This document shows, in pieces, positions 1-64,000 of a DNA stretch of 64,000 bases (positions within the stretch are counted from its first letter, which is position 1; each line of letters starts with the position of its first letter). The position numbers were made by a program, and so were the translations under genes. This DNA is from Dysgonomonas hofstadii (GTDB lineage Bacteria; Bacteroidota; Bacteroidia; Bacteroidales; Dysgonomonadaceae), in NCBI RefSeq assembly GCF_014196915.1, contig NZ_JACIEP010000010.1:92746-156745 (forward strand), read 5' to 3'. The notes under the pieces were generated by a model, which saw only the letters and a program-made list of their open reading frames with translations, did not search any database and was not told the DNA's origin.

Positions 1-195
1 GCCCAGACAGTCGCATAATCTAACTTGTCATTATTATATCTGAAATTAATAGTATGAAGATAAGTATTGTTTGCCCAGACAGTCGCATAATCTAACTTGT
101 CATTATTATATCTGAAATTAATAGTATGAAGATAAGTATTGTTTGCCCAGACAGTCGCATAATCTAACTTGTCATTATTATATCTGAAATTAATG
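1..195. repeat. 72-bp tandem repeat inside the lipoprotein gene
   Basis: Units start at 1, 73 and 145. The first two are identical over all 72 bp. The third (N-terminal in the protein) matches for about 51 bp and then diverges. The period is a multiple of three, so each unit adds 24 in-frame residues. The array continues past the left edge. Confidence 0.95.
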
Positions 196-623
196 GTATA
201 AAGATAAAAACTCTCATCATTCTCACCCCCTCTCACATACTCCCCATCGATATTAAACACAATATCACCTTTGGCATCCGCCCCCGCCCGGATATAGTTG
301 GCATCGATATTAAAGACCACATCGCCGGTCTTTTCCTTTCCCGCGCGTATCAGCTTGCCGTCTATATTGAAAACCACATCGCCCGTTTTGTCCTTTCCGG
401 CGCGCACATAGTCCCCGTCAAGGTTAAAGACAGCGTCGCCCGATTTCTCCTTTCCCGCACGTATCAGGTCACCGTCAAGGTTGAAGACGATATTCTCTTT
501 CTCCACAGGCGTTGTTGGAGGCGTAGGATTTACCGGCAGCTCGGGATTGTTGGGGTCGTCTCCACCGCAGGCGGCAAAGGTGAACGATAACAGTAAGATA
601 GATATATAACGCAGTGGTTTCAT
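1..623 (-). CDS. Repeat-built surface lipoprotein, C-terminus beyond the window
   Basis: Seen: from an ATG at 621-623 the minus strand is open for 207 codons to the window edge. It opens with a lipoprotein signal peptide whose lipobox ends FAAC (Cys19), then a Pro/Asn/Asp-rich linker. About residues 45-135 hold five 19-residue repeats of the type VVFNIDGKLIRAGKEKTGD. After that come 24-residue repeats containing NNDKLDYATVWANN, which run off the edge. Export and outer-membrane anchoring follow from the lipobox (established for Bacteroidota, inferred here). I do not recognise the repeat family. A beta-rich rod or solenoid is one possibility, but nothing in the sequence fixes the function. The true length is unknown because the repeat array is cut. 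Confidence 0.85.
   Translation of the reverse strand, partial: MKPLRYISILLLSFTFAACGGDDPNNPELPVNPTPPTTPVEKENIVFNLDGDLIRAGKEKSGDAVFNLDGDYVRAGKDKTGDVVFNIDGKLIRAGKEKTGDVVFNIDANYIRAGADAKGDIVFNIDGEYVRGGENDESFYLYTINFRYNNDKLDYATVWANNTYLHTINFRYNNDKLDYATVWANNTYLHTINFRYNNDKLDYATVW
219..491. repeat. 57-bp degenerate tandem repeat inside the lipoprotein gene
   Basis: Five 19-codon units on the minus strand share VFN-(I/L)-D-G..(I/V)RAG..K-GD. They are diverged at DNA level but strongly conserved in protein, which suggests an old duplication kept by selection. This contrasts with the identical 72-bp units downstream in the same gene. Confidence 0.85.
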
Positions 624-640
624 AATTATAGCTTTTAGCT

Positions 641-706
641 TTTGTCATCCTGACGATAGGAAGGATCTGACACACGGGATGCTTCGTTGCTCAGCATGAC
701 AAAGAG
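641..706. repeat. Dispersed palindromic element, GTCATCC family (copy 1)
   Basis: The element begins TTTGTCATCCTGA, carries AAGGATCTGA, and ends GCATGACAAAG, so its two ends are imperfect inverted copies. Related copies lie at 2546-2695, 39635-39772 and 63384-63452. It occupies the gap upstream of the minus-strand lipoprotein gene. The remaining 624-875 sequence is AT-rich with nothing else recognised. Confidence 0.75.
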
Positions 707-875
707 TATCTACAAATATAGACTATCCTTTTCATCCGAAGTTTAATAATCACAAGCAAAGTTTTTGTAATTTTAGGCATTAAACCTTTCTGCAAAAAGA
801 ATGTCATACTAATAAAGAAGCTGCTTTCTTTTTGTTAGCAAATAATATTATTTTGTAATCTAAATATATACTGAA

Positions 876-1184
876 ATGAAAAAAGTAAGATTTTTAGCAT
901 CAATGATTGTCCTTTCTTGTGTTTTATCCTTTTCATCCTGTGGAACCATGAATCTGGGCAGCAAGCTGAAGAATGTGGAAATAGGGATGACAAAAAAAGA
1001 AGTGACCAACATTCTGGGTAACAGTTACGATGTGGTGGCCGCCCGCGATACACCCGATGGCCCGCTCGAAGTACTGCGTTACACCGGCGTGACTATCGAC
1101 GGGGATAAATATTATATAGTGAACTTCCTTAACGGAAAACTGGTGGAATGGTTCCTCGAAACAGGCCGTTTGCCACATCCTTAA
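876..1184 (+). CDS. Small SmpA/BamE-like lipoprotein
   Basis: A 102-residue protein with a lipoprotein signal peptide ending SFSSC. It is followed by a compact domain with the motif IGMTKKEVTNILG and a later YYIVNFLNGKLVEW segment. The IGMTKxEVxxILG pattern is characteristic of the small SmpA/OmlA (BamE-type) beta-sandwich lipoproteins. Membership of that fold class is likely, but a role in the Bam complex is not implied. A paralogue with the same layout lies at 2193-2519, separated by one lipoprotein gene. All three run in the same direction. Confidence 0.85.
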   Translation: MKKVRFLASMIVLSCVLSFSSCGTMNLGSKLKNVEIGMTKKEVTNILGNSYDVVAARDTPDGPLEVLRYTGVTIDGDKYYIVNFLNGKLVEWFLETGRLPHP

Positions 1185-1299
1185 TTAACACATGGATACA
1201 TGCAGCAGGAATAGATATCCTGGTTAAAAATATAGTATCTCGTATTTTATTCCTTACTTTGGTCTTTGAACGCAACATCTATGTATAAAAACAAGAACT

Positions 1300-2160
1300 A
1301 TGAAAAAGAGAATGCCCTTATTCAGGATTTCAACTTTGTGTTTACTAACAATAGGAATAATATCCTGCTCGTCTGACGAGGAAATATCAACAGATCTACC
1401 CGGAGAGGGAGACCCGGGCTCAAATCCTCATACGGAAATCACTCTGAAAGCAATACCCAGTACAGTAAGTTTGTATAATTGGTCTGAAATTTGGATTTCC
1501 CAAAATCACATCGACGGAGGTGTGCCGGTCGATTCGGTCGTATGGGATATGCCGGGTATCTTTAGGCATGTCTCTGTGCCGCACAGTTCTCTTTGGATGA
1601 TGTCACAGGCATTTTGCCTTCCCGGCGAATATGTGATGAACGCTACGGCATATCACGAGGGAGATACAGTTTCGGTCGGGTCGGCAACTATATTCGTAAC
1701 GGACAATCTGAACGATTTTCTGGGACTTCGTTGGGACAGTAATGAAAGTATAAAAAGGGGAGATAAGCATTATACATCCAATGTAGACAATTATTCTTTT
1801 TTCCTGCAGTATGTGGCCGACGATCAGTATGCGCTATTGGAATTTGTAGTCAGAGTTAATGATGATAAAGAATTTATCGAAGCCAACGACGGTTCGCGCA
1901 AACTGCTGTCCGACTATATAACAAAGCTCTATGGCGACGCAAAGAATGTGTATGAGGGAGAAGATATTACTCAATCGCCCCTTATGGCTGATTATGATGA
2001 GCTTTTTAGTAAAAAACTCAATACTATTTATCCGAGAACACAGTTCTACCCACTGGCAATATGGCAAACACGAAGTTCAAATATCGCACTGATCGGATAT
2101 ATAGAGGATATGTATCCATGTACGATTTTTATGGTTATAGCCGAACCTCGTGCGAAATAA
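1300..2160 (+). CDS. Hypothetical lipoprotein
   Basis: A 286-residue protein with a signal peptide and lipobox (GIISC, Cys about 23) followed by an acidic Ser/Asp/Glu stretch. That pattern is typical of surface-exposed Bacteroidota lipoproteins. No enzyme motif is visible and I do not recognise the family. The segment around residues 50-140 has alternating hydrophobic beta-like character. It sits between the two paralogous BamE-like lipoprotein genes, 115 bp after the first and 32 bp before the second, so the three could be co-transcribed. Confidence 0.75.
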   Translation: MKKRMPLFRISTLCLLTIGIISCSSDEEISTDLPGEGDPGSNPHTEITLKAIPSTVSLYNWSEIWISQNHIDGGVPVDSVVWDMPGIFRHVSVPHSSLWMMSQAFCLPGEYVMNATAYHEGDTVSVGSATIFVTDNLNDFLGLRWDSNESIKRGDKHYTSNVDNYSFFLQYVADDQYALLEFVVRVNDDKEFIEANDGSRKLLSDYITKLYGDAKNVYEGEDITQSPLMADYDELFSKKLNTIYPRTQFYPLAIWQTRSSNIALIGYIEDMYPCTIFMVIAEPRAK

Positions 2161-2192
2161 GATATTTGATTAATAAACTAAATAATACAGAA

Positions 2193-2519
2193 ATGAAGAG
2201 AACATTTTTATTATCCTTGTTTGCAGTACTACTGATGTTTACATTCTCCGCTTGCGGATCGTCATCGCTGGTCAATAAAGCAAAAAAACTGGAAATAGGG
2301 ATGATTAAACAGGATGTAGTCAACATTATGGGGAACGGTTACACCACGCTGGCTGCCCGTCAGACACCCGAAGGTGCATTGGAAACCATACGCTACGAGA
2401 ATATAATGGAATTTCCGTATATTATAAGTTTCCTCGACGGTAAATTGGTGGAATGGTATATTGACGAACCGAAAACGCAACCACCACATCATCACCGCAA
2501 TGGCAATCCTCATCCGTAA
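2193..2519 (+). CDS. Small SmpA/BamE-like lipoprotein, paralogue of 876-1184
   Basis: I place the start at the ATG at 2193 because the encoded protein (108 residues) then begins with a clear signal peptide and lipobox (TFSAC). A longer in-frame start at 2061 would overlap the preceding gene by 100 bp and put the signal peptide inside the protein. The body repeats the upstream paralogue closely: IGMIKQDVVNIMG, AARQTPEGALETIRYEN and SFLDGKLVEWY. It adds a His/Pro-rich tail (PPHHHRNGNPHP). The His-rich tail might bind metal, but that is only a guess. Confidence 0.85.
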   Translation: MKRTFLLSLFAVLLMFTFSACGSSSLVNKAKKLEIGMIKQDVVNIMGNGYTTLAARQTPEGALETIRYENIMEFPYIISFLDGKLVEWYIDEPKTQPPHHHRNGNPHP

Positions 2520-2545
2520 ATATGATTTACCGGTGTAAAATTATA

Positions 2546-2695
2546 GGGGCTGTCCCAAAAGTAAGATTACACTATCAAAGTGTTACTTTCTTTTGTCATT
2601 ATGAGTGTAACGAAGAATCTCAACTCTCAAAAGAAGATCCTTCACTCCGTTCAGGATGACAGAAAGAAATCAAAAATTACTTTTGGGACAGCCCC
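2546..2695. repeat. Nested palindromic element, GTCATCC family (copy 2)
   Basis: The outer arms are a perfect 19-bp inverted repeat, GGGGCTGTCCCAAAAGTAA at 2546-2564 and its complement at 2677-2695. The core contains the TTTGTCATT...GGATGACAG palindrome seen in the other family members. The right arm runs into a T tract, so the element may also terminate transcription after the lipoprotein cluster. Confidence 0.85.
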
Positions 2696-2844
2696 TTTTT
2701 ATTTATATGCAAACATCACAAATAATATATAAAATCCGTGAGGCAATAATTTTTTATAGAACGCATTATTCCAACTACAGATTCGTTCTGATACTAATTT
2801 TTTCTATCTTTATATCCATTATGCAAAGAGTATAAGATAGCAGA

Positions 2845-3537
2845 ATGGTTAACCAATATGAATTAACAGACAGGCAAAAAGAGATAATTCTAAGAATACC
2901 ACTCTTTAGAGGAATATCGGAAGAACTGAAGAATAATTTCTTCGACCGCATCGACTATTCTTTCACACCCCTTAAAAAAGGAAACATCATCATCGAACAG
3001 GGAACTACCTGCAATCATCTGCATATCCTCCTATCGGGCACACTCGACGTGAATATTATAGATGCCTCGGGTAACGATATCAAAGTAGAGGACCTGATCG
3101 GGCCACGTTCTTTTGCCACCCCTCATCTCTTTGACGGGAATAATATTTTCCCTGCAACATTTACTGTGGTCGAAGATGGTCTGCTGATGCGTATAACCAA
3201 AGAATCGGCCTTTAAGCTGATCAGCTCCGAGCCCGAAATGCTCAGAAATTTTCTGCGCCTGACAGGAAACTGCAACGTATGCACTGTGAGCCGTCTGCGC
3301 ATACTTGCCTATAAAAATATTCGCAGCCGCTTTTCTTATTATCTGCTCGAATACAAAAGGGACGAAAACGACATGATAACCATTGCCCATAACCAGACTC
3401 AACTGGCCGAATTTATAAATGTGACCCGTCCGGCACTGGCTCGTGAGATCAGGAGCATGATAGACGAGGGTATTATAGAGATGTCGGGCAAAAATATAAG
3501 GATAGCCAATTACAAAGCATTGCTGCAAAATATCTGA
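2845..3537 (+). CDS. Crp/Fnr-family transcriptional regulator
   Basis: A 230-residue protein. Residues about 25-130 form a cyclic-nucleotide-binding-type beta-roll (GNIIIEQGTTCNHLHILLSGTLDV, then DLIGPRSFATPHLF). The C-terminal winged helix contains NQTQLAEFINVTRPALAREI, the typical Crp recognition helix region. Length and order match the Crp/Fnr family. No cysteine cluster for an Fnr-type Fe-S centre is visible: Cys residues occur as isolated positions and a CNVC pair near residue 145. The ligand is unknown. It is a single gene with a near-consensus -7 element (TATCTTTA) about 40 bp upstream, and its target is not evident from the neighbours. Confidence 0.9.
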   Translation: MVNQYELTDRQKEIILRIPLFRGISEELKNNFFDRIDYSFTPLKKGNIIIEQGTTCNHLHILLSGTLDVNIIDASGNDIKVEDLIGPRSFATPHLFDGNNIFPATFTVVEDGLLMRITKESAFKLISSEPEMLRNFLRLTGNCNVCTVSRLRILAYKNIRSRFSYYLLEYKRDENDMITIAHNQTQLAEFINVTRPALAREIRSMIDEGIIEMSGKNIRIANYKALLQNI

Positions 3538-3933
3538 GATATTCTGTATTACAGCATGTAACCTCTCTTTTTTAGTCATTATTCTGTGTTTTTTCAAGTA
3601 TAGATAATTTCGAATAAAATTGATAAAGAGGCGGAAGACGAGTTGTCGTTTTCCGCTTTTTCTCTTTTATTCTTTTCTTGTCTTTTCTTGTCTTATTATT
3701 TGGTATCGGCGAGTGTCGGGTAACTATCCTGTAAGGAGTGGCAAATGCGACAGTGAAAGTGCAGGCATGAGTGTATCTTATAAGATACGGTTGGGGAGGC
3801 AGATTGAAAAAATCATGCCGCTAATCTACTTAAATTCAAATATTTTTGTATATTTATAACCACATAGTGTTTTACGAAGATTTTACCGGATATAAACTGT
3901 TAGCATAGAATTTTAGTAACTAAAATACATGCT
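3538..3933. other. Intergenic region with one terminator, no gene
   Basis: This 396-bp gap contains a rho-independent terminator near its start and otherwise AT-rich sequence leading to the next gene. A 79-codon open frame inside it has no recognisable signal, domain or start context, and I treat it as chance. Confidence 0.6.
3631..3666 (+). terminator. Terminator after the Crp/Fnr gene
   Basis: An 11-bp stem (GCGGAAGACGA with TCGTTTTCCGC, one mismatch) around a GTTG loop is followed by a T-rich tract. Confidence 0.8.
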
Positions 3934-6705
3934 ATGAAAGGATACTTAAAAAAAGTATTTGCTGCCATCGTGATAACGGTATTGACAATGCCCCTTGGAG
4001 CACAGATCTCCTGGAATATACCGTCCGATTCTATAAAGAAGAATTTTATTTTCCAGTCTGTAATTTTGCCCCAGGAAAAAGTGTATGTTCAAAATGACAA
4101 ACCCTATTATGTGACAGGAGAAGATATTTGGTTTAGAGCCTATCTGGTTGACGCGATTTCCCATGTGGCAGATTACTCGAGCCGTTATATCTATGCAGAG
4201 TTGATAAATCCGGTAAATGAAGTGTCGGTAAGGATTAAGATCAAGCCCACACTGGGAGCATATTCGGGATATATCAAGATCCCGGAAGAAGTGCCTTCGG
4301 GAGACTATCAGCTAAGGTTTTATACCAAGTTTATGGAAAATGTGGACGATGCCTATTTCTTCAAAAAGAAGATCAGGATAGGAGATCCGCTGGGCGCTCT
4401 CTACAGGACCGAGGCTACTTTCAGCTACGATACAAAAGATAATGTGATTGTGCGCCTGCAGTTTATTGACGTGAAAACCGGGAAACATATTTACCCCGAT
4501 GAAGTGAGGATTAAAAATGATGATAAGCTTATAGCAAGTGGTGGGCAAAAATATAAGAAATATAGTCCAGACAGCGAATCCGGGATAGAATTTGAACTGA
4601 AAGAGCCTAAAAAGCGCTATGGTAATTATTTGTATATCGAGTATGACTATCTGAAAAAATTCCATAAAGAATACATCGCGATACCGTCTTCCGACAGCGA
4701 CTTCGATGTAACCTTCCTGCCCGAAGGCGGTAATTTTCCGGCAGGTGTGAGCAGCATAGTAGCTTTCAAGTCCTTAAATGCTAACGGTATGGGAGAAGAT
4801 ATAAACGGATGGATAGAGAATGGTAAGGGCGAACAGATCGTCGAAATAAAATCTATGCACGCCGGTATGGGATTGTTTGCACTTAATGCCACAGTCGGAG
4901 AAAAATATTATGCGGTATGTAAGAACGGTAAGGGTATAGAAAAGCGCTACGAACTTCCACTCTCAGTCTTGGGTGTGCATAGCCTGAAAACCAACTGGCA
5001 AAAGGAACAACTGTACATTTCCGTGAATAAATCGGCTGGTGTGCAGCCAATACCACTTTATTTGATAATACATTGCAGAGGTTCGGTGCTGTATGCTGCA
5101 CCTTGGGACAATGCAAAAGAATATATAAATATAGATAGGAAATTGTTGCCTTCGGGCGTTATCCATATTATCCTGTCGGATGCGAATCTTAATCCGTTGA
5201 GCGAGCGTCTGGTTTTCAGCCGGAATGAAAAAGAAGATATGAAACTGGCATTCAATACCGATAAGGCTGCCTATGGCAAACGAGAAAAGGTGAAAGCTGC
5301 TTTCTCCCTTGCCGATAAGGAAAACCGTCCGGTAATGGCCAGCCTGTCTGTTTCGGTGACGGACGATAAAGACGTGAATCCCGAAACAGGTGTAAATATC
5401 TTATCTTATCTACTTCTGTCTTCCGAACTACGTGGATATATAGAATCGCCCGCTTATTATTTTACTGATGTCAATAATACTACAATAGCCGAACTCGATG
5501 TGTTGATGATGACTCAGGGGTGGAGACGGTATAATATCCCCAATGTGCTGAAAGGAAAATATGAAGAGCCAGTCAGTCCGCTGGAAATCGGGCAGGAAAT
5601 ATCGGGAACAGTGACCAGTGTTGCCCGCAAACGGCCGGAGAATAATGCCGAAGTAGGTATCTTTTCTACCGGAGCTAATTATTTTGATCTGCTAAAAACG
5701 GATAAAGACGGACGCTTTGCATTCAAAGGCTTTGAACATCCCGAAGGTACGTCATATTTACTAAGAGCAAATAAAGGTAATGGAAATGACTGGGTTCGCC
5801 TTACCCTCGATGAGGAAACATTCCCCGATGCAAAAAGATATGGTAGCATAAAGCCTTTGCCAAGCGGAATAGAGAATGTGTATGAAGCATATCTCGAAAA
5901 AGCCGATAATAAGTATGTACTGGAAAATGGTATGCGCATGATTTACCTGAAAGAAGTGGAGGTGACAGCTACTAAAAAAAAGCGTTATATGGCTACAGGA
6001 CCTGTTTCTGTAATAGCAGATAAATCATATAATTATCAGGATATTGAAGAACACAAATATTTTTCTATACGTGATATTTTGCAACGGACGGCAGGAGTAA
6101 TGATATTGGGCGACCAGATAATTTTGCGTACAAGGACGACGATAGGCATCAGTTCCGGTAGTTCAACTGAGCTTTCGAATGGTGAGGCAGCAGGTGATTA
6201 TAGCAATCCTAACCCTGAGCCGGGTATATTTATCGATGGCGTTTATATAGATCCTGAATTGATGGGTGGAAGCGCACTCTATTTTCTGGAGCAAATGAAT
6301 ATACATGATATAAAGCAGGTTGATATACTAAAATCAAATACCGTTCTTTTTGGGTACAGAGGGGCTAAAGGGGTGATAAATATAACTATGAAAGATGGTT
6401 CGGAGCCAAGTGCTCCAAATCCTATGTACAATATGGCAACCATATCTCCGCTTGGTTATCAGCCGGTTAAGGAATTCTATTCTCCTAAATACGATACCCC
6501 GGATCAGAAAAATGTGAATACTCCTGACCTGCGTACTACTATTTATTGGAATCCTAACGTAAAAGTATCGCCTGAAGGCAAAGCCGATATAGAATTCTAC
6601 ACAGCCGATTCCGCTTCAACTTATTCGGTAGTTGTAGAAGGTGTAACAATAGATGGGCAGCTTGTACACGCCGTAGAAAAAATCGACTGCACAGGAAATA
6701 ATTAA
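3934..6705 (+). CDS. MG2 domain / TonB-plug envelope protein
   Basis: A 923-residue protein with a signal peptide cleaved near LGAQ. Residues about 45-80 carry an alpha-2-macroglobulin MG2-type strand pattern (EKVYVQNDKPYYVTGEDIW). The middle is made of beta-sandwich segments. Residues about 560-640 resemble a carboxypeptidase-regulatory-like domain. Residues about 690-830 are a TonB plug-like domain (IRDILQRTAGV, then GIFIDGVYIDP and VDILKSNTVLFGYRGAKGV). The C-terminus returns to macroglobulin-like sequence (TTIYWNPNV). No 22-strand barrel follows, so it is not itself a transporter. Proteins of this layout are common in Bacteroidota. An envelope or surface protease-inhibitor-like role has been suggested for MG domains, but the function here is unknown. 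Confidence 0.85.
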   Translation: MKGYLKKVFAAIVITVLTMPLGAQISWNIPSDSIKKNFIFQSVILPQEKVYVQNDKPYYVTGEDIWFRAYLVDAISHVADYSSRYIYAELINPVNEVSVRIKIKPTLGAYSGYIKIPEEVPSGDYQLRFYTKFMENVDDAYFFKKKIRIGDPLGALYRTEATFSYDTKDNVIVRLQFIDVKTGKHIYPDEVRIKNDDKLIASGGQKYKKYSPDSESGIEFELKEPKKRYGNYLYIEYDYLKKFHKEYIAIPSSDSDFDVTFLPEGGNFPAGVSSIVAFKSLNANGMGEDINGWIENGKGEQIVEIKSMHAGMGLFALNATVGEKYYAVCKNGKGIEKRYELPLSVLGVHSLKTNWQKEQLYISVNKSAGVQPIPLYLIIHCRGSVLYAAPWDNAKEYINIDRKLLPSGVIHIILSDANLNPLSERLVFSRNEKEDMKLAFNTDKAAYGKREKVKAAFSLADKENRPVMASLSVSVTDDKDVNPETGVNILSYLLLSSELRGYIESPAYYFTDVNNTTIAELDVLMMTQGWRRYNIPNVLKGKYEEPVSPLEIGQEISGTVTSVARKRPENNAEVGIFSTGANYFDLLKTDKDGRFAFKGFEHPEGTSYLLRANKGNGNDWVRLTLDEETFPDAKRYGSIKPLPSGIENVYEAYLEKADNKYVLENGMRMIYLKEVEVTATKKKRYMATGPVSVIADKSYNYQDIEEHKYFSIRDILQRTAGVMILGDQIILRTRTTIGISSGSSTELSNGEAAGDYSNPNPEPGIFIDGVYIDPELMGGSALYFLEQMNIHDIKQVDILKSNTVLFGYRGAKGVINITMKDGSEPSAPNPMYNMATISPLGYQPVKEFYSPKYDTPDQKNVNTPDLRTTIYWNPNVKVSPEGKADIEFYTADSASTYSVVVEGVTIDGQLVHAVEKIDCTGNN

Positions 6706-6725
6706 GGCTTAACTCTGATAAAAGC

Positions 6726-6765
6726 GTCCCGGTATAAAATATATCGGGATGTTTCTTTTTATTCT
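6726..6765 (+). terminator. Terminator after the MG2/plug gene
   Basis: A GTCCCGGTATA...TATATCGGGAT stem-loop is followed by TTTCTTTTTATT, 20 bp after the stop codon. Confidence 0.8.
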
Positions 6766-6784
6766 CTTTTTATCCGTAAAAACT

Positions 6785-6837
6785 TTTGTTAACCAAAAAA
6801 GTTTTTTAATTTTGCAAAATACAATTTTATAAAATTG
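6785..6837 (+). promoter_or_regulatory. Promoter and palindromic operator of the OhrR-type gene
   Basis: TTTG at 6785-6788 and TAATTTTG at 6807-6814 match the Bacteroides -33/-7 promoter with an 18-bp spacer. At 6822-6837, covering the expected start of transcription, lies the perfect 16-bp palindrome CAATTTTATAAAATTG. OhrR regulators are known to bind AT-rich palindromes of the TACAATT type, so this is probably the autoregulatory operator. Confidence 0.8.
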
Positions 6838-6841
6838 AATT

Positions 6842-7276
6842 ATGTCAGATGATTTGAAATTAGACAACCAATTGTGTTTTCCCTTATATGCCTTATCGCG
6901 GCAAGTGACTACATTATACCGTCCGCATTTGGAAAAGCTTGGATTAACATATCCGCAATACCTCGTAATGATGGTATTGTGGGAACACCATTCGGTAACT
7001 GTTAAACTTTTAGGTGAATTACTTTGTTTAGATAGTGGCACACTTACACCCTTGCTGAAAAGAATGGAAGCTGCCGGACTGTTAGTCCGCAAGCGTTCGT
7101 CAAATGACGAAAGGATGGTCGATGTAACCATTACCGGTAAAGGAAAAGAGATGGAAGCACAAGCCGAATCCATCCCCCTTAACATTAAAATAGGGCTGGA
7201 TATGACCGACGAACAAATAGTGAAATTACGTGACCAACTTAAAAAAATATTAACAAAAACAATTGAGGATAAATAA
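6842..7276 (+). CDS. ohrR: MarR-family regulator, OhrR type (organic hydroperoxide sensor)
   Basis: A 144-residue winged-helix protein. The N-terminus reads DNQLCFPLYALSRQ, placing a cysteine at residue 12 in the position of the peroxide-reactive cysteine of OhrR proteins. LTYPQYLVMMVLWE follows, which is diagnostic of the subfamily. The DNA-binding wing is LLCLDSGTLTPLLKRMEAAG with RSSNDERMV. OhrR represses peroxide-defence genes until its cysteine is oxidised (established). Here the next genes are a nitroreductase and tpx rather than ohr. The palindrome at 6822-6837 suggests autoregulation of the whole set. Confidence 0.85.
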   Translation: MSDDLKLDNQLCFPLYALSRQVTTLYRPHLEKLGLTYPQYLVMMVLWEHHSVTVKLLGELLCLDSGTLTPLLKRMEAAGLLVRKRSSNDERMVDVTITGKGKEMEAQAESIPLNIKIGLDMTDEQIVKLRDQLKKILTKTIEDK

Positions 7277-7280
7277 TAAG

Positions 7281-7916
7281 ATGAGCCTTTTAAATACATT
7301 ACAATGGCGCTATGCCACAAAGAAATTTGATCCTTCAAGGAAAGTAGATCAGAAACTAGTCGACCAGATAGTAGAAGCCGCATGGCTTGCGCCCACATCA
7401 TCGGGTTTGCAACCTTTCAAAGTGATAGAAATAACCAATCAGGAACTGAAAGAAAAATTGGTATCTGTGGCCATGAACCAGCAACAGATAGCCGATTGTT
7501 CACACCTGCTGGTATTTGCCGCCTGGGACAATTATACTTCCGACCGCATAGACAAGATTTATCATTACACAACAGAGCGAAGGGGACAGCAGGTCGATAC
7601 ATACAAATCGTATACCGACCGCCTGAAAAAAGCCTATCTGAATCGCCCCGACAGTGAGAATTTCGCTCACACCGCACGTCAGGCTTATATCGCTTTCGGA
7701 CTGGCAATAGCTATGGCCGCCGAACTGGGCGTAGATACCACTCCGATGGAAGGTTTCGATAACGATGCGCTCGACGAATTGCTATCGCTGAGCAAACTGG
7801 GTTTGAAAAGTGTGGTTATCCTTCCTCTGGGTTACAGGGACGATGCCAACGACTGGCTTGTGAAACTGAAAAAGGTGCGACATCCTAAAAATGAATTTCT
7901 TATACAAATAAAATAA
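7281..7916 (+). CDS. Nitroreductase-family NAD(P)H-dependent oxidoreductase
   Basis: The ATG at 7281, four bases after the regulator's stop codon, gives a 211-residue protein starting MSLLNTLQWRYATKKFDP. This is the conserved N-terminus of flavin nitroreductases, including the FMN-binding RYATKKF. A TTG at 7263 would add six residues and overlap ohrR. Other family marks are WLAPTSSGLQPFK and the C-terminal VVILPLGYRDDAND. It probably reduces quinones or nitro compounds with FMN. It lies between the OhrR-type regulator and tpx, so I infer a single redox-stress operon. Confidence 0.88.
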   Translation: MSLLNTLQWRYATKKFDPSRKVDQKLVDQIVEAAWLAPTSSGLQPFKVIEITNQELKEKLVSVAMNQQQIADCSHLLVFAAWDNYTSDRIDKIYHYTTERRGQQVDTYKSYTDRLKKAYLNRPDSENFAHTARQAYIAFGLAIAMAAELGVDTTPMEGFDNDALDELLSLSKLGLKSVVILPLGYRDDANDWLVKLKKVRHPKNEFLIQIK

Positions 7917-7942
7917 TATAAACCAACTAAAATTAAAGAATC

Positions 7943-8446
7943 ATGGCAAAAATTACATTCAAAGGAGAAATTCCGGTAAATACAAGTGGCGAACTTCCTG
8001 CAAAAGGATCGGTAGCACCTGATTTCGCATTAGTAAAGTCAGATCTGTCAGAAGTTTCACTTAAAGACCTTAAAGGCAAAAAAGTAGTATTGAATATCTT
8101 CCCTAGCATCGACACTGGCGTGTGTGCCGCTTCGGTACGCCGTTTCAATAAAGAAGCTGCCGGACTTCCAAATACTGTGGTATTGGCCGTTTCTGCCGAC
8201 CTGCCGTTTGCAGCAGGCCGTTTCTGCTCGGCTGAAGGTATTGAGAACGTACATCCTGCATCAGTATTCAGAAGCCCTGAGTTTGCCAAAGCTTATGGCG
8301 TGTTAATGACAGACGGCCCGTTGAAAGGTTTGCTGGCACGTTCGGTGGTGGCGATAGATGCCGATGGTAAAGTGCTTTATACCCAGCTGGTGCCTGAGGT
8401 GACAGAAGAACCTGACTATCAGGCAGCAATCAGCGCTGTTAAATAA
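7943..8446 (+). CDS. tpx: Thiol peroxidase (atypical 2-Cys peroxiredoxin)
   Basis: A 167-residue protein of normal Tpx length. The peroxidatic site is [17 protein letters not shown] with Cys61. The resolving cysteine lies in [10 protein letters not shown] (Cys95), which is the spacing of bacterial Tpx. The active-site Thr and Arg of peroxiredoxins are present (T58 and R66 or R67). Tpx reduces alkyl and hydrogen peroxides using thioredoxin. It starts 26 bp after the nitroreductase stop codon with no terminator between, and is followed by a strong terminator, so it is likely the last gene of the OhrR-controlled unit. Confidence 0.95.
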
Positions 8447-8570
8447 AAGGTATACCATCCTCCTGCATACATACCTGAATAGGAAAAAAACAATGTCGGT
8501 TCCTATATTGGATAATGAAACGATAAAAAAAGAAACTGGAAAAATACAGGTTCGAAAACTAAGATAAGGC

Positions 8571-8606
8571 AAACTCCGAAACAAATCCGTTTCGGAGTTT
8601 GTTTTT
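8571..8606 (+). terminator. Terminator after tpx
   Basis: The arms AAACTCCGAAAC and GTTTCGGAGTTT form a 12-bp perfect stem with a short loop, followed by GTTTTT. Confidence 0.9.
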
Positions 8607-8742
8607 AATAAATATTTCCCCATAAAAATTATCTATATTCAATCGATTGAAAAAAGTGCTATTTATTACACTGTTTATGAACACTAACTCGTATTTTTAT
8701 GTTCATATAATGTTTTTTAATACCACTAAAAACTTTAAGCCC

Positions 8743-9870
8743 ATGAAGATACACGAATATCAGGCCAAAAACTTGTTCTCATCTTATGGCATTCCTGTCG
8801 AAAAATATGTGCTGTGCAACCTTGCCGGAGAGGCAACTAAAGCATATGACGATATGGCTATGCCACGGGTAGTAGTAAAGGCACAGGTACTTACCGGAGG
8901 ACGCGGGAAGGCCGGAGGAGTCAAGCTGGCGAAAAGCCGTGACGATGTCACCCTATATGCCGGTTCCATCCTCGGGATGACAATTAAGGAATACACAGTA
9001 GAAAAGATCATTGTCAGCGAAGCTGTGAATATAAGTTCGGAATACTATGTGAGTTTTGCCATCGACCGCAACTCTAAGTCGGCCATTCTGATGATGAGTG
9101 CCGAAGGAGGTATGGATATAGAAGAAGTAGCAGCCACCACTCCCGAAAAGATCTATAAATTTCCTATCGACCCGCTGATAGGTATTCCCGGTTATCTGGC
9201 ACGTAAGTTTGCCTTCTATTTGTTTAAGGACGTTGCACAGGTAAACCAGATGGCTTCCATATTACAAAAGCTGTATAAATTGTTTGTCGACAAAGATGCA
9301 TCGCTGGCTGAGATCAATCCGCTGGTACTGACCGGCGAAGGAAACCTGATCGCGATAGATGCCAAGATGACATTCGACGACAATGCCCTGTATCGTCAGC
9401 CGCAGATACATGCACTATTCGAACCTACCGAGGCTGAAAAGGTAGAAGCTTACGCAAAAGAAAAAGGTTTCAGCTTTGTGCATCTCGAAGGAGAGATCGG
9501 CTGTATGGTGAATGGCGCTGGACTGGCTATGGCTACGATGGATATGATAAAACTGTATGGCGGCCGGCCGGCCAACTTCCTCGATATAGGCGGTAGTTCC
9601 AATCCCAATAAAGTGATAGATGCGATGAACCTGCTACTCAAAGACCCGGATGTAAAAGTAGTGTTGATCAATATATTCGGTGGCATCACCCGTTGCGACG
9701 ATGTTGCTTCGGGCCTGCTCACCGCTTTCAACCAGATAGAGACGGATATCCCTGTTGTGGTTCGTCTTACAGGAACCAATGAGAGAGAAGGACGCGAGAT
9801 GCTGAAAGGCACACGCTTTAAGGTAGCCGAAACTATGAGTGAGGCGGTACATATGGCAGTAAATAATTAG
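8743..9870 (+). CDS. sucC: Succinyl-CoA ligase, beta subunit
   Basis: The ATG at 8743 gives 375 residues starting MKIHEYQAKNLFSSYGIPV, the standard SucC N-terminus. An upstream in-frame start at 8647 would add 32 residues unlike the family. ATP-grasp features are KAQVLTGGRGKAGGVK and the metal-binding AEINPLVLTG. The C-terminal CoA-ligase domain has FLDIGGSSNP and INIFGGITRCDDVA. It forms the nucleotide-binding half of the TCA-cycle enzyme that interconverts succinyl-CoA and succinate, which in Bacteroidales also feeds the succinate/propionate route. sucD follows after a 68-bp spacer. Confidence 0.96.
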   Translation: MKIHEYQAKNLFSSYGIPVEKYVLCNLAGEATKAYDDMAMPRVVVKAQVLTGGRGKAGGVKLAKSRDDVTLYAGSILGMTIKEYTVEKIIVSEAVNISSEYYVSFAIDRNSKSAILMMSAEGGMDIEEVAATTPEKIYKFPIDPLIGIPGYLARKFAFYLFKDVAQVNQMASILQKLYKLFVDKDASLAEINPLVLTGEGNLIAIDAKMTFDDNALYRQPQIHALFEPTEAEKVEAYAKEKGFSFVHLEGEIGCMVNGAGLAMATMDMIKLYGGRPANFLDIGGSSNPNKVIDAMNLLLKDPDVKVVLINIFGGITRCDDVASGLLTAFNQIETDIPVVVRLTGTNEREGREMLKGTRFKVAETMSEAVHMAVNN

Positions 9871-9931
9871 CAAATTCGAAAATTAAACTAAATACATTTG
9901 CTAATTTTCAAATTACCGAATTTTCAAATTG
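9871..9931. repeat. AT-rich TTTGCTAAT spacer repeat between sucC and sucD
   Basis: The spacer consists of AGCAAATTCG-AAAATTA..., then TTTGCTAATTTTCAAATT and further TTTTCAAATT units, forming an imperfect palindrome. The same words fill three spacers inside the phage module (20893-21028, 21985-22088, 22643-22738). Confidence 0.8.
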
Positions 9932-9938
9932 AGTTATC

Positions 9939-10811
9939 ATGAGCATACTTATAAATAAATCGACACGATTGATAGTACAGGGAATTACCGGACGCGACGG
10001 TAGTTTCCATACACAAAAAATGAAAGAATACGGCACCGATATAGTCGGAGGCACTTCGCCAGGAAAGGGTGGGATAGAGGTACATGGCGTCCCTGTATTC
10101 AATACTGTATATGAAGCCGTGGAAAAGGCAGGAGGCAATACCTCCATTATCTTTGTACCTGCGCGCTTTGCCGCCGATGCCATTATGGAAGCCGCCGATG
10201 CCGGTGTAAAACTCATTATATGCATATCGGAAGGAGTGCCTACACTGGATGTGATAGAAGCATACCGCTTTGTGCAAATGAAGGGCGCTATGCTGATAGG
10301 GCCTAACTGCCCCGGGCTGATGTCGCCCGGTAAGAGCCTGGCAGGTATACTTCCTGCGCAAATCTTCAAACAGGGCAATATCGGCGTTATCAGCCGTAGC
10401 GGCACGCTTACCTATGAAGTGGTTTATCAGCTTACAGCAAACGGAATGGGACAATCCTCTGCCGTTGGCATGGGAGGCGATCCTGTGGTGGGGCTTTATT
10501 TCCGTGAATTGCTGGAAATGCTGCAAAACGATCCGGAGACTGATGCTATAGTAATGATCGGCGAGATTGGGGGTAATGCCGAAGAACAAGCCGCCGAATA
10601 TGTCAAGAATCATGTGACAAAACCTGTTGTGGGCTTCATTGCCGGACAGGCTGCACCTCCGGGTAAGCAGATGGGGCACGCGGGAGCTATTATATCGAGT
10701 GGTAGCGGTACGGCAGCCGAAAAGATCGCCGCCTTGGAGGCCGCAGGCATACAGGTTGCCAAAGAACCATCTGAAATACCTGTAATGCTAAAGGCTAAAC
10801 TGGGTAAATAA
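9939..10811 (+). CDS. sucD: Succinyl-CoA ligase, alpha subunit
   Basis: A 290-residue protein of standard length. The N-terminal CoA-binding Rossmann domain begins [27 protein letters not shown] marks the linker, and the C-terminal ligase domain carries [12 protein letters not shown] with the phosphorylatable His247. Together with SucC it forms succinyl-CoA synthetase. It is the last gene of the sucCD pair and is followed by a terminator shared with convergent aspA. Confidence 0.97.
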
Positions 10812-10827
10812 GGGTATAGTATAAAAT

Positions 10828-10874
10828 AAAGAAACTCCGGGATTTGAACGATCAGATCCCGGAGTTTCTTTTAT
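10828..10874. terminator. Bidirectional terminator between sucD and aspA
   Basis: The arms GAAACTCCGGGAT and ATCCCGGAGTTTC are flanked by A-rich sequence on the left and T-rich sequence on the right. It lies between two convergent genes and can serve both. Confidence 0.9.
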
Positions 10875-10889
10875 TTTAAGATATTTATA

Positions 10890-12278
10890 TCACCTTACCC
10901 CTGTCATATTTTCAGGGTTCAGTATCTTGTCCAGTTCTTCTTTCGATAATACGCCTTTTTCCAGCACCAGCTCATATACGCCGCGTCCTGTTTCCAAGGC
11001 TTCTTTTGCTATTGCTGTGCTGTTGTTGTAGCCAATGTATGGGTTCAGTGCAGTTACGATGCCGATACTATTCATTACGAGGTCTTTGCAATGTTCTACA
11101 TTTGCGGTGATGCCATCGACACAGTTCGCACGGAAACAGTCGATAACATTCGTCAGCAGATTTTGCGATTCCAGTATGCTGTATGTGATCACAGGCTCCA
11201 TCACGTTTAGTTGCAGTTGTCCGGCTTCAGCAGCCATCATCACTGTCAGATCGTTACCCATCACCTTGAAGCAGGTCTGCGATACTACTTCAGCTATCAC
11301 AGGGTTTACCTTACCCGGCATAATCGATGATCCTGCCTGGCGTGGAGGAAGGTTTATCTCATATATTCCACAGCGTGGCCCCGAAGTGAGTATGCGGAGA
11401 TCATTCGCCATTTTAGACAATTTGGTGGTCAGTCTCTTCATAGCCGAAGAGTAAGCCACAAAAGCACCTGTACTGGAAGTGGCTTCCACCAGATTTGTAG
11501 CCGGATAAAACGCATATCCTGTTATTTTGGCTAAAATGCCGGCACAAAGCCCCGCATAACCCGGGATGGCATTCAATCCTGTTCCTACTGCAGTTGCTCC
11601 CATGTTTATCTCGAGGCACTGGTTGGCATTGTATTTCAGATAGTCGATCTCTTTTTCTAAGGTAGCGGCATAGGCATCAAATTCCTGTCCCAAAGTCAAA
11701 GGAATAGCATCCTGTAGATGCGTACGTCCCATTGTTATCACATGGGCGAATTCTTTTCCTTTGTTTTTCAGCGAATCCACCAGTTTTTGCAACGCTTCTG
11801 TGAGTTTTTCGTTATAGAAGAGGATACCCAGCTTCACTCCTGTGGGGTAAGCGTCATTTGTGGACTGCGAAAGATTCACATGATCGTAGGGAGAGCAATG
11901 CTCATATTCACCTTTCTTATATCCCATTCCTTCCAAAGCGATGTTTGCCACCACCTCGTTTATATTCATATTGGTAGAAGTACCTGCCCCGCCCTGAAGC
12001 ATATCGCTGGGAAACTGGTCGAGGTATTCTCCTGCGATAATCTTTTTACAGGCTTCCACAATGGCTTCTTCTGTCTTGTTATTCATTGCTCCCAACTGAC
12101 AATTCGCTTCGGCTGCAGCCCATTTGACATAAGCAAGCGCTTTCACAAATTCGGGAAAACGGGATAGCTTTGTCCCCGAAATGTTGAAATTATTCATAGC
12201 TCTCTGAGTATGAATGCCATAATACGCATCGGCAGGAACATTTAAGTCGCCAATTAAATCATTTTCAATTCTGTTCAT
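10890..12278 (-). CDS. aspA: Aspartate ammonia-lyase
   Basis: A 462-residue protein of the fumarase/aspartase superfamily. It starts MNRIENDLIGDLNVPADAYYG, has the substrate loop signature GSSIMPGKVNPV and the TSTNMNINEV and HVNLSQSTNDAYPT motifs. The latter favours aspartase over argininosuccinate lyase. It converts aspartate to fumarate and ammonia, supplying fumarate for anaerobic respiration (established for Bacteroidales). A class II fumarase is the main alternative, but the N-terminal DLIGDLNVPADAYYGIHTQRA matches aspartase better. It is convergent with sucD. Confidence 0.93.
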   Translation of the reverse strand: MNRIENDLIGDLNVPADAYYGIHTQRAMNNFNISGTKLSRFPEFVKALAYVKWAAAEANCQLGAMNNKTEEAIVEACKKIIAGEYLDQFPSDMLQGGAGTSTNMNINEVVANIALEGMGYKKGEYEHCSPYDHVNLSQSTNDAYPTGVKLGILFYNEKLTEALQKLVDSLKNKGKEFAHVITMGRTHLQDAIPLTLGQEFDAYAATLEKEIDYLKYNANQCLEINMGATAVGTGLNAIPGYAGLCAGILAKITGYAFYPATNLVEATSSTGAFVAYSSAMKRLTTKLSKMANDLRILTSGPRCGIYEINLPPRQAGSSIMPGKVNPVIAEVVSQTCFKVMGNDLTVMMAAEAGQLQLNVMEPVITYSILESQNLLTNVIDCFRANCVDGITANVEHCKDLVMNSIGIVTALNPYIGYNNSTAIAKEALETGRGVYELVLEKGVLSKEELDKILNPENMTGVR

Positions 12279-12488
12279 AATGTGTCAATTTGTAAACTGT
12301 TAACACTAATTTTTACTAAAAATAAAGACTTCGAATTTACAAAATGATTTTCTCATTACATAATATTTAATGAAAGAAAATTTAAAGAGGCTTTAAAAGT
12401 AAATTCACATGATTTATAATCAGATGCGGATTGTTATCAAAATCGGACTCAATTATCTATATAACAAAAACCAATAAACAGAGTAGAT

Positions 12489-12983
12489 ATGGGACAATTA
12501 CCTTTAATTAACGAGAAGCTGTTTAAACAGCATTCGCCTGTTACGTCGAGCACCGATATAACAGAGTTTATTCCTTATATACATATAGCGCAGGAACTGC
12601 ATATGTTGGAAATACTGGGACAACCGCTGGCCGAAGAACTGAGCGGGCAAATAGAGACAAATAGCCTGACACCCGAAAACAGCGAACTGATACTTAAAAT
12701 CGCACCGGCATTATCTTTTTTTGCTGTTTATCAGGCGTTACCGTTCCATTGGGCCACAATTGTGAATAAAGGAATTACCATACGTGAAAGCGAAAACAGC
12801 AAGGGTGTAGATATAAAAGATCTTGCGCAGCTTCGCCTGTGGATAAAGAACGACGCCGAAATACTGAAAAAACAATTAATCACTTACCTCGAAAAGAACC
12901 GTGATAAATATCCATTGTGGGCACCTGCTGATAAGTACGAAAACGAAGAAAAATTTGACAGTGGATTTTATTTCAGGAAGTAG
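12489..12983 (+). CDS. Orphan phage protein, DUF6712-like (head-tail adaptor candidate)
   Basis: A 164-residue protein containing TDITEFIPYIHIAQELHMLEILG, an internal ALSFFAVYQALPFHWATIVNKGI segment, and the C-terminal YLEKNRDKYPLW. This arrangement matches from memory the DUF6712 family, which in Bacteroidota prophages follows the major capsid gene. There is no signal peptide or membrane segment. Here it stands alone between aspA and a host DUF4230 gene, 6.7 kb from the capsid module at 19.7 kb and in the same direction. It has its own terminator. The family call is from recall of the pattern and the role is inferred. Confidence 0.65.
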   Translation: MGQLPLINEKLFKQHSPVTSSTDITEFIPYIHIAQELHMLEILGQPLAEELSGQIETNSLTPENSELILKIAPALSFFAVYQALPFHWATIVNKGITIRESENSKGVDIKDLAQLRLWIKNDAEILKKQLITYLEKNRDKYPLWAPADKYENEEKFDSGFYFRK

Positions 12984-13001
12984 AAAACATTTATCAGAAA
13001 A

Positions 13002-13034
13002 GGATGGCAAAAGGCCATCCCTCTTTCTTTTTTA
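13002..13034 (+). terminator. Terminator after the DUF6712-like gene
   Basis: GGATGGC-AAAA-GGCCATCC forms a stem-loop followed by CTCTTTCTTTTTTA, 18 bp after the stop codon. Confidence 0.85.
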
Positions 13035-13036
13035 TA

Positions 13037-13110
13037 CAAAAAAAGAAAAAGGTCACGATATCACATCGCAGACCCCTTTCAACCTTAACACAAACTTTAC
13101 AAAACTATGC
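13037..13110 (-). ncRNA. Candidate small RNA or leader with terminator (motif copy 1)
   Basis: Read on the minus strand: TAGTTTTGTAAAGTTTGTG, then TTAAGGTTGAAAGGGG, an imperfect hairpin (AAGGGGTC...GACCTTTTT) and a T tract (TTTTTCTTTTTTT). A closely similar string occurs on the minus strand at 40283-40376 and more weakly at 46431-46490. No open frame lies inside. It could be a short transcript or a leader remnant. Confidence 0.4.
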
Positions 13111-13189
13111 ATATATAACAATGCATTTTCGAATATGTTTTATTAAAATAGCTTATAAAATACTAAATTTGAAATTTTGGTTTTTATCG

Positions 13190-13798
13190 CTATTTTCTAT
13201 CTTCTTTATAACCTCCATGCCTGAAAGTTATGAGCACATGTTTGAATCCCATAGCCTGTAAAATGGGCCGCAGCAGTGTGACTGCATTTTCACGGCTTTG
13301 CTTGTCTATATCGAGCTTTACGGCTTGTTCTCTCAGATGGGTCTCAGCTGCGCGATAGGCTTCGTCCACAACTTCCGATGTATCCCAGAATCCGTATTGG
13401 ATATTAAATATCCGCGATTTTGAATGGTCTATTTTTGTGTGGCAAATTTCAGGAGCCGGCAATTGCAAACGTATGGAATCGCCGGAGGTATAAATATCTT
13501 CGGGACGCAACCGGGTGAGATCTATGCATCCGATGACCTCACCTGACACTACCAGCGCTGTTTTGGCATTTGGTAACCATCGTCTGACTTTTTTATATTC
13601 TACTATGTCCTGTATACTTAATTTCACTACTTCCAGATTGCCCAGACTCTCTATTTTTTCCACAATCATATTGTGCGAAATCTCCACCTTGCTCTCCCCG
13701 GGGCTTCTGGTGAAAACAAACATCAGCAGCATACCTGTGATAATGCCTGAAATAAGTATCAGAAGGCCTGACCTTTGTTTTACTCCAACTCTACTCAT
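13190..13798 (-). CDS. DUF4230-family membrane-anchored protein
   Basis: A 202-residue protein with one N-terminal transmembrane segment (about residues 11-30, LLILISGIITGMLLMFVF). The soluble part contains VVSGEVIGCIDLTRL and an amphipathic helical stretch around VVDEAYRAAETHLREQAV. The pattern matches DUF4230, a family common in Bacteroidota with no established function. It has a single-pass inner-membrane topology with the bulk outside the cytoplasm (inferred). No operon partner: the next gene on this strand starts about 1.8 kb upstream. Confidence 0.8.
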   Translation of the reverse strand: MSRVGVKQRSGLLILISGIITGMLLMFVFTRSPGESKVEISHNMIVEKIESLGNLEVVKLSIQDIVEYKKVRRWLPNAKTALVVSGEVIGCIDLTRLRPEDIYTSGDSIRLQLPAPEICHTKIDHSKSRIFNIQYGFWDTSEVVDEAYRAAETHLREQAVKLDIDKQSRENAVTLLRPILQAMGFKHVLITFRHGGYKEDRK

Positions 13799-14404
13799 GT
13801 GTAATTTCTTGTTTTGTAGATTACAAAAGTACGTAAATCTTCATGCCACACCAAACAGAGACCATACAGGAGAGCTGTTTCTCACGTTTATAAATATACT
13901 TTATTATAAATTAAGAGCTTGCAATGCGTTTATCGCATTGCAAGCTCACATATGAGGTTTCGCACCTCAACTGCGAAGTTCTATATAGTTGGTTAAGGAT
14001 GGAAGGTGGCTCTATTTTATTCAGATTACCCCTGTACACGCGAAAACCTGCAATAAGAAATACTGCAAGTTTTCATCCTGTGTTGTGAAGCCTGAAGAAG
14101 GCGTTGATTGAATATTTACCTAATGCCTAATACCTAGGGAATATCTTAATTAAACGCCGCCATGTAATATTGTTTTAGCAGACTAGTTTGTCTGTTGTTT
14201 ACCGTGTTATTTTCTTCTCATCCAAATTTAATCAAATTTATAGTACAAATAACGCACTACGTGTTAAAAAAACACATTAGTATTTTCTTTTTTTGAAAAA
14301 AATGGAGAGGTGTTAGGTATATAGGTAACCAGATTCATTGATGATTCCTTAAAATGATTCTTATTTTATCGGTTTCAGAAATAAAACGCAGAATCAGGAC
14401 ATAT
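13799..14404. other. Intergenic region with palindromes, no gene
   Basis: A 606-bp gap. It holds a perfect 14-bp stem at 13915-13947 and a weaker AAAACCTGCA...TGCAAGTTTT pairing near 14042-14072. Beyond that it is AT-rich sequence. No open frame has a plausible start or composition, and no tRNA or IS end was recognised. Confidence 0.6.
13915..13947. repeat. Perfect 14-bp inverted repeat
   Basis: GAGCTTGCAATGCG and CGCATTGCAAGCTC flank a TTTAT loop. No T tract follows on either side, so a terminator role is doubtful. It may be a protein-binding site or a dispersed repeat. Confidence 0.7.
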
Positions 14405-15616
14405 TTAGTACATATACAGGGCAACTGACATACCGGCGTCACTGTGTTTGAGAAAGGTTTCGAAAAAGAGGTTTACATTTAACCCTTTAAAAATGCTTTT
14501 GCTGTTTCCGAAGTAGAAATTTCTGGAGATAGCAAATTTATAATCTATCCTGTCTTTAAAGAAAGAGGACTCTCCTGCAATCGTAATGAACGGAAGCGAT
14601 GAGGTGATGGCTGACGTATAAACTCCCGCCTGAGTGCTTTCTGCATTATAAATATCTGTGCCTAACGCAGCTGAAAAATATTTGAAAGTCAGGCCGTAAT
14701 TTATTTTATGAGTTCTCGATACCGTTTGTCCGTTCTCTATATAGTGAAGTCGCCGTTGTCTGTAGTTGTACCACAGATAGTCGGTCGCTTTTCCCCCTTT
14801 TCTGACAAAAATATTTGTTTTAGCACCTAATATCGAAAAATCATAAGAGCCATTTTTTCCGAAACGATGTATTATTCTTAAACCCGCATTCAATTTAAGG
14901 TTTCCCAAATATGTGATATTTGTAACGGCTTCGTAGCCATAAGGCATGCGCAAAGATCCTGAATAACCAACATGGTAGTTGATTGGTATATAGCAGGTTG
15001 TGATCATTCCTCCAGAAGTGTAACATCCTCTGCGTGGCAATGTTTTCTTATATGCGTCATACTTATCCCTTAATGAAAGTAATCTGGATAATTCGTTCAC
15101 AAAATTTTGAACCAGCAATGCTTCGGGCAAAGAATCTTGTGATGTAGGCGTCCAGTACCATTTGTACCAATACTTTTCTTTATCTGCATGTTCTATAGTG
15201 TAGGTTATTCCGTCAAAACCCTGTTGCCACCCTTTAATATTTCTGGAAGAAGCTAAGTTCAGTATTCCTGAATCATTTATAGTATGGTATGCTTTTTCAG
15301 CTAAATATGTGGGTATAGAATCTTTTCGAAAAATCCTCTGTTTGTTATAATCTTTATCTAGTTTATATATATAATTGATAAGCGCCCCACTTATTATATC
15401 TTCATTTTTACAGATTTCTACTATCTGTCCCATATTTTCGAAACGAAAATTAAAGTCGTCGTTAGTCCTGGTGAAATCCGGCAAACCTGCCTCTTTAGAA
15501 AATGAGTCATTGCGTTCTTCCCAAAATATAGTATCTCCCAGTATCTGCTTGTCTTGCGAAAATAACATCAGTGCAAACAAAGATGAGATACAAAAAAGAA
15601 TTAATCGGTTCTTCAT
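14405..15616 (-). CDS. Secreted hypothetical protein with barrel-like C-terminus
   Basis: A 403-residue protein with a Sec signal peptide (KNRLILFCISSLFALMLFSQ) and no lipobox. The N-terminal 200 residues are mixed and carry no recognised motif. The C-terminal 200 residues alternate hydrophobic and polar residues in short strands (GSLRMPYGYEAVTNITYLGN, LKLNAGLRIIHRFG, FKGLNVNLFFETFL) and the protein ends ALYMY. An outer-membrane barrel or surface-associated protein is possible. I do not recognise the family. It is divergent from the MBL-fold gene at 15722. Confidence 0.75.
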   Translation of the reverse strand: MKNRLILFCISSLFALMLFSQDKQILGDTIFWEERNDSFSKEAGLPDFTRTNDDFNFRFENMGQIVEICKNEDIISGALINYIYKLDKDYNKQRIFRKDSIPTYLAEKAYHTINDSGILNLASSRNIKGWQQGFDGITYTIEHADKEKYWYKWYWTPTSQDSLPEALLVQNFVNELSRLLSLRDKYDAYKKTLPRRGCYTSGGMITTCYIPINYHVGYSGSLRMPYGYEAVTNITYLGNLKLNAGLRIIHRFGKNGSYDFSILGAKTNIFVRKGGKATDYLWYNYRQRRLHYIENGQTVSRTHKINYGLTFKYFSAALGTDIYNAESTQAGVYTSAITSSLPFITIAGESSFFKDRIDYKFAISRNFYFGNSKSIFKGLNVNLFFETFLKHSDAGMSVALYMY

Positions 15617-15721
15617 CGTAAAAGAATTTGTTTCAGGTCATTATACGAAGATAATAAATAATCCAAATATCGAAGTTTTTGGTATAAAATTTGTAATAAA
15701 ACAATTACTAATAAATTAGAA

Positions 15722-16849
15722 ATGAATCTGTCTAAAAAAGCAAAGAAGAGAATGTTGATAATAATATCTATAATAGCTATTATTGTAATAGCAGTATTAA
15801 CCTTTTTGCATTCGTCGCGTTTCGGGAGCACTCCCAGTGGCGAGCGCAAAGCAAAGGTAGAAGCTTCTGCAAACTACAGGGAAGGAAAATTCCAGAACCT
15901 GAGTTACACCCCGCAGTTAACAAGCGACAAGAATTATGTGGCAACGATGGCCGATTTCCTGTTTGGTGAAAAAGAACGGCTGACACCTGCCGGGGAATTA
16001 CCTGTCGTAAAAACTGATTTATTGAATCTGGACAAGGATAGAGATATACTTGTATGGTTTGGCCACTCGTCCTATTTCATGCAGGTGGATGGCAAACGTA
16101 TGCTGGTAGATCCTGTCTTCAGCGAAGCGGCATCGCCGGTATCATTTGTTAATAAGGCATTTAAAGGGACGAACGTTTATAAGCCGGAAGATATACCCGA
16201 TATTGACTATCTTTTTATCTCGCACGACCATTGGGATCATCTCGATTATCCTACCGTCGAGGCATTAAAAGACCGTATAGGGAAAGTTATTTGCGGATTA
16301 GGTGTGGGTGAGCATTTCGAGTCATGGAATTTTGATAAGGACAAGATAGTGGAACTGGACTGGAATCTGGATACGGTTCTTGATGATGGTTTCAAAGCAG
16401 ACTGTCTGCCTGCACGTCATTTTTCGGGCAGGGGGCTTTCTCCTAACCAGTCTTTGTGGGTATCTTTTATGCTGCAAACGCCTACGATGAAGATATATAT
16501 AGGCGGCGATAGCGGTTACGATACGTTTTTTAGCCGGATAGGAGAAAAATATGGCGAGATCGATCTGGCCATTCTCGAAAACGGGCAGTACAACGGCGAT
16601 TGGAAATATATACACATGTCGCCCGAAGAGACAGTAAAGGCCGCTAAGGATGTACATGCCAAAAGATTGCTGCCTGTGCACAACTCGAAATTCGCACTGG
16701 CTTATCATGCATGGGACACACCATTGATCGATGTGACTGAGGCCGCAGCAAGGGAAGGTCAACCGGTTATAACACCCATGATGGGCGAGGTGGTCAACCT
16801 GAAAGACATTACCCAGCAGTTCCGGCAATGGTGGGTAGGAATAGAGTAG
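15722..16849 (+). CDS. Metallo-beta-lactamase-fold hydrolase, NAPE-PLD/UlaG-like
   Basis: A 375-residue protein anchored by one N-terminal transmembrane helix (residues about 12-28). The metal site is FISHDHWDHLDYPT (HxHxDH). Other metal ligands probably include the His in LPARHFSGRG, the Asp in IYIGGDSGYD and a late His in LLPVHNSKFA. The ARHxSGRG and GGDSGYD motifs place it with membrane-associated MBL-fold hydrolases related to NAPE phospholipase D. The substrate is unknown. It ends one base before the palindromic element that separates it from the convergent protease gene. Confidence 0.88.
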   Translation: MNLSKKAKKRMLIIISIIAIIVIAVLTFLHSSRFGSTPSGERKAKVEASANYREGKFQNLSYTPQLTSDKNYVATMADFLFGEKERLTPAGELPVVKTDLLNLDKDRDILVWFGHSSYFMQVDGKRMLVDPVFSEAASPVSFVNKAFKGTNVYKPEDIPDIDYLFISHDHWDHLDYPTVEALKDRIGKVICGLGVGEHFESWNFDKDKIVELDWNLDTVLDDGFKADCLPARHFSGRGLSPNQSLWVSFMLQTPTMKIYIGGDSGYDTFFSRIGEKYGEIDLAILENGQYNGDWKYIHMSPEETVKAAKDVHAKRLLPVHNSKFALAYHAWDTPLIDVTEAAAREGQPVITPMMGEVVNLKDITQQFRQWWVGIE

Positions 16850-16850
16850 A

Positions 16851-16953
16851 GCCCCCTCTGGCTCCCCCAAGGGGGAGAAATTGTAACCGATATTATTTAC
16901 TAAAAACTTTTCGCGGCTTGCCATAAACTCCCCCTTGGGGGAGCCAGAGGGGG
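16851..16953. repeat. Palindromic element, CCCCCTCTGGCTCCC family (copy 1)
   Basis: Near-perfect inverted arms GCCCCCTCTGGCTCCCCCAA... (16851-16877) and ...TTGGGGGAGCCAGAGGGGGC (16929-16953) flank a 50-bp AT-rich centre. The element fills the whole gap between two convergent stop codons and could fold as a bidirectional terminator. Related copies are at 23302-23376 and 39611-39823. Confidence 0.9.
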
Positions 16954-16955
16954 CC

Positions 16956-17792
16956 CTACTTCTCCATATAAGCAGGATAAACGATAACTTCCTGCTTTTT
17001 GTTCTTATTAGGTATCATCCACCGGATATCTTCGTCGCTGAATCCCATTTTGCGGGCAAAGTTATCGATGTGCAATCCTGCTTTTATATGAGGCGAATAC
17101 AGCATTCTTATTGCTTTTTTCTCCTGCTCCGATAAATAATACGGTTGTGCCAGAAAGTCTTTTATCGCTTCCTGTGAAGAAAAATACTGAGGTATTACCG
17201 AACGGCCTATTGTCAGGTAATAAGAATACATATTGATGGGGTGATCTAGCCCGAGGGCATGCTCAAATTCGTGCAAAAGAGTCTGGCACTGGTTGCCGCA
17301 CCCGGCATATACAATGGCAAAATCGATGCTCCACGAAAAGCGGCTTTTGCTGTTGATTTTCGAAATTCCGTTCACATATTTCGGTTTGGGTACATGGTGC
17401 GGCTTCGACGATTTCACATGTGTCACGTTCCGGTACACATGCAGGTTGCCGTCTTTGCGTACACGCTCTATTTTCAGAGGTGCGATCAATGGTGCCAGCA
17501 GGCTGATAATGGAATCTACTTCATCTATGGCCCGTTTGTCAATCTCACCTATATTTTTTATTTCCACCTTTATATCTTTGGTCCACTTACGGATGCGCAC
17601 GCCATCGTCGGCAAAGGCAATATCACAAAACAGGGCCAGTTCTTCTATTGTAAATCCCGATTCTATAAACTTTTCCGAATTGAAGTCGTTGGCACTTCGT
17701 ATTGCCGCATTCTCGTAGTAGAACGACGCCAGTCCCGATGCTGCGAGCAACAGGAGGAGGGTTAGTGTGCCATATTGCAGAAACTTTTTCAT
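16956..17792 (-). CDS. Secreted metzincin-type zinc metalloprotease
   Basis: A 278-residue protein with an N-terminal signal or anchor helix (LTLLLLLAASGLASF). The catalytic zinc motif LLHEFEHALGLDHP fits HExxHxxGxxH of metzincins (matrixin-like) and lies at about residue 172. The preceding WSIDFAIVYAGCG is typical of the strand before that helix. A methionine turn is likely in INMYSYYLTIG. The C-terminal 60 residues contain LSEQEKKAIRMLYSP. The substrate is unknown. It is convergent with the MBL-fold gene. Confidence 0.82.
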   Translation of the reverse strand: MKKFLQYGTLTLLLLLAASGLASFYYENAAIRSANDFNSEKFIESGFTIEELALFCDIAFADDGVRIRKWTKDIKVEIKNIGEIDKRAIDEVDSIISLLAPLIAPLKIERVRKDGNLHVYRNVTHVKSSKPHHVPKPKYVNGISKINSKSRFSWSIDFAIVYAGCGNQCQTLLHEFEHALGLDHPINMYSYYLTIGRSVIPQYFSSQEAIKDFLAQPYYLSEQEKKAIRMLYSPHIKAGLHIDNFARKMGFSDEDIRWMIPNKNKKQEVIVYPAYMEK

Positions 17793-17957
17793 GCGCTTCG
17801 GGGTATTAGAGTTTCTATTTTTTTAAGGCTTTTGTATTTTATAGAGGAATTGGAAGCGGAAATTCCATAAATGAAGGTAAGAAATTTTTACGGGAAATAA
17901 ATATCCGCCCCTGATATCATGATCGAGAGGCGGATAAATTCAGTAGATTAATTATTG

Positions 17958-19460
17958 CTATTGGTTTTTCTTATATACTTTCTCTGTTGTTTTGTCGCCG
18001 TTCTTGTCTGTTGTTTCTATAATATAAATGCCTTCTTTCAGGCTTGTATTCTGTATGTTGAAATCAATGGCGTTCTTTTCCTGATGTACTATTGAACCTG
18101 TGGTGAAGTTGTAGACTTTAATGGTGACAGGGGAAGGTGTGTCAACGGTGGTCGTCGATTTTAAGCCATTTGTGACACCATCAGTAATACCGCCGATTGG
18201 ACCGCCTGTATTGGTTTGAATTGTTCCGGTTCTTGAATATGAAGCAGATATGCCACATCTGTTTTGTGCTGTTACGGATATAGTAAAACTGCTTCCTCTT
18301 CCTTTAGGTCCCATGGTAACCATCATGTTATTATTGTATTGGGTTGGCACATGAAGGACATATTTACTGGCATTTCCTGTTATAGTCCAGTTAAATGTCT
18401 CTATAGATGAATTATGTCCTACAAGGAAAGGATAAGTTGTATCCGGATTAAATTGCCTCATATCAAAGCCTTGTATTTGAGTAGGTGTTTCTGGCTTACC
18501 TACCCAGACATCGGAGTTTTCGATATTTAAAGTATTTCCAGAATATTGTACTCCTTCACCTCTAATAATGGCTTTTACTGTAACATAACCTGATTTTAAT
18601 GGTTTAAAATGTGCATTTACAGTACCTTGACCTGATATTAAATTCATATTAGGGCCGGGTAGCCATTCTATTTCAATATTTGGAGGTAAATTAGGTATTG
18701 AATAGATTGCAAGTTCATCATTACATACAACTTTTTTAGAACTAAAGATTCGAGGCTTTATTGGAACGTATACACCTCCTGTAGCTATTTTATAAGATAT
18801 TGTAGTAACATTAGTTTCAGGGTTCCATCTAGTCATTTTGTCGTAATAGATTGTTAATCCTACATTTACGTTGTTACGGATAATATTTTTAACTTTTATT
18901 GTGACCTTGGTCTCAGATTGTTCTAAAATTTCAAAACCTATAGGATCTGCAGACCATCTTGTTTCTACATAATCTTTAAAATGATCAGTCCCAGAGCCAG
19001 AAATAGTATATTCTGCTATTTGTCCGCAATATAATTCTGAGGGTCCATAAACAGAAATTGTTTTTACTTCTCTTGGAGGTTCATTTATAACTTGAGGAGG
19101 ATTCGGGCTTCCTCCGCCAGAGTTGCTTTCTATCGAAACAGTATATGATCCCGAAAGAGATTGGGAACCGTTTATATATGTATAACTGAGAGTTCCATTT
19201 TGATTTTGACTTGTCCATATTACATCTACACCCATTACATCTACATTTTGAGTAAGTGTGGTACTACCATCTAAAAATTTACCATTAGTTACTTTCCAGG
19301 TTGCATTAGTCCCAGAAATTCCATGATGCCCCGATGTTATCCAATAATTATAGGTTTGATTTACTTTTGGATTTGCGTTACCAGTAATAATAATTTGCGA
19401 AAAAGAAAAAATTGAAGAAAATAAACAGACCATTCCGAGTAAAATTCTTTTCATAAGCAT
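17958..19460 (-). CDS. Secreted multi-Ig/PKD-like protein with T9SS type A tail
   Basis: A 500-residue protein with a signal peptide ending SFSQ. The body is a series of PKD/Ig-like beta-sandwich segments (GPSELYCGQIAEYTISGSG, VCNDELAIYSIPNLPP, SIETFNWTITGNASKYVL). The last 75 residues look like a type A sorting domain of the type IX secretion system: PVTIKVYNFTTGSIVHQE, then LKEGIYIIETTDKNGDKTTE and KVYKKN. Export through T9SS and surface attachment are inferred. A second in-frame ATG at 19454 is an equally good start. The AT-rich 265-bp gap upstream holds no gene. Confidence 0.85.
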   Translation of the reverse strand: MLMKRILLGMVCLFSSIFSFSQIIITGNANPKVNQTYNYWITSGHHGISGTNATWKVTNGKFLDGSTTLTQNVDVMGVDVIWTSQNQNGTLSYTYINGSQSLSGSYTVSIESNSGGGSPNPPQVINEPPREVKTISVYGPSELYCGQIAEYTISGSGTDHFKDYVETRWSADPIGFEILEQSETKVTIKVKNIIRNNVNVGLTIYYDKMTRWNPETNVTTISYKIATGGVYVPIKPRIFSSKKVVCNDELAIYSIPNLPPNIEIEWLPGPNMNLISGQGTVNAHFKPLKSGYVTVKAIIRGEGVQYSGNTLNIENSDVWVGKPETPTQIQGFDMRQFNPDTTYPFLVGHNSSIETFNWTITGNASKYVLHVPTQYNNNMMVTMGPKGRGSSFTISVTAQNRCGISASYSRTGTIQTNTGGPIGGITDGVTNGLKSTTTVDTPSPVTIKVYNFTTGSIVHQEKNAIDFNIQNTSLKEGIYIIETTDKNGDKTTEKVYKKNQ

Positions 19461-19725
19461 ACAAATTTAAGTTAAACAATCGATGTTAATTCGAAAGTCT
19501 ATCACTTATAGCTACATGCATATCCAAATAATTTTCCCCAGAGATTAGCGGATGTTAATGTATTAACATTTTTTCATTAAAACAAGTCTCGAAGAATTAT
19601 TTTACAAAAAAAATCTCTTTTCCTGCATTTTTTTCAAACACAATTATCTATACCTAAAAAACAGTTGAACTGTAGACTGGAAACCAGTTCACTCATAATT
19701 TATAATTTATAACTCATAATTAACT

Positions 19726-20892
19726 ATGAACCTCCCTATCTACAACTGCCTCATCGAAGACGAAGACGACCTGACGGGCATCTGTGCCATATCTTTTGTC
19801 GATTGTCCCGCCAATGAGGTCGATTTTGTTGCGTTGAAACGACAAGAGCAACAGGTTTTTCTCAACCGTGATTCCCGCAAACAAATACTGACCGGCGTAG
19901 TACTTATGCCAGAGCAACTTATTTACCGTCACAGTGAAGAACTGGGTGACTATTATATCCGGTTCTCTGCCGATCAGATAGAGAAGATTGCGCAAAAGAT
20001 GATGCGCACAGGGGTTGCCCTGCAAAACACTACACACCAGCATCAGGCACCACTTAGCGGTAACTACCTCACCGAACTGTGGATAGTGGAAAACCCGCAT
20101 AATGATAAATCGAAAGCATTAGGATTCGAAAACCTTCCCAAAGGGACTTTGATGTGCAGCTACAAGGTCGGAGATAAAGCATATTGGGACACTGAGGTGA
20201 TGGCCGGCCACGTCAAAGGCTTCTCTTTGGAAGGTTTTTTCAATCAACAACCCTATAAACTAAATATCAAAAACAAAAAGAATGTGGACATGAACAAAAA
20301 AAGACCGAAACAATCGCTTCTCGGACGCCTTACACGCATGTTGCTCGACATCGAGGCCGTTACCAAAGCCGATATCACGGCAAGTGGTACGCCATATGTC
20401 GTATTTGTACTGGCTGACGGCAAAGAGGCTTATGTGGATGAGGATGGGTTTGTCACACTCGACGGCGAACAGATGCCTGCCGGAGAACACAAGCTGGCAA
20501 ATGGAAATCTACTGATCGTGGACGAGCAGGGGCAATTTACAGAAACGCGCGAACCATCGCAGAACAAAACTGAGCCGGAAGAAGAAAAAGCACCCCAGAC
20601 GCTGAAACGAAAAAGACAGAAATTATCGGAATTCGATCCTAAAACGGCTGAAGCCCTGAAAGCTAAGATCGCTGAGATGCAGGAAACTATCAATTCTTTG
20701 ACAAATTCGCTCAATGAAGCACAAGCAATGCTGGAAGATACTAAAGGAAAGGTGGAGGAAATGCGTCGCAAAACCCCCTCTGCTCATCCGGTTACACATT
20801 TGTCGGGTACAACAAAGGTCGTAGGCGAAATGACTACCGCCGAACGTATGGCTGTGGCATTGAATCAGACAATAAACAGGAGGAACAATTAG
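19726..20892 (+). CDS. XkdF-like phage prohead protease/scaffold
   Basis: A 388-residue protein. Residues about 1-175 resemble the XkdF-like putative serine protease domain: DDLTGICAISFVDCPANEVDF, GVVLMPEQLIYRH, DYYIRFSADQIEKIAQKMM, then THQH and LTELWIVENP and VKGFSLEGFF. Residues 175-290 carry a charged linker with a short beta domain. About 300-350 form a coiled coil (ALKAKIAEMQETINSLTNS) typical of scaffolds. The combination suggests a self-cleaving protease plus scaffold for head assembly. It is the first gene of the module, and the capsid gene follows after a repeat-filled 141-bp spacer. Confidence 0.82.
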   Translation: MNLPIYNCLIEDEDDLTGICAISFVDCPANEVDFVALKRQEQQVFLNRDSRKQILTGVVLMPEQLIYRHSEELGDYYIRFSADQIEKIAQKMMRTGVALQNTTHQHQAPLSGNYLTELWIVENPHNDKSKALGFENLPKGTLMCSYKVGDKAYWDTEVMAGHVKGFSLEGFFNQQPYKLNIKNKKNVDMNKKRPKQSLLGRLTRMLLDIEAVTKADITASGTPYVVFVLADGKEAYVDEDGFVTLDGEQMPAGEHKLANGNLLIVDEQGQFTETREPSQNKTEPEEEKAPQTLKRKRQKLSEFDPKTAEALKAKIAEMQETINSLTNSLNEAQAMLEDTKGKVEEMRRKTPSAHPVTHLSGTTKVVGEMTTAERMAVALNQTINRRNN

Positions 20893-21028
20893 CAAATTCG
20901 GAGATTAGCAAATGTGAAAATGAATTTCTATTGGCTAGTTTCCCCCCCCAAAAAAAAATCATTAATTCAAATTGGCGGAGACAACAAAACCATTTGCTAA
21001 TCTGCTAATTTTCAAATTTTCAAATTAA
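20893..21028. repeat. AT-rich TTTGCTAAT spacer repeat
   Basis: The spacer begins right at the upstream stop codon with AGCAAATTCGGAGATTAGCAAA and ends CATTTGCTAATCTGCTAATT then TTCAAATT, so the two halves are inverted copies. An unusual C8A9 run (CCCCCCCCAAAAAAAAA) lies near 20942-20958 between the arms. Confidence 0.85.
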
Positions 21029-21033
21029 AACTT

Positions 21034-21984
21034 ATGGCAAACATGTATGACATTTCATCACTCACCTATCAGCCGTCGTCTAATATGGACTGGTTTACAA
21101 AAGCTGTATTTGGTGGAAAACTTATCGAAAAGGGAAAGATCACTCCGATTATAGGTGTGAAAGAATCTACCCAACTCAATCTTATCGACCTTGCGGGCAA
21201 TATTCTTCAGACTGACAGTCGCGACTGTGCATGGACTCCGCAACAGATAGCTAAACTAAGCGAAAAAGAACTGAAGGTGAAGACTTACAAGATCAATCTG
21301 GAACAATGTCTCGATGATCTTGAGCGTAAGCGTACTATCTGGATGATGGGCCCGGGTGCAAAAAATATGGAACTGCCCGAATCGCTTGAAGAAGCAACTA
21401 TGGCTTTACTGGCCAATGAGCTTAGCAGCGAGATAGAGACAAAGATATTCAAAGGTGACAGCTCTGCACCAGGAAGCAACGATTTTGACGGTGTAGTCAA
21501 AGTGTTGACTGACAGTGCAGATGCAATCAAAGTTTCGGGTGTAGCACTGACAAAAGACAATGTGCTGAACGAAATAGAGGCGGCCTTTGCTTTTCTGCCC
21601 GATGATGTCGCTGCTGCCGGACTGGAAAAGCAGAGCCTGAATATATACGTTTCGTATGCTACATTGCTGAAAGTGAAGATCGCATTGGGTGGTGTGTTTG
21701 GAACCAATGTTGTAGTAAATCCGAATTTCATAGTGGAAAACGATGTGGTGAAATACCTCGGTGCAGAGATTGTTCCGGTGAAAGGCATTGCCGATAACGA
21801 TATGGTTGTGGCCGAAGCTTCCAATTTCCTTTTAGGTACGGATTTGTTAAATGACTTGGAAGAAATTCGTCTGGGACAGATGGCCGCACCTTACGATAAT
21901 AAGATATTTATCGACGGACGCCTGCGCTTGGGATTCGCTATTCCATTCGAGGACGAAGTGGTTTTTTATAGTCCAAACAATTAG
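21034..21984 (+). CDS. Major capsid protein candidate
   Basis: A 316-residue protein without signal peptide. Its position directly after the protease/scaffold and its composition fit an HK97-type coat protein. It has an N-terminal arm (MYDISSLTYQPSSNMDWFTK), a strand-rich middle, an LLANELSSEIETKIFKGD helix typical of the E-loop/spine region, and a C-terminal NDLEEIRLGQMAAPYDNKIF-FIDGRLRLGFAIPFEDEV segment like the closing beta-sheet of capsid proteins. I base the call on context and fold-like pattern, with no diagnostic motif. Residue length is normal for the class. Confidence 0.75.
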   Translation: MANMYDISSLTYQPSSNMDWFTKAVFGGKLIEKGKITPIIGVKESTQLNLIDLAGNILQTDSRDCAWTPQQIAKLSEKELKVKTYKINLEQCLDDLERKRTIWMMGPGAKNMELPESLEEATMALLANELSSEIETKIFKGDSSAPGSNDFDGVVKVLTDSADAIKVSGVALTKDNVLNEIEAAFAFLPDDVAAAGLEKQSLNIYVSYATLLKVKIALGGVFGTNVVVNPNFIVENDVVKYLGAEIVPVKGIADNDMVVAEASNFLLGTDLLNDLEEIRLGQMAAPYDNKIFIDGRLRLGFAIPFEDEVVFYSPNN

Positions 21985-22088
21985 CATATTAGCAAATTCG
22001 AAAATTAGCTAATGCAATACAACGAATATCATTTGCTAATATGCTAATATTCAAATTTACTAATTTAATTAACTCATTTTCAAATTAA
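21985..22088. repeat. AT-rich TTTGCTAAT spacer repeat
   Basis: It starts at the stop codon of the capsid gene with AGCATATTAGCAAATTCG and returns as TTTGCTAATATGCTAATATT with TTCAAATT repeats. Same design as the spacers before and after it. Confidence 0.85.
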
Positions 22089-22102
22089 TAAATTAAATCA
22101 TT

Positions 22103-22642
22103 ATGTCTTGTAAATTAACTTCAAATATAACAAAAGATAACTGCCAGTATTCTTTGGCAGGTGTAAAAGCAGTCTATCTGTTCAATTACGATACCGACAA
22201 TAAATACACCATGAGCGCTGACGAAGGCATAGAGACTATTGTCCTGGCCGACGACACATTGAAAGCGTATAAAATCGATTTCGTAGACAATACGGCGTCT
22301 TTTTCCGACGAACTGGCGGTAAATGGGAACGGTGGCAAATACCGTACACATACTGTGAATTTCACGATCAGCAATTACGATTACAACCTGCTCAACCAGG
22401 GAGACAAACTGAGTCTCGGTAAATTTACGGCAGTGGTGGTCGATAAATCCAATAATGCGATCATGCTAGGCCGCAACAACGGGCTTTCTGCTACTGCATT
22501 CAACTATGCTTCGGGAGCAGCCGAAGCCGATGCTTACGGCTGGACTGTGACTATGGCCGGAACAGAGATAGAAATGGGGCGCCTGCTGACAGACGAAAGC
22601 GTTATTTCTTCTATTGCAGACACGACTGTGGTTACTCCGTAA
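22103..22642 (+). CDS. Phage structural protein, CKL paralogue 1
   Basis: A 179-residue, mostly beta protein beginning MSCKLTSNITKDNCQYSLAG and ending with AEADAYGWTVTMAGTEIE. From memory this type of protein is widespread next to capsid genes of Bacteroidota prophages, where its exact role (decoration, connector or tail tube) is not settled. The next gene is a diverged paralogue with the same opening (xxCKLxxNIT..C.Y..GG..AVYL). There is no signal peptide and no transmembrane segment. Confidence 0.7.
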   Translation: MSCKLTSNITKDNCQYSLAGVKAVYLFNYDTDNKYTMSADEGIETIVLADDTLKAYKIDFVDNTASFSDELAVNGNGGKYRTHTVNFTISNYDYNLLNQGDKLSLGKFTAVVVDKSNNAIMLGRNNGLSATAFNYASGAAEADAYGWTVTMAGTEIEMGRLLTDESVISSIADTTVVTP

Positions 22643-22738
22643 TTTAATTAGCAAATTAGCAGATTCGGGAATTAGCAAATGAAATGGGATAATTGGTTCA
22701 TTTGCTAATCTGCTAATTTTCAAATTTTCAAATTGAAG
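22643..22738. repeat. AT-rich TTTGCTAAT spacer repeat
   Basis: TTAGCAAATTAGCAGATTCG follows the stop codon, and TTTGCTAATCTGCTAATTTT with TTCAAATT copies precedes the next ATG. The halves are inverted. It is the fourth copy in the window. Confidence 0.85.
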
Positions 22739-22741
22739 ATT

Positions 22742-23299
22742 ATGACATGTAAACTACTAAAGAATATAACACACACCTGCGAATACAATCCCGGAGGAAT
22801 AGTTGCAGTTTATTTGCTCGATATAAGGGATTTTATCTCGTATAAATTTACTGGTGACGGGCTGTTCGATAGCGGGTTTATCAGCAGTATAGAATCGGGT
22901 GAACCGTTCCGGGAAATAGGTGCTGTGAACGAAAGCGCTTTTACCGAGATACACGATAACGGCATCTACAAACAGCAACTAACCACCTTTATCAGGACGC
23001 TTAGCGGTGAGAAACTTTCCGATCTCCTTCTGGTAGCGGGAAACAAATATATAGTAGCCTTCCGTAATTCACAGGGTAAGGTATATTGTTTTGGCAGCGA
23101 TGGTGGAGCATCTTTGTCGTTTTCGCAGATAAGCGGGCAAACGGGAGAAACGTCAGGTTATCAGGTCTCTATCACGAAAAATTCTGTTTATCCTTTATTC
23201 GAGGCAGATGCCGGTCGGTTCAATACGATTCCTGTATTAGGTACCGAAGATCTACGGATTGTAATGACGGAGAATTATGAAGAAGCAATATTAATTTAG
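22742..23299 (+). CDS. Phage structural protein, CKL paralogue 2
   Basis: I choose the ATG at 22742 (MTCKLLKNITHTCEYNPGGI) over an upstream TTG because it aligns with the start of paralogue 1. The resulting protein has 185 residues. It keeps the opening motif and a related C-terminal SGQTGETSGYQVSITKN segment but diverges strongly between. Duplication followed by specialisation is the simplest reading. Both may form parts of the same particle layer. It is followed by a palindromic element. Confidence 0.7.
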   Translation: MTCKLLKNITHTCEYNPGGIVAVYLLDIRDFISYKFTGDGLFDSGFISSIESGEPFREIGAVNESAFTEIHDNGIYKQQLTTFIRTLSGEKLSDLLLVAGNKYIVAFRNSQGKVYCFGSDGGASLSFSQISGQTGETSGYQVSITKNSVYPLFEADAGRFNTIPVLGTEDLRIVMTENYEEAILI

Positions 23300-23301
23300 A
23301 G

Positions 23302-23376
23302 CCCCCTCTGGCTCCCCTAAGGGGGAGAATTGCAGACTAATGCGAGTTCCTCCCCTTGGGGAGGCCAGGAGGAGCT
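23302..23376. repeat. Palindromic element, CCCCCTCTGGCTCCC family (copy 2)
   Basis: CCCCCTCTGGCTCCCCTAAG with GGGGGAG on the left and CTCCCCTTGGGGAGGCCAGG on the right, about 75 bp. It lies inside the phage late module between two genes. The arms have diverged more than in the copy at 16851. Confidence 0.85.
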
Positions 23377-23395
23377 TTTCTAACTATTAAACAAA

Positions 23396-23827
23396 ATGAC
23401 AAATGATACAAGAAAACAAAGCCCTGTAGAGCTATCGCAGCTTCCACCGATAGAGGACCCGGTCGGATTCTGGATATTCGGGTCGAAGAGCGATAGTCAG
23501 GGAAATTTCGAGTCGGGACGGTACGAATTTACACGTTTGGCCGATTATGCCCGTAATCTTCAATTGGAAAGACGTATTTCCATTACTATGGAAACCGATG
23601 ACTTTGAGATGTTCATAGGGGAAGAAATGACTATATACCGGATTGTTGCTAAAAATGTGAAAACGCTTTATGTCAATGGGGACGATATTGGAGATTTCGA
23701 TCCTGATGTAAATCTGGAGGATATTACCATACCAAAAGGTTCGGTAATGAATATACATATAGAGCGTTTGGGCACCGATACCAAAGCGTACTTATTTATT
23801 CACGCGAAAGCAAAAATAGAATACTGA
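23396..23827 (+). CDS. Phage module protein, unknown function
   Basis: A 143-residue protein with a proline-rich N-terminus (VELSQLPPIEDPVGFWIFG) and a beta-rich body ending VMNIHIERLGTDTKAYLFIH. The PPIEDPVGFWIFG start resembles N-terminal tags seen on fibre-associated phage proteins in Bacteroidota, but I cannot name the family. No signal peptide. The stop codon overlaps the next start by one base (TGATG), so translation is probably coupled. Confidence 0.65.
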   Translation: MTNDTRKQSPVELSQLPPIEDPVGFWIFGSKSDSQGNFESGRYEFTRLADYARNLQLERRISITMETDDFEMFIGEEMTIYRIVAKNVKTLYVNGDDIGDFDPDVNLEDITIPKGSVMNIHIERLGTDTKAYLFIHAKAKIEY

Positions 23828-24045
23828 TGATTTACGAAGTGAAATATACTGTCCGCAATGAAGAGGATGGGACGGATGAAGTGAAAATATTTGAGATAGA
23901 TGATCTGGTTATGTTCGATGATCAACCGGGAGAGTTTAAGAGATTATTCAATAGCCGTGAACAATGTGATATGATGGAATTTGATAATGCAACAGTGATC
24001 ACACTATCTACAAACAGAGTGTTAATTACATTAAAAGAAGAATAA
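23827..24045 (+). CDS. Small acidic phage module protein
   Basis: A 72-residue acidic protein (MIYEVKYTVRNEEDGTDEVK...) with no recognised domain. It is translationally coupled to the gene before it and followed six bases later by the large fibre gene. A chaperone or small connector role is possible, but no evidence in the sequence decides it. Confidence 0.6.
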   Translation: MIYEVKYTVRNEEDGTDEVKIFEIDDLVMFDDQPGEFKRLFNSREQCDMMEFDNATVITLSTNRVLITLKEE

Positions 24046-24050
24046 AGATA

Positions 24051-25928
24051 ATGGAATATACATTTAAAGATGAATATTATGGTGTATCCAACCTGCCCGT
24101 GATAGAAACGGGTATGAATACGACATTTTTTGTATCCGGATCAGTAAAAAAAAGTACAGATGGAGTGGGTACAAAAGAAAACCCTTACTGTTCTTATAAC
24201 AAGACATTTGCCGCCCCGACTGCGGGTAATCCCAGTTATAATGTAGAAATATTTTCTGACGGATATCATAAATTGTCTTTTTTCAGAAATACGGCAGCCG
24301 GGAGTAGTCAGTTCATCGGAAATAATATGAGAACTTGTTACTTGGATGGAAATATGACTTGTAACGGTTCATTTTCACGAGCATATTTTTTTCGTATGAA
24401 ACTGAACCTGAACATTACCTGGACGGGAGGAAATAACTACGTAAATGCTTTTTACTATTGTGACATATTGAATATATCACAAATAAGTTATACCAATATA
24501 CTTACATTCTATAATTCGATAGTCAGATTTAATTCAACAGCTGGTGGAAATAATAACTCCTATGTAGGCATCAATAGCAAAACCATCACCAACAACAACC
24601 TCTCCTTAGTTGAAAAATGTAATGTCGATATCAATCAGTCTGTTTTGACCTCTTATGTCGATTTATATTACGCATTCAGCGATTGCAATTTCAGGATAGG
24701 TAACGAAACGGGCTATACTTCGCTAACAGGGGAAACCGAAGCGGAACTAAGAGCAGATTTTATCCGCCGTTGCGACGAGCAGGGGCTTACCTATACCACA
24801 AAGACCGAATACGGAGAAACTTTGCCGGTGTATCGTTGGGTATTTGCAAAAAAATCATCGCATGATGGTGCTGTTCTGCCCAATAGTATAATTCATGATT
24901 TTGAGAGAAGACGAAAGGTCTATTTCGGTTATACATCTTGTCGTGAAGGAATTTTGGTAAGTGATGCGGTGAATGTTCCCAACTCCATATCTATGGGCAA
25001 TCCCAATCAAAATATCGAGATATTCGATAATGCGGCTAAATTGCCGTCCAATAGTGATATCTTAACAAAGGTAACTTCAAAGATCCAATCCAATATTTGC
25101 TGGCTGGGAGGACTGAAGCAACTGACAGGCGCTGATGTTGTACATAATTTTGATATGAAATACGGATTGGCTGTTGATACTTCCGAAAATATAGAATCTA
25201 CACCAGCTCAATCAGGAGATATCGAGCCCGGATCTTATTATGTTGTCAGATCTGTTGATGAAGATATTGCAACTATCGATTATAATGGCACAAGTTATTC
25301 ATCATCATTGGCCGAGCGTAAGAATATATTTTTAGGCGTTTTGGGACAGACAGAGTTTGCACAGAGTACGAATGCCACTCTTTACAAATTGACAGGGCAA
25401 CTCCAGTACAGGCATATCGATATGCGTATCGCAAATAAAATACCTGATGAAATCATCAAAACAGGCAGTTTGGCCTCTGGATATTGGTATCTGGTGGAAC
25501 ATGATAGTGATCAGGAGAATACGACAGATTATGTCACTTACAAGGGTGTGAAATATCCTGCAACATCATCATTTCTGACAGATAATAGTAATTTGGCTTT
25601 TACCACAACGGGCAATATCCATCTAAGAAGATGCTGGAAAGAAGACTTTGATTATGGTGTTGAGGCCATTGACAAAGATTTCTGGAAAAACGAGCAGAAG
25701 CCAAAATGGTTTAAAGTGATTGGCTCGGATTTAAGATGCCTGATGAAGCGGAACGTTGAAATTGAGAACGAAATGCAAATTGATGAAAATGGAGATTATA
25801 TCACTTCCGGACATCCGCAATTTTACAAAATTATAGTTGGTGATAATGGAACCCTGTTGCCTTCATTTCCTATTAAGGGAGCATATATGCAGATAAGATT
25901 AGTAATAAGTACCTTAAATCCTATGTAA
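24051..25928 (+). CDS. Large beta-rich spike or fibre protein
   Basis: A 625-residue protein. Residues about 85-250 have short repetitive Asn/Ser/Tyr/Thr-rich strands (YVNAFYYCDILNISQISYTN, GGNNNSYVGINSKTITNN) as in right-handed beta-helix spikes. Residues about 385-520 carry two copies of a GSYYVVRS...TIDYNGTSY / GYWYLVEHD...YVTYKGVKYP module. Each copy ends with an F..TTTGN or F.QSTNA.LY/LR motif. This duplicated module is common on phage adhesins. Host-surface binding is inferred. The gene starts five bases after the preceding stop. Confidence 0.68.
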   Translation: MEYTFKDEYYGVSNLPVIETGMNTTFFVSGSVKKSTDGVGTKENPYCSYNKTFAAPTAGNPSYNVEIFSDGYHKLSFFRNTAAGSSQFIGNNMRTCYLDGNMTCNGSFSRAYFFRMKLNLNITWTGGNNYVNAFYYCDILNISQISYTNILTFYNSIVRFNSTAGGNNNSYVGINSKTITNNNLSLVEKCNVDINQSVLTSYVDLYYAFSDCNFRIGNETGYTSLTGETEAELRADFIRRCDEQGLTYTTKTEYGETLPVYRWVFAKKSSHDGAVLPNSIIHDFERRRKVYFGYTSCREGILVSDAVNVPNSISMGNPNQNIEIFDNAAKLPSNSDILTKVTSKIQSNICWLGGLKQLTGADVVHNFDMKYGLAVDTSENIESTPAQSGDIEPGSYYVVRSVDEDIATIDYNGTSYSSSLAERKNIFLGVLGQTEFAQSTNATLYKLTGQLQYRHIDMRIANKIPDEIIKTGSLASGYWYLVEHDSDQENTTDYVTYKGVKYPATSSFLTDNSNLAFTTTGNIHLRRCWKEDFDYGVEAIDKDFWKNEQKPKWFKVIGSDLRCLMKRNVEIENEMQIDENGDYITSGHPQFYKIIVGDNGTLLPSFPIKGAYMQIRLVISTLNPM

Positions 25929-25929
25929 T

Positions 25930-26163
25930 ATGGCTGATTATGATAATGGGCTACCTCCCGGAGACATAAGTATAGAAGATGTTTCATTAAGCAATGTAAT
26001 AGTCGATAGTATTGAGATAACAGACAATGAAACTGCTGATCATTTGAGCGAAATCAAAATAAGCACATCGGATATGACGTCTATCGGTAAGATAGAAACA
26101 GCAAATATTATTTTGATTGACAGTACAGCTAAGCCGGGTTCCAATTTTGCAATATTCCTATAA
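25930..26163 (+). CDS. Small phage module protein with repeated S-x-x-I strands
   Basis: A 77-residue protein separated by one base from the spike gene. The sequence has alternating short beta segments (ISIEDVSLSNVIVDSIEITD, IGKIETANIILIDS). It may be a fibre cap or fibre-associated subunit. No family is recognised. Confidence 0.6.
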   Translation: MADYDNGLPPGDISIEDVSLSNVIVDSIEITDNETADHLSEIKISTSDMTSIGKIETANIILIDSTAKPGSNFAIFL

Positions 26164-26177
26164 ATACTAAATAACCT

Positions 26178-26660
26178 ATGTTACTTATAATAGAATCATT
26201 TTTAAATCATGATTTTCCTGCTGTCCGCCTCAAACTGGCCATTGTCGCCATTATGTGGCTGTTTGTTGCCATCGCTATTGCCCTCGATCTGGTTAGCGGA
26301 TGGCGCAAGGCTAAAGAACGATGCGAAGCCCGTACATCATATGGGCTCAGGCGGACAGTGACTAAAACAGTTCTCTACTATGCCATGATGCTTTTTGCGT
26401 TTATGTTCGATTGCATAGGCATGTTCTTTTACACTCAACCCTACGTTACATTCATTGCCGCAGGTTTCCTGATATTCATAGAAGCGAAATCCATTCTGGA
26501 AAAAGCGCACGACAAAGACAGGCGAAAGATAAGCAGTAACCTGAAAGACCTGTCGGTAATGCTCGACAATAAAGATGATCTGATAAAAGGACTTTCAGAA
26601 CTGGTAAAGCGACTGACACAAGAAAAAAAGAAGGAAGAAGACGATGAGAAAGATAGATAA
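26178..26660 (+). CDS. Phage holin-family membrane protein
   Basis: A 160-residue protein with three likely transmembrane helices: residues about 15-38 (LKLAIVAIMWLFVAIAIALD), 68-86 (VLYYAMMLFAFMFDCIG), and 89-105 (YVTFIAAGFLIFIEA). A charged C-terminal coil ends KKKEEDDEKDR. The LDLVSGWRKAKERCEARTSYGLRRT motif between the first two helices is typical of the holin_4-like family of Bacteroidota phages. It would form the inner-membrane lesion that lets the amidase out. It overlaps the amidase gene by 17 bases. Confidence 0.85.
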   Translation: MLLIIESFLNHDFPAVRLKLAIVAIMWLFVAIAIALDLVSGWRKAKERCEARTSYGLRRTVTKTVLYYAMMLFAFMFDCIGMFFYTQPYVTFIAAGFLIFIEAKSILEKAHDKDRRKISSNLKDLSVMLDNKDDLIKGLSELVKRLTQEKKKEEDDEKDR

Positions 26661-27048
26661 AATAATTATTCACTGCTCGGCTACAAAAGAAGGGCAGCAT
26701 TTTACCGTAGAGGATATAGATCGTTGGCATCGCGAGCGCGGCTTTGCAAAGATAGGCTACCATCATGTGATATATCTTGATGGATCGGTACACAAGGGCA
26801 GGGACGAATCGCTGCTCGGGGCTCATTGCCTGGGACATAATGCAACGTCGATAGGTATATGCTACATCGGAGGTCTCGATGTAGATGGTAAACCAAAAGA
26901 TACCCGGACAGAAGCTCAGCGGGCATCTCTGAAAAAACTTGTTGGCGAGCTGAAAGTGAGATATCCAAAAGCTACTATTCACGGACATAATGAGTTTGCG
27001 GCAAAAGCCTGTCCTTGTTTCAATGTGAAAAAAGAATTCAATTATTAA
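26644..27048 (+). CDS. N-acetylmuramoyl-L-alanine amidase (phage endolysin)
   Basis: A 134-residue single-domain amidase_2/PGRP-type protein with no signal peptide. Conserved features: IIIHCSATKEG (His10 zinc ligand), YHHVIYLDGSVHKGRDE, HNATSIGICYIGGLD and HGHNEFAAKACPCF with likely zinc ligands His113 or His115 and Cys123. It cleaves the amide bond between N-acetylmuramate and L-alanine in peptidoglycan. It depends on the overlapping holin for release. The length is the normal minimum for such endolysins. Confidence 0.92.
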   Translation: MRKIDKIIIHCSATKEGQHFTVEDIDRWHRERGFAKIGYHHVIYLDGSVHKGRDESLLGAHCLGHNATSIGICYIGGLDVDGKPKDTRTEAQRASLKKLVGELKVRYPKATIHGHNEFAAKACPCFNVKKEFNY

Positions 27049-27600
27049 CAACGCCAATCAGTATTTGAAATTATTATGATTGTAAAAAATAATCGTTCAA
27101 TTGTACTAACGCACCCTTCGGGTTTGTTTTTCATTTTGACTCGCCTTCGCTTCGTCGATCGTTGATTGGCATTGCCCAAAACGAAACAAAAGGCTAGTGC
27201 TTTGTTCCCCGCCGACCTGTCAACGGTTTGCCGGCTAAACTAAATAAACTCGCCTGCGGCTCAGACAATATTTGGTTTCACACCGTCTTCACCGGACAGG
27301 TGCCCGTCGTAGGAACCTATGCACGGGAAGCTGACGCACGACAGGGAATTACCCTCCCTTGAGGTGGCTTCGCCCGGTGGCATTAAGCCGTAGTGCGGGG
27401 CACCCGTCAGGCGAGAGGGGCGTGAAATGGGAAGCGTCCGCAGGACAATCTTTCCATTTAGTCCCTGAGCCTGTAACGGGTCGCACGGAGGATGAGCCAC
27501 CAAAGCGTTTTTGGTTCCTTTTGCGGCTTTGGGCAAAAGGAACACAAGCAATCTTCGATTGCGCGTAGCTAAAGAAAATAGAACGTATAAATTTAACTAC
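27049..27600. repeat. Large foldback element, copy A
   Basis: Non-coding, about 550 bp. The left end has AATCAGTATTTGAAATTATT then TACTAACGCACC, and the right end has GATTGCGCGTAGCTAAAGAA and AATAGAAC. Inside are CGCCTGCGGCTCAGACAATA, GGTGGCATTAAGCCG and GAGCCTGTAACGGGTCGCAC, all shared with copies B (31240-32290) and C (39283-40081). It separates the amidase gene from the second spike block. Short open frames inside are not conserved in reading frame and are not genes. Confidence 0.8.
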
Positions 27601-27632
27601 TTATTCATATAACAACTAAAACTTAAAAAACT

Positions 27633-27869
27633 ATGTTACAGATTATCAAAAATGAAAAAAGCCTTTCCTTTATAAATGGAGCCAACAAGAATGAAAGACC
27701 ATTCAATACGGTTGACTATAATATTGTGAACGGAGACACAGTTATTTTCCAGCATGTAAATACCAGGACAACTCTTCTTTCCGAGAAGATAGAAAATATT
27801 GAAGTTGACGGAGTACAACTGACTGCTGAGAATGTCGATGAAAAGCTTCAGGACATACTTTTTTTCTAA
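27633..27869 (+). CDS. Small phage protein preceding the second spike gene
   Basis: A 78-residue protein with LSFINGANKNERPFNTVDY, VEVDGVQLTAENVDEKLQ-like C-terminal sequence (IEVDGVQLTAENVDEKLQDI) and a terminal ILFF. The VDGVQLTxENVDEKL motif is frequent in Bacteroidota phage fibre-cluster proteins. The stop lies in a T7 tract, and reading continues in other frames into the spike gene (see findings). It could therefore be a separate small gene or the 5' part of a longer one. Confidence 0.6.
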   Translation: MLQIIKNEKSLSFINGANKNERPFNTVDYNIVNGDTVIFQHVNTRTTLLSEKIENIEVDGVQLTAENVDEKLQDILFF

Positions 27870-27872
27870 GGA

Positions 27873-27977
27873 GGGGATCGAGGCTGTTAATCAGGAAGTT
27901 TGTTTCCCAATTGTCCCGGTTGGGAATAGATGTGGATGAAGCTTCGGTCAGGGAATTATACAATAGCCTCGATCCCC
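27873..27977. repeat. Perfect 13-bp inverted repeat at the start of the spike gene
   Basis: GGGGATCGAGGCT at 27873-27885 and AGCCTCGATCCCC at 27965-27977 flank the TTG start. An inner CCCAA...TTGGG pair lies at 27906-27924. The hairpin could control translation or mark a recombination scar. Confidence 0.7.
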
Positions 27978-29881
27978 ATATCAAGGAAAATGCAAAAATT
28001 ATTTTATTGCCGGTAGCAACTGCTACCGGTACAGTGTATGCCATGGATAACGAAACAGGAGAACCTGTGTCTTTTGATTTTGCACGGGCGTCTTCTGCTA
28101 CACACTTCTCTTCAGACCGGCATATCGGTGAAGCCGGCATAAATGTTCCCCGTATCGACTATGGAAACTATTCGGACAATACGAAATTATTGATCGAAAA
28201 AGCCAGTACAAACCTTTTAGTAGATTCTATGTTGAACTTAGGTTTATCAGAAAGTGGTATTTCTACAAGTTCAAAAATTGATATCAATTGGTATAACTTC
28301 TTTAGTAAAGCTGCTAGTTTACACAAACCTGCGGAAGCTCCGAATTATAGTTATCTGTATAAAAATGTGACATATAGTAATGATGGGTATTATATAGCGA
28401 GTTTCTTTACAAGAACACCTACTGGAGTTGCTCCCAAAATAACAAGTGTGTATAATACATCAGATGTAAAAGTATCTGTTCGTAATGGAGGAAGTACAAA
28501 TCAAACTCTTTATGATTCGGTGGACGGCACTACATTTAGAGTGTCGGGTATTGCAAATGTAGTTGATACACCAAACACAGGAGGTGCTGGAGCTGCAAAA
28601 CGATACGATAATTTAGAGGGAGACATATACGTTACCGGATATCAGTTAGAGACAGGTACAGGGATATCATCTTATATTCCGACGTCTGAAAGTACAGTAA
28701 CCCGTTCGGCAGATCTGCTAAAGTACACGTTGAATAAGCCTGTAAAAGCTATGATTAAAACAGTTAATAATGGTGTTATTGAACTGGAATTACCAATAGG
28801 AGAGTGGAATATACATGATGACATTCCTACTAGTGATGGAATAGAATATATTGTCTTATTGGATACAGAGGCTACACTGGAAAATACATTTATACCTTTA
28901 GTAAAGGCTGATGGTGGAATTGTGGATGAAAACGCTTTATCAGAAGCATATAACGCTTTAACTGATGAAGAAAAAGATTCGGATGCGGTGATTATACCGG
29001 GTGCTTATACAGACGGTTTTGTTTATGGCATAAATAAGGATTTCTCTTTTGTTAAGTTGCCATTTGGCAGGTCATCGTCTGCAACTTTGTTCGATAAGGA
29101 CATGAATTTAGTTGTAACTGAATCTAATATGCCACGTATTGACTATGGTAATTATTCACAAGACGTTAAATTATTGATTGAGAAAAATGCGACTAATAGC
29201 TTGATATTCAATGGGATAATAGCTCAAAATGGTACGTTGACAAGAGTGGCAGAAAAGTATGAGAACGCTAGATTATATAGAGAGAGTGATACCAATACGT
29301 ATCATAGAGTGGCTATAAATTTAGAAGCGGTGGGTACTGAAATATCAAAACTAGCAGTGTCTGCCCTTGTTAGATATGATGGAACTCGAAAATATGCGAT
29401 AATGCGATTAACTGGTACAACTAATAATATGGGCACTATCGATTTAGAGAATAAATTAATTACTAATACAATAGCGGGTCTTAACATAAAAGTGGAAAAT
29501 TTAGGTAATGATTGGATGCGAATTTTAGCAAATGTAGATAATCCAAATTCAGAAGCATTAGTATTTTGGTTAACATCTTCTTTAATACCTGATTCTACAT
29601 CAGCCGTTCCTGCATTCGAGGGTGACCCGACACAAGGATTTGTATACGCTTTGGCACAAGCTGAAAAAGAGTCTGATGGTAATACATCAATTATCCCTAC
29701 TACAACATCCGCTGTTACCCGTTCGGCCGATCTTCTCTCTTATGATCTGGCGCGGGATTGCACTGTATATCTGAAAACGACTAAGCAGGAGATAACTCTA
29801 AACAAATTAGCAGGTATATGGAATATCCATGAAGATTTAAACAATGAAGGGATAATTTCAATACTTATCAAAAACAATTAA
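27911..29881 (+). CDS. Phage spike/fibre protein with duplicated binding domain
   Basis: A 656-residue protein. Two related domains, residues about 30-270 and 350-625, each carry FxxARASSAT / FGRSSSATLF, then NVPRIDYGNYSDNTKLLIEK / NMPRIDYGNYSQDVKLLIEK, and each ends TRSADLL-Y. This FARASSAT...PRIDY...LLIE pattern is typical of phage head-spike or tail-fibre carbohydrate-binding domains. The first start codon in frame is TTG at 27911, and the frame stays open back to 27842, so the true start is uncertain. Receptor or glycan binding is inferred. Confidence 0.75.
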   Translation: MSRLGIDVDEASVRELYNSLDPHIKENAKIILLPVATATGTVYAMDNETGEPVSFDFARASSATHFSSDRHIGEAGINVPRIDYGNYSDNTKLLIEKASTNLLVDSMLNLGLSESGISTSSKIDINWYNFFSKAASLHKPAEAPNYSYLYKNVTYSNDGYYIASFFTRTPTGVAPKITSVYNTSDVKVSVRNGGSTNQTLYDSVDGTTFRVSGIANVVDTPNTGGAGAAKRYDNLEGDIYVTGYQLETGTGISSYIPTSESTVTRSADLLKYTLNKPVKAMIKTVNNGVIELELPIGEWNIHDDIPTSDGIEYIVLLDTEATLENTFIPLVKADGGIVDENALSEAYNALTDEEKDSDAVIIPGAYTDGFVYGINKDFSFVKLPFGRSSSATLFDKDMNLVVTESNMPRIDYGNYSQDVKLLIEKNATNSLIFNGIIAQNGTLTRVAEKYENARLYRESDTNTYHRVAINLEAVGTEISKLAVSALVRYDGTRKYAIMRLTGTTNNMGTIDLENKLITNTIAGLNIKVENLGNDWMRILANVDNPNSEALVFWLTSSLIPDSTSAVPAFEGDPTQGFVYALAQAEKESDGNTSIIPTTTSAVTRSADLLSYDLARDCTVYLKTTKQEITLNKLAGIWNIHEDLNNEGIISILIKNN

Positions 29882-29883
29882 TA

Positions 29884-30180
29884 ATGGAAACAAAATACTA
29901 TTCGTGTAAAGAAAAACAAGAATTGACAGATGCTTTTAAAAAAGTAACCGATCTTTCAGAATTAAACAACTATGATGATTGGAATATCAGCATAGATATT
30001 GTAGGGAAAGTTAATACCACTCCATCAATTTATGACGAAGAGGGCAATATTATAGAAAAAAACGAACCCACATGGACAGATTTCTTATTTAATGTAATCT
30101 TTGTAACAAACCGGTACATAGATTTATTTAAAGACTTTAAAGAAGAAAACCCTGAAACCCCATTCCGTAAATTCGCATGA
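29884..30180 (+). CDS. Small acidic phage module protein
   Basis: A 98-residue protein with no signal peptide, beginning METKYYSCKEKQELTDAFKK, containing IYDEEGNIIEKNEPTWTDFL and ending in a basic/acidic tail. It starts two bases after the spike stop codon and overlaps the next start (ATGA). The position suggests a fibre chaperone or spike-associated protein. The family is not recognised. Confidence 0.65.
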   Translation: METKYYSCKEKQELTDAFKKVTDLSELNNYDDWNISIDIVGKVNTTPSIYDEEGNIIEKNEPTWTDFLFNVIFVTNRYIDLFKDFKEENPETPFRKFA

Positions 30181-30587
30181 GAAACAGATTATACCGGTTT
30201 TATTTGTTCCTGGTAATAGTTGTGGCTATTGCCTTTCCGGCTTGCCGTACAAAAATGATGTATGTGCCTGTCGAAAGTGTCAGAACAGAATATCAGGAAC
30301 GGATAATCAAAGATTCACTTCATCTTTACGATTCAGTATTTGTGAAACTGAAGGGGGATACGGTTTGGCTGGAAAAGTATAAATATCTCTATCGGGACAG
30401 GTTCCTTCGTGATTCAGTTTTTAAGACAGACTCCATACAGATACCCTATCCCGTTGAGGTTGAGAGAGAAATCAACAGGCTGACCTCCTTCCAGTCTTTC
30501 CAGCTATGGTGCGGGCGGATATTGATCTTATTGTTTGTCGGATTGCTTGGAATCAGATGGATGAAAAAAGATTATATAAATAAATGA
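30177..30587 (+). CDS. Candidate unimolecular spanin (lipoprotein with C-terminal membrane helix)
   Basis: A 136-residue protein with an N-terminal signal peptide and lipobox (AIAFPAC, Cys about 22). A charged, extended periplasmic stretch (residues 25-100, with VRTEYQERIIKDSLHLYDSV) follows. Near the C-terminus a single transmembrane helix (ILILLFVGLLGIRWM) is followed by a short basic tail. An outer-membrane lipid anchor plus an inner-membrane helix in one chain is the layout of unimolecular spanins such as T1 gp11 (established). Such proteins fuse the membranes in the last step of lysis. Its place at the end of a module with holin and amidase fits. The call is from topology, not homology. 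Confidence 0.65.
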   Translation: MRNRLYRFYLFLVIVVAIAFPACRTKMMYVPVESVRTEYQERIIKDSLHLYDSVFVKLKGDTVWLEKYKYLYRDRFLRDSVFKTDSIQIPYPVEVEREINRLTSFQSFQLWCGRILILLFVGLLGIRWMKKDYINK

Positions 30588-30625
30588 CAATTCCCTGTGG
30601 CTCTACGTACAGGGAATTGTTTATT
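30587..30625 (+). terminator. Terminator closing the phage late module
   Basis: A perfect 11-bp stem ACAATTCCCTG / CAGGGAATTGT with a 12-base loop is followed by TTATTTT. It begins at the last base of the stop codon. Confidence 0.9.
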
Positions 30626-30773
30626 TTAAGACAGGTTGAAGTTATTTAACTAAATCAGGAGAACAGGATAGTGTCGGTGTCTGTTCAAACGCAATAGGGT
30701 AGTGGCGCTGTGTTATTTGCCGGCTGTTGAAATTCCCTGTAAGTTGATTAAAAACCTTTAATACCAATCAATT

Positions 30774-31157
30774 ATGTCAGTAAAAACAAACCCCGTAGTA
30801 TGGTTCGAGATTTATGTAAATGATATGGCCCGGGCTCAAAAATTCTATGAAACAGTTTTAGATAAAGAGTTACAAAGGCACGATGGTGAAGACTACGAAA
30901 TGGCCTTTTTCCCGTGGGCAGATGATATGAATGCGCCTAATGCGTCGGGAGGATTGTGCCGGATGAAGGAGATGAAACCCGGAGGAAATGGAACGGTCGT
31001 TTATTTTGGCTGTGAAGACTGTGCTACAGAAGCAAGCCGTGTAGAAGCTGCCGGAGGCAAAATATTGCAACCGAAATTCTCTATTGGTGAACACGGATTC
31101 ATTGTGTTATTCCTCGATAGCGAAGGAAATACTGTCGGGCTGCATTCGATGAAGTAA
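30774..31157 (+). CDS. VOC-family (glyoxalase/dioxygenase-like) protein
   Basis: A 127-residue single VOC domain: VVWFEIYVNDMARAQKFYET at the start, ASGGLCRMKEM in the middle, and HGFIVLFLDSEGNTVGLHS at the end with the typical ExNxVGLHS metal/substrate strand. This is the common small VOC type annotated as glyoxalase-like. Its reaction cannot be set from sequence. It is a monocistronic host gene with a terminator downstream, located between the late phage module and a foldback repeat. Confidence 0.9.
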   Translation: MSVKTNPVVWFEIYVNDMARAQKFYETVLDKELQRHDGEDYEMAFFPWADDMNAPNASGGLCRMKEMKPGGNGTVVYFGCEDCATEASRVEAAGGKILQPKFSIGEHGFIVLFLDSEGNTVGLHSMK

Positions 31158-31183
31158 GATGATCTACTGATCTACAATAAAAA

Positions 31184-31222
31184 ATAAGCAGTTACCGTTG
31201 ATACAGTAGCTGCTTGTTTTAT
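31184..31222 (+). terminator. Terminator after the VOC gene
   Basis: An AAGCAGTTAC...GTAGCTGCTT stem-loop is followed by GTTTTATATTTG. Confidence 0.75.
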
Positions 31223-31239
31223 ATTTGAGCATGAATAGG

Positions 31240-32290
31240 TAATGCGAATCTGCAGTTCGATTTAATCGTTCTATTTTACTAACGCGCCTTCCGGCTTGTC
31301 TTCTTTCAACTTTTTTCTTGATAAAAAAGTTACAAAAACTAATTAAGATTGAATACACTACGTTCGGTAAATTTCAAGCAAGCTTGACTTTACTCTCACT
31401 TAAACGTGTATTTCAAGGCTTCATTCCTCCGGCGACCCAAAACCAGCGTTGCGGCTGAACAAAAAGAACTCGCTCATCAGCAGGGCTAAATACGAATCTT
31501 ACGTGTAAGCTCGAACAGCTTTTTGTTCTACGCCTCCACTGCCGGATTGGGTGCCCCGCCTGCGGAACGGATGCCGGAGTCGCAATGCGACGACAAGAAA
31601 TATTCTGCCTTATCAGGCGTCCGCCCGGTGGCATTAGTCCGAAGTGCGGGTACCCGTCAGGAGAAAGGGGCGTGAAACCAAATACTGTCTGAGCCGCAGG
31701 CGAGTTTATTTGGTTTAGCCCCTGAGCCTGTAACGGGTCGCATGAAGGATGAGCCACCAAAGCATTTTTGCATCCTTTTTTTGCTTAGGAAAAAAGGATG
31801 GCAAGTAATCTTCGATTACGCGCAGTAAAAAATAGAACGTCTATTTATTGCCCTTGCTCGCGCAGAAACAACGTTCGAGGAGCAGATGCGATTCAATTCC
31901 AGTCTGTGTGTTGCGACAAAAAAAGATCGCTCGAGAAGGCACGGACAAGATGTCCGCGCCAGCGAGAGGCCCCGCACTACGGATCAATGCCACCGGGCGG
32001 ACGCCTGATAAGGCAGAATATTTCTTGTCGTCGCATTGCGACTCCGGCATCATGTCCGCAGCAGGGGCACCCACCCTGCGAAAGCGGCGTGAAACTAAAT
32101 ACTGTCTGAGCCGCAGGCGAGTTTATTTAGTTTAGCCGCTGAGCAGATGGTGGGTCTGTGAGGACTGCAGCCTTGATTTTTTGTAACTTTTGTATCAAGA
32201 CAAAAGTTGAGAGAACAAATCGGCTGGCGCGTTAGTAAGATAGAGCGATTTCTTATTACAATCATAATAATTCAACTACTGATTGGCAAG
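31240..32290. repeat. Large foldback element, copy B (composite)
   Basis: About 1.05 kb, non-coding. Left end ATGCGAATCTGCAGTTCGAT with TACTAACGCGCC, right end GCGTTAGTAAG...ACAATCATAATAATTCAACT-ACTGATTGGC, which is the inverse of the left ends of copies A and C. A 50-60 bp block around GTCGCAATGCGACGACAAGA at 31570-31622 reappears inverted at 31988-32051. Shared words with A and C include TGAGCCTGTAACGGGTCGCA and AATCTTCGATTACGCGCAGT. Open frames here overlap on both strands and look spurious. Confidence 0.8.
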
Positions 32291-32374
32291 AATAAGTAAT
32301 GGGGATTAGTCGTTAATTGAGCATAATAAGCGTCCGGTTTTTATACGATAACAAAAAATTATTTTAGTCATTCA

Positions 32375-33385
32375 TTACGGTTTTTCTACCTGCTCCCCGT
32401 TTTTGTAACTGGCAAACCGGCCATCCTCCGGCTTATTCACCGGTCCGGGACTGTTCCATTGCCATCCTCCAAATTGAGTGAGTTCGTAGTCCGCGATGGC
32501 TTGCTCTATTTCCTGACGGGTATTCATCACAAATGGACCGTACGATGATACCGACTCACGTATAGGTTCACCTTCGAGTAACAAGAGCCGCGTCCCGGCA
32601 TTGCCATTTTTTATTATTATATCATCGTTCCCACTGAGGTCGGCAAAGTGGTCGACAGGCAGTTCCCTGTCTTCTACAGTGACTCCTCCGCCCTCGTAGC
32701 AGTATAGCATGCGATTCAGGGTGAGAGATACCTTTGGTATAGTCAGTTCGGCGTGAGGTGGCATCGTTATCAGCCAGATGCCCACATGGTTGTTTCGGTC
32801 ATAAGCCCAGGAGGCCGGCAGCGGATCGAGTGAGTTTACATCTTTATACGACCCGGCAATGACCCTTATCCGGCTGATATTTCCGTTCCTGTCCTTTTCT
32901 TCAGCAACGGGTATCTGTTCGTGCCACAACATTTTATAATTGGGCTCTGCAAATTTATTTTTCTTTGGCAGGTTGAGCCATATCTGGAAAAGTTCCATCG
33001 GGTTGTCTTCCGTTTCAGATATTACGGGGAACATTTCCGAATGCTGAATACCTGCTCCGGCAGTCATCCATTGCACATCACCCTGTCCGTAACGGCCACA
33101 CGAACCGAGTGAATCGAAATGGTCGGCAAACCCCTCGGTGACCACCGTAACGGTTTCGAACCCACGATGAGGATGTACAGGGAATCCCGGAACTGTATTG
33201 CCATAGTACATACGCCAGGGCGCATGATGATCGAAGTCTTCGCCAGGTTGTCTGCTGTCCAGATAATAAGCAGGTTCCTGTTTGCCATTACCTTTCGGAA
33301 AATGATCTTTGTGGTGGAAACACACTATAAACGGGTTTTTCACTTCGAGCTGGAAACCCATTTTACCGATCCTGATTACTTTCAT
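32375..33385 (-). CDS. Pirin-family cupin protein
   Basis: A start at 33385 (MKVIRIGKMGFQLEVKNPF) gives 336 residues. The longer frame to 33421 would begin with a TTG that lies inside a perfect -7 promoter box (TATATTTG, minus strand 33419-33426), so it cannot be the start. Two cupin domains are visible. The N-terminal pirin signature includes GFPVHPHRGFETVTVVTEGF, GDVQWMTAGAGIQHSEM and the metal-binding His residues. The C-terminal part includes ASYKNGEQVEK. Bacterial pirins can act as quercetinase or redox-linked regulators. The role here is unknown. Confidence 0.9.
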   Translation of the reverse strand: MKVIRIGKMGFQLEVKNPFIVCFHHKDHFPKGNGKQEPAYYLDSRQPGEDFDHHAPWRMYYGNTVPGFPVHPHRGFETVTVVTEGFADHFDSLGSCGRYGQGDVQWMTAGAGIQHSEMFPVISETEDNPMELFQIWLNLPKKNKFAEPNYKMLWHEQIPVAEEKDRNGNISRIRVIAGSYKDVNSLDPLPASWAYDRNNHVGIWLITMPPHAELTIPKVSLTLNRMLYCYEGGGVTVEDRELPVDHFADLSGNDDIIIKNGNAGTRLLLLEGEPIRESVSSYGPFVMNTRQEIEQAIADYELTQFGGWQWNSPGPVNKPEDGRFASYKNGEQVEKP

Positions 33386-33418
33386 ATCTTTTGTGGATTT
33401 ATCGTTATACCTATTTAA

Positions 33419-33426
33419 CAAATATA
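33419..33426 (-). promoter_or_regulatory. -7 promoter element of the pirin gene
   Basis: TATATTTG on the minus strand matches the Bacteroides TAnnTTTG -7 consensus. It is 33 bases upstream of the chosen ATG. No clear -33 TTTG was seen. Confidence 0.55.
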
Positions 33427-33512
33427 GTGAATAAAAAGTTATACCAGAAGTAGTTGAAATATAAAGAATTCAAATCACGGCATCTAAATTATCCTATATT
33501 TAAGGAAATACC

Positions 33513-33520
33513 TATCTTTG
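33513..33520 (+). promoter_or_regulatory. -7 promoter element of the acetyltransferase gene
   Basis: TATCTTTG (TAnnTTTG) lies 21 bases before the ATG at 33542. It overlaps the alternative TTG start at 33518 and so argues against that start. Confidence 0.6.
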
Positions 33521-33541
33521 AACAATAGAATAAAACAGATT

Positions 33542-34102
33542 ATGACAGAAAAAGAGAAAGCTGCAAAAGGTTTGCTATACGATGCCAACTACGACGAGGA
33601 GATTCTCAGGGAGAGGGAAATAGCCAATGACATACTTTTCAATTATAACATGACGCCTCCGGGCAGAAAAGAAGAACGCCAGCAAATGATGCGCCTTCTT
33701 TTGGGTAAAACCGGAGAAAACTTTTCGATCAGTTCCCCGTTTAACTGCGATTATGGTTATAATATAGAATTGGGAGAGAATTTCTATTCTAATGTGAATC
33801 TTGTTATTCTCGATGGTGCAAAAGTGACTATCGGCGACAACGCCTTCATTGCCCCAAATGTAGGAATCTACACAGCAGGGCATCCACTCGACGCAGAACA
33901 GCGCAACCAGGGACTTGAATACGCATATCCCGTAACTATTGGTAATAATGTATGGATAGGCGCGGGTGTGAGCATACTTCCCGGTGTGACAATCGGCGAC
34001 AATACAGTGATTGCGGCAGGGAGCGTGGTCACAAAAGATATTCCGTCCCATTGTGTGGCGGCAGGTAATCCCGCCGTTGTGAAAAAACGGCTGAAAGAAT
34101 GA
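33542..34102 (+). CDS. Sugar O-acetyltransferase, maltose/galactoside type
   Basis: A 186-residue protein starting MTEKEKAAKGLLYDANYDEE, the standard N-terminal Mac domain of Maa/LacA enzymes. It is followed by left-handed beta-helix hexapeptide repeats (IGDNAFIAPNVGIYTAGHPL, IGNNVWIGAGVSILPGVTIG) and GNPAVV. The catalytic His is in TAGHPLD. The enzyme transfers acetyl from acetyl-CoA to a sugar 6-hydroxyl. The gene is followed eight bases later by a secreted hypothetical protein in the same direction. Confidence 0.93.
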   Translation: MTEKEKAAKGLLYDANYDEEILREREIANDILFNYNMTPPGRKEERQQMMRLLLGKTGENFSISSPFNCDYGYNIELGENFYSNVNLVILDGAKVTIGDNAFIAPNVGIYTAGHPLDAEQRNQGLEYAYPVTIGNNVWIGAGVSILPGVTIGDNTVIAAGSVVTKDIPSHCVAAGNPAVVKKRLKE

Positions 34103-34109
34103 TGAGTGA

Positions 34110-34853
34110 ATGAAAAGATATATTTACTTTATCATATTATTGTTTGCATTCTCAGTTTCTCTGGATGCTCAGATATATAACGAACCTCTCGATATAGAAT
34201 TCAACTCGGTGATGTACACTCCCGGCGATACGGTGAAAAATTATATCGTAATGTCGTGTACGGGTGTGCATTACAGAGACAAGAAAACAGGCAAGAAGGT
34301 GAGTGATACCTGGTATCTCGAATGGCCTTTGCCTGTGCATACGTCGATGGCTGAGGGACAACTGGAAGAAATATTTCAGGTGGGTAAGGGAATCGTTACG
34401 GAAAATAAAGCCGAACTGTTCTTCAAATTTGCACCTATGCCACAATATGAAAAACTGGACTTTTGTCCTATTCCTTTAGTGCAATTTCCTTTAGAGGATG
34501 GAAAAGAGTGGACGTGGAATATTGAAGTAATCCCTACCAGTTACCCTACCGAGGTAGAGGGTGCTAACGGTAAAGAATGGAAACTGATAAGAGATACAAC
34601 CATAGTGGAAAGCGTTTACCGTGTGAAAAGGAAAAGGGACTGGTTTTTTTCGCAGGAGAAAGACTTTATCGAATGCTACGAAATAGAGGCTGTTGGCAAC
34701 AGTAAGAAAGGAGAAACCCGTCTTACTACTTACTTTTCGCCGAAATACGGGTTTGTACATTTCGACTTCGAAACAGTGGACTTCAGGCGCTATGTGTTTG
34801 ATATGCGGCGGCGTTTTTTTGTGTCGCCCGACAGGTACAGGGATGTATATTAA
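34110..34853 (+). CDS. Secreted hypothetical protein
   Basis: A 247-residue protein with a signal peptide (IILLFAFSVSLDAQ). The body is beta-rich with YIVMSCTGVHYRDKKTGKK and ETRLTTYFSPKYGFVHFDF, the latter reminiscent of the closing strands of DUF3108- or lipoprotein-like periplasmic domains. No catalytic motif is visible. It lies eight bases after the acetyltransferase and is probably co-transcribed. Confidence 0.8.
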   Translation: MKRYIYFIILLFAFSVSLDAQIYNEPLDIEFNSVMYTPGDTVKNYIVMSCTGVHYRDKKTGKKVSDTWYLEWPLPVHTSMAEGQLEEIFQVGKGIVTENKAELFFKFAPMPQYEKLDFCPIPLVQFPLEDGKEWTWNIEVIPTSYPTEVEGANGKEWKLIRDTTIVESVYRVKRKRDWFFSQEKDFIECYEIEAVGNSKKGETRLTTYFSPKYGFVHFDFETVDFRRYVFDMRRRFFVSPDRYRDVY

Positions 34854-34889
34854 TAAAGCAAACGGGTTCTAATATCCCTGTAAAAGATT

Positions 34890-35852
34890 TTACTTCATCT
34901 CAGCTATCAGTTTTCTTTGTGTATCGAAAAAACGGAGCTGTTTGATCTCGTTACACTGAGTGATCAGTGTTGTGTATCTGATAAGGGATTCTATCCATTC
35001 TTTCTGGCGCAAGCAAAACTCCGGATTGGTAGATGATACTATATCTCCGGCAGGCGACCATATATGGAATACAACAGTATCATCATATTCCACATACGAA
35101 TAGCTGGGCTCTATATCCACGTTTGACAGATAGACCTTGATGTCGGCCTGACAAGCGTTTGTTCCGGTGCGCACAACATTACTCATGATGTCTACTATCT
35201 GTAGCAGTTCTTCTCTGAATATTTCCATATCTTTGTCGTTGATAAGGTCGCTCCGGCGAAAATATTCTATTTCTTTTATTGTAAAAAGGAAAATATTTTC
35301 ATCCAGTATAAGGTTTATCTCCCCTCTGGTATTCAGGCTTGTTTGCGCATATTCTTTAATACATCGGACCAGTGATTCGGGAACCTCAAAATCGTGGAAT
35401 GGTGTTTTTATCCTTCCTTTATATCTGTGGCAGCACCATTTATAGTAATAGAACTTTGATAACACCTGACTGAGGGTAGTTATTCCAAAAGGAAGCCTGT
35501 TCAATACAGAGTATTGCATGACATGTTTTACATCAAGGTTTCTGCTTGCGGCGGATATATTGTTTTGCAGTATTTCCCTATATCTGTCTTCAGGTTTTTC
35601 GGTTTTGCAAAGCGGCATATTCAGGTATACTTTCTTTGTATTGAAACCTATCAGCTTGTCGATGGAAATTTCAAGTTTCAAGGCCAGTATACTTACTTCT
35701 TCGAACGAAAAACACACCTCGTTACGGATCCTCCTGTATGCCGATTCTTTGCTGATTTCCAGCGTTTCTATCAGAAAATTAGCTAACTCCTTCGTCTGTG
35801 GAAAATGTTTATATAGGACAGCAGTTAACTCTTCGTTTAATCTATCTTTCAT
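34890..35852 (-). CDS. Helix-turn-helix regulator-like protein
   Basis: An ATG at 35852 gives 320 residues. An extension to 35864 would use GTG. Residues about 8-70 form an XRE-like HTH (FPQTKELANFLIETLEISKE, SAYRRIRNEVCFSFEEVSIL, LALKLEISIDKL). The remaining 250 residues are helical with a basic YYYKWCCHRYKGR patch and no known ligand-binding motif. From memory such proteins, often only named HTH or BetR-like, are frequent in Bacteroidota. DNA binding is likely, but target and signal are unknown. Confidence 0.75.
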   Translation of the reverse strand: MKDRLNEELTAVLYKHFPQTKELANFLIETLEISKESAYRRIRNEVCFSFEEVSILALKLEISIDKLIGFNTKKVYLNMPLCKTEKPEDRYREILQNNISAASRNLDVKHVMQYSVLNRLPFGITTLSQVLSKFYYYKWCCHRYKGRIKTPFHDFEVPESLVRCIKEYAQTSLNTRGEINLILDENIFLFTIKEIEYFRRSDLINDKDMEIFREELLQIVDIMSNVVRTGTNACQADIKVYLSNVDIEPSYSYVEYDDTVVFHIWSPAGDIVSSTNPEFCLRQKEWIESLIRYTTLITQCNEIKQLRFFDTQRKLIAEMK

Positions 35853-35965
35853 AACGTTTATCACAATAATTTAAAGATCTGGGCATAGTTGCCAATCTGA
35901 TATTTAGCAATTGCCGATCCAATTTACAAATAAATTACTTATAAAGTCCATTATTTGTTAAAATA

Positions 35966-36337
35966 TTACAGAATGCCATTAAAATATTCCAATTGCTTCT
36001 TTTTCGATAATCTGTTAATCACTTCGGTGACCGAATGATTCACCAGCTCCACAATCAGTTTATCCGGTACGTCGCTTTCCAGATAAACAGCATTCCATTT
36101 CCCGGTTCTGGTGTGGTCGCCGTGTATAATTCCTGCATATTTTTCACGGAGTTCTTCCGATCTTTCCGGATTACATTTCATGCTGGCCCTGAACTGTCCG
36201 TCTTTCGGTGCTATGTGTATGTATGCGAACATTTTATCCATTACCTTAAACACCAGCACGTTCTTGTCTAAAAACGGAAAACTTTCGGTAGTTCCTTTAA
36301 TAGATAAACAATAATCTCTGAATATTTCAATATTCAT
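35966..36337 (-). CDS. MmcQ/YjbR-family DNA-binding-like protein
   Basis: A 123-residue protein with the family signature: MNIEIFRDYCLSIKGTTESF-PFLDKNVLVFKVMDKMFAYI, then LREKYAGIIHGDHTRTGKWN and the C-terminal VNHSVTEVINRLSKKKQ. MmcQ/YjbR proteins have a CyaY-like fold and were suggested to bind DNA. The function is unsettled. It starts 12 bases after the stop codon of the upstream 84-residue protein gene, suggesting one transcript. Confidence 0.9.
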   Translation of the reverse strand: MNIEIFRDYCLSIKGTTESFPFLDKNVLVFKVMDKMFAYIHIAPKDGQFRASMKCNPERSEELREKYAGIIHGDHTRTGKWNAVYLESDVPDKLIVELVNHSVTEVINRLSKKKQLEYFNGIL

Positions 36338-36349
36338 ATTGGTTCAATA

Positions 36350-36604
36350 TTACCCCTTTTTGTCGCTGTCTATTGTAAAGCCTGCCACACATGAATTATA
36401 TACAACTACCCAATTTACAGGAATTTCTTCCAGATCGACCTGTTTCGCTTTATAATAAAATATCCAGGAAGAGCTTTCTTTCTCATTGTTAAGCCGTAAA
36501 TGGCAAATATCCTTGTCGTATGCATCTGTGTAGAACATGACCGGATTCTGTTTATCTCCCATCCATACTATCTTTTCTTTTAGTTTTTCTTTTATGGTGT
36601 TCAT
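36350..36604 (-). CDS. Small hypothetical protein
   Basis: An 84-residue soluble protein (KLKEKIVWMGDKQNPVMFYT ... VNWVVVYNSCVAGFTIDSDK). No family recognised. It is adjacent to and upstream of the MmcQ/YjbR gene on the same strand. There is no signal peptide. The compact mixed composition and reasonable start favour a real gene. Confidence 0.65.
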   Translation of the reverse strand: MNTIKEKLKEKIVWMGDKQNPVMFYTDAYDKDICHLRLNNEKESSSWIFYYKAKQVDLEEIPVNWVVVYNSCVAGFTIDSDKKG

Positions 36605-36751
36605 CGCGCTTATAGTCAGATTATTAGTTAGTTTTTATTTTCATTTTTTTTTACTGAAAACGGGTAATATATTCAGGCTTAAACCTTTCTGATGTATGCT
36701 ATTTATAAGAATTATAAACAAGGGTTAATATTGGATTATATGGTTCAAATA

Positions 36752-36783
36752 TTTGCATATATTTAAAATATAGTCTAAATTTG
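36752..36783 (+). promoter_or_regulatory. Promoter of the phage early module
   Basis: TTTG at 36752-36755 and TAAATTTG at 36776-36783 match the -33/-7 consensus with a 20-bp spacer. Transcription would start near 36790, leaving a leader of about 115 bases before the first gene. The rest of the 36605-36906 gap is AT-rich without a gene. Confidence 0.75.
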
Positions 36784-36906
36784 AACTATTGATAATCGCT
36801 TACTTAATAATGTAAATATACTATGATTTTATGAATTTTTATTTCGATTATCTATTCTAAAAACGGTGGATTTAAATAAATAACATAAATACAAATAAAA
36901 AGAAGT

Positions 36907-37242
36907 ATGGGTGCCTTAAAGATCGAATGTTTCTGCAATGAGAAGCAGATGGAAAAAATTGTTGGTATGGTGGCCGGTCATCTGACAGATTGCGATAGAA
37001 CTGATATCGCCGATTTTGATGACATGGTAGATGGTGTACGCGTGTGTGCGGAGTTTGAGACATATATGGATGCTGTAAATGTAAAGACGGCCGAAATACT
37101 GGATGGTGACTGGGATCTGTTGTATGAAGATTCTGCGGTATTTACCTCACGCTTGCGGACTGTGGTAGATGAATACAACCGCCGCCAGAGTGATTACAGG
37201 TATCAGGCGCACCATGTCGTGCAGGATCGGTGGGAAGATTAA
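36907..37242 (+). CDS. Small acidic protein, first gene of the early module
   Basis: A 111-residue acidic protein with no signal peptide: MGALKIECFCNEKQMEKIVG, then TDIADFDDMVDGVRVCAEFE and a C-terminal RRQSDYRYQAHHVVQDRW. No family is recognised. It is 24 bases upstream of the small membrane protein gene. Its promoter at 36752 appears to drive the operon. It may be a regulator or a counter-defence factor of the phage, but no motif supports a choice. Confidence 0.65.
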   Translation: MGALKIECFCNEKQMEKIVGMVAGHLTDCDRTDIADFDDMVDGVRVCAEFETYMDAVNVKTAEILDGDWDLLYEDSAVFTSRLRTVVDEYNRRQSDYRYQAHHVVQDRWED

Positions 37243-37266
37243 CCGGGAAATTTAAAGAAAAAGGAG

Positions 37267-37470
37267 ATGAAGAAAGTGTGTTTAATTATTGCCAACTGGC
37301 TGTTTTCATTTATTTTACTCATATATAACGGAGATAGTCTGATGCTGGTTTTTTTTGTTGTGGCTTACTTCTCTGTGGCTTGTTTGTTACTCAATAAGTA
37401 CAGCAGGCAGGTAAATGAGGTGCTGAACAGGATGAATGACCGGATAGATAGAATCTTGTCGGGCCGATGA
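37267..37470 (+). CDS. Small membrane protein of the early module
   Basis: A 67-residue protein with two transmembrane helices (LIIANWLFSFILLIYN and LMLVFFVVAYFSVACLLL) and a basic/helical tail (NEVLNRMNDRIDRILSGR). A clear AAGGAG precedes the ATG by one to two bases. The stop overlaps the next start (ATGA at 37467-37470), indicating coupled translation. The function is unknown. Confidence 0.7.
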   Translation: MKKVCLIIANWLFSFILLIYNGDSLMLVFFVVAYFSVACLLLNKYSRQVNEVLNRMNDRIDRILSGR

Positions 37471-38048
37471 CTTACATAGACCTCATTAATGCAGTATGGG
37501 AGCTGAGAGAGCAGGGGGTTATCACCATGTATGAACACGATCTGTACAGCTATCTTTTGCATAAGTGTAACCGCCTGAGCTGGAAGAATCCTTTCTATCA
37601 GTCTTCTTCGATAATGTGTGCTGTACTTGGTATTAACCGCAATGCACTGATGGATAGGCGTAGAAAGCTGAAGCAGCTGGGATTGATAACTTACAGAGAG
37701 GGCACAGCCAAAACCCGCCCTGCTGAATACCGGATACTGATGGTAGATAGTAGCAGGTACCTGGACACAGGCAACCGGAGGCCCAAAAGTAAAACAAAAA
37801 AAGTGCAGCAAACAGGTGGCATATTCAAAAAGCCATCACTGGCAGATGTAGTCACCTATTGCCGCGAGAGGGGGAGCGTAACAGATGCACAGGCATTTTT
37901 TGACTTTTACGAATCGAAAGGCTGGATGATAGGCCGCAATAAAATGAAGGATTGGCGTGCGGCTATAAGAACATGGGAAAAGAAGCAACAAGCGGTACGG
38001 CACAATTCAGCCGATCATGACAATGAAAAAAGATATGAAAAATTTTGA
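37467..38048 (+). CDS. Phage replication-initiator-like protein
   Basis: A 193-residue protein. The N-terminal 95 residues look like a winged helix (YLLHKCNRLSWKNPFYQSSS, LGINRNALMDRRRKLKQLGL). After a basic linker comes a C-terminal region with ADVVTYCRERG...FFDFYESKGWMIGRNKMKDW then RAAIRTWEK. The F-FYESKGW-G-MKDW-AA--W signature is typical of DnaD-like or O-like initiators in Bacteroidota phages and plasmids. It overlaps the DnaC-like gene by 32 bases. The expected role is origin binding and helicase loading with that partner. Confidence 0.8.
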   Translation: MTYIDLINAVWELREQGVITMYEHDLYSYLLHKCNRLSWKNPFYQSSSIMCAVLGINRNALMDRRRKLKQLGLITYREGTAKTRPAEYRILMVDSSRYLDTGNRRPKSKTKKVQQTGGIFKKPSLADVVTYCRERGSVTDAQAFFDFYESKGWMIGRNKMKDWRAAIRTWEKKQQAVRHNSADHDNEKRYEKF

Positions 38049-38622
38049 ATCGATAGCAGCCGGTATGCAGCGTCTGCAGATGCCTGTCCCGGACGAAAGG
38101 TTAATGGTGCGCATTCCGGGAGCGGAAGATGTGCTTGCAGCCGGACTCAGGTATTTCCTTTCCAGATCGGGGGGAGAGATGCAATGGTTGCCCGAGTATG
38201 GTCAGGTAGCTTCGTGGCTCACCGACAATGAGGGTAGGGGGCTTTTCCTTTACGGGAACTGCGGGCGTGGCAAAAGCCTGTTGTGCAGGTATGTGATTCC
38301 GGCCATCCTGCTGGGGTATTGCCAGCGTGTAGTGTCGGTTTTCGATACATCGGAGATGAACAGCCGGCTCGATTATGTATTGTCACGCAATCTGATCAGC
38401 CTAGATGATATAGGAACCGAGGAGGTGAGTAATGTGTACGGAAATAAACGGCTGGCTTTTGCCGAAATAATGGATTCTGCTGAAAAATATGGTAAACTGG
38501 TCATTGTGTCATCGAACCTGACTGTGGCTGAAATTAAAAAACGCTATGGAGACCGTGTGCTTGACCGTGTAGTGGCCACAACAAAGCGGGTCTTGTTTGA
38601 GGGGGAAAGTCTCAGAAAATAA
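38017..38622 (+). CDS. DnaC-like helicase-loader ATPase
   Basis: A 201-residue P-loop protein: Walker A in GLFLYGNCGRGKSLL (the GxxGxGKS form here is GNCGRGKS), Walker B in LISLDDIGTEE, sensor 1 in LVIVSSNLT and an arginine-rich C-terminus (YGDRVLDRVVATTKRV). This matches DnaC/IstB-type AAA+ loaders. Start codons at 38017, 38023 and 38035 are all possible. The overlap with the preceding initiator-like gene supports a joint role in loading replicative helicase for phage replication. Confidence 0.88.
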   Translation: MTMKKDMKNFESIAAGMQRLQMPVPDERLMVRIPGAEDVLAAGLRYFLSRSGGEMQWLPEYGQVASWLTDNEGRGLFLYGNCGRGKSLLCRYVIPAILLGYCQRVVSVFDTSEMNSRLDYVLSRNLISLDDIGTEEVSNVYGNKRLAFAEIMDSAEKYGKLVIVSSNLTVAEIKKRYGDRVLDRVVATTKRVLFEGESLRK

Positions 38623-38649
38623 AATATATAACGATTAAAACTAAACAAA

Positions 38650-39261
38650 ATGAAACTGGGAAACAGTAAAGGAAATAACACCGGTAAGAAATATCACATA
38701 CGTAAGCGTGACGAACAGAAGGAGCCAAAACCCGCAAACCAGAAAAGGGCAGAGGAATTTAACAAATGGTTTGCTGAAAATTATCAGTTACTGATAAATT
38801 TCCTGATATCAAAAAATTCGTACGACGAAGATGTTTTCAATGCAACTTATATACGTATGAGCGAGAAATTGTTGTTCACAGGCGAGAAAATAGACGATTA
38901 CAGGGCTTACTTCCATCGCTCCTATTATACTAATTATATTCTTGACAAAACAAGGGAATCGCGTTATGTACCATTGCCTTCCTATACCAACCTGGAAGCG
39001 CATCACAGCAATCCGTACGAAAGAGAGTGGATGCAGACGAAGCTGGAACTTGATATTTTCGATTATGTGTACGATCGTTACGAGCTCAGGGAATTCGAAC
39101 TGTTTAAGATGTATATAAGCCTCAAGCCGGCTATAAATTATCATACACTGGCGCAGATCACACATGTACAGGTGCATAATATTCAGCGTATCGTATCGAG
39201 GATTCTTTCCGATATACGTAGCAACAAAGAGTTGGTAGGCAGATACAAGGAGATAGGATGA
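38650..39261 (+). CDS. Sigma-70-like phage transcription factor
   Basis: A 203-residue protein with a basic N-terminus (GKKYHIRKRDEQKEPKP), a region-2-like helical segment (EEFNKWFAENYQLLINFLI, DEDVFNATYIRMSEKLL, FHRSYYTNYILDKTRESR), and a C-terminal HTH-like YHTLAQITHVQVHNIQRIVS with VSRILSDIRSNKE. The layout resembles ECF-type sigma factors used by Bacteroidota phages for late transcription. If so it would activate a late promoter. No such promoter was located. A foldback element follows its stop codon. Confidence 0.7.
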   Translation: MKLGNSKGNNTGKKYHIRKRDEQKEPKPANQKRAEEFNKWFAENYQLLINFLISKNSYDEDVFNATYIRMSEKLLFTGEKIDDYRAYFHRSYYTNYILDKTRESRYVPLPSYTNLEAHHSNPYEREWMQTKLELDIFDYVYDRYELREFELFKMYISLKPAINYHTLAQITHVQVHNIQRIVSRILSDIRSNKELVGRYKEIG

Positions 39262-39282
39262 GGGATGAATTATAAGTTATAA

Positions 39283-40081
39283 ATTATGCGAATCAGTATT
39301 TGAAATTATTATGATTGTAAAAAATAATAACTCAATTATACTAACGCGCCTATCGGCTTGTTTTCTCAACTTTTGTCTTGATACAAAAGTTACAAAAACT
39401 AATAAAGATTGAATACACTACGTTCGGTAAATTTCAAGCAAGCTTGACTTTACTCTCACTTAAACGTGTGTTTCAAGGCTAGAGTCCTCGCAGACCCACC
39501 ATCTGCTTTGCAGCTAAACGGGCTGAACTCGCCTGCGGCTTAGACAGCACCCAGTTTCACGCAGCTTTCACAGGGTGGGTACCCCTGCTGCGGACATGAT
39601 GACGGAGAAGCCCCCTCTAACTCCCCTTGGGGTCGGGCTGTTAAGTTCTCTGCTTTGTTCTGTTATTTTCTGCTGTCATCCTGAGTGAAACGAAGGATCT
39701 CTTATCTTACAAGAGATGTTTCACTCCGTTCAACATGACAAAGAGGGTATAAGTTTCAGAACTTAACAGCCCTGCCCCCAAGGGGGAGAACATCCCTCCC
39801 CTTTGGGGAGGCTAGGAGGGGCCCGTCGTGGCTTTGCCCGGTGGCATTAGGCCGAAGTGCGGGGTACCCGTCAGGTGAAAGGGGCGTGAAACCAAATATT
39901 GTTTGAGCCGTAGGCGAGTTTATTTGGTTTAGTCCCTGAGCCTGTAACGGGTCGCACGAAGGACGAGCCACCAAAGCATTTTTGCATCCTTTTTTTGCTT
40001 AGGAAAAAAGGATGGCAAGTAATCTTCGATTACGCGCAGTAAAAAATAGAACAATTAAATCTAACTGCTGATTCGCATGAA
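39283..40081. repeat. Large foldback element, copy C
   Basis: The left end ATGCGAATCAG (39286-39296) and the right end CTGATTCGCAT (40068-40078) form a perfect 11-bp terminal inverted repeat. Internally AACTCGCCTGCGGCTTAGAC near 39528 pairs with GAGCCGTAGGCGAGTTTATT near 39905. Palindromic elements of two other families are nested inside at 39611-39825. No coding potential. It sits between the sigma-like gene and a 50-residue protein gene. Confidence 0.85.
39611..39825. repeat. Nested palindromic elements: GTCATCC copy 3 inside a CCCCTTGGGG element (copy 3)
   Basis: The outer arms are CCCCCTCTAACTCCCCTTGG (from 39611) and CCCCTTTGGGGAGGCTAGGA (to about 39823). Inside, GGGCTGTTAAGTTCT at 39635-39649 pairs perfectly with 39758-39772. 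Between these lies the core TGTCATCCTGAGTGAAACGA...TTCACTCCGTTCAACATGAC. It is therefore an element inside an element inside foldback copy C. Confidence 0.85.
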
Positions 40082-40118
40082 TTATGAATGTTTGTCTACT
40101 AACTACTAAATATATACC

Positions 40119-40271
40119 ATGTTTATAATAAAAGAAATCAGAGTGATAGGTGTCACCCGCCTGAAGGTAGAAGTGGAGACGGATAATATTGAAGAGTTTC
40201 GTCGCGAGTGTGCCCGTACTTATAAAGTGAAGTTGAGGCAGATAAAATTCATATATGAAGAAAGGGAGTAA
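40119..40271 (+). CDS. Small 50-residue protein of the early module
   Basis: The open frame ATG 40119 to TAA encodes 50 residues: MFIIKEIRVIGVTRLKVEVE, then TDNIEEFRRECARTYKVKLR and QIKFIYEERE. Alternating charged and aliphatic residues suggest a compact beta-beta-alpha-beta fold. It has an AT-rich upstream region and sits between foldback copy C and the candidate small RNA. The codon pattern looks coding, but no homologue is known to me. Confidence 0.55.
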   Translation: MFIIKEIRVIGVTRLKVEVETDNIEEFRRECARTYKVKLRQIKFIYEERE

Positions 40272-40282
40272 ATCCGGATAGT

Positions 40283-40376
40283 AAAAAAAGAAAGGGCTGT
40301 TGCGTCACGCATAAGCCCTGTCCAACCTTGAGACAAACTTAAAAACTACGCGGGGTAGTAATATGCTGATGTTTTG
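40283..40376 (-). ncRNA. Candidate small RNA with promoter and terminator (motif copy 2)
   Basis: On the minus strand a -7 box TATCTTTG (40382-40389) is followed by TAGTTTTTAAGTTTGTCTCA then AGGTTGGACAGGGCT. The hairpin AGGGCTTATGCG...AACAGCCCT ends in TTTCTTTTTTTAC. The part before the hairpin is about 80 percent identical to 13037-13110. A transcript of about 95 bases, antisense to the gap before the repressor gene, is predicted. It has no open frame. Confidence 0.5.
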
Positions 40377-40389
40377 TAAGGCAAAGATA

Positions 40390-40733
40390 ATATAATAAAT
40401 CTCAATAATAAATCTCGATAATGGAATAATTCTAATGTATATAGTATTATTTCAAAGTTACTTTTTCGGTTTGGTTAATGATTTTAGGCAGAAAAGGACG
40501 CATTTTAGTGCGCCCTGTCTAACAAAACAATCCCTATGAGAGGATTATTCAATTGTCCTGTACATGTATTCTTATGCTGTTGTTCTTGTGTTTATCTATC
40601 GTGCCTTTTGATATTCAATAACAAAGGTAATGGTAGTTGTGTAAAATAGCAAGTGTTATGTTGAAAAATAAGTTTAATTTCTATTTATGTGTTGGTATTT
40701 TTCTAAGTGCTCTTATTTGTAAACGTAAAAGAA
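40390..40733. other. Non-coding region upstream of the repressor gene
   Basis: This AT-rich stretch holds an imperfect palindrome around GGACGCATTTTAGTGCGCCC (40496-40516) and a smaller AATCC...GGATT pair near 40529-40546. Either could be a repressor operator or a terminator for leftward transcription (TCCTTTTCTGCC on the minus strand). No open frame seen. Confidence 0.5.
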
Positions 40734-40762
40734 TTGTCTTTAATTGAATAATGCTATCTTTG
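40734..40762 (+). promoter_or_regulatory. Promoter of the S24-type repressor gene
   Basis: TTG at 40734-40736 and TATCTTTG at 40755-40762 with an 18-bp spacer fit the -33/-7 pattern, giving a leader of about 35 bases. Confidence 0.6.
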
Positions 40763-40802
40763 TTATATAACTCATATTTTACACTGGACTATTTATATTA
40801 TT

Positions 40803-41528
40803 ATGATCTCACAAGAAGACAACACACTGACACAAAAAGAGCGTATTCTGAAATTTCTGGAACAACAGGGTATAACTAAGAATAAGTTCTACATGCAAAC
40901 TGGTATATCTAATGGCACCCTCGATAAAAAAAGCGGTGTCACAGGTGATACTATAACCAAGATCCATGCTGCCTATTCCGATTTGAATCTCGATTGGCTG
41001 ATTGCAGGAGAAGGAGAGATGCTGAAGTCTTCGGTTTTCTCTATTCATAGCGATCTCAAGTCGATACGTGACCAGTATGCGGCTATTGTAAACATCGATC
41101 CGGATGATATTTCCGAAAAGAATATCATAAATATGGAATCCCCGCTTGAGTTTGTTCCTATATTTTCGTATAGGGAATCTCATCCGTGCGAGGGCTATCT
41201 GTCTATACCCAAATTGGGTAACTGCGACGGAGCCGGATATGTGAAAACCGATAGTATGTACCCTCTGATAAAGCCGGGCGACATAGTTTGTTATAAGACT
41301 GCCAATAATACCAATCTCATACATTGGGGCGAAATGTATATTATTTATATCTTTATCGACGGAGAAGAATATCTTACCATAAAGAAAATTGAGAAGTCTG
41401 ATTTCGATGATGAGTATGTACGTCTGACCGGATATAATCAGATATATCAGCCAAAAGACATTCCGTTGAAAAACATACAATGGAAAGCTTTGATAAAAGC
41501 GCATGTGAGCTATAATTCTATTATGTAG
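40803..41528 (+). CDS. Phage repressor with HTH and S24 (LexA/CI) peptidase-like domain
   Basis: A 241-residue protein. Residues about 10-65 form an HTH (RILKFLEQQGITKNKFYMQT, then GISNGTLDKKSGVTGDTITK). The C-terminal half has S24 features: GAGYVKTDSMYPLIKPGDIV with Ser in DSMYP as the likely nucleophile, and EYLTIKKIEK with Lys as the partner. The cleavage site would be an Ala/Cys-Gly near CEGYLS or CDGAG. CI-like repressors of this class keep prophages silent and are inactivated by RecA (established for the class). It is the last gene of the early module, in the same direction and with its own promoter. Confidence 0.88.
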   Translation: MISQEDNTLTQKERILKFLEQQGITKNKFYMQTGISNGTLDKKSGVTGDTITKIHAAYSDLNLDWLIAGEGEMLKSSVFSIHSDLKSIRDQYAAIVNIDPDDISEKNIINMESPLEFVPIFSYRESHPCEGYLSIPKLGNCDGAGYVKTDSMYPLIKPGDIVCYKTANNTNLIHWGEMYIIYIFIDGEEYLTIKKIEKSDFDDEYVRLTGYNQIYQPKDIPLKNIQWKALIKAHVSYNSIM

Positions 41529-41546
41529 ATTCATGGCGTCTGATAA

Positions 41547-41580
41547 AAAAAGAGGAAAGCGCGGGCTTTCCTCTTTTCTT
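41547..41580. terminator. Terminator between the repressor and the MaoC-like gene
   Basis: An AAAAAGAGGAAAGC / GCTTTCCTCTTTT stem with a GCGG loop, A-rich on one side and T-rich on the other, lies between convergent genes. Confidence 0.85.
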
Positions 41581-41602
41581 ACGTTGCAGAGAATGTCTTA
41601 TT

Positions 41603-42070
41603 CTAATTATTAAAGTGATACAAAAATATCACAGTTTCTTCTAATGCGTTTTTTGGCGAATCCTTAATTTCCAGTACAACTTTAAGTTCTGCTTTTGCAA
41701 TGCCCCGCAGGTTAACCAGCGATTCCAGTTTTACCTTCAGGCGTATTTCGTTGTCTACAATCACAGGCTGATTGAATTTAAGTTTTTCTATTCCGTAGTT
41801 TATCAGCATTTTTATATTGTTCACCTCTATGACCTGATCCCACAGATAAGGTAATATGGAGACCATCAGATAACCATGGGCAATGGTATTCTTAAACGGA
41901 CTTTCTGTTTTTGCCCGCTCGGGATCGGTGTGTATCCACTGATAATCGAGTGTGGCGTCGGCAAATTTATTAATACGTTCTTGCGTGATTTTCAGATAAT
42001 CTGAAACTCCTAATTCCTGACCTACATACTTTTCGAAATCTTCGTAGGAATTGATGATAAGTTTACTCAT
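41603..42070 (-). CDS. MaoC-like dehydratase (hotdog fold)
   Basis: A start at 42070 (MSKLIINSYEDFEKYVGQEL) gives 155 residues. An upstream start at 42088 would add six residues and is less typical. The MaoC hydratase signature is present: DYLKITQERINKFADATLDY-QWIHTDPERAK with the catalytic Asp and His, and FKNTIAHGYLMVSILPYLW. The enzyme probably hydrates enoyl-CoA-type thioesters. The substrate is unknown. It is a single host gene beyond the phage module. Confidence 0.9.
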   Translation of the reverse strand: MSKLIINSYEDFEKYVGQELGVSDYLKITQERINKFADATLDYQWIHTDPERAKTESPFKNTIAHGYLMVSILPYLWDQVIEVNNIKMLINYGIEKLKFNQPVIVDNEIRLKVKLESLVNLRGIAKAELKVVLEIKDSPKNALEETVIFLYHFNN

Positions 42071-42321
42071 AAAAATGTTAATTAACAATCCTGCTGTAAA
42101 ATTATTGATATTAACTGATATTACAAAATTATCGGATATTTAATCATCTCATTTTGTAAAAACGGACTTCTGGTGTTTTGTTAAAATTTACTTAAAAAAT
42201 AATGAATCTTAAAAGATAGTTTGCCTCTCTCCGGAATTCAGGTTTGTATTTTGGCTATTTTTGCATCCGGTTAATTTTGAATATTAATAGTAGTTAAGTA
42301 TAAATTAAAAAAGATTGCAGA

Positions 42322-43980
42322 ATGAATAAGAAGATCTTTTATTTCGTGCTGTCGGTATTTTCTTTAGGAATGTTTACCGCCTGTGATGATGACCCTGCAC
42401 CTATAGAGTCTCATATGAATGCGATATCATTCAGTAGCCAGTATGTAACAAAACAACCTGTTATTTCGGGTACAAACGTAACGTTCAATATAGCGTTCAA
42501 TACACCCGACGAGGTGTTGAAAGAACTTGTACCTGTTATCGAATTGCCTTTTGGGGCGACTGTAGATCCCGCTTCGGGCAGCAAAGTCGACTTTTCGGCT
42601 GGTTCGGCCGTGTTTACAGTAACATCGGGAAATAAGTTCTACAATAAGTCTTATAAAGTATCGTGGGTAAGAGACCCGAATCCTGACGCGATGATCACCG
42701 AAATGACATTTGCCAGCCCTCTGGTCGTATCGCAACCTGTATTCGATGGAACAAATATTTCATTCGAGTATGATTTTTATACTACAGATGCCGAACTGAA
42801 AGAGTTGGTTCCTACCATTGCACTGTCTCCTCAGGCTACTGTTACCCCTGCATCGGGCAGCAAGGTAGACTTTTCGGCTGGGCCAGTCGAATTTACAGTG
42901 ATAGCCGGAGACAAAGTAGGAAAAACAGTATATACGGTAACAGCCTTGCGTGCGCCAAGCCCTGAGGCTTCGATACTGGAAATAACAATGGCCGGAGACG
43001 CAGTGTTAACTCAACCTGTTATAGAGGGATCTAATATTACTTTCTATGTTGATCCGACTGATGACAATGCATTAAAAGCAATTGTACCAACCATCAAAAT
43101 ATCGGAAAATGCGACTATCGATCCGGCATCGGGTAGTAGTGTGGATTTCACAGGCGGTACAGTCGTATTTACTGTAACGGCTCAAGATGGAGAGACGAAA
43201 GTGCCGTATAATGTGATAGCGAAAAAGGCGCAGGTGGATAGTTTTGAAGAGTGGACAGAAGAGACTGGTACATATGGCCCTATTCCAGTTCCTGCCGAAA
43301 ATTGGAGCACTAGTAATATAGGTGTACAATTTTTAATGAATATGAATGTAGGTGGAGTACCATTGGCAGATAGGCTGAATGCAACAAAAACAGAGGAGTC
43401 TCATTCCGGTTCTGCTGCTGTAAAGTTGGAAACCCTATATACAAAAGGGTATAATATGATTATAGCTAAGATACCAAAAGTAACACCTGCTTCATTATTT
43501 ATAGGGAAATTTAAAACAGAAATAACTAATACATTAAAAAGTACAAAGTTTGGAGTTTCTTATGATAAAAAACCTTTACTGGTAAGAGGATATTATAAAT
43601 ATACGCCAGGTACAGATTTTTATAGAGCAACAGGAGCCAGTGATTGTCATTTGGCTCAGGTAGAGCCTGGAACTGTTGATGAATGTGCTATTAATGCTAT
43701 TTTGTATGAGATAAGTAGTGAAAATGATGATTATCTGACAGGTTTAGATGCATATAAGTCTGATAAATTAGTAGCAAGGGCTGAACTTAAAGATGGAACA
43801 GCTAAAGAAAATTATACTCCATTTACTATAGAAATGGAATACAAATATGGGAAAACATACGATCCTGGTAAAATGTACAGATTTGCAATAATCTGTTCAT
43901 CCAGTAAGTACGGAGATACTTTTAGTGGGGCTCCGGGAAGTATTCTTTATGTAGATGATTTTATGGTTATTTCTGAATAA
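42322..43980 (+). CDS. PCMD-type lipoprotein with three Ig-like repeats
   Basis: A 552-residue protein with a lipoprotein signal (MFTAC, Cys20). Residues about 30-305 hold three tandem domains of roughly 90 residues, each ending TVDPASGSKVDFSAGSAVFT-VT-like. Residues about 310-552 match the putative carbohydrate metabolism domain (PCMD): EEWTEETGTYGPIPVPAENW at the start and APGSILYVDDFMVISE at the end. PCMD proteins are surface-anchored and linked to glycan use by context in Bacteroidetes. A TATTTTTG -7 box lies at 42256-42263. Confidence 0.85.
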   Translation: MNKKIFYFVLSVFSLGMFTACDDDPAPIESHMNAISFSSQYVTKQPVISGTNVTFNIAFNTPDEVLKELVPVIELPFGATVDPASGSKVDFSAGSAVFTVTSGNKFYNKSYKVSWVRDPNPDAMITEMTFASPLVVSQPVFDGTNISFEYDFYTTDAELKELVPTIALSPQATVTPASGSKVDFSAGPVEFTVIAGDKVGKTVYTVTALRAPSPEASILEITMAGDAVLTQPVIEGSNITFYVDPTDDNALKAIVPTIKISENATIDPASGSSVDFTGGTVVFTVTAQDGETKVPYNVIAKKAQVDSFEEWTEETGTYGPIPVPAENWSTSNIGVQFLMNMNVGGVPLADRLNATKTEESHSGSAAVKLETLYTKGYNMIIAKIPKVTPASLFIGKFKTEITNTLKSTKFGVSYDKKPLLVRGYYKYTPGTDFYRATGASDCHLAQVEPGTVDECAINAILYEISSENDDYLTGLDAYKSDKLVARAELKDGTAKENYTPFTIEMEYKYGKTYDPGKMYRFAIICSSSKYGDTFSGAPGSILYVDDFMVISE

Positions 43981-43997
43981 GATATCTTCTATATAAT

Positions 43998-44031
43998 AAA
44001 AAAAAGCTGCGAATTTCGCAGCTTTTTTTAT
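43998..44031. terminator. Terminator between convergent PCMD and nucleotidyltransferase-like genes
   Basis: AAAAAAAGCTGCGAA / TTCGCAGCTTTTTTT forms a long perfect stem with A and T tracts on either side. It overlaps the stop codon of the minus-strand gene. Confidence 0.92.
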
Positions 44032-44618
44032 GGTATCCAATCAATTATCCCACTCACAGGATTGGCCATCCGCCATTTTGTAAAATCTTCGTAATTCCTT
44101 ACTCCGTCCCTTATCACGGCCATATAATATTCCATACCCATGATCTTTTCCGTTTCGGGCGTATCGTTCTTTATATTCAGTATGGCAAGCTTTGTTTCAT
44201 CAGTCAGCACCGACATGATGCGGTCGGCCACATGCTCAAAATAGCCATCGTAGTACGAGCCTGCTATAATATGTATCAGGTCGAACTGCCACAGGTTGGC
44301 TTCTCCGTCCTGATACCACGCATGCCATTCTATGCATTGCTCGTTAGTGTCAAGCAGGTTTGCATACTCAATTCGCTTTATCGCCGGATTTTCGGCAAGC
44401 TTCTCCATTGCCCTGAAACTGTCCGACAGTGAAAACGGATCAGTATAGATATGAAAGTCTATATCGCGGTGCTTCATCAGTAAGCCCATTTTCAATGAGC
44501 CTACCAGATTGATGCGGGCACCTATAGATTCCCAGATATTGACAATATCTGTATCGTTAATTATTTGCCATGCCTTTTGCTGATTGGCTTGCGCTAGTTG
44601 TAATATATCTGTATTCAT
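44028..44618 (-). CDS. Nucleotidyltransferase-like protein
   Basis: A 196-residue protein with the polymerase-beta-type motif GSLKMGLLMKHRDIDFHIYT: GS followed by DxD (DID). Further on are WHAWYQDGEANLWQFDLIHI, a possible third carboxylate, and a helical C-terminus. The fold class (minimal nucleotidyltransferase) is well supported by GSxxxG...DIDF. The substrate (nucleotide, protein or drug) is unknown. It stands alone. The 54-residue acidic ORF at 44633 lies upstream of it on the same strand. Confidence 0.75.
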   Translation of the reverse strand: MNTDILQLAQANQQKAWQIINDTDIVNIWESIGARINLVGSLKMGLLMKHRDIDFHIYTDPFSLSDSFRAMEKLAENPAIKRIEYANLLDTNEQCIEWHAWYQDGEANLWQFDLIHIIAGSYYDGYFEHVADRIMSVLTDETKLAILNIKNDTPETEKIMGMEYYMAVIRDGVRNYEDFTKWRMANPVSGIIDWIP

Positions 44619-44632
44619 ATGTAAATAAATGT

Positions 44633-44797
44633 TTATCCTCGGCTGTCCATACTATTGTCGTCGGGATGCAGTATCTCGTTCGCTGCTTCTACCTCTTCAT
44701 CCGTAATGTTATCGGTAGCTTCAGTCTCCGGCTTCTCTATCCTGGCTTCCTCGTATGAAACGAAGTCTTCTTCGGGTTTCTCAATTTCCTTCTTCAT
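44633..44797 (-). CDS. Small acidic protein
   Basis: A 54-residue open frame from ATG at 44795-44797 to TAA at 44633-44635. It begins MKKEIEKPEEDFVSYEEARI, ends ILHPDDNSMDSRG and is rich in Glu and Asp, with no hydrophobic core. The frame and codon choice resemble neighbouring genes, and it lies 15 bases upstream of the nucleotidyltransferase-like gene. It may be disordered. Not recognised. Confidence 0.5.
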   Translation of the reverse strand: MKKEIEKPEEDFVSYEEARIEKPETEATDNITDEEVEAANEILHPDDNSMDSRG

Positions 44798-44890
44798 AAT
44801 CTAATATTTCTTACTTGCTACATTATCCAACAGTTTCAGAAGCCTTTATGTTTAAGGGCAGAGCAAAAAAAGATTATGGATTTATGTTGG

Positions 44891-45553
44891 TCAGTCTTCC
44901 AGCAGATCGTCAAGGAAACGTCCTAAAGGGCGCATTACCTGATACATATCGGTGGCGAACTCTACAAAATTATCACTGAATAATTGCTCTCGTGTAACAG
45001 GCTTGAATGCGTAGAAATGTTTCAGTTTCAGGTATTCGGCAGCAGGATGGTCTTTGTCGAAACCATTAGGTACCCGTTTTAGCGCGTCTTCATCTTTAAA
45101 GAGGTCTCCTATCTCTTTCTTGAAACGTTTCTCGTTGAGTATTTCCTCCAGCATTTCGAAGTCGTCATAGATGCCACGCCTGACTTTTTTCAACTGGTCG
45201 GGCATCAGCATATATTGTCCGTAGGAAACAAATATTTCGTCGGGAGACAAATGCAGATAATAACCCGATATCCTTTCGGCCGTATGTGGGCGAAATATAG
45301 CTCCGAAGTTCGTTTTATAAGGTGATTTGTCTGTCGAAAAGCGGGTATCCCTGTATATGCGGAACATACACTTTTTGGGGTTGAGCAATCCTATCTCCGA
45401 GTCGAATGCAGCGATGGACTGTATCAGTTCTCCCACCAGTTTTTCGAAGTCGGTGCGTGCACGCTCATACCATTTTTTGTTTTCGGCAAACCATTCACGG
45501 TCATTGTTTTCTTTCAGGGCGACAAGGAAATCGAGAGTATCTTTTTTTAGCAT
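44891..45553 (-). CDS. DUF2461-family protein
   Basis: A 220-residue protein with the DUF2461 (TIGR02453) signature: LDFLVALKENNDREWFAENK-KWYERA at the N-terminus and CMFRIYRDTRFSTDKSPYKT-NFGA in the middle, followed by GYYLHLSPDEIFVSYGQYM. The biochemical function is not known. The length matches the family. Transcribed alone. Confidence 0.93.
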   Translation of the reverse strand: MLKKDTLDFLVALKENNDREWFAENKKWYERARTDFEKLVGELIQSIAAFDSEIGLLNPKKCMFRIYRDTRFSTDKSPYKTNFGAIFRPHTAERISGYYLHLSPDEIFVSYGQYMLMPDQLKKVRRGIYDDFEMLEEILNEKRFKKEIGDLFKDEDALKRVPNGFDKDHPAAEYLKLKHFYAFKPVTREQLFSDNFVEFATDMYQVMRPLGRFLDDLLED

Positions 45554-45860
45554 AGTTTCGGTAATTTAATAACATGTAAAGATAGTTTTTATATTGGTAG
45601 TTGTTAAATTTTACCGGGTTATTTCTGTTCGGTATCCTGTAAATAAATATACTCCAACTGCTGATTTGTATTAATAATAAAAAAATATTTATTTTTGAGA
45701 ACTTTATTTAAAGAGCAAGTGTTTATTTATAAATCAGTTGGTATATACGGTATTGATTGAAACGGACTTCCAACCTTTTTACTGAAGTTACAAATACATT
45801 TTGTTCTGTGATCTTCCCAATCGCGGTCATGAGGCGTAGGAAAGATTACAGAACTTTTTA
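45554..45860. other. Intergenic AT-rich region
   Basis: No open frame, repeat or RNA was recognised in this 307-bp stretch. Scattered TTTATTTAT words are consistent with promoter-rich sequence. Confidence 0.5.
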
Positions 45861-45861
45861 T

Positions 45862-45903
45862 AAAAAAGAACAAAGGCCGCTCTTCTCAGAGCAGCCTTTG
45901 TAG
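45862..45903 (-). terminator. Terminator of the decayed OmpX-like gene
   Basis: CAAAGGC-CGCTCT / AGAGCAG-CCTTTG stem. On the minus strand it runs into TTCTTTTTTATAAAAAG. It still follows the pseudogene at 45934-46185. Confidence 0.8.
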
Positions 45904-45933
45904 TGTGTAGAAAAGATTTAGAGAAATTGAAAC

Positions 45934-46185
45934 TTAAAACACGAAATTAACTCCTAATTTATATTTTGTACTGAGATCGAAGTCGAAATTAAAAATGTTT
46001 GTTATACATTCAGCGAATTTTACCCCGCAGGGACTACGTTATTGTAAACATTGATGGCGACACCGGGCCTGAATCCTACTACAAATTCATGCACTTTTGT
46101 ATCTGTCGATTTCACCTTACTATACGCATAACCGGCGCCACCATCAATGAATATCCCTTCTATATTTTCTTGCTTTCTTCATAAG
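45934..46185 (-). pseudogene. Decayed third copy of the OmpX-like barrel gene
   Basis: Minus-strand translation gives GIFIDGGAGYAYSKVKSTDT then HEFVVGFRPGVAINVYNN, matching GSVFVDGGVGYTHSKAKLEE and LEVGFRPGVAIKVSGK of the intact gene at 47214. After a GCGGGG run the frame shifts by one and continues FNFDFDLSTKYKLGVNFVF to a normal stop, matching the C-terminus of the intact copies. The N-terminal half is missing. One frameshift plus 5' loss make it non-functional. Confidence 0.85.
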
Positions 46186-46430
46186 CTCATTTTTTATAGT
46201 TGATAACCAATCTTTATTTAACCTTTAATAACCTAAACCTTATAATCGTTGTTGTAAGTAATCTCCCGATTACATGACAAAGATCATATAAATTGAAGTG
46301 TTAAAAAAGGCCTGAAACTCGTTGAAAATGTCCTATTTTTCCTTTTCTGCAAAATAAATGGAAAAATCGGTAATGACGAATGTCCTGATATTCCGAAACT
46401 ATGTCCCGATTGTCTTATTGTATAAAATAT

Positions 46431-46463
46431 AAAAAAAGAAAGGTTGCCCGAAAAGAGCAACCA
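46431..46463 (-). terminator. Terminator of the OmpX-like operon
   Basis: On the minus strand GGTTGCTC-TTTTC-GGGCAACC ends in TTTCTTTTTTT. The preceding AAAACTTTGTGTTCAGATGG-TTG resembles the motif of the candidate RNAs at 13037 and 40283. Confidence 0.8.
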
Positions 46464-46514
46464 TCTGAACACAAAGTTTTTATGCAATTTGTGAAGTATA
46501 TCAAGTAGTGTTGT

Positions 46515-47198
46515 TTAGAATATAAAATTCACTCCGAACAGGGCCTGACGGAAATCGAAGTCCAGTTGGAAAGAGTTTGTTTTATGATCTTCTTTATTCT
46601 CTGTCTGAGAATTACCATTGCCATAGTCCCACGGAGACGTACTGATGGTATACTTATTATACCAATAGCCAATAAATCCATATTTGGCAGTCAATACCAC
46701 TTTGTCGGAAATTTTCAGAGCCACACCGGGGCGAAAACCGACACCGAATGTATTGTTTTTCTGGCTGTAATCTTTATAATAAGAAGATATATCGCTTTTA
46801 TCGTCTAATTTAGTTTTACTATAAGTATAGTCTATCCCTCCATCGACAAACATACTGCCTAAGTCCCCTTTAAGGAACGAATAACGGACAAATGGGTTTA
46901 CAGTAAAGCCATTATCTTTACGAAGAGTATATTTCAGGCTATTGTCGTTAGTACTGTAATACGATGTGTTATTTTCATTGTGTGTATATCCGAGACTGAG
47001 GCCGATTCCCCAGTTTGCGGAAAGCACATAGCCTATTTCAGGCAGAATTTTATAATAATTCGTTCTAAGCTGATCGGTCGTTTTATTTGTAGAGAAGCCT
47101 ACGCTTCCTCCTATCCACATCTGTCCGGCATCCTGTGCACTAACGGTTGAGGCCGTAGCCAGAATAATAATGATAAGTATAGATGATATTCTTTTCAT
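46515..47198 (-). CDS. OmpX-like outer-membrane beta-barrel protein
   Basis: A 227-residue protein with signal peptide ending TVSAQ, followed by QMWIGGSVGFSTNKTTDQLR and repeated amphipathic strands. It ends LDFDFRQALFGVNFIF with the C-terminal aromatic residue of barrel proteins. The layout fits an 8-to-10-stranded OmpX/OprF-like barrel. It is the second gene of an operon, 15 bases after its paralogue at 47214 (the two share VGFSTxKT, FVRYxFLKGDxGS, DGGxxYTxSK and GFRPGVAxKxSxKVVLTAKYG). The function is unknown. Confidence 0.88.
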   Translation of the reverse strand: MKRISSILIIIILATASTVSAQDAGQMWIGGSVGFSTNKTTDQLRTNYYKILPEIGYVLSANWGIGLSLGYTHNENNTSYYSTNDNSLKYTLRKDNGFTVNPFVRYSFLKGDLGSMFVDGGIDYTYSKTKLDDKSDISSYYKDYSQKNNTFGVGFRPGVALKISDKVVLTAKYGFIGYWYNKYTISTSPWDYGNGNSQTENKEDHKTNSFQLDFDFRQALFGVNFIF

Positions 47199-47213
47199 AA
47201 TATGATGTTTTTT

Positions 47214-47840
47214 TTAAAAAATAAAATTTACTCCGAAAGCAGCCTGACGGAAATCGAAATTAAGATCGAATGAATCGCTCTTTACGTCTCCCTCTTTCCT
47301 GTTCTGGTAGCCTATAAAACCATATTTGGCTGTCAATACTACTTTGCCGGAAACTTTAATAGCTACGCCGGGACGGAAGCCTACTTCCAGCTCTTTGATT
47401 TTGTTTTCCCAGTCTTTCAGATTATCCGACATATCATCTTTCTCTTCCAGTTTTGCTTTGCTATGGGTATAACCTACTCCCCCGTCGACAAACACACTGC
47501 CTATATCTCCTTTAAGGAAAGTATATCGAACGAATGGATTAACAGTAAATCCGTTATTCTTTTCTTTAGTATAATTGTAGCTATAGCTATATCCGGGAAT
47601 TGGATATGCATAATTATTTTCGCTGTGGGTATATCCCAGTCTGATTCCCAGTCCCCAGCTATCAGACAGTATATATCCTATTTCGGGCAGGATATTATAT
47701 TGATAGAGCCTGTCGAAGTCATCTGTTTTACTTGTAGAGAAGCCTACGCTTCCTCCTACCCAAATTTGCCCTGCATCCTGGGCACTAGCTGTTGACATAA
47801 TGCCAACGAGAATGGCAAATGTTACTAAGATTCTTTTCAT
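47214..47840 (-). CDS. OmpX-like outer-membrane beta-barrel protein
   Basis: The ATG at 47840 gives 208 residues (MKRILVTFAILVGIMSTASA signal peptide). The frame to 47852 would start with TTG. The body has the same barrel pattern as the next gene: QIWVGGSVGFSTSKTDDFDR, FVRYTFLKGDIGSVFVDGGV and VGFRPGVAIKVSGKVVLTAK. It ends DFRQAAFGVNFIF. It is the first gene of the two-gene operon with a good promoter at 47912-47941. The divergent AraC-type gene at 48140 is a candidate regulator (inference). Confidence 0.88.
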   Translation of the reverse strand: MKRILVTFAILVGIMSTASAQDAGQIWVGGSVGFSTSKTDDFDRLYQYNILPEIGYILSDSWGLGIRLGYTHSENNYAYPIPGYSYSYNYTKEKNNGFTVNPFVRYTFLKGDIGSVFVDGGVGYTHSKAKLEEKDDMSDNLKDWENKIKELEVGFRPGVAIKVSGKVVLTAKYGFIGYQNRKEGDVKSDSFDLNFDFRQAAFGVNFIF

Positions 47841-47911
47841 ACTAGTATTCAATTGTGTGATTAAATAATTAATGTTAGCTTATATTTTCTCGAGGCTATT
47901 TATTACATTAG

Positions 47912-47941
47912 CAAAGATAAGTTAAAATTGATATGAGCAAA
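47912..47941 (-). promoter_or_regulatory. Promoter of the OmpX-like operon
   Basis: On the minus strand TTTG (47938-47941) and TATCTTTG (47912-47919) with an 18-bp spacer match the Bacteroides consensus. The leader is about 65 bases. Confidence 0.75.
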
Positions 47942-48139
47942 ATTTATTTTAACCAAAATCATATTGATTTTTAAGAGGCATGCTGCTTTATTTGTATTTT
48001 TAGCAGATAATTGTTAATATTCTATGTAAGTCAGAATCAGCAGGAAAAGATAAACCGGAAATGAAATTTATCTGATTGTTTAATGCATAGACTATACTTA
48101 TATAAGGACTATTCACAGAGGATTTGAGGAACAGGAATT

Positions 48140-49030
48140 ATGGATTTAACAAGAATACAGCTCGGCGAAATTTCGGAACAGATAGATCCGTATGCAATAA
48201 AGAACTTTATCATCTCGGACAAATCTGTCTCGTTACCACCAATGACTACCGATTATCCGTTTGTTATAGACGGGGTTGTCTTTGCCATTTGCATCAATGG
48301 CAGTGCACGTATAAAGGTCAACTTTAAAGAGTATGAGATAGAAAAGAACAGTATTATCACCATAATGCCGTCTTTTGTTATAGAATACCTGTGGCGAAGC
48401 GAGGACCTGATGGTCGAATTCCTGATATTCTCTGTCGACTTTTTACCCGATATGCTGTCTTCTGCAAGCCTGGATATCTCACGCAACATTATCCGGCATC
48501 CCTGTCTGTCTATCTCCGACAACGAAGCCAAAACATATCTCGAATTTCATTCTTTTATAGTAAAACAATATAAACGGAAAGATCATCCTTTCAGGTTGGG
48601 AATGACAAGAGGTTTGCTATACTCATTGCTAGCCGAAGTGGGAAGTTTATATTACGAGCAATTAAAAGATAAGAAGGAAGAAAGTGAAACCTCGGGAGTG
48701 ACGTCGCATCAGGAAGAACTGGTCTCGGGATTTTTCAAGCTGTTGTTGTCGCACCACAGGGGCGAAAAAACATTGCAATTCTATGCTGATAAGATGTGTC
48801 TTACACCCAAATACCTGTCGACAATAGTAAAGGAAAGAACCGGCCGCACGGCTTTTACCTGGATCAATGAGGCCATGATATCATCGGCCAAGTATTTGCT
48901 GAAGACAACGAACAATACTATCCTGCAGATATCGGATGAGTTGAATTTCCCTAATCCTTCTTTCTTTGGACGCTTTTTTAAGAAACATACGGGAATGACG
49001 CCTGTGCAATACAGGGAAAGCGAGGTGTGA
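48140..49030 (+). CDS. AraC-family transcriptional regulator
   Basis: A 296-residue protein with an N-terminal cupin-like sensor (GVVFAICINGSARIKVNFKE) and a C-terminal AraC double HTH: LTPKYLSTIVKERTGRTAFT-WINEAMISSAKYLLKTTNNT and ILQISDELNFPNPSFFGRFF-KKHTGMTPVQYRE. This is the classic AraC/XylS family. The effector is unknown. It diverges from the OmpX-like operon across a 287-bp region and may control it. Confidence 0.93.
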   Translation: MDLTRIQLGEISEQIDPYAIKNFIISDKSVSLPPMTTDYPFVIDGVVFAICINGSARIKVNFKEYEIEKNSIITIMPSFVIEYLWRSEDLMVEFLIFSVDFLPDMLSSASLDISRNIIRHPCLSISDNEAKTYLEFHSFIVKQYKRKDHPFRLGMTRGLLYSLLAEVGSLYYEQLKDKKEESETSGVTSHQEELVSGFFKLLLSHHRGEKTLQFYADKMCLTPKYLSTIVKERTGRTAFTWINEAMISSAKYLLKTTNNTILQISDELNFPNPSFFGRFFKKHTGMTPVQYRESEV

Positions 49031-49034
49031 CGGA

Positions 49035-49205
49035 TTAAAGATACCCCAACAGGTATTCTACAAGGAACAGTAAAGCCGGAATTACAACAAACAGGATAAT
49101 AATAAATCCGATAACCAATCCTCTGCCAGGCATAGGTTCCTCGTGCCGGTAGGGAAAGAATACCTTTCTGAATTCCTGCATTATTTCCACTATGTTTTTC
49201 CTCAT
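49035..49205 (-). CDS. Small membrane protein
   Basis: The ATG at 49205 gives 56 residues (MRKNIVEIMQEFRKVFFPYR) followed by one transmembrane helix (GLVIGFIIILFVVIPALLFLVEYL). A start five codons upstream at 49220 is possible. A TATATTTA box lies nearby. The basic N-terminal half faces the cytoplasm by the positive-inside rule. Unknown function. It is four bases from the end of the convergent AraC gene. Confidence 0.6.
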   Translation of the reverse strand: MRKNIVEIMQEFRKVFFPYRHEEPMPGRGLVIGFIIILFVVIPALLFLVEYLLGYL

Positions 49206-49254
49206 GCGATAAATATACAAAAAATGAGGCTGTATGCCTCATCATTTATGTTTA

Positions 49255-49557
49255 TTATATATAGTCTGCCATAAACTCTTTCAGCAGAGGATTTTTCTTC
49301 ATTTCCTCATATTTCCTGACGGTGACTCCCAGTTTTTCAAATAGTTTTTTGACCATAGTATCTGCATTCATCAGGTATATTTCCTTTATATTCTTAGTTA
49401 GTACCCACAATGCCAGATAGTTGATATCCTTTCTCAATATGAAGTCCTTTTCGACATCAATCACAGACTTATTGTCGGTATGCAGTACGATAACCGGGAT
49501 CGTATCCGCCGTCGGGTCTTCTATTTTTTCTTCTTTAAGGATTAATGCAATTTTCAT
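49255..49557 (-). CDS. Small conserved hypothetical protein
   Basis: A 100-residue protein: MKIALILKEEKIEDPTADTI, then INYLALWVLTKNIKEIYLMN and KLFEKLGVTVRKYEEMKKNP. The alternating strand/helix pattern resembles the ribonuclease-H-like fold of NifX/NifB-associated (dinitrogenase FeMo cofactor) proteins, a weak resemblance only. No nif genes are near. It sits on the same strand as the small membrane protein gene, 50 bases upstream of it. The function is not known. Confidence 0.6.
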   Translation of the reverse strand: MKIALILKEEKIEDPTADTIPVIVLHTDNKSVIDVEKDFILRKDINYLALWVLTKNIKEIYLMNADTMVKKLFEKLGVTVRKYEEMKKNPLLKEFMADYI

Positions 49558-49658
49558 GCAGGCTTTCTTTTTATGTAAAGTTCCCCATTATAAATGTGGA
49601 AATAAAGCCCTAAAAATCACAGAATATGTCCTAAAAGTCGGAAATGGAAGATGTTTAT

Positions 49659-50615
49659 CTACAAATTATTCTTTTTCAGCCACGAAAAGATAGTTGCATA
49701 TACTTTTTCCCTTACAGTTTTTGGCGAAAGGATAAGATCGTGAAGCCCGCCTTCGATAGCTGTAATCTCCACATTCCCTTTAATATTAGCAGCAATCTTT
49801 TGTATATCTTTCACGTCTAGTATGGCATCGCGTGTCTGGATCTGTTGGTTGTCTTCAATATTATCGGTCGATTTGGCCGAATGTAATACCAGCACAGGCT
49901 TCGGTATCCGGAACTTTCTTTTCAGTTCTTTTTGCCCTTTGTATATGGCATGAAGCCAGCCCAGATTGACTTTTGGCGCTACATTAGGTTTCCATGATAG
50001 ATCGTAACTCCATTCGCCCGAAAAAGATTTGTGGATGCTTTCACCGTATTTTTCAGTAAATCCACCCGTAATAGTTACGTCAGGCAGAAAGTTTCCTGCA
50101 AATGAAACCAGAGGAAGCAGTATTTTTACAATACGGCTTTGATTGAATTCAAAGAAAGGGCTGTTGAGAACTAGCGCCGAGAATAGATTACTGTCGGCAT
50201 GGTTTTTTGCATATAATGTAAGTATAAGCCCGCCTGTGGAATGTCCGAAGAGAATGACTTCCTTGTTTAATTCGGAGTGTATTGTTATCAGCGCTTTCTC
50301 TATTTCCTCGTAATATGCTTTCAGATTGCGGATGTCGTTAAACTTCTGGTTTGGCAGATGAGACCGTCCGTACTTACGCAAATCGACAGCATAGAAGTTG
50401 TATCCCTGTTCATTGAATTTATAGGCCATTTCGGACTGAAAAAAATAATCGTTGAATCCGTGGATATACAATACCGCACGATCCGATTCTTCTTTTGCTT
50501 TATGCCGGATAAGGGTAGCTATCGCTGGCCCTTCGTAATCGTCTATCAATGGGATGGTTTGTTCTTCAAAACCATTCCTCAAAATATCTTCGGTATATAA
50601 TAAACTGCTGGCCAT
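49659..50615 (-). CDS. Alpha/beta hydrolase, lysophospholipase-like
   Basis: A 318-residue serine hydrolase: oxyanion strand VLYIHGFNDYFFQSEMAYKF, nucleophile elbow ILFGHSTGGLILTLYA (GHSTGG, Ser in the elbow), likely acid and His in VLHSAKSTDNIEDNQQI and AIEGGLHDLILS. The pattern fits the Hydrolase_4 / monoacylglycerol lipase-like group. It has no signal peptide, so it is probably cytoplasmic. The lipid substrate is unknown. A -7 box TATATTTG lies on the minus strand at 50684-50691. Confidence 0.9.
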   Translation of the reverse strand: MASSLLYTEDILRNGFEEQTIPLIDDYEGPAIATLIRHKAKEESDRAVLYIHGFNDYFFQSEMAYKFNEQGYNFYAVDLRKYGRSHLPNQKFNDIRNLKAYYEEIEKALITIHSELNKEVILFGHSTGGLILTLYAKNHADSNLFSALVLNSPFFEFNQSRIVKILLPLVSFAGNFLPDVTITGGFTEKYGESIHKSFSGEWSYDLSWKPNVAPKVNLGWLHAIYKGQKELKRKFRIPKPVLVLHSAKSTDNIEDNQQIQTRDAILDVKDIQKIAANIKGNVEITAIEGGLHDLILSPKTVREKVYATIFSWLKKNNL

Positions 50616-50987
50616 TTCTTTTTTATATTAAACGAAACAGGTTACAATTTGTTCGATAATATTCTATATCATCTTATAGAGACCAAATATACTCATTAAA
50701 GCCAATAAATAATTCGCGTTATATATTCTTTTTTTCAATATATCATGCGAATCAGTAGTCAGAGGAGTCATCACTCGCTTAGCGACTGATAACTGCTTGA
50801 CTACTTTAACTACTGCTTGACATATATTTTAAGTTTATATATTGCTATATTTTTAACTGGACAATACAACAGTTACGGAGCCAAATTATTTGCGATGTGG
50901 AAAGAAATTAGTTAAATGAAACTAAAGCCTTACTTATATTGACGTATCAATGAGTATCTTGCGAAAATTTTAAAATCAAACACATCC
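50616..50987. other. Divergent intergenic region with a solitary foldback-end motif
   Basis: Contains ATGCGAATCAG near 50747-50757, identical to the terminal inverted repeat of foldback copy C, followed by GTAGTCAG...CTTGACTAC inverted words (50757-50805). No full element is present. The minus-strand -7 box TATATTTG (50684-50691) serves the hydrolase gene. No gene seen. Confidence 0.55.
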
Positions 50988-52139
50988 ATGTTCGGACGTA
51001 TTTTTACTATTGTCTTCCTTATCCTTTTGGTAGCAGACCTGTACATCTTTTTCCTTTACATAAAAAAACTGACGGCTAAAGTTTCGTTGAGGATATTATG
51101 GTTTGTTCCATCGGCTCTGCTTCTGGCCGGTTTGTATATATTCTTTTATACTGATTTTGGCCGGGGCTATCGCGATATTTTTATGCTCACATTCATTATA
51201 ATCGCCCTGCCGAAAATCTTTTTCACTATTATCAGCCTGTTCGATCTGCCACTACGATACTTCTTTAAATGGAAGGTTTACCCTTTCACCATTCTGGCAT
51301 TGGCGGTAAGTATCGCGGCAATATATATCGTGATATACGGCAGCACAGCCGGAAAAAGTAAATTTGAAGTAAAGAGGATAGAATATACATCATCGAAACT
51401 ACCTCAGGAATTTGATGGCTACAGGATCATCCAGCTATCCGATCTGCATATAGGCAATTGGGAGGGCGATACTAAATCGATAAGCAGGATGGTAGATATA
51501 GTCAATACTTTAAATCCCGATGTAATTGTAATTACAGGTGACCTGGTGCATAACAGTGCATCGGAACTGGACGGGTATGAAGAAATATTATCGGCGCTGA
51601 AAGCCAGGGATGGAGTATATTCCATATTGGGCAATCACGATTATGGCTTGTATAAGCGTTGGGGAAGCGAAGAGAAACAACAACTCAATCTCGATGACCT
51701 GAAAAAACGCCAGGCCGGTATGGGATGGCGTCTGCTGAATAACGAGCATACATATCTCGTCCGTAATAACGACAGCATCGCTCTTATAGGCGTGGAAAAC
51801 GATGGCTCTCCGCCTTTTCCTCAATATGGAGATCTGCCGGAAGCTGGCAGGGGCATCAGCAACGATAAACTGAAAATCTTGTTAAGCCACGACCCTACAC
51901 ACTGGCGGCGCGAGGCTCTTGGTTCGGGCGTCGACCTCATGCTGGCAGGGCATACCCATGCCACACAATTTGCGCTAGGTTCGTTTTCGCCCGCAGCCTT
52001 TGTCTATCCCGAATGGCGTGGATTGTACACCGAGGGAGATCAGGTACTCTATGTGAATGTGGGTATCGGGCATGTAGGCATGCCATTCCGTTATGGAGCA
52101 TGGCCCGAAATAACAGAAATTACATTGAAAAGAAAATAG
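50988..52139 (+). CDS. Membrane-anchored metallophosphoesterase
   Basis: A 383-residue protein. Three N-terminal transmembrane segments lie at about residues 4-22, 36-54 and 62-82, with a fourth at 100-118. The calcineurin-like catalytic core has IIQLSDLHIGNWEGD, VIVITGDLVHN, SILGNHDYGLYKRW, ILLSHDPTHW and LMLAGHTHATQF. All five metal-binding blocks are intact. The YkuE-like group is known to act on envelope substrates. The substrate here is unknown. Cytoplasmic or periplasmic orientation is not decidable by eye. Confidence 0.92.
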   Translation: MFGRIFTIVFLILLVADLYIFFLYIKKLTAKVSLRILWFVPSALLLAGLYIFFYTDFGRGYRDIFMLTFIIIALPKIFFTIISLFDLPLRYFFKWKVYPFTILALAVSIAAIYIVIYGSTAGKSKFEVKRIEYTSSKLPQEFDGYRIIQLSDLHIGNWEGDTKSISRMVDIVNTLNPDVIVITGDLVHNSASELDGYEEILSALKARDGVYSILGNHDYGLYKRWGSEEKQQLNLDDLKKRQAGMGWRLLNNEHTYLVRNNDSIALIGVENDGSPPFPQYGDLPEAGRGISNDKLKILLSHDPTHWRREALGSGVDLMLAGHTHATQFALGSFSPAAFVYPEWRGLYTEGDQVLYVNVGIGHVGMPFRYGAWPEITEITLKRK

Positions 52140-52190
52140 AACCCGGTGGCAGATGGAAGGTTTTAATATTAAATAGTTTATATTCAATTG

Positions 52191-52316
52191 CCTCCACTTT
52201 TAAGTGGAGGTAAAATATAACAAAAGAAAAGACTTTAGTCAAAATTAGACATGGAAATATGTTCGGCTAAAGCCTATTTCCATAAACAATCCTTATCCAC
52301 GACTTAAAAGCCGTGG
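52191..52316. repeat. Three consecutive hairpins (dispersed repeat candidate)
   Basis: CCTCCACTTTTAAGTGGAGG (52191-52210, perfect), ATGGAAATA...TATTTCCAT (52251-52283) and CCACGACTTAAAAGCCGTGG (52297-52316, one mismatch). The set occupies most of the gap between the phosphoesterase and the epimerase gene. The look is that of REP or IS200-like palindromic remnants, but no transposase is present. Confidence 0.75.
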
Positions 52317-52368
52317 CAATTAATTAAAAACAGCCACTAAAAAACTCTACTGGTATTAAAGAACCCTG

Positions 52369-53277
52369 TTATTTTTTCTTTCCTTTCATCAGATTTCGCA
52401 GAGCTTCGTCGAGATGCTCGAAAGTAAATCGGTAATGCAGGTCGGTCAGGTGCTGGGGAATAGCGCGTTGTCCGTCGAGTAGTATCGTAGCCGATTCACC
52501 CATCACCAGTTTTATAAGGAAAGACGGAATCTTAAATATCTGGGGACGATAGAGCGTAGATGACAAAATATTGGCAAACCGTTTATTCGTTACCGGATTG
52601 GGAGCCGTGAAATTGAAAACACCCCTTGCCTCGGGCATATTGAGAAGATATATTATACCATTGACCATATCTTGTATATGAATCCACGAAATATATTGTA
52701 GCCCCTTTCCCAATACACAGCCTAATCCCAGCTTGAAAGGCATGGAAAGCATTGCCAGCATTCCTCCTTTCCGGGACAAAACAACACCTGTACGTGATAT
52801 ACATACACGTGTATTGGGACTTTCGGCAGCAACAGCCAGCCCTTCCCACTTTTTGCACAGCTGATATGTGAATTCATCGTGAGAATCGGCGATCTCGGTG
52901 AGCAGATTGTCAGCCTGTGCCCCATAATAACCGATTGCCGATCCTGATATATATACTGACGGTGGACTGTCTCCGGTTTTTATCAGCTCTGTCAGGCGGC
53001 GGGTAATATCCCAGCGGCTATCACACAGGCGCTCTTTCTGTTTTTTAGTCCAGCGTTTTCCGGCAATAGGTTCACCTGCAAGATTTATTACAGCGTCGTA
53101 TTTGTCCATCGACTTCAGAGATTCCAACGATGTACAATACCGTACAGCCGTTCCCAGTTTTTTCTCAGCCTTTGCCTGATTGCGTGTAAGGACTGTGATC
53201 ACATGTCCTTGTTGCAATAAGGTACGAATAAGCGCACTGCCTATAAGCCCTGTTCCTCCTGTAATAAATATATGCAT
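52369..53277 (-). CDS. TIGR01777-type NAD-dependent epimerase
   Basis: A 302-residue Rossmann-fold protein with FITGGTGLIGSALIRTLLQQ (GxxGxxG), YDAVINLAGEPIAGKRWTKK-QKERLCDSR and the C-terminal DUF1731 type ending (ILLDGQRAIPQHLTDLHYRF). This is the YfcH/TIGR01777 family of extended SDR proteins, with unknown substrate. A -7 box TATATTTG lies on the minus strand at 53301-53308. It diverges from tspO. Confidence 0.93.
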   Translation of the reverse strand: MHIFITGGTGLIGSALIRTLLQQGHVITVLTRNQAKAEKKLGTAVRYCTSLESLKSMDKYDAVINLAGEPIAGKRWTKKQKERLCDSRWDITRRLTELIKTGDSPPSVYISGSAIGYYGAQADNLLTEIADSHDEFTYQLCKKWEGLAVAAESPNTRVCISRTGVVLSRKGGMLAMLSMPFKLGLGCVLGKGLQYISWIHIQDMVNGIIYLLNMPEARGVFNFTAPNPVTNKRFANILSSTLYRPQIFKIPSFLIKLVMGESATILLDGQRAIPQHLTDLHYRFTFEHLDEALRNLMKGKKK

Positions 53278-53366
53278 ATCCGGTCTAATTGTGTTTTCAG
53301 CAAATATAATCTATTTTCATAAAACACTTTTGCCCATGGTTATGTTTTATTACAAAATGATAAGGT

Positions 53367-53831
53367 ATGAAAAAAGCAGCCAATATAATAGTTCCGGTAT
53401 TAATATGTTTTGCGGTGGGTTACACAGCGCAGTATTTCCAGTCCGATGCTATCGGGAGTTGGTATCCGGCATTAAACAAACCCCGGTTAATACCTCCAAA
53501 TATTGTATTTCCTATTGTATGGGGTATTCTTTATCTCTGCATGGGTATATCTATCGGTTTGATTTTGAATGCTAAAAGTGATAGGAAGACATATTTTATA
53601 AGACTGTTCGCTTTACAATTGCTACTCAATTTCACATGGAGTATTTCGTTTTTCTATCTTCAGAATCCACTGGCGGGCATGATAAATATTTTGCTGCTTG
53701 ATGCAGTAGTATTTTTTTATATATACAAATCGTTCGACACGTTCACGTCCAGCAGTATTTTATTTATACCATATCTGATGTGGATTTGCTTTGCTAGTTA
53801 CCTGAATATTTATATTCTGGTAAATAACTAA
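53367..53831 (+). CDS. tspO: TspO/MBR-family membrane protein
   Basis: A 154-residue protein with five transmembrane helices. Family motifs: WYPALNKPRLIPPNIVFPIV-WGILYLCMGIS, then ALQLLLNFTWSISFFYLQNPLAG. The WxxLxKP and N-TWS motifs are diagnostic of TspO. Bacterial TspO proteins bind tetrapyrroles such as porphyrins and are linked to stress control. It is a single gene, convergent with the following minus-strand secreted protein gene. Confidence 0.95.
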   Translation: MKKAANIIVPVLICFAVGYTAQYFQSDAIGSWYPALNKPRLIPPNIVFPIVWGILYLCMGISIGLILNAKSDRKTYFIRLFALQLLLNFTWSISFFYLQNPLAGMINILLLDAVVFFYIYKSFDTFTSSSILFIPYLMWICFASYLNIYILVNN

Positions 53832-53836
53832 AAATA

Positions 53837-54406
53837 TTATTTCTCATAAGCGAAGTCGGCCAACTCCTCCAGTTCTTTAGCTATTTGCAATTGCCATTCC
53901 TTCTGTTTTACAGGGTTGTTAGCTGCATTTGTTTCCTGTGTATATTGTCCCCTGCGCAGGGCGTATGCGGTCATAATCTCCTGATTAAGATCTTCGGCTA
54001 TCGCTGTGCTTTTCAGCAGTTTCTTACGGTTTTCGCGCAAAGCCTTTCTGAACTGGCGGGTATAAATCTCGCACAAGTCAAAAAGTGTCTGTTGATAAAG
54101 CAGGTAGACAGGTGCATTGCCTGTAGTATCTATTTGTGAAGCCGGTATTATCATATAATTACGAACTTTCTTATTGAAGTTTTTGGTAAGAAAATTCAGT
54201 CCGCTGATCTTATAATCGACCATAAATTGTGCAGAAGTAGCACCACTTTCCATATTTTTGGTTTTGATGCCAAAATCGTCTAACGAAAGTTTTCTGTCGG
54301 CACTCCACAGTACAATATTATCATCTTCTTTATCTTGCGAAAAAGCCGGAGCTGCCAGCACAAGGAACGATGCCAGTATAAGTATTGATTTCCTTATTAT
54401 ATCCAT
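53837..54406 (-). CDS. Secreted hypothetical protein
   Basis: I choose ATG 54406 (MDIIRKSILILASFLVLAAP) because it begins a signal peptide. A good -7 promoter box, TATATTTG on the minus strand at 54431-54438, lies 24 bases upstream. The frame could extend to 54457, but that start would precede the promoter. The protein has 189 residues. After SAFSQ-type cleavage the body is helical (FRKALRENRKKLLKSTAIAE, QEIMTAYALRRGQYTQETNA). It resembles DUF922-like secreted proteins only weakly. The function is unknown. Confidence 0.75.
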   Translation of the reverse strand: MDIIRKSILILASFLVLAAPAFSQDKEDDNIVLWSADRKLSLDDFGIKTKNMESGATSAQFMVDYKISGLNFLTKNFNKKVRNYMIIPASQIDTTGNAPVYLLYQQTLFDLCEIYTRQFRKALRENRKKLLKSTAIAEDLNQEIMTAYALRRGQYTQETNAANNPVKQKEWQLQIAKELEELADFAYEK

Positions 54407-54430
54407 TCTGCTATTATTTGGTTTAGAGTC

Positions 54431-54438
54431 CAAATATA
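54431..54438 (-). promoter_or_regulatory. -7 promoter element of the secreted protein gene
   Basis: TATATTTG on the minus strand, a perfect TAnnTTTG, 24 bases upstream of ATG 54406. Confidence 0.6.
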
Positions 54439-54478
54439 CACAATGCAGTTTATTCAATGAAGCCGTTTCGACTTTTTA

Positions 54479-54604
54479 TTTTAACCACAGGGTAAAAGGA
54501 GTAACACGGAGTTTTTACATTTTATAATTATAAGGAATTTAGGATGAATATCCATTCTACTGTAATTACCAACTTCGTGAAACTCTGTGTGACTCCGTGA
54601 TTAA
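54479..54604. repeat. Palindromic element, ACCACAG...ACACGGAG family
   Basis: TTAACCACAGGGTAAAAGGA-GTAACACGGAGTTTTTAC on the left pairs with GTGAAACTCTGTGTGACTCCGTGATTAAAA on the right, across 50 AT-rich bases. It lies between two minus-strand genes. Similar palindromes are frequent in Bacteroidota (recall). Only one copy is in the window. Confidence 0.7.
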
Positions 54605-54622
54605 AAGTCGAGATGAGTTTAA

Positions 54623-54666
54623 TAAAAAAAATCCGGTATTACTAAAAAGGATAACCGGATTTTTCA
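54623..54666 (-). terminator. Terminator after the universal stress protein gene
   Basis: AAAATCCGGT-TATCC / GGATA-ACCGGATTTTT arms with A- and T-rich flanks work in either direction. Confidence 0.8.
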
Positions 54667-54693
54667 AAAAAGTAGTGTATAGATAGATTGTTT

Positions 54694-55800
54694 TCAACCC
54701 CTGAAAACAACAAGGGTCACGTTTGTATTTACCAGCACTTTGCGTGATATGCTTGGCATGAATATCCTGCCAAAAAGATTACGCCTGCGCGTGTTTAGCG
54801 CCAGGATGTTCACTTCTTCGCTTTCTATATAATAATTTATGGCTTCAACAGGATCGGCGCTATCAAGTACATCATATCCCACATTCAGTTCGGGATATTT
54901 CTTCGAAAAATATTCTTTCATCCCCAGCAATTCGGTCTCTGTCCATTTGTCTCCTGTGCGGTTTTTCACATTAATGTGCAGCAGGGTTACCCGTACCTGA
55001 GGAAAAGGTTTAAGAATGTTTACCAGATTGTCGAACGACTCCAGATCTTTTTCTTGCAAATTGGTGAGGAAAGCTATATGTTTCACATCCTCAGGGTTCT
55101 GCAAGTTCGAATTTTCGGGAACGGCCATTACCGGCACATTGGTCATTTCTATAATGTCGGCTGTTACCGAACCCAGATAATTGCTCTTATTGTTGCTCTC
55201 TCCCTTCGAGCCCAATACGAGCAGAAAAGGCTTGTATTCTTCTACAAAAGCTTCTATTTCTTCTTCTACATTTCCCTCACGCAGCGAATAAGAATAGTTT
55301 ATGGAAGGGAATTCTTTTTGCGTTATTTTCCGGTCTATTTCGTTACAGAAATCGAGCATCCGGCGGCGGGCGGTATCGAGCATATTTGTATCCTTATCCT
55401 CCACAGCCATGTCGGCAAACGGAAAAGTAATGGGATAATGTATGCGGTATACGTGCAATATCTTCACTTTCGCATTCATCTGGTGCGCTACCGTGAACGC
55501 TGCCTTGCAGGCCTTGAGCGAGTACTCCGAAAAGTCTATGGCCACAAGCACACGTTTGCGACCGTCGTCTATCTTTATTGTCTGTTCGTTATCGTAGCGG
55601 AAAAGGCCTATACCTTCTATTATTCCGAGCGCCCTTGTCAGATCAGACTCTTTGATCCGCACGGCGAATCCAGGTGTGGAACTATCATAATCGCTGATAT
55701 CTATCAGTTGGGTAGCGATTCCTCTTTCTTCGAGGGTCTTTTGCAGGATTTTTGCTTTCGGTGCAGTGTGAATGGCTACTGTAATCAATTTATCTTCCAT
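54694..55800 (-). CDS. Tandem universal stress protein with N-terminal DUF2007-like domain
   Basis: A 368-residue protein. Residues 1-75 look like a DUF2007-type signal-transducer domain (AKILQKTLEERGIATQLIDI). Residues about 82-235 form one UspA domain (KRVLVAIDFSEYSLKACKAA, LVLGSKGESNNKSNYLGSVT). Residues about 240-368 are a degenerate second UspA domain (HIAFLTNLQEKDLESFDNLV). The first Usp keeps the nucleotide-binding G-x2-G-x9-G(S/T)-like motif, the second has lost it. Usp proteins respond to starvation and redox stress. Monocistronic. Confidence 0.88.
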   Translation of the reverse strand: MEDKLITVAIHTAPKAKILQKTLEERGIATQLIDISDYDSSTPGFAVRIKESDLTRALGIIEGIGLFRYDNEQTIKIDDGRKRVLVAIDFSEYSLKACKAAFTVAHQMNAKVKILHVYRIHYPITFPFADMAVEDKDTNMLDTARRRMLDFCNEIDRKITQKEFPSINYSYSLREGNVEEEIEAFVEEYKPFLLVLGSKGESNNKSNYLGSVTADIIEMTNVPVMAVPENSNLQNPEDVKHIAFLTNLQEKDLESFDNLVNILKPFPQVRVTLLHINVKNRTGDKWTETELLGMKEYFSKKYPELNVGYDVLDSADPVEAINYYIESEEVNILALNTRRRNLFGRIFMPSISRKVLVNTNVTLVVFRG

Positions 55801-56045
55801 ATTCTGAGAGCTTTTATGTCATTTGTTATTTGCGAAAAAGGGCATTTGGCTTATTGTTTCCTTCACTAACAAATTTACTAAAAACTATTGTGATTATAGG
55901 CTACTCAATAGATTATTTTTAACAAAAAGAAGTAAGTTTTTACTTAGTTTTACCGTCGCAGTCAACAAACCGGTGAAGTGATGGCCTGAATCCCCGGGCC
56001 TTTAGTTAAAAAAAGAGGATGATTAATGGCTTTGAATACCTTATG

Positions 56046-56786
56046 TTATCCTTCTTTCATTAATAAGATTCCGCCCAGGATAAGGCTTACCGTATCGGCT
56101 TTTTTCAATACCATCAGGTGGTCGCCACCTTCGACAGGAAAGGCATTGTGTATATGTTCGAACGGGAATATCTGGTCTATGGTACCATGTATGTGATACA
56201 GGTGGCCGGCAGGAGCCGAAGGTGTCCATTCGGTGATTTGCTTCACAGCCCATTTTACATATACAGGATCTGTGACTGTCATGTACTGTGCCAGCTCCGA
56301 GGTAGGCATATGATAAATCAGGCGGTTGAAAGTTTCGGTAATGAATTCCGTAGACGAATATACGGTCATAGGTACATATTCGGTAAGATTGGAACGCCTC
56401 ACGGCCTTAAATAATGTAGGTATTTCCGCCTCACTCTTGAATGATGATATGATAATACTTTTAATAGGGGTGAGAAATTTATTCATTTCCTGCATGATTA
56501 CTGCTCCGAAGGAATAACCTGCCAGTATGAACGGACGCGATGTATCAATTGTTTGTGCCATTGTATGCGCATATTCGTCCAGCGATTCGCCAATACGCGG
56601 GATATGCCATTCTATATATTTTTTAGCAAAACCTTTTGGAAGTTTTATTTTATCGAAAACACTGCAATTGTAGCACATGCCCGAGATGAAGTATACATTC
56701 GTATCTTCTTTTTTCCATAGCTGCTTTACTATCTTCCATAGTCGCTTTACGGGATGCAATGTTTCTTTTTCAGTTTTTTCGGACAT
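56046..56786 (-). CDS. Alpha/beta-fold hydrolase, thioesterase-like
   Basis: A 246-residue protein with VYFISGMCYNCSVFDKIKLP at the oxyanion region, nucleophile elbow FILAGYSFGAVIMQEM (GYSFG), and a probable catalytic Asp/His pair in LYHIHGTIDQIFPFEHIHNA and VEGGDHLMVLKKADT. The GYSFG elbow and the size are close to type II thioesterases and similar lipases. The substrate is unknown. There is no signal peptide. Confidence 0.85.
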   Translation of the reverse strand: MSEKTEKETLHPVKRLWKIVKQLWKKEDTNVYFISGMCYNCSVFDKIKLPKGFAKKYIEWHIPRIGESLDEYAHTMAQTIDTSRPFILAGYSFGAVIMQEMNKFLTPIKSIIISSFKSEAEIPTLFKAVRRSNLTEYVPMTVYSSTEFITETFNRLIYHMPTSELAQYMTVTDPVYVKWAVKQITEWTPSAPAGHLYHIHGTIDQIFPFEHIHNAFPVEGGDHLMVLKKADTVSLILGGILLMKEG

Positions 56787-57006
56787 ATAGGTGTATCGGG
56801 TCTGTTATGAGTATATAAAGATAAGAATTTATCTTGTTTAACTAAAATGTGACATTTTGATGAAATATGTGACGATTTGCTGTCTATTTTCGTCTCTTAT
56901 TATTATTTTAGTTAAAAAAATATCATAGTATTGAATAAGATAATATCTTTATGCGCTATATTGGAAGGTTTTCGGGTATCGTATTATAATCTAATTCATT
57001 CACATC

Positions 57007-57210
57007 ATGGCTAATTTTTTTACCTATTTCGTAAGTAGAAATAAAAAGATTTATTCGGAAATAGCCAGAGAAGAGAAATGCAACTCTTTTCATGTATATT
57101 ATCTGGCGCACGGAAAGAAAGCCAAATCGGATAGAGATTTCCGGATTATTAGCACACTTATACAAAAAGGACTGGTTCAGGGATGGCATATAGGGCGTAA
57201 TCCTAACTGA
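57007..57210 (+). CDS. Small HTH-like protein
   Basis: A 67-residue protein with FTYFVSRNKKIYSEIAREEK and FRIISTLIQKGLVQGWHIGR. A helix-turn-helix of XRE-like size can be drawn across residues 15-55. From memory short proteins of this shape are common in Bacteroidales. It is preceded by AT-rich promoter sequence and followed by a strong terminator. Probable DNA binding is an inference. A role with the FecR/Sus locus 200 bases downstream is possible. Confidence 0.6.
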   Translation: MANFFTYFVSRNKKIYSEIAREEKCNSFHVYYLAHGKKAKSDRDFRIISTLIQKGLVQGWHIGRNPN

Positions 57211-57233
57211 ATTCCTGTTTTTGTATAGCTTAG

Positions 57234-57269
57234 TATCCCGGAATAATATTATTCCGGGATTTTTTTTGA
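57234..57269 (+). terminator. Terminator after the small HTH-like gene
   Basis: A perfect 14-bp palindrome ATCCCGGAATAATATTATTC-CGGGAT is followed by TTTTTTTT. Confidence 0.92.
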
Positions 57270-57410
57270 TTATATCAACTTTTTTTAATTTTAATTTACT
57301 TGTAATCAAATTGTTAAAATAATTTCAAAAAAAATAGAAAAAATTTACAGTACCTTTTTCAATTATCATTGTCTTATTTTTAGAAGAGCCTTAATAAGCA
57401 ATGAAAATTG

Positions 57411-58589
57411 ATGAAAAACGGAAAGTATACACTCGAAGAACTATTAAGGGACGAGCTTTTTATAAAATCAGCCACCGATCCCAATGCAGAATCCACCGCT
57501 CACTGGCAGGATGCTGTAAACCAGGGGATACTGGATGAGGAAACTCTTGAGGAAGCTCGCAGAATAGTTTTACTCATCAATAAAAACGATATTCCCACTG
57601 ATTTTGTAGATTCACGCATGCCCGCCATCTGGGACAGGATAGAAGAATCAATTAGTCCGAATAAACGGAAACTGTATATAAAATATATATCTGTTGCTGC
57701 GGCCGTTGCTATTATTGCTATTTTGGTGATAAGCCAATTTATAAATACAGATCAGTTTACCTCTTCACCGCTGGCCATAGAGAATATAGAGAATGACGAT
57801 ATAAAAAGAGCAAGCGACATACAGCTGATAACCTCTGACGAGAAAATGACCATTCCGGGCGATATTGCCGAGATCGATTACAGTCAGGAAGAAGGAATCA
57901 TTGTGAACAATGAGACCATCGACAAAAAGGCAGGAGGAAAAGATAAACTGAAATACAACCAGCTTATTGTCCCTTACGGCAAACGCTCATCGCTCACATT
58001 AAGCGATGGCAGTAAGATATGGGTGAACGCAGGCACACGTGTGATCTACCCGGTAGAATTCAGCAAAGACAAAAGGGAAATTTCCATAGACGGAGAAATA
58101 TATGGGGACTTTGCCCACGATCCCGGTCGTCCGTTCACCATCAGGGCGAGAGATATGGAGGTGCAGATACTCGGCACGCAAATCAATATACAGGCCTATC
58201 AGGACGACAACCAGCAAACAGTAGTACTGGTGACCGGTGCGGTAAGCGTGAAGAAAAAAGGGGAAAAAGCCCAACGCTTAATACCGAACCAGATGATAAC
58301 CATCACAGAAAAGGATATAAATGTGCGCACTGTCAATGTCCTCAATTACACATCGTGGAAAGACGGTTATTACCAGTTCAAGAATGAAAAATTGCAAACA
58401 GTACTCGACCGCCTGTCCAAATACTATGGCGTAACAATAGAATGCGACCCGAAAGCAGCCGGACTGCATTGCTCAGGAGGGCTTTTCTATCAGGACGATA
58501 TACTTCAGATACTGGACGGGGTTTGCCTCTCGGCTCCTGTAAGATATGAAATGAAAGAAGACAAATATATATTTAGTATTAACCCTTAA
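57411..58589 (+). CDS. FecR-family anti-sigma factor
   Basis: I choose the ATG at 57411 (392 residues) over a TTG one codon upstream. A cytoplasmic N-terminal region (about 90 residues) is followed by one transmembrane helix (YISVAAAVAIIAILVISQFI). The periplasmic FecR domain contains NQLIVPYGKRSSLTLSDGSK-IWVNAGTRVIYP, IDGEIYGDF and VQILGTQINIQAY. A STN-like segment follows at the end (LQTVLDRLSKYYGVTIECDP). FecR binds an ECF sigma factor and is activated by an STN-containing transporter. The transporter is the next gene, but no ECF sigma gene precedes it here. Confidence 0.92.
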   Translation: MKNGKYTLEELLRDELFIKSATDPNAESTAHWQDAVNQGILDEETLEEARRIVLLINKNDIPTDFVDSRMPAIWDRIEESISPNKRKLYIKYISVAAAVAIIAILVISQFINTDQFTSSPLAIENIENDDIKRASDIQLITSDEKMTIPGDIAEIDYSQEEGIIVNNETIDKKAGGKDKLKYNQLIVPYGKRSSLTLSDGSKIWVNAGTRVIYPVEFSKDKREISIDGEIYGDFAHDPGRPFTIRARDMEVQILGTQINIQAYQDDNQQTVVLVTGAVSVKKKGEKAQRLIPNQMITITEKDINVRTVNVLNYTSWKDGYYQFKNEKLQTVLDRLSKYYGVTIECDPKAAGLHCSGGLFYQDDILQILDGVCLSAPVRYEMKEDKYIFSINP

Positions 58590-58719
58590 AAAATCGGAAT
58601 GCCTATGAGAAACCAATAATATGAAAAACCGAAAAAGACGAATAATACTCGCGATATTATCCGTCTTCTATGCTTATGAATACACATTTCTGTATAAACA
58701 TCTAACAATTTACAAATAT

Positions 58720-61700
58720 ATGAAAAGTTTTAAGTATTATAAGGAAAAGAAGCCTTTGTTAACCATTAACCTGAAAATATTTACATTCTTTATTGCTTTT
58801 CTCATCTTTACCGGTGTGCATGCCCGTGAATACCAGGCAACATATTCTTTCGACATAAAGAATGAGAGCATAACAAAAGTTATAGAGAAAATTCAGAAAG
58901 AAACAGGGTATATATTTTTCTACTACAATGGAGTGATCGATCCCGATCTGAAAATAAACCTCAAAACCAATAACCTTTCTTTATCACAGACACTCGACCG
59001 TTTATTTGCTAGTACCAATAACGGATACAGGCTCAGCGGACGGCAGATTTTCGTGTTCAGGAAAAACGAAGAGAAAGGTAATTCAATAGCGCCTCAGCAA
59101 CAAACCAGGAAGGTCACGGTAAAAGGTACAGTGACCGACGATAGCGGTCTTTCCGTCATTGGAGCCAGTATTGTGGAAAAAGGTACGACAAATGGCACGG
59201 TTACTAATATCGACGGGCAGTTTACGCTCGGCAATGTAGCTCCCGGAGCCACTGTTACCATTTCATACATCGGTTTCACCACGCAGACTATCATTGCCAA
59301 AGAAAATGAGACGTACAATATCCGCCTCAAAGAAGACCCTAAGACAATGGACGAGATCGTAGTTATCGGCTACGGTACACAACGCCGTTCGCTGGTGACA
59401 AGCGCCATCAGTAAACTGACGATAGACGAATCCACTACAAGACAGGTGGCCAGTCCCAGCCAGTTGCTGAACGGCCGTATTGCAGGCGTCACTACATTCA
59501 CCGGATCGGGTAATGTAGGTAGCGGCGAACGTATGAGTGTGCGTGGTATGGCATCTATCAGCGCAGGGAACGAACCTCTCTATGTGATAGACGGAGTGCC
59601 TATTACCAACGATTCGGGAAACCTTTTCAACTTCGGGGAAACAATGAGCTCCCTTGCCACGCTGAACACTTCCGATATAGAATCTATCGAGGTGCTGAAA
59701 GATGCGGCATCGGCTGCCATCTATGGTTCACGGGCAACAAACGGGGTTATTGTTATCACCACCAAATCGGGTAAAGAAGGGCGTTCCGATGTGCAGGTGA
59801 ACGTTAGTACGGGATTCTCCAAATTCCCGAACATCGGAAAAATAAAGCTTGCCGATTCGGAGCTGTACATAAAAGACTACAATGCAGGTATAGACAATTA
59901 TAATAAGCAATATGGTTATTCGGTGGGCAGTTCGGGATACAAGACACATATATCGAACCCTTTCGGTGACCTGCCCGATACTGACTGGATGGATCTGATC
60001 ACACAGACCGGAACAATGTTCAACATGGACGCATCCTTTTCGGGAGGGACAAAGAAAACAAAATACTACATCGGAGCTAATTATAATACCACTGAAGGTA
60101 TTATAGTTAACAACAAAATGAACAAGGTAAACCTGAAAGCAAAGGTCAGCCACGAATTTACTCCCTGGCTCGAAGTAGGGACAAACAATTCGGCCAACTA
60201 TACAAAGAATTTTCAGGTTCCGGGTGCCGAACTGGGTTCTACCGTGATCGGACGTGCTATCGAGCAACGTCCTTTCGACCGCCCGTATAAGCCCAACGGA
60301 GACTATTATGTTGGGGGCACAGACGAACTCACACGCCATAACATTGTGCAGATAATGAACGAGCAGGACGTATATCTCGAAAACTTCCGTTTTCTGGGTA
60401 ACTACTATGCCATGCTCAAGTATAAGGACAAATTGTCGTGGAAATATTCTTTCAGCGCCGATGTGAATTATACTTACGACTATACGTATTACAACGAAAA
60501 CCATCCTTACGGAATGGGTAACGGACGCCTCATCGATCAGAACCGTCTGATAAAGAACTTCATCTCCGAAAATGTGATCAATTACAATGATAAGTTCAAA
60601 GACTTCTCACTGAGCGCCACTTTAGGGCATTCATTCCAGAAGGTAACCAACAGGAACGCGCAGGTCGACGGCCGTGGATTTCCTTCACCATCCTTTAATG
60701 TAAACAGTGTTGCCAGCGAAATTCTGGGATCGACCAGTATGGGTGTATATGCCATGGAATCGTATTTCGGGCGTGCTACCTTATCTTATCTCGACCGCTA
60801 TATCCTTACAGGAACACTTCGTGGCGACGGATCATCCAAATTTGCGAAAGACCAACGTTGGGGCTGGTTCCCTTCGCTGTCGTTAGGATGGAATATATCG
60901 AACGAAAAATTCATGGAAGGGCGTGACGCCGAGATAAAATTCCGTGCCAGTTATGGTAAGACTGGTAACCAGGGAGGAATCGGACGCTACGACTACCAGG
61001 CGTTGATGATGGGAGGATACAACTACAGGGGGAACAGCGGTATCGCCGTTTCATCGTTCGGTAACAGCGAACTGACCTGGGAAACAGCCGACCAGTATGA
61101 CATAGGTTTCGATGTCACTCTCCTTAAAGGGAAAGTGAATATAATGCTGGACGCTTACCAGAAGAACACAAAAGACTTGCTTTACAGTATGCCAATACAA
61201 GCCACATCGGGCGTTACTTCCATTATGTCGAATATTGGCAGTATGCGCAACCGTGGACTGGAGTTTACCATAAACACTCATTTCACATTCGGAAAATTCG
61301 AATGGTTGTCGCAGTTCAATATCGCAACCAACAAGAACAAGATCACGTCGCTTATCGACGAAACGACTCCTATCAGTATCGGCTCCAACAGGGCGCTGAA
61401 AGTAGGAGAGGAGATGGGTGCGTATTATATTTTCGAAATGGAAGGCATTTACCAGTATGATGGGGAAATTCCTAAAGAACAATACGATATAGGTATCCGT
61501 GCCGGAGACGTGAAGTGGAAAGATGTAGACGGCAATGGTATCATAAATGATAACGACAGGGTGATGATGGGTTCTTCCAATCCCGATTTTTATGGAGGAT
61601 GGAACAATACATTCCGCTACAAAGGGTTGCAACTCGACGTTTTCTTCACCTACATGTACGGCAACGATGTATATGCGCAATGGATGACCACTGTTGCCCG

Positions 61701-62079
61701 TGCCGGATACCGCATGGCCAAACTGAAAGAATATGCTGAAAATGCATGGACAGGCCCGGGTAGTACAAATACATACTCACGGTCGATGGAGGGCGATGTG
61801 AATAACAACCGCAACTCTGACCGCTGGCTCAAAGATGGCTCTTTCATCCGCCTGCGCACACTTACGCTGGGATACAATTTACCTAAAAAAATTATAGAAC
61901 CGATAGGGCTGAAAGGGCTGCGTGTATATTGCCAGGCCGATAACCTGTTCTTGCTGACCAAATATCCGGGATGGGACCCTGAGATAAGCAACAACCTCGA
62001 TCCACGCTTCGTAGGAGTCGACAACTGGAATGTGCCTCAGCCACGGACATTTATGATAGGTGCTAACATTAGTTTTTAA
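58720..62079 (+). CDS. SusC/RagA TonB-dependent transporter with STN domain
   Basis: I place the start at ATG 58720 because it begins a normal signal region (LLTINLKIFTFFIAFLIFTG). An upstream frame to 58621 adds 33 residues that look unlike a leader. The protein has 1,119 residues: STN domain (YSFDIKNESITKVIEKIQKE-TGYIFFYY), carboxypeptidase-like domain (VKGTVTDDSGLSVIGASIVE), plug with SPSQLLNGRIAGVTTFTG and LYVIDGVPITN, and a large barrel ending FMIGANISF. The GYGTQRRSLVTSAIS stretch is the SusC signature. The partner is the SusD gene 12 bases downstream. The STN domain links it to the FecR gene 130 bases upstream. Confidence 0.94.
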   Translation: MKSFKYYKEKKPLLTINLKIFTFFIAFLIFTGVHAREYQATYSFDIKNESITKVIEKIQKETGYIFFYYNGVIDPDLKINLKTNNLSLSQTLDRLFASTNNGYRLSGRQIFVFRKNEEKGNSIAPQQQTRKVTVKGTVTDDSGLSVIGASIVEKGTTNGTVTNIDGQFTLGNVAPGATVTISYIGFTTQTIIAKENETYNIRLKEDPKTMDEIVVIGYGTQRRSLVTSAISKLTIDESTTRQVASPSQLLNGRIAGVTTFTGSGNVGSGERMSVRGMASISAGNEPLYVIDGVPITNDSGNLFNFGETMSSLATLNTSDIESIEVLKDAASAAIYGSRATNGVIVITTKSGKEGRSDVQVNVSTGFSKFPNIGKIKLADSELYIKDYNAGIDNYNKQYGYSVGSSGYKTHISNPFGDLPDTDWMDLITQTGTMFNMDASFSGGTKKTKYYIGANYNTTEGIIVNNKMNKVNLKAKVSHEFTPWLEVGTNNSANYTKNFQVPGAELGSTVIGRAIEQRPFDRPYKPNGDYYVGGTDELTRHNIVQIMNEQDVYLENFRFLGNYYAMLKYKDKLSWKYSFSADVNYTYDYTYYNENHPYGMGNGRLIDQNRLIKNFISENVINYNDKFKDFSLSATLGHSFQKVTNRNAQVDGRGFPSPSFNVNSVASEILGSTSMGVYAMESYFGRATLSYLDRYILTGTLRGDGSSKFAKDQRWGWFPSLSLGWNISNEKFMEGRDAEIKFRASYGKTGNQGGIGRYDYQALMMGGYNYRGNSGIAVSSFGNSELTWETADQYDIGFDVTLLKGKVNIMLDAYQKNTKDLLYSMPIQATSGVTSIMSNIGSMRNRGLEFTINTHFTFGKFEWLSQFNIATNKNKITSLIDETTPISIGSNRALKVGEEMGAYYIFEMEGIYQYDGEIPKEQYDIGIRAGDVKWKDVDGNGIINDNDRVMMGSSNPDFYGGWNNTFRYKGLQLDVFFTYMYGNDVYAQWMTTVARAGYRMAKLKEYAENAWTGPGSTNTYSRSMEGDVNNNRNSDRWLKDGSFIRLRTLTLGYNLPKKIIEPIGLKGLRVYCQADNLFLLTKYPGWDPEISNNLDPRFVGVDNWNVPQPRTFMIGANISF

Positions 62080-62091
62080 AAAGTAACGGAT

Positions 62092-63363
62092 ATGAAAAAA
62101 TATATATTACCAATAATCTGCTTAGTATGCCTCTTCTATTCGTGTTCAGGCGAATTAGACCAGTACTCACATGCGGCGATACCACCCGAAGCCGTTACCG
62201 AAAAAGATATCCCTGCCGTTCGTAATGGTATGTACAGTAGTGTACAAAACGCTCCGACAGTACGTGCGTATATTATGTTCGATATGCTGGGCGGTATTCT
62301 TACCACCAATACAGGGAATGCCAAAGACCTTATCAATTCAACCTTGAGCCCGCTTAATTCTTATATAGTTTCCAGTTGGAACGGCTATTTCAACGCGCTT
62401 TATCAGGTCAATAACATGCTGGCTATAACCGAACGTTTCCCTTATTCCGAAACAGGGCAGCTTGCTCGTGGCGAAGCTTATTATTTCAGGGCATATATTT
62501 ATTATTGCCTTGTAACACGCTGGGGTGGGGTGCCTATCCTCAGGCAGAATACACTGGAAAAAGTATCCCGCAATTCAGAGAGCGAAGTATGGGCATTTAT
62601 AGAAGAAGATATTGAAAACGCCCTGTCGATACTTGGCAACACGTCTACTTTCTACCTTGTATCGGCAGATGCAGCCCTTGCGCTGAAAGCCCGTGTTAAA
62701 CTTAGCCAGGGCAAGATGCAGGAAGCAGCCACTATCGCCGAAAGCCTGATTACATCGGGGACTTACAAGCTCGATAGCTTCTCTAAAATATTCAGGAAAG
62801 AGATGAATAATGAAATCATCTTTGCATTCGAAAATCTGACGGAAGAATCAGCCCCTATCAATATCAGCGACCTGTATTATACCTATGCTCACCCTAACAA
62901 GGGGCAGGGGACATATAAGCCAACAAATGAGGTGATAGCCCTTTTCTCCGATCAGGACAACAGGAAAAGTATCTCTCTTGTGAATGTAGCCGGAACCGAG
63001 TGTATCAATAAATATCCAAGCGGACAAACAGGAACCGATCCGCTGATTATTTCCCGCATTGCCGAAATGTACCTTATCAGCGCAGAAGCCAAAGGGCGCA
63101 CAGCCGGAGTAAGCCGCCTCAATGATCTGCGTACATATCGTGGACTGGACGAAATATATCCGTCTACCGATGAGGCTTATCTGGGCGCTATACTCGAAGA
63201 AAGGAAGAGGGAGTTGATGGGAGAAAACTTCATGTACTACGATCTGGTACGCACAGGACGGGCGAAATCTGAACTAGGACTACTCGATCATCAGGAGGTG
63301 CTGCCTATACCGGGCAGGGAACTACAGTTGAATCCTAATCTGGAACCGAATCCGGGATATTAA
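62092..63363 (+). CDS. SusD/RagB outer-membrane glycan-binding lipoprotein
   Basis: A 423-residue protein with lipobox LFYSC (Cys19), tetratricopeptide-like helical architecture (FRAYIYYCLVTRWGGVPILR, the conserved YY-LV-RWGGVP motif), and C-terminal LILSRIAEMYLISAEA-type segment (LIISRIAEMYLISAEAKGRT) with RELMGENFMYYDLVRTGRAK. This is the SusD partner that forms the lid of the SusCD importer. The length is shorter than many SusD proteins (450-550). The substrate is not evident. Confidence 0.95.
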   Translation: MKKYILPIICLVCLFYSCSGELDQYSHAAIPPEAVTEKDIPAVRNGMYSSVQNAPTVRAYIMFDMLGGILTTNTGNAKDLINSTLSPLNSYIVSSWNGYFNALYQVNNMLAITERFPYSETGQLARGEAYYFRAYIYYCLVTRWGGVPILRQNTLEKVSRNSESEVWAFIEEDIENALSILGNTSTFYLVSADAALALKARVKLSQGKMQEAATIAESLITSGTYKLDSFSKIFRKEMNNEIIFAFENLTEESAPINISDLYYTYAHPNKGQGTYKPTNEVIALFSDQDNRKSISLVNVAGTECINKYPSGQTGTDPLIISRIAEMYLISAEAKGRTAGVSRLNDLRTYRGLDEIYPSTDEAYLGAILEERKRELMGENFMYYDLVRTGRAKSELGLLDHQEVLPIPGRELQLNPNLEPNPGY

Positions 63364-63383
63364 GACTTAGAATAATTGATATT

Positions 63384-63452
63384 TTGTCATCCTGAGGAAC
63401 GAAGGATCTCGCCTTATTCAAAAGATGTTTCACTATCGTTCAACATGACAAA
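63384..63452. repeat. Dispersed palindromic element, GTCATCC family (copy 4)
   Basis: TTGTCATCCTGAGGAACGAA-GGATCT with TTTCACTATCGTTCAACATG-ACA, flanked by outer arms ATATTTTGTC / GACAAAATAT. It lies between the SusD and phosphodiester-glycosidase-like genes, so it may shape the transcript ratio between them. Confidence 0.8.
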
Positions 63453-63503
63453 AGAAAGACAAAATATTAATAAATTATTTATAAAACTTAATTAATAAAA
63501 ACA

Positions 63504-64000
63504 ATGAAAAATTTTAGATATATATTTCTACTCTCAATATTTACCTGTTTTTCAATCAACTACAGTTGCAGCAATGATGAATATAGTTTTGAGTACAAAG
63601 TTGAACCGAAAACCGAAGTAGGAACTAAGCTGGCCAGTGGCACCGATCTTTTCGGGCAGATCTTCAGCGATTCTTCTTACACCGTTACCAGTGGTGTGAC
63701 TGCTACCGAGATCAAATACCTGTCGCAGACAGGGCTGGCCATGAAAGTTTTTGTTTTTGAAGTAGATCTCACTAACCAGAATATCTCCATAGAAGCATCT
63801 ATGCCAAAAGGCGGCACCAGCTTCGGCATGCAGCAGATGACCAAGCAGGCCACTTATGTGGATAAAGATGGTCATAAAGTGTGGGCAGGTGTGAACGCCG
63901 ACTTCTATAATATGACTACAGGTGTTCCTCAGGGAATCGTTTACCGCAACGGTACCGCTGTGAAAACCACGTTCCAGGATGCAGTTTGCACATACTTTGC
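63504..64000 (+). CDS. Phosphodiester-glycosidase-like lipoprotein, 3' end cut by window
   Basis: The first 165 codons of a lipoprotein (lipobox INYSC, Cys22). After about residue 45, beta-rich sequence includes VFVFEVDLTNQNISIEASMP, then VWAGVNADFYNMTTGVPQGIVYRNG. The GVNADFYN...PxGxVYxxG pattern is the phosphodiester glycosidase (NAGPA, DUF2233) core, with Asn and Asp near the active site. Such enzymes remove N-acetylglucosamine from phosphodiester linkages. It lies 140 bases downstream of SusD, so it probably belongs to the same locus. The C-terminus is outside the window. Confidence 0.78.
   Translation, partial: MKNFRYIFLLSIFTCFSINYSCSNDEYSFEYKVEPKTEVGTKLASGTDLFGQIFSDSSYTVTSGVTATEIKYLSQTGLAMKVFVFEVDLTNQNISIEASMPKGGTSFGMQQMTKQATYVDKDGHKVWAGVNADFYNMTTGVPQGIVYRNGTAVKTTFQDAVCTYF

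Follow-up and report, generated by a model that had tools for sequence, protein, structure and literature searches.

Gene transfer agents (GTAs), in the description given by Kogay et al. (2022, PMC9662315), are tailed particles made of Caudoviricete-derived proteins, for which similarity of proteins or of images suffices, and they package mostly random host DNA and deliver it to other cells. They are fully endogenized, often at multiple loci, and their own genome is not fully packageable. The same description has them inherited mostly vertically, codiversifying with the host and giving congruent phylogenies. GTAs have been characterised in a limited number of lineages only, according to the account of the Faecalibacterium agent (PMC12946183). 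None was described from Bacteroidota among the literature matches listed.

We analyzed a window of 64,000 nucleotides from Dysgonomonas hofstadii (contig NZ_JACIEP010000010.1, positions 92,746 to 156,745). The original prediction had placed phage genes here in three plus-strand blocks, and all three were found, at 12489-12983, 19726-30587 and 36907-39261. The DUF6712-like gene was borne out (PF20459, E 5.5e-32), as was the late head and lysis module, with protease, capsid-like, holin, endolysin and tail-protein matches. The third block had been called a replication, sigma and repressor module; its replication-type genes were matched, but the sigma identity is weak and membership of the S24 repressor is doubtful. 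The features of the window are as follows.

12436..12460, plus strand: bipartite promoter-like element AT-N15-TTATCTAT of the DUF6712 unit, from a pattern search
12489..12983, plus strand: DUF6712 protein (PF20459), a probable head-tail connector, directly after the portal in phage-like relatives and sister genera
19627..19651, plus strand: promoter-like element of the head/lysis operon, also upstream of the protease in congeners and sister genera
19726..20892, plus strand: head maturation protease, S78_2/XkdF-like (PF14550 1.4e-10, phrog_3017 4e-10)
21034..21984, plus strand: probable HK97-type major capsid protein (phrog_11320 6.8e-60, phrog_1623 7.9e-10)
22103..22642, plus strand: conserved structural protein (phrog_19091), readable in 14 genomes
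22733..23299, plus strand: related structural protein that matches a 581-aa protein of the G017 element in the latter's N-terminal part
23396..24045, plus strand: two small conserved late-operon genes, by synteny
24051..25928, plus strand: fast-evolving 625-aa protein (28-41% in congeners)
25930..26163, plus strand: small late gene
26178..26660, plus strand: holin (PF05105 1.1e-7, phrog_199)
26644..27048, plus strand: amidase endolysin, Amidase_2 (PF01510 4.9e-15, phrog_822 3.4e-61)
27633..30180, plus strand: variable tail/adhesin cassette (27633-27869, 27911-29881, 29884-30180; phrog_5939 1.5e-36)
30177..30587, plus strand: spanin-like protein, conserved after the lysis genes
36831..36855, plus strand: promoter-like element of the replication/sigma-like operon, with exact TTATCTAT in 3 of 9 genomes including this one
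36907..37242, plus strand: first gene of the replication/sigma-like operon, from comparison with related genomes
37467..38622, plus strand: replication-initiation-like protein and DnaC-like helicase loader (phrog_15768 1e-22, phrog_3277 5.8e-27)
38650..39261, plus strand: sigma-like putative regulator, found in 29 of 101 family genomes and conserved together with the system
40803..41528, plus strand: S24/HTH repressor-like gene (PF00717 5.3e-8)

The genes between the blocks are ordinary chromosomal ones, as had been claimed, wherever a family was matched; several have no family match. They include DUF4230, an MBL hydrolase, weak matrixin/metzincin and T9SS-type matches, a glyoxalase-like VOC protein, pirin, a hexapeptide acetyltransferase and YjbR/MmcQ, and sucCD, a fumarase-type lyase and MaoC adjoin the blocks. 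The predicted absence of terminase, portal and tail genes holds for terminase and portal inside the window only, and a tail-protein match lies at 27911-29881. In the same genome (G000), the portal, the tape measure and four tail genes lie within 14 kb upstream of the window, and the terminase TerL and another tail protein are on a second contig (C14).

window -7388..-6264: portal (phrog_11226 4.6e-65)
window -2622..-172: tape-measure-like gene (phrog_1506 1.8e-5)
window -11061..-13709, minus strand: tail genes n182-n145-n554
window -3206..-3898, minus strand: tail gene n230
contig C14, 98896..100068: TerL (phrog_2 5.2e-34)
contig C14, 109599..112712: 1,037-aa tail protein, found by homology

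Three phage units thus stand inside the window, but the total is at least ten once the neighboring DNA and C14 are counted, because portal, tape measure, tail genes and TerL sit outside it. Tail genes n230 and n182 were picked out by the promoter-like element and then turned out to have homologs in the tail modules of contiguous phage-like contigs. No integrase was noticed among the genes annotated, and a small terminase was not found within the 162.5 kb of the D. hofstadii genome examined.

The best 26 Foldseek matches of the capsid model were phage capsid or vertex structure chains; we used the ranking alone, the model being of low confidence (pLDDT 49.6) with TM < 0.3 and only 2 matches at E <= 0.001. 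The model of the 22103-22642 product (pLDDT 50) gave no meaningful Foldseek match, and PDB profile searches with the capsid and 22103 alignments returned nothing significant. Among phage records, the DUF6712 protein matched only two Microcystis phages, at 24%. The N-terminal hydrophobic stretch of the 30177..30587 product ends in a lipobox-like FPAC and, by eye, a membrane segment lies at its C-terminus; we take the protein to be spanin-like, presumably of that family.

We consider it likely that these genes form a domesticated, GTA-like system, with particles, packaging and transfer as inferred steps. The original prediction had offered a domesticated, distributed system as its second option, and this reading gained support because related genomes hold the same blocks with other genes in between and because dN/dS of the capsid, protease and sigma-like genes is low (about 0.02-0.14 in pairs with dS < 0.9). 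TerL was found in 23 of the 25 genus genomes and the portal in 22, each in 17 of the 18 good ones; capsid and protease were each found in 18 (15 of the 18 good ones). The sister genus g3 has the portal in 6/6 genomes, TerL in 6/6 (one partial) and the capsid in 5/6, and there too the gene set is dispersed. TerL at 4,539,011 and capsid at 5,016,906 are 478 kb apart in the single-contig genome G019, and TerL, portal and capsid spread over 184 kb in single-contig G034. These spreads far exceed the phage-like relatives, whereas the D. mossii cluster is about 36 kb. G000, G019 and the g3 genomes hold the genes in no contiguous phage genome.

The first option had been one prophage broken by rearrangement, which would now be decaying. 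Parts have indeed been lost: G021 and G023 keep TerL and portal, with protease and capsid not found by the searches used, G004 has a deletion within the capsid gene, and in G016 TerL, portal, protease and capsid are all missing and the sigma-like gene is a broken remnant. These losses, together with the lack of a noticed integrase, fit decay. Against it, most of the 25 genus genomes and the sister genus retain the dispersed set, dN/dS is well below 1, catalytic motifs are intact, and the DUF6712 gene has its own promoter-like element where it is separated from the portal. Decay is quite improbable in our view, and for the lineage as a whole we rejected it on the low dN/dS across species. Scattered genes that are intact and mostly share one common element suggest a tamed virus rather than a dying prophage.

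Every tested gene except that of the 625-aa protein had a dN/dS of 0.01-0.14 in pairs with dS < 0.9; the 625-aa protein had 0.17 in its sole unsaturated pair and 0.21-0.30 in saturated pairs. The Walker A motif, NE pair and three nuclease acids of TerL are kept in 26/26 sequences, and the His and Ser motif columns of the protease in 15/15. Distances correlated with those of rpoB for 7/8 genes (Mantel r 0.62-0.80, 0/2000 permutations, up to 14 genomes), and weakly for the capsid (r 0.33). Trees used the 14 of 25 genomes in which rpoB, TerL, portal, capsid and protease were all readable; TerL of G029 and G030 and the capsid of G031 were left out for one stop in the matched stretch, at the last-but-one codon and so probably an ordinary end. 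Gene and rpoB trees share just 2-6 splits per gene, a number equalled or beaten in 0-8 of 2000 label shuffles for six genes, and in 82/2000 and 66/2000 for capsid and DUF6712 (2 splits each). Codiversification with the host is therefore seen in part, the trees being only partly congruent.

Encapsulin-type compartments are HK97-fold shells with cargo and have no portal or terminase partners. A protein compartment, or a capsid that stays empty of DNA, would fit the window, where capsid and protease stand out most, but their conservation is shared by portal, TerL, tape measure and tail genes; we regard a compartment as extremely improbable.

PBSX is a defective phage of the killer-particle type. 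A domesticated particle that kills competitors by its tail, with or without host DNA and with no gene transfer, would keep the same genes. The 625-aa protein, which matched no phage record, is a candidate receptor-binding tail part, and it is the putative adhesin that evolves fastest; the tail cassette, present in few congeners and repeated in G008, varies and repeats between species. Yet constraint on the TerL nuclease, the portal and the head protease is strong, beyond the needs of a killing tail alone, and the PBSX-like particles known to us are encoded contiguously. We hold a killer particle to be unlikely.

One contiguous prophage at this site was not found for this lineage, but the prophage idea partly survives for D. 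mossii and some metagenome relatives because their version is far more compact. The genes could belong to a prophage or satellite that is carried vertically yet still mobile, live in D. mossii and the metagenome contigs L272-L274, from which the dispersed forms derive. Gene order is compact in G001 and L270-L274, the D. mossii cluster of about 36 kb is in principle small enough for one headful, which counts against a GTA-like system, and IMG/VR lists these stretches as viral contigs. A T9SS-type gene nevertheless sits inside the G001 cluster, between the sigma-like gene and a small-terminase candidate, and g3 is dispersed as well; we judge mobility very improbable.

The domesticated, GTA-like reading leans also on the promoter-like element TTATCTAT, mostly present as AT-N15-TTATCTAT. 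It lies upstream of 70/106 lead genes and 0/114 operon-internal genes, with orthologous sites counted singly; this test is not blind, because the element was first noticed at the first five lead genes, and without n230, n182 and the tape measure, which owe their inclusion to the element, the count is 45/76. The bipartite form has 5 matches in the window against 0.60 expected (0/100 shuffles with at least 5). TTATCTAT alone is not unusual there (8 matches against 5.1 expected; 16/100 shuffles with at least 8), so that only its position and bipartite form stand out. The shifted overlap TTTATCTA scores high too, as expected, and the reverse complement lies upstream of 20 ORFs. In sister genera the element is at 6/6 portals and 6/6 proteases (loci seen twice counted once), and the C14 tail gene, a homology find, has it upstream. 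The DUF6712 gene has its own copy in 6/6 genomes where it is separated from the portal and in 1/17 where it is adjacent, after exclusion of G007 and G023, where no DUF6712 was found, and of G004, whose copy lacks its N-terminus; the six separated loci group together in the portal tree and are hence not independent. Counting against a dedicated regulon, 29/87 bipartite sites lie away from recognized phage-derived starts, and G021 keeps the element at its portal without a sigma-like gene. In view of G021, the sigma-like protein is a candidate for the reader of the element.

Shared control had been predicted through a repressor and a sigma factor; a common promoter-like element stands in its favor, not the S24 repressor, and the sigma call is weak. 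The S24 gene may not belong to the system because it was present in the compared stretches of just 2 other genomes. The sigma-like protein has a homolog in phage-like relatives as well. In the window it had no Pfam match and no significant PHROG match, its alignment gave nothing significant against PDB in a profile search, and 1/15 relatives matched Sigma70_r2 at E 0.058. Profile matches to it from P12024S gp33 and the ECF sigma beside the portal were only weak. That ECF sigma (window -8177..-7515) was rejected as the regulator, its only relative among the sequences compared being L208.

In the mechanism we propose, a dedicated regulator, for which the sigma-like protein at 38650-39261 is the best candidate, would read the promoter-like element in some cells, the units would be expressed together and tailed particles would assemble. 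TerL would fill these with chromosomal DNA, since no contiguous phage genome is available to package, and cell lysis would free them. Delivery of the packaged DNA to neighboring cells would be the least certain step. If the system is real, a host-associated genus owns a built-in DNA-sharing particle, its split units are a direct test of common control over a domesticated phage after dispersal, and viral contig catalogues contain stretches of chromosome, the window's head/lysis block among them. The promoter-like element is a simple genomic handle for finding more members.

Contiguous Bacteroidales phage-like contigs (Bacteroides stercorirosoris NZ_FQZN01000044, 39.3 kb; a Rikenellaceae MAG; IMG/VR L275-L286, 7/12 of them stretches of 37-40 kb) have homologous portal and tail genes, and the IMG/VR set has TerL in 10/12, DUF6712 in 11/12 and the sigma-like gene in 8/12. 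They differ in their single compact order, the annotated one with helicases and a small terminase, and in the two checked, L210 and L211, the portal has no TTATCTAT upstream. Nonlabens phage P12024S has distant TerL (30%), portal (22%) and capsid (25%) relatives in a one-piece phage genome of 35.7 kb.

Set beside the definition of GTAs, the Dysgonomonas proteins are Caudoviricete-derived by similarity (TerL, portal, tape measure, capsid, holin, amidase), and the genes are endogenized at multiple loci, with at least ten units on two contigs in G000 and 478 kb between genes in G019. We put at about even the chance that this is an independently evolved Bacteroidota GTA, formed by stepwise scattering into fragments that each have a dedicated promoter copy, with a phage-derived sigma-like reader. 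Were that true, what was once a phage late regulon would now be one of the chromosome, and living species would still show a gradation that runs from the contiguous phage, by way of the compact cluster, to complete dispersal. RcGTA-type agents (Rhodogtaviriformidae), as described (PMC9662315), likewise have Caudoviricete-derived genes, often at several loci, and mostly vertical inheritance; the likeness is drawn from that description, and the Dysgonomonas system is known from its genes alone. The Dysgonomonas genes differ in having their nearest phage-like relatives in Bacteroidales and in forming at least ten units with a common promoter-like element. The Brachyspira (VSH-1) and Bartonella GTAs are also tailed phages domesticated independently in other bacteria, with other hosts and ancestors by the same description (PMC9662315). 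FpGTA, described from the gut anaerobe Faecalibacterium (PMC12946183), comes close in layout: its head genes form one operon and its lysis/tail genes another, at a distance of about 125 kb in one strain. It has two operons and is probably podovirus-like, whereas the Dysgonomonas system includes a tape-measure gene, counts at least ten units and belongs to another phylum.

The three phage-gene blocks lie where the original prediction had placed them (DUF6712 at 12489-12983, head/tail/lysis at 19726-30587 and replication at 36907-39261), and those genes between them that have a family match are chromosomal (DUF4230, MBL hydrolase, VOC, pirin, acetyltransferase and YjbR). Genes for sucCD, a fumarase-type lyase and MaoC adjoin the phage blocks. 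The head/lysis block is itself listed as a viral contig of 12.6 kb (L020, IMGVR_UViG_2830022421_000003), whose proteins, T9SS-type gene included, are 100% identical to those of the window. The original prediction had also held that terminase, portal and tail genes were absent. They were located outside the window (C10:92746-156745 of the 5.04 Mb draft genome): TerL and one tail gene on contig C14, the portal and four more tail genes upstream. The parts located in this way were:

C10:85357-86460, portal, 6.3 kb before the window, by homology to the portal of a related element in genome G017 (capsid 38%)
Window -2622 to -172, tape-measure-like gene (phrog_1506, 1.8e-5)
C14:98896-100068, TerL, the one convincing phrog_2 match
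C14, 1,037-aa tail protein, found by homology (46% over 1,063 columns)
71.5-72.1 kb, two small genes matching phage genes beside the small terminase in contiguous phage-like contigs

Two weaker phrog_2 matches (4.6e-8 and 5.6e-4) were seen besides TerL. Four tail genes upstream of the window, n230 and the run n182-n145-n554, were first spotted through a promoter-like element; after the element had pointed there, they proved to be homologous to genes of the contiguous phage-like contigs and in the same order. The system therefore consists of at least ten units: n182-n145-n554, portal, n230, tape measure, DUF6712, head/lysis, replication/sigma-like, the pair at 71.5 kb, TerL and the C14 tail gene.

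Comparison of upstream regions placed this element, TTATCTAT, near the start codon of the scattered units. Of 168 permutations of its letters, this one occurs most often upstream of 703 ORFs with a minimum length of 120 aa (64 occurrences against a mean of 7.9). Within 150 bp upstream, it was found at 70/106 lead genes (TerL 12/21, portal 14/17, DUF6712 6/14, tape measure 9/13, n230 8/9, n182 8/8, protease 10/15 and the gene at 36907 3/9) and at 0/114 operon-internal genes, with a mean of 2.0 for its other permutations in the lead-gene set. Once the three lead genes indicated by the element itself were removed, the count was 45/76. Position -17 is A in 70/70 sites and position -16 is T in 60/70, although neither had been selected, and the element is therefore written in the bipartite form AT-N15-TTATCTAT. 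The TerL site of the source genome has the A and lacks the T. Five bipartite elements occur in the window, where 0.60 are expected and 0/100 shuffles reach five; three of them precede the three phage blocks. Across 162.5 kb of the source genome, 9/13 bipartite sites precede phage-derived units, as do 58/87 in all stretches examined (homology-anchored starts), and 7 of the remaining 29 precede tape-measure-family ORFs. The element sits within the 5' end of the tape-measure-like ORF of the source genome, which suggests that the true start is later than annotated.

Two other sites in the window deserve mention. About 11 bp separate the end of the bipartite element at 8612-8636 (+) from sucC, the gene for succinyl-CoA synthetase beta, and TTATCTAT is upstream of sucC in genomes G019 and G005 too; this could be coincidence, the remnant of a unit since lost, or recruitment of a host gene to the regulon. 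The one at 3600-3624 (-) lies by a minus-strand ORF start at 3579, antisense to a plus-strand ORF.

Among 25 genus genomes, TerL was found in 23, portal in 22, the sigma-like gene in 21, and capsid and protease in 18 each, counts that take in a G004 capsid with an internal deletion, a G022 protease fragment, a G024 portal and TerL split between contigs, and a broken sigma-like remnant in G016 (C178:11040-11153, L263). The 101 family genomes gave TerL in 34, portal in 31, sigma-like in 29 and capsid in 25, some of these matches being distant. In the sister genus g3, 6/6 genomes have portal and 5/6 have capsid. Dispersal is wide even on single contigs: 478 kb separates TerL from capsid in G019, and in G034 TerL, portal and capsid are spread over 184 kb. 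Searches of the 25 genus genomes did not find TerL, portal, protease and capsid in G016, or protease and capsid in G021 and G023. The deleted G004 capsid (C22:93363-93632, L018) matches over its first 90 codons only and adjoins a later gene of the same operon; in L022, a related contig from a metagenome, the capsid match spans the full length. G019 (C1; L087, L088, L034) carries the tape-measure-like gene and n230 twice each; a bipartite element lies upstream of each copy of the former and of one copy of the latter.

Contiguous relatives, with portal and tail genes in one compact order, include Bacteroides stercorirosoris NZ_FQZN01000044 (39.3 kb), a Rikenellaceae MAG contig and twelve IMG/VR contigs (L275-L286; portal 47-55%). 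Seven of the twelve are 37-40 kb long, and in the stretches examined 11/12 have DUF6712 and 10/12 TerL. The contiguous relative annotated further, L210, has helicases, small terminase and endolysin too. A compact arrangement in which TerL sits amid the tail genes is seen in D. mossii and in the metagenome contigs L272-L274. These forms therefore make up a graded series from contiguous phage through compact chromosomal cluster to wide dispersal, a direction that we infer.

Sister genera have TTATCTAT ahead of portal at 6/6 distinct loci, of protease at 6/6 and of TerL at 5/6; the portal genes of L210, L211 and the more distant L184/L212 locus lack it. In the sister genera, DUF6712 directly follows portal without an element of its own. 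DUF6712 has its own element in 6/6 genomes where it is separated from portal, versus 1/17 adjacent cases, the sole exception having the largest portal gap (1,426 bp). Because the genomes with a separated DUF6712 cluster together in the portal tree, this gain may reflect one or few events.

The original prediction named low dN/dS in capsid, protease and sigma genes as a mark of a domesticated, distributed system as opposed to a prophage broken by rearrangement. Genes for packaging, head, lysis and replication and the sigma-like gene gave values that agree (0.01-0.14), and the 625-aa putative adhesin (24051) gave 0.17; all are Nei-Gojobori estimates read only from pairs with dS <0.9, many other pairs being saturated. 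Alignment columns of the ATPase and nuclease motifs are intact in 26/26 TerL sequences, and those of the His and Ser motifs in 15/15 protease sequences, the roles being those usually given to these motifs. Protein distances for TerL, portal, protease, DUF6712, 22103, 22733 and 24051 correlate with rpoB distances (r 0.62-0.80; as high in 0/2000 permutations). For capsid, protein distances gave an r of only 0.33 (1/2000 permutations as high). Gene trees have 2 to 6 splits in common with the rpoB tree, against a label-shuffle mean of about 0.3; shuffles reached the observed number in 0-8/2000 for six genes, 66/2000 for DUF6712 and 82/2000 for capsid. Because of these correlations and common splits, descent appears mainly vertical, with capsid alleles likely exchanged. 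Capsid (21034-21984 and orthologues) falls into two sequence groups in the genus that fit species distances poorly, which suggests that alleles pass between species.

The gene set, its conservation and the element are direct observations. Most likely, the system works by a switch: the sigma-like factor, a putative regulator whose own operon carries the element in some genomes, would activate all units jointly in a fraction of cells. Tailed particles would then assemble, TerL would package chromosomal DNA, and holin, endolysin and a spanin-like protein would free the particles, which may then transfer that DNA. The gene predicted to encode a sigma factor (38650-39261) does lie in the replication block and is kept with the system, but its sigma identity is weak. 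G021 keeps the element though it has no sigma-like gene. Directly upstream of portal, at window -8177 to -7515 (L085:11823-12485, +), is a gene for an ECF sigma factor (Sigma70_r2, 1.2e-16); its only relative among the compared sequences is in L208.

PMC9662315 defines gene transfer agents by six features. Caudoviricete-derived proteins, judged by similarity, and multi-locus endogenization are found here, and mostly vertical inheritance is found in part; the definition also has non-packageability of the own genome, random packaging and delivery. According to PMC12946183, FpGTA has two operons and lateral transduction is reported in Bacteroides; the word Dysgonomonas is absent from its main text. 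The RcGTA small terminase is the topic of PMC6854486. Among the matches listed, with preprints and most subscription papers outside coverage, none describes a gene transfer agent in Bacteroidota. Because of this and the partial correspondence with the features in PMC9662315, we call the Dysgonomonas system gene-transfer-agent-like.
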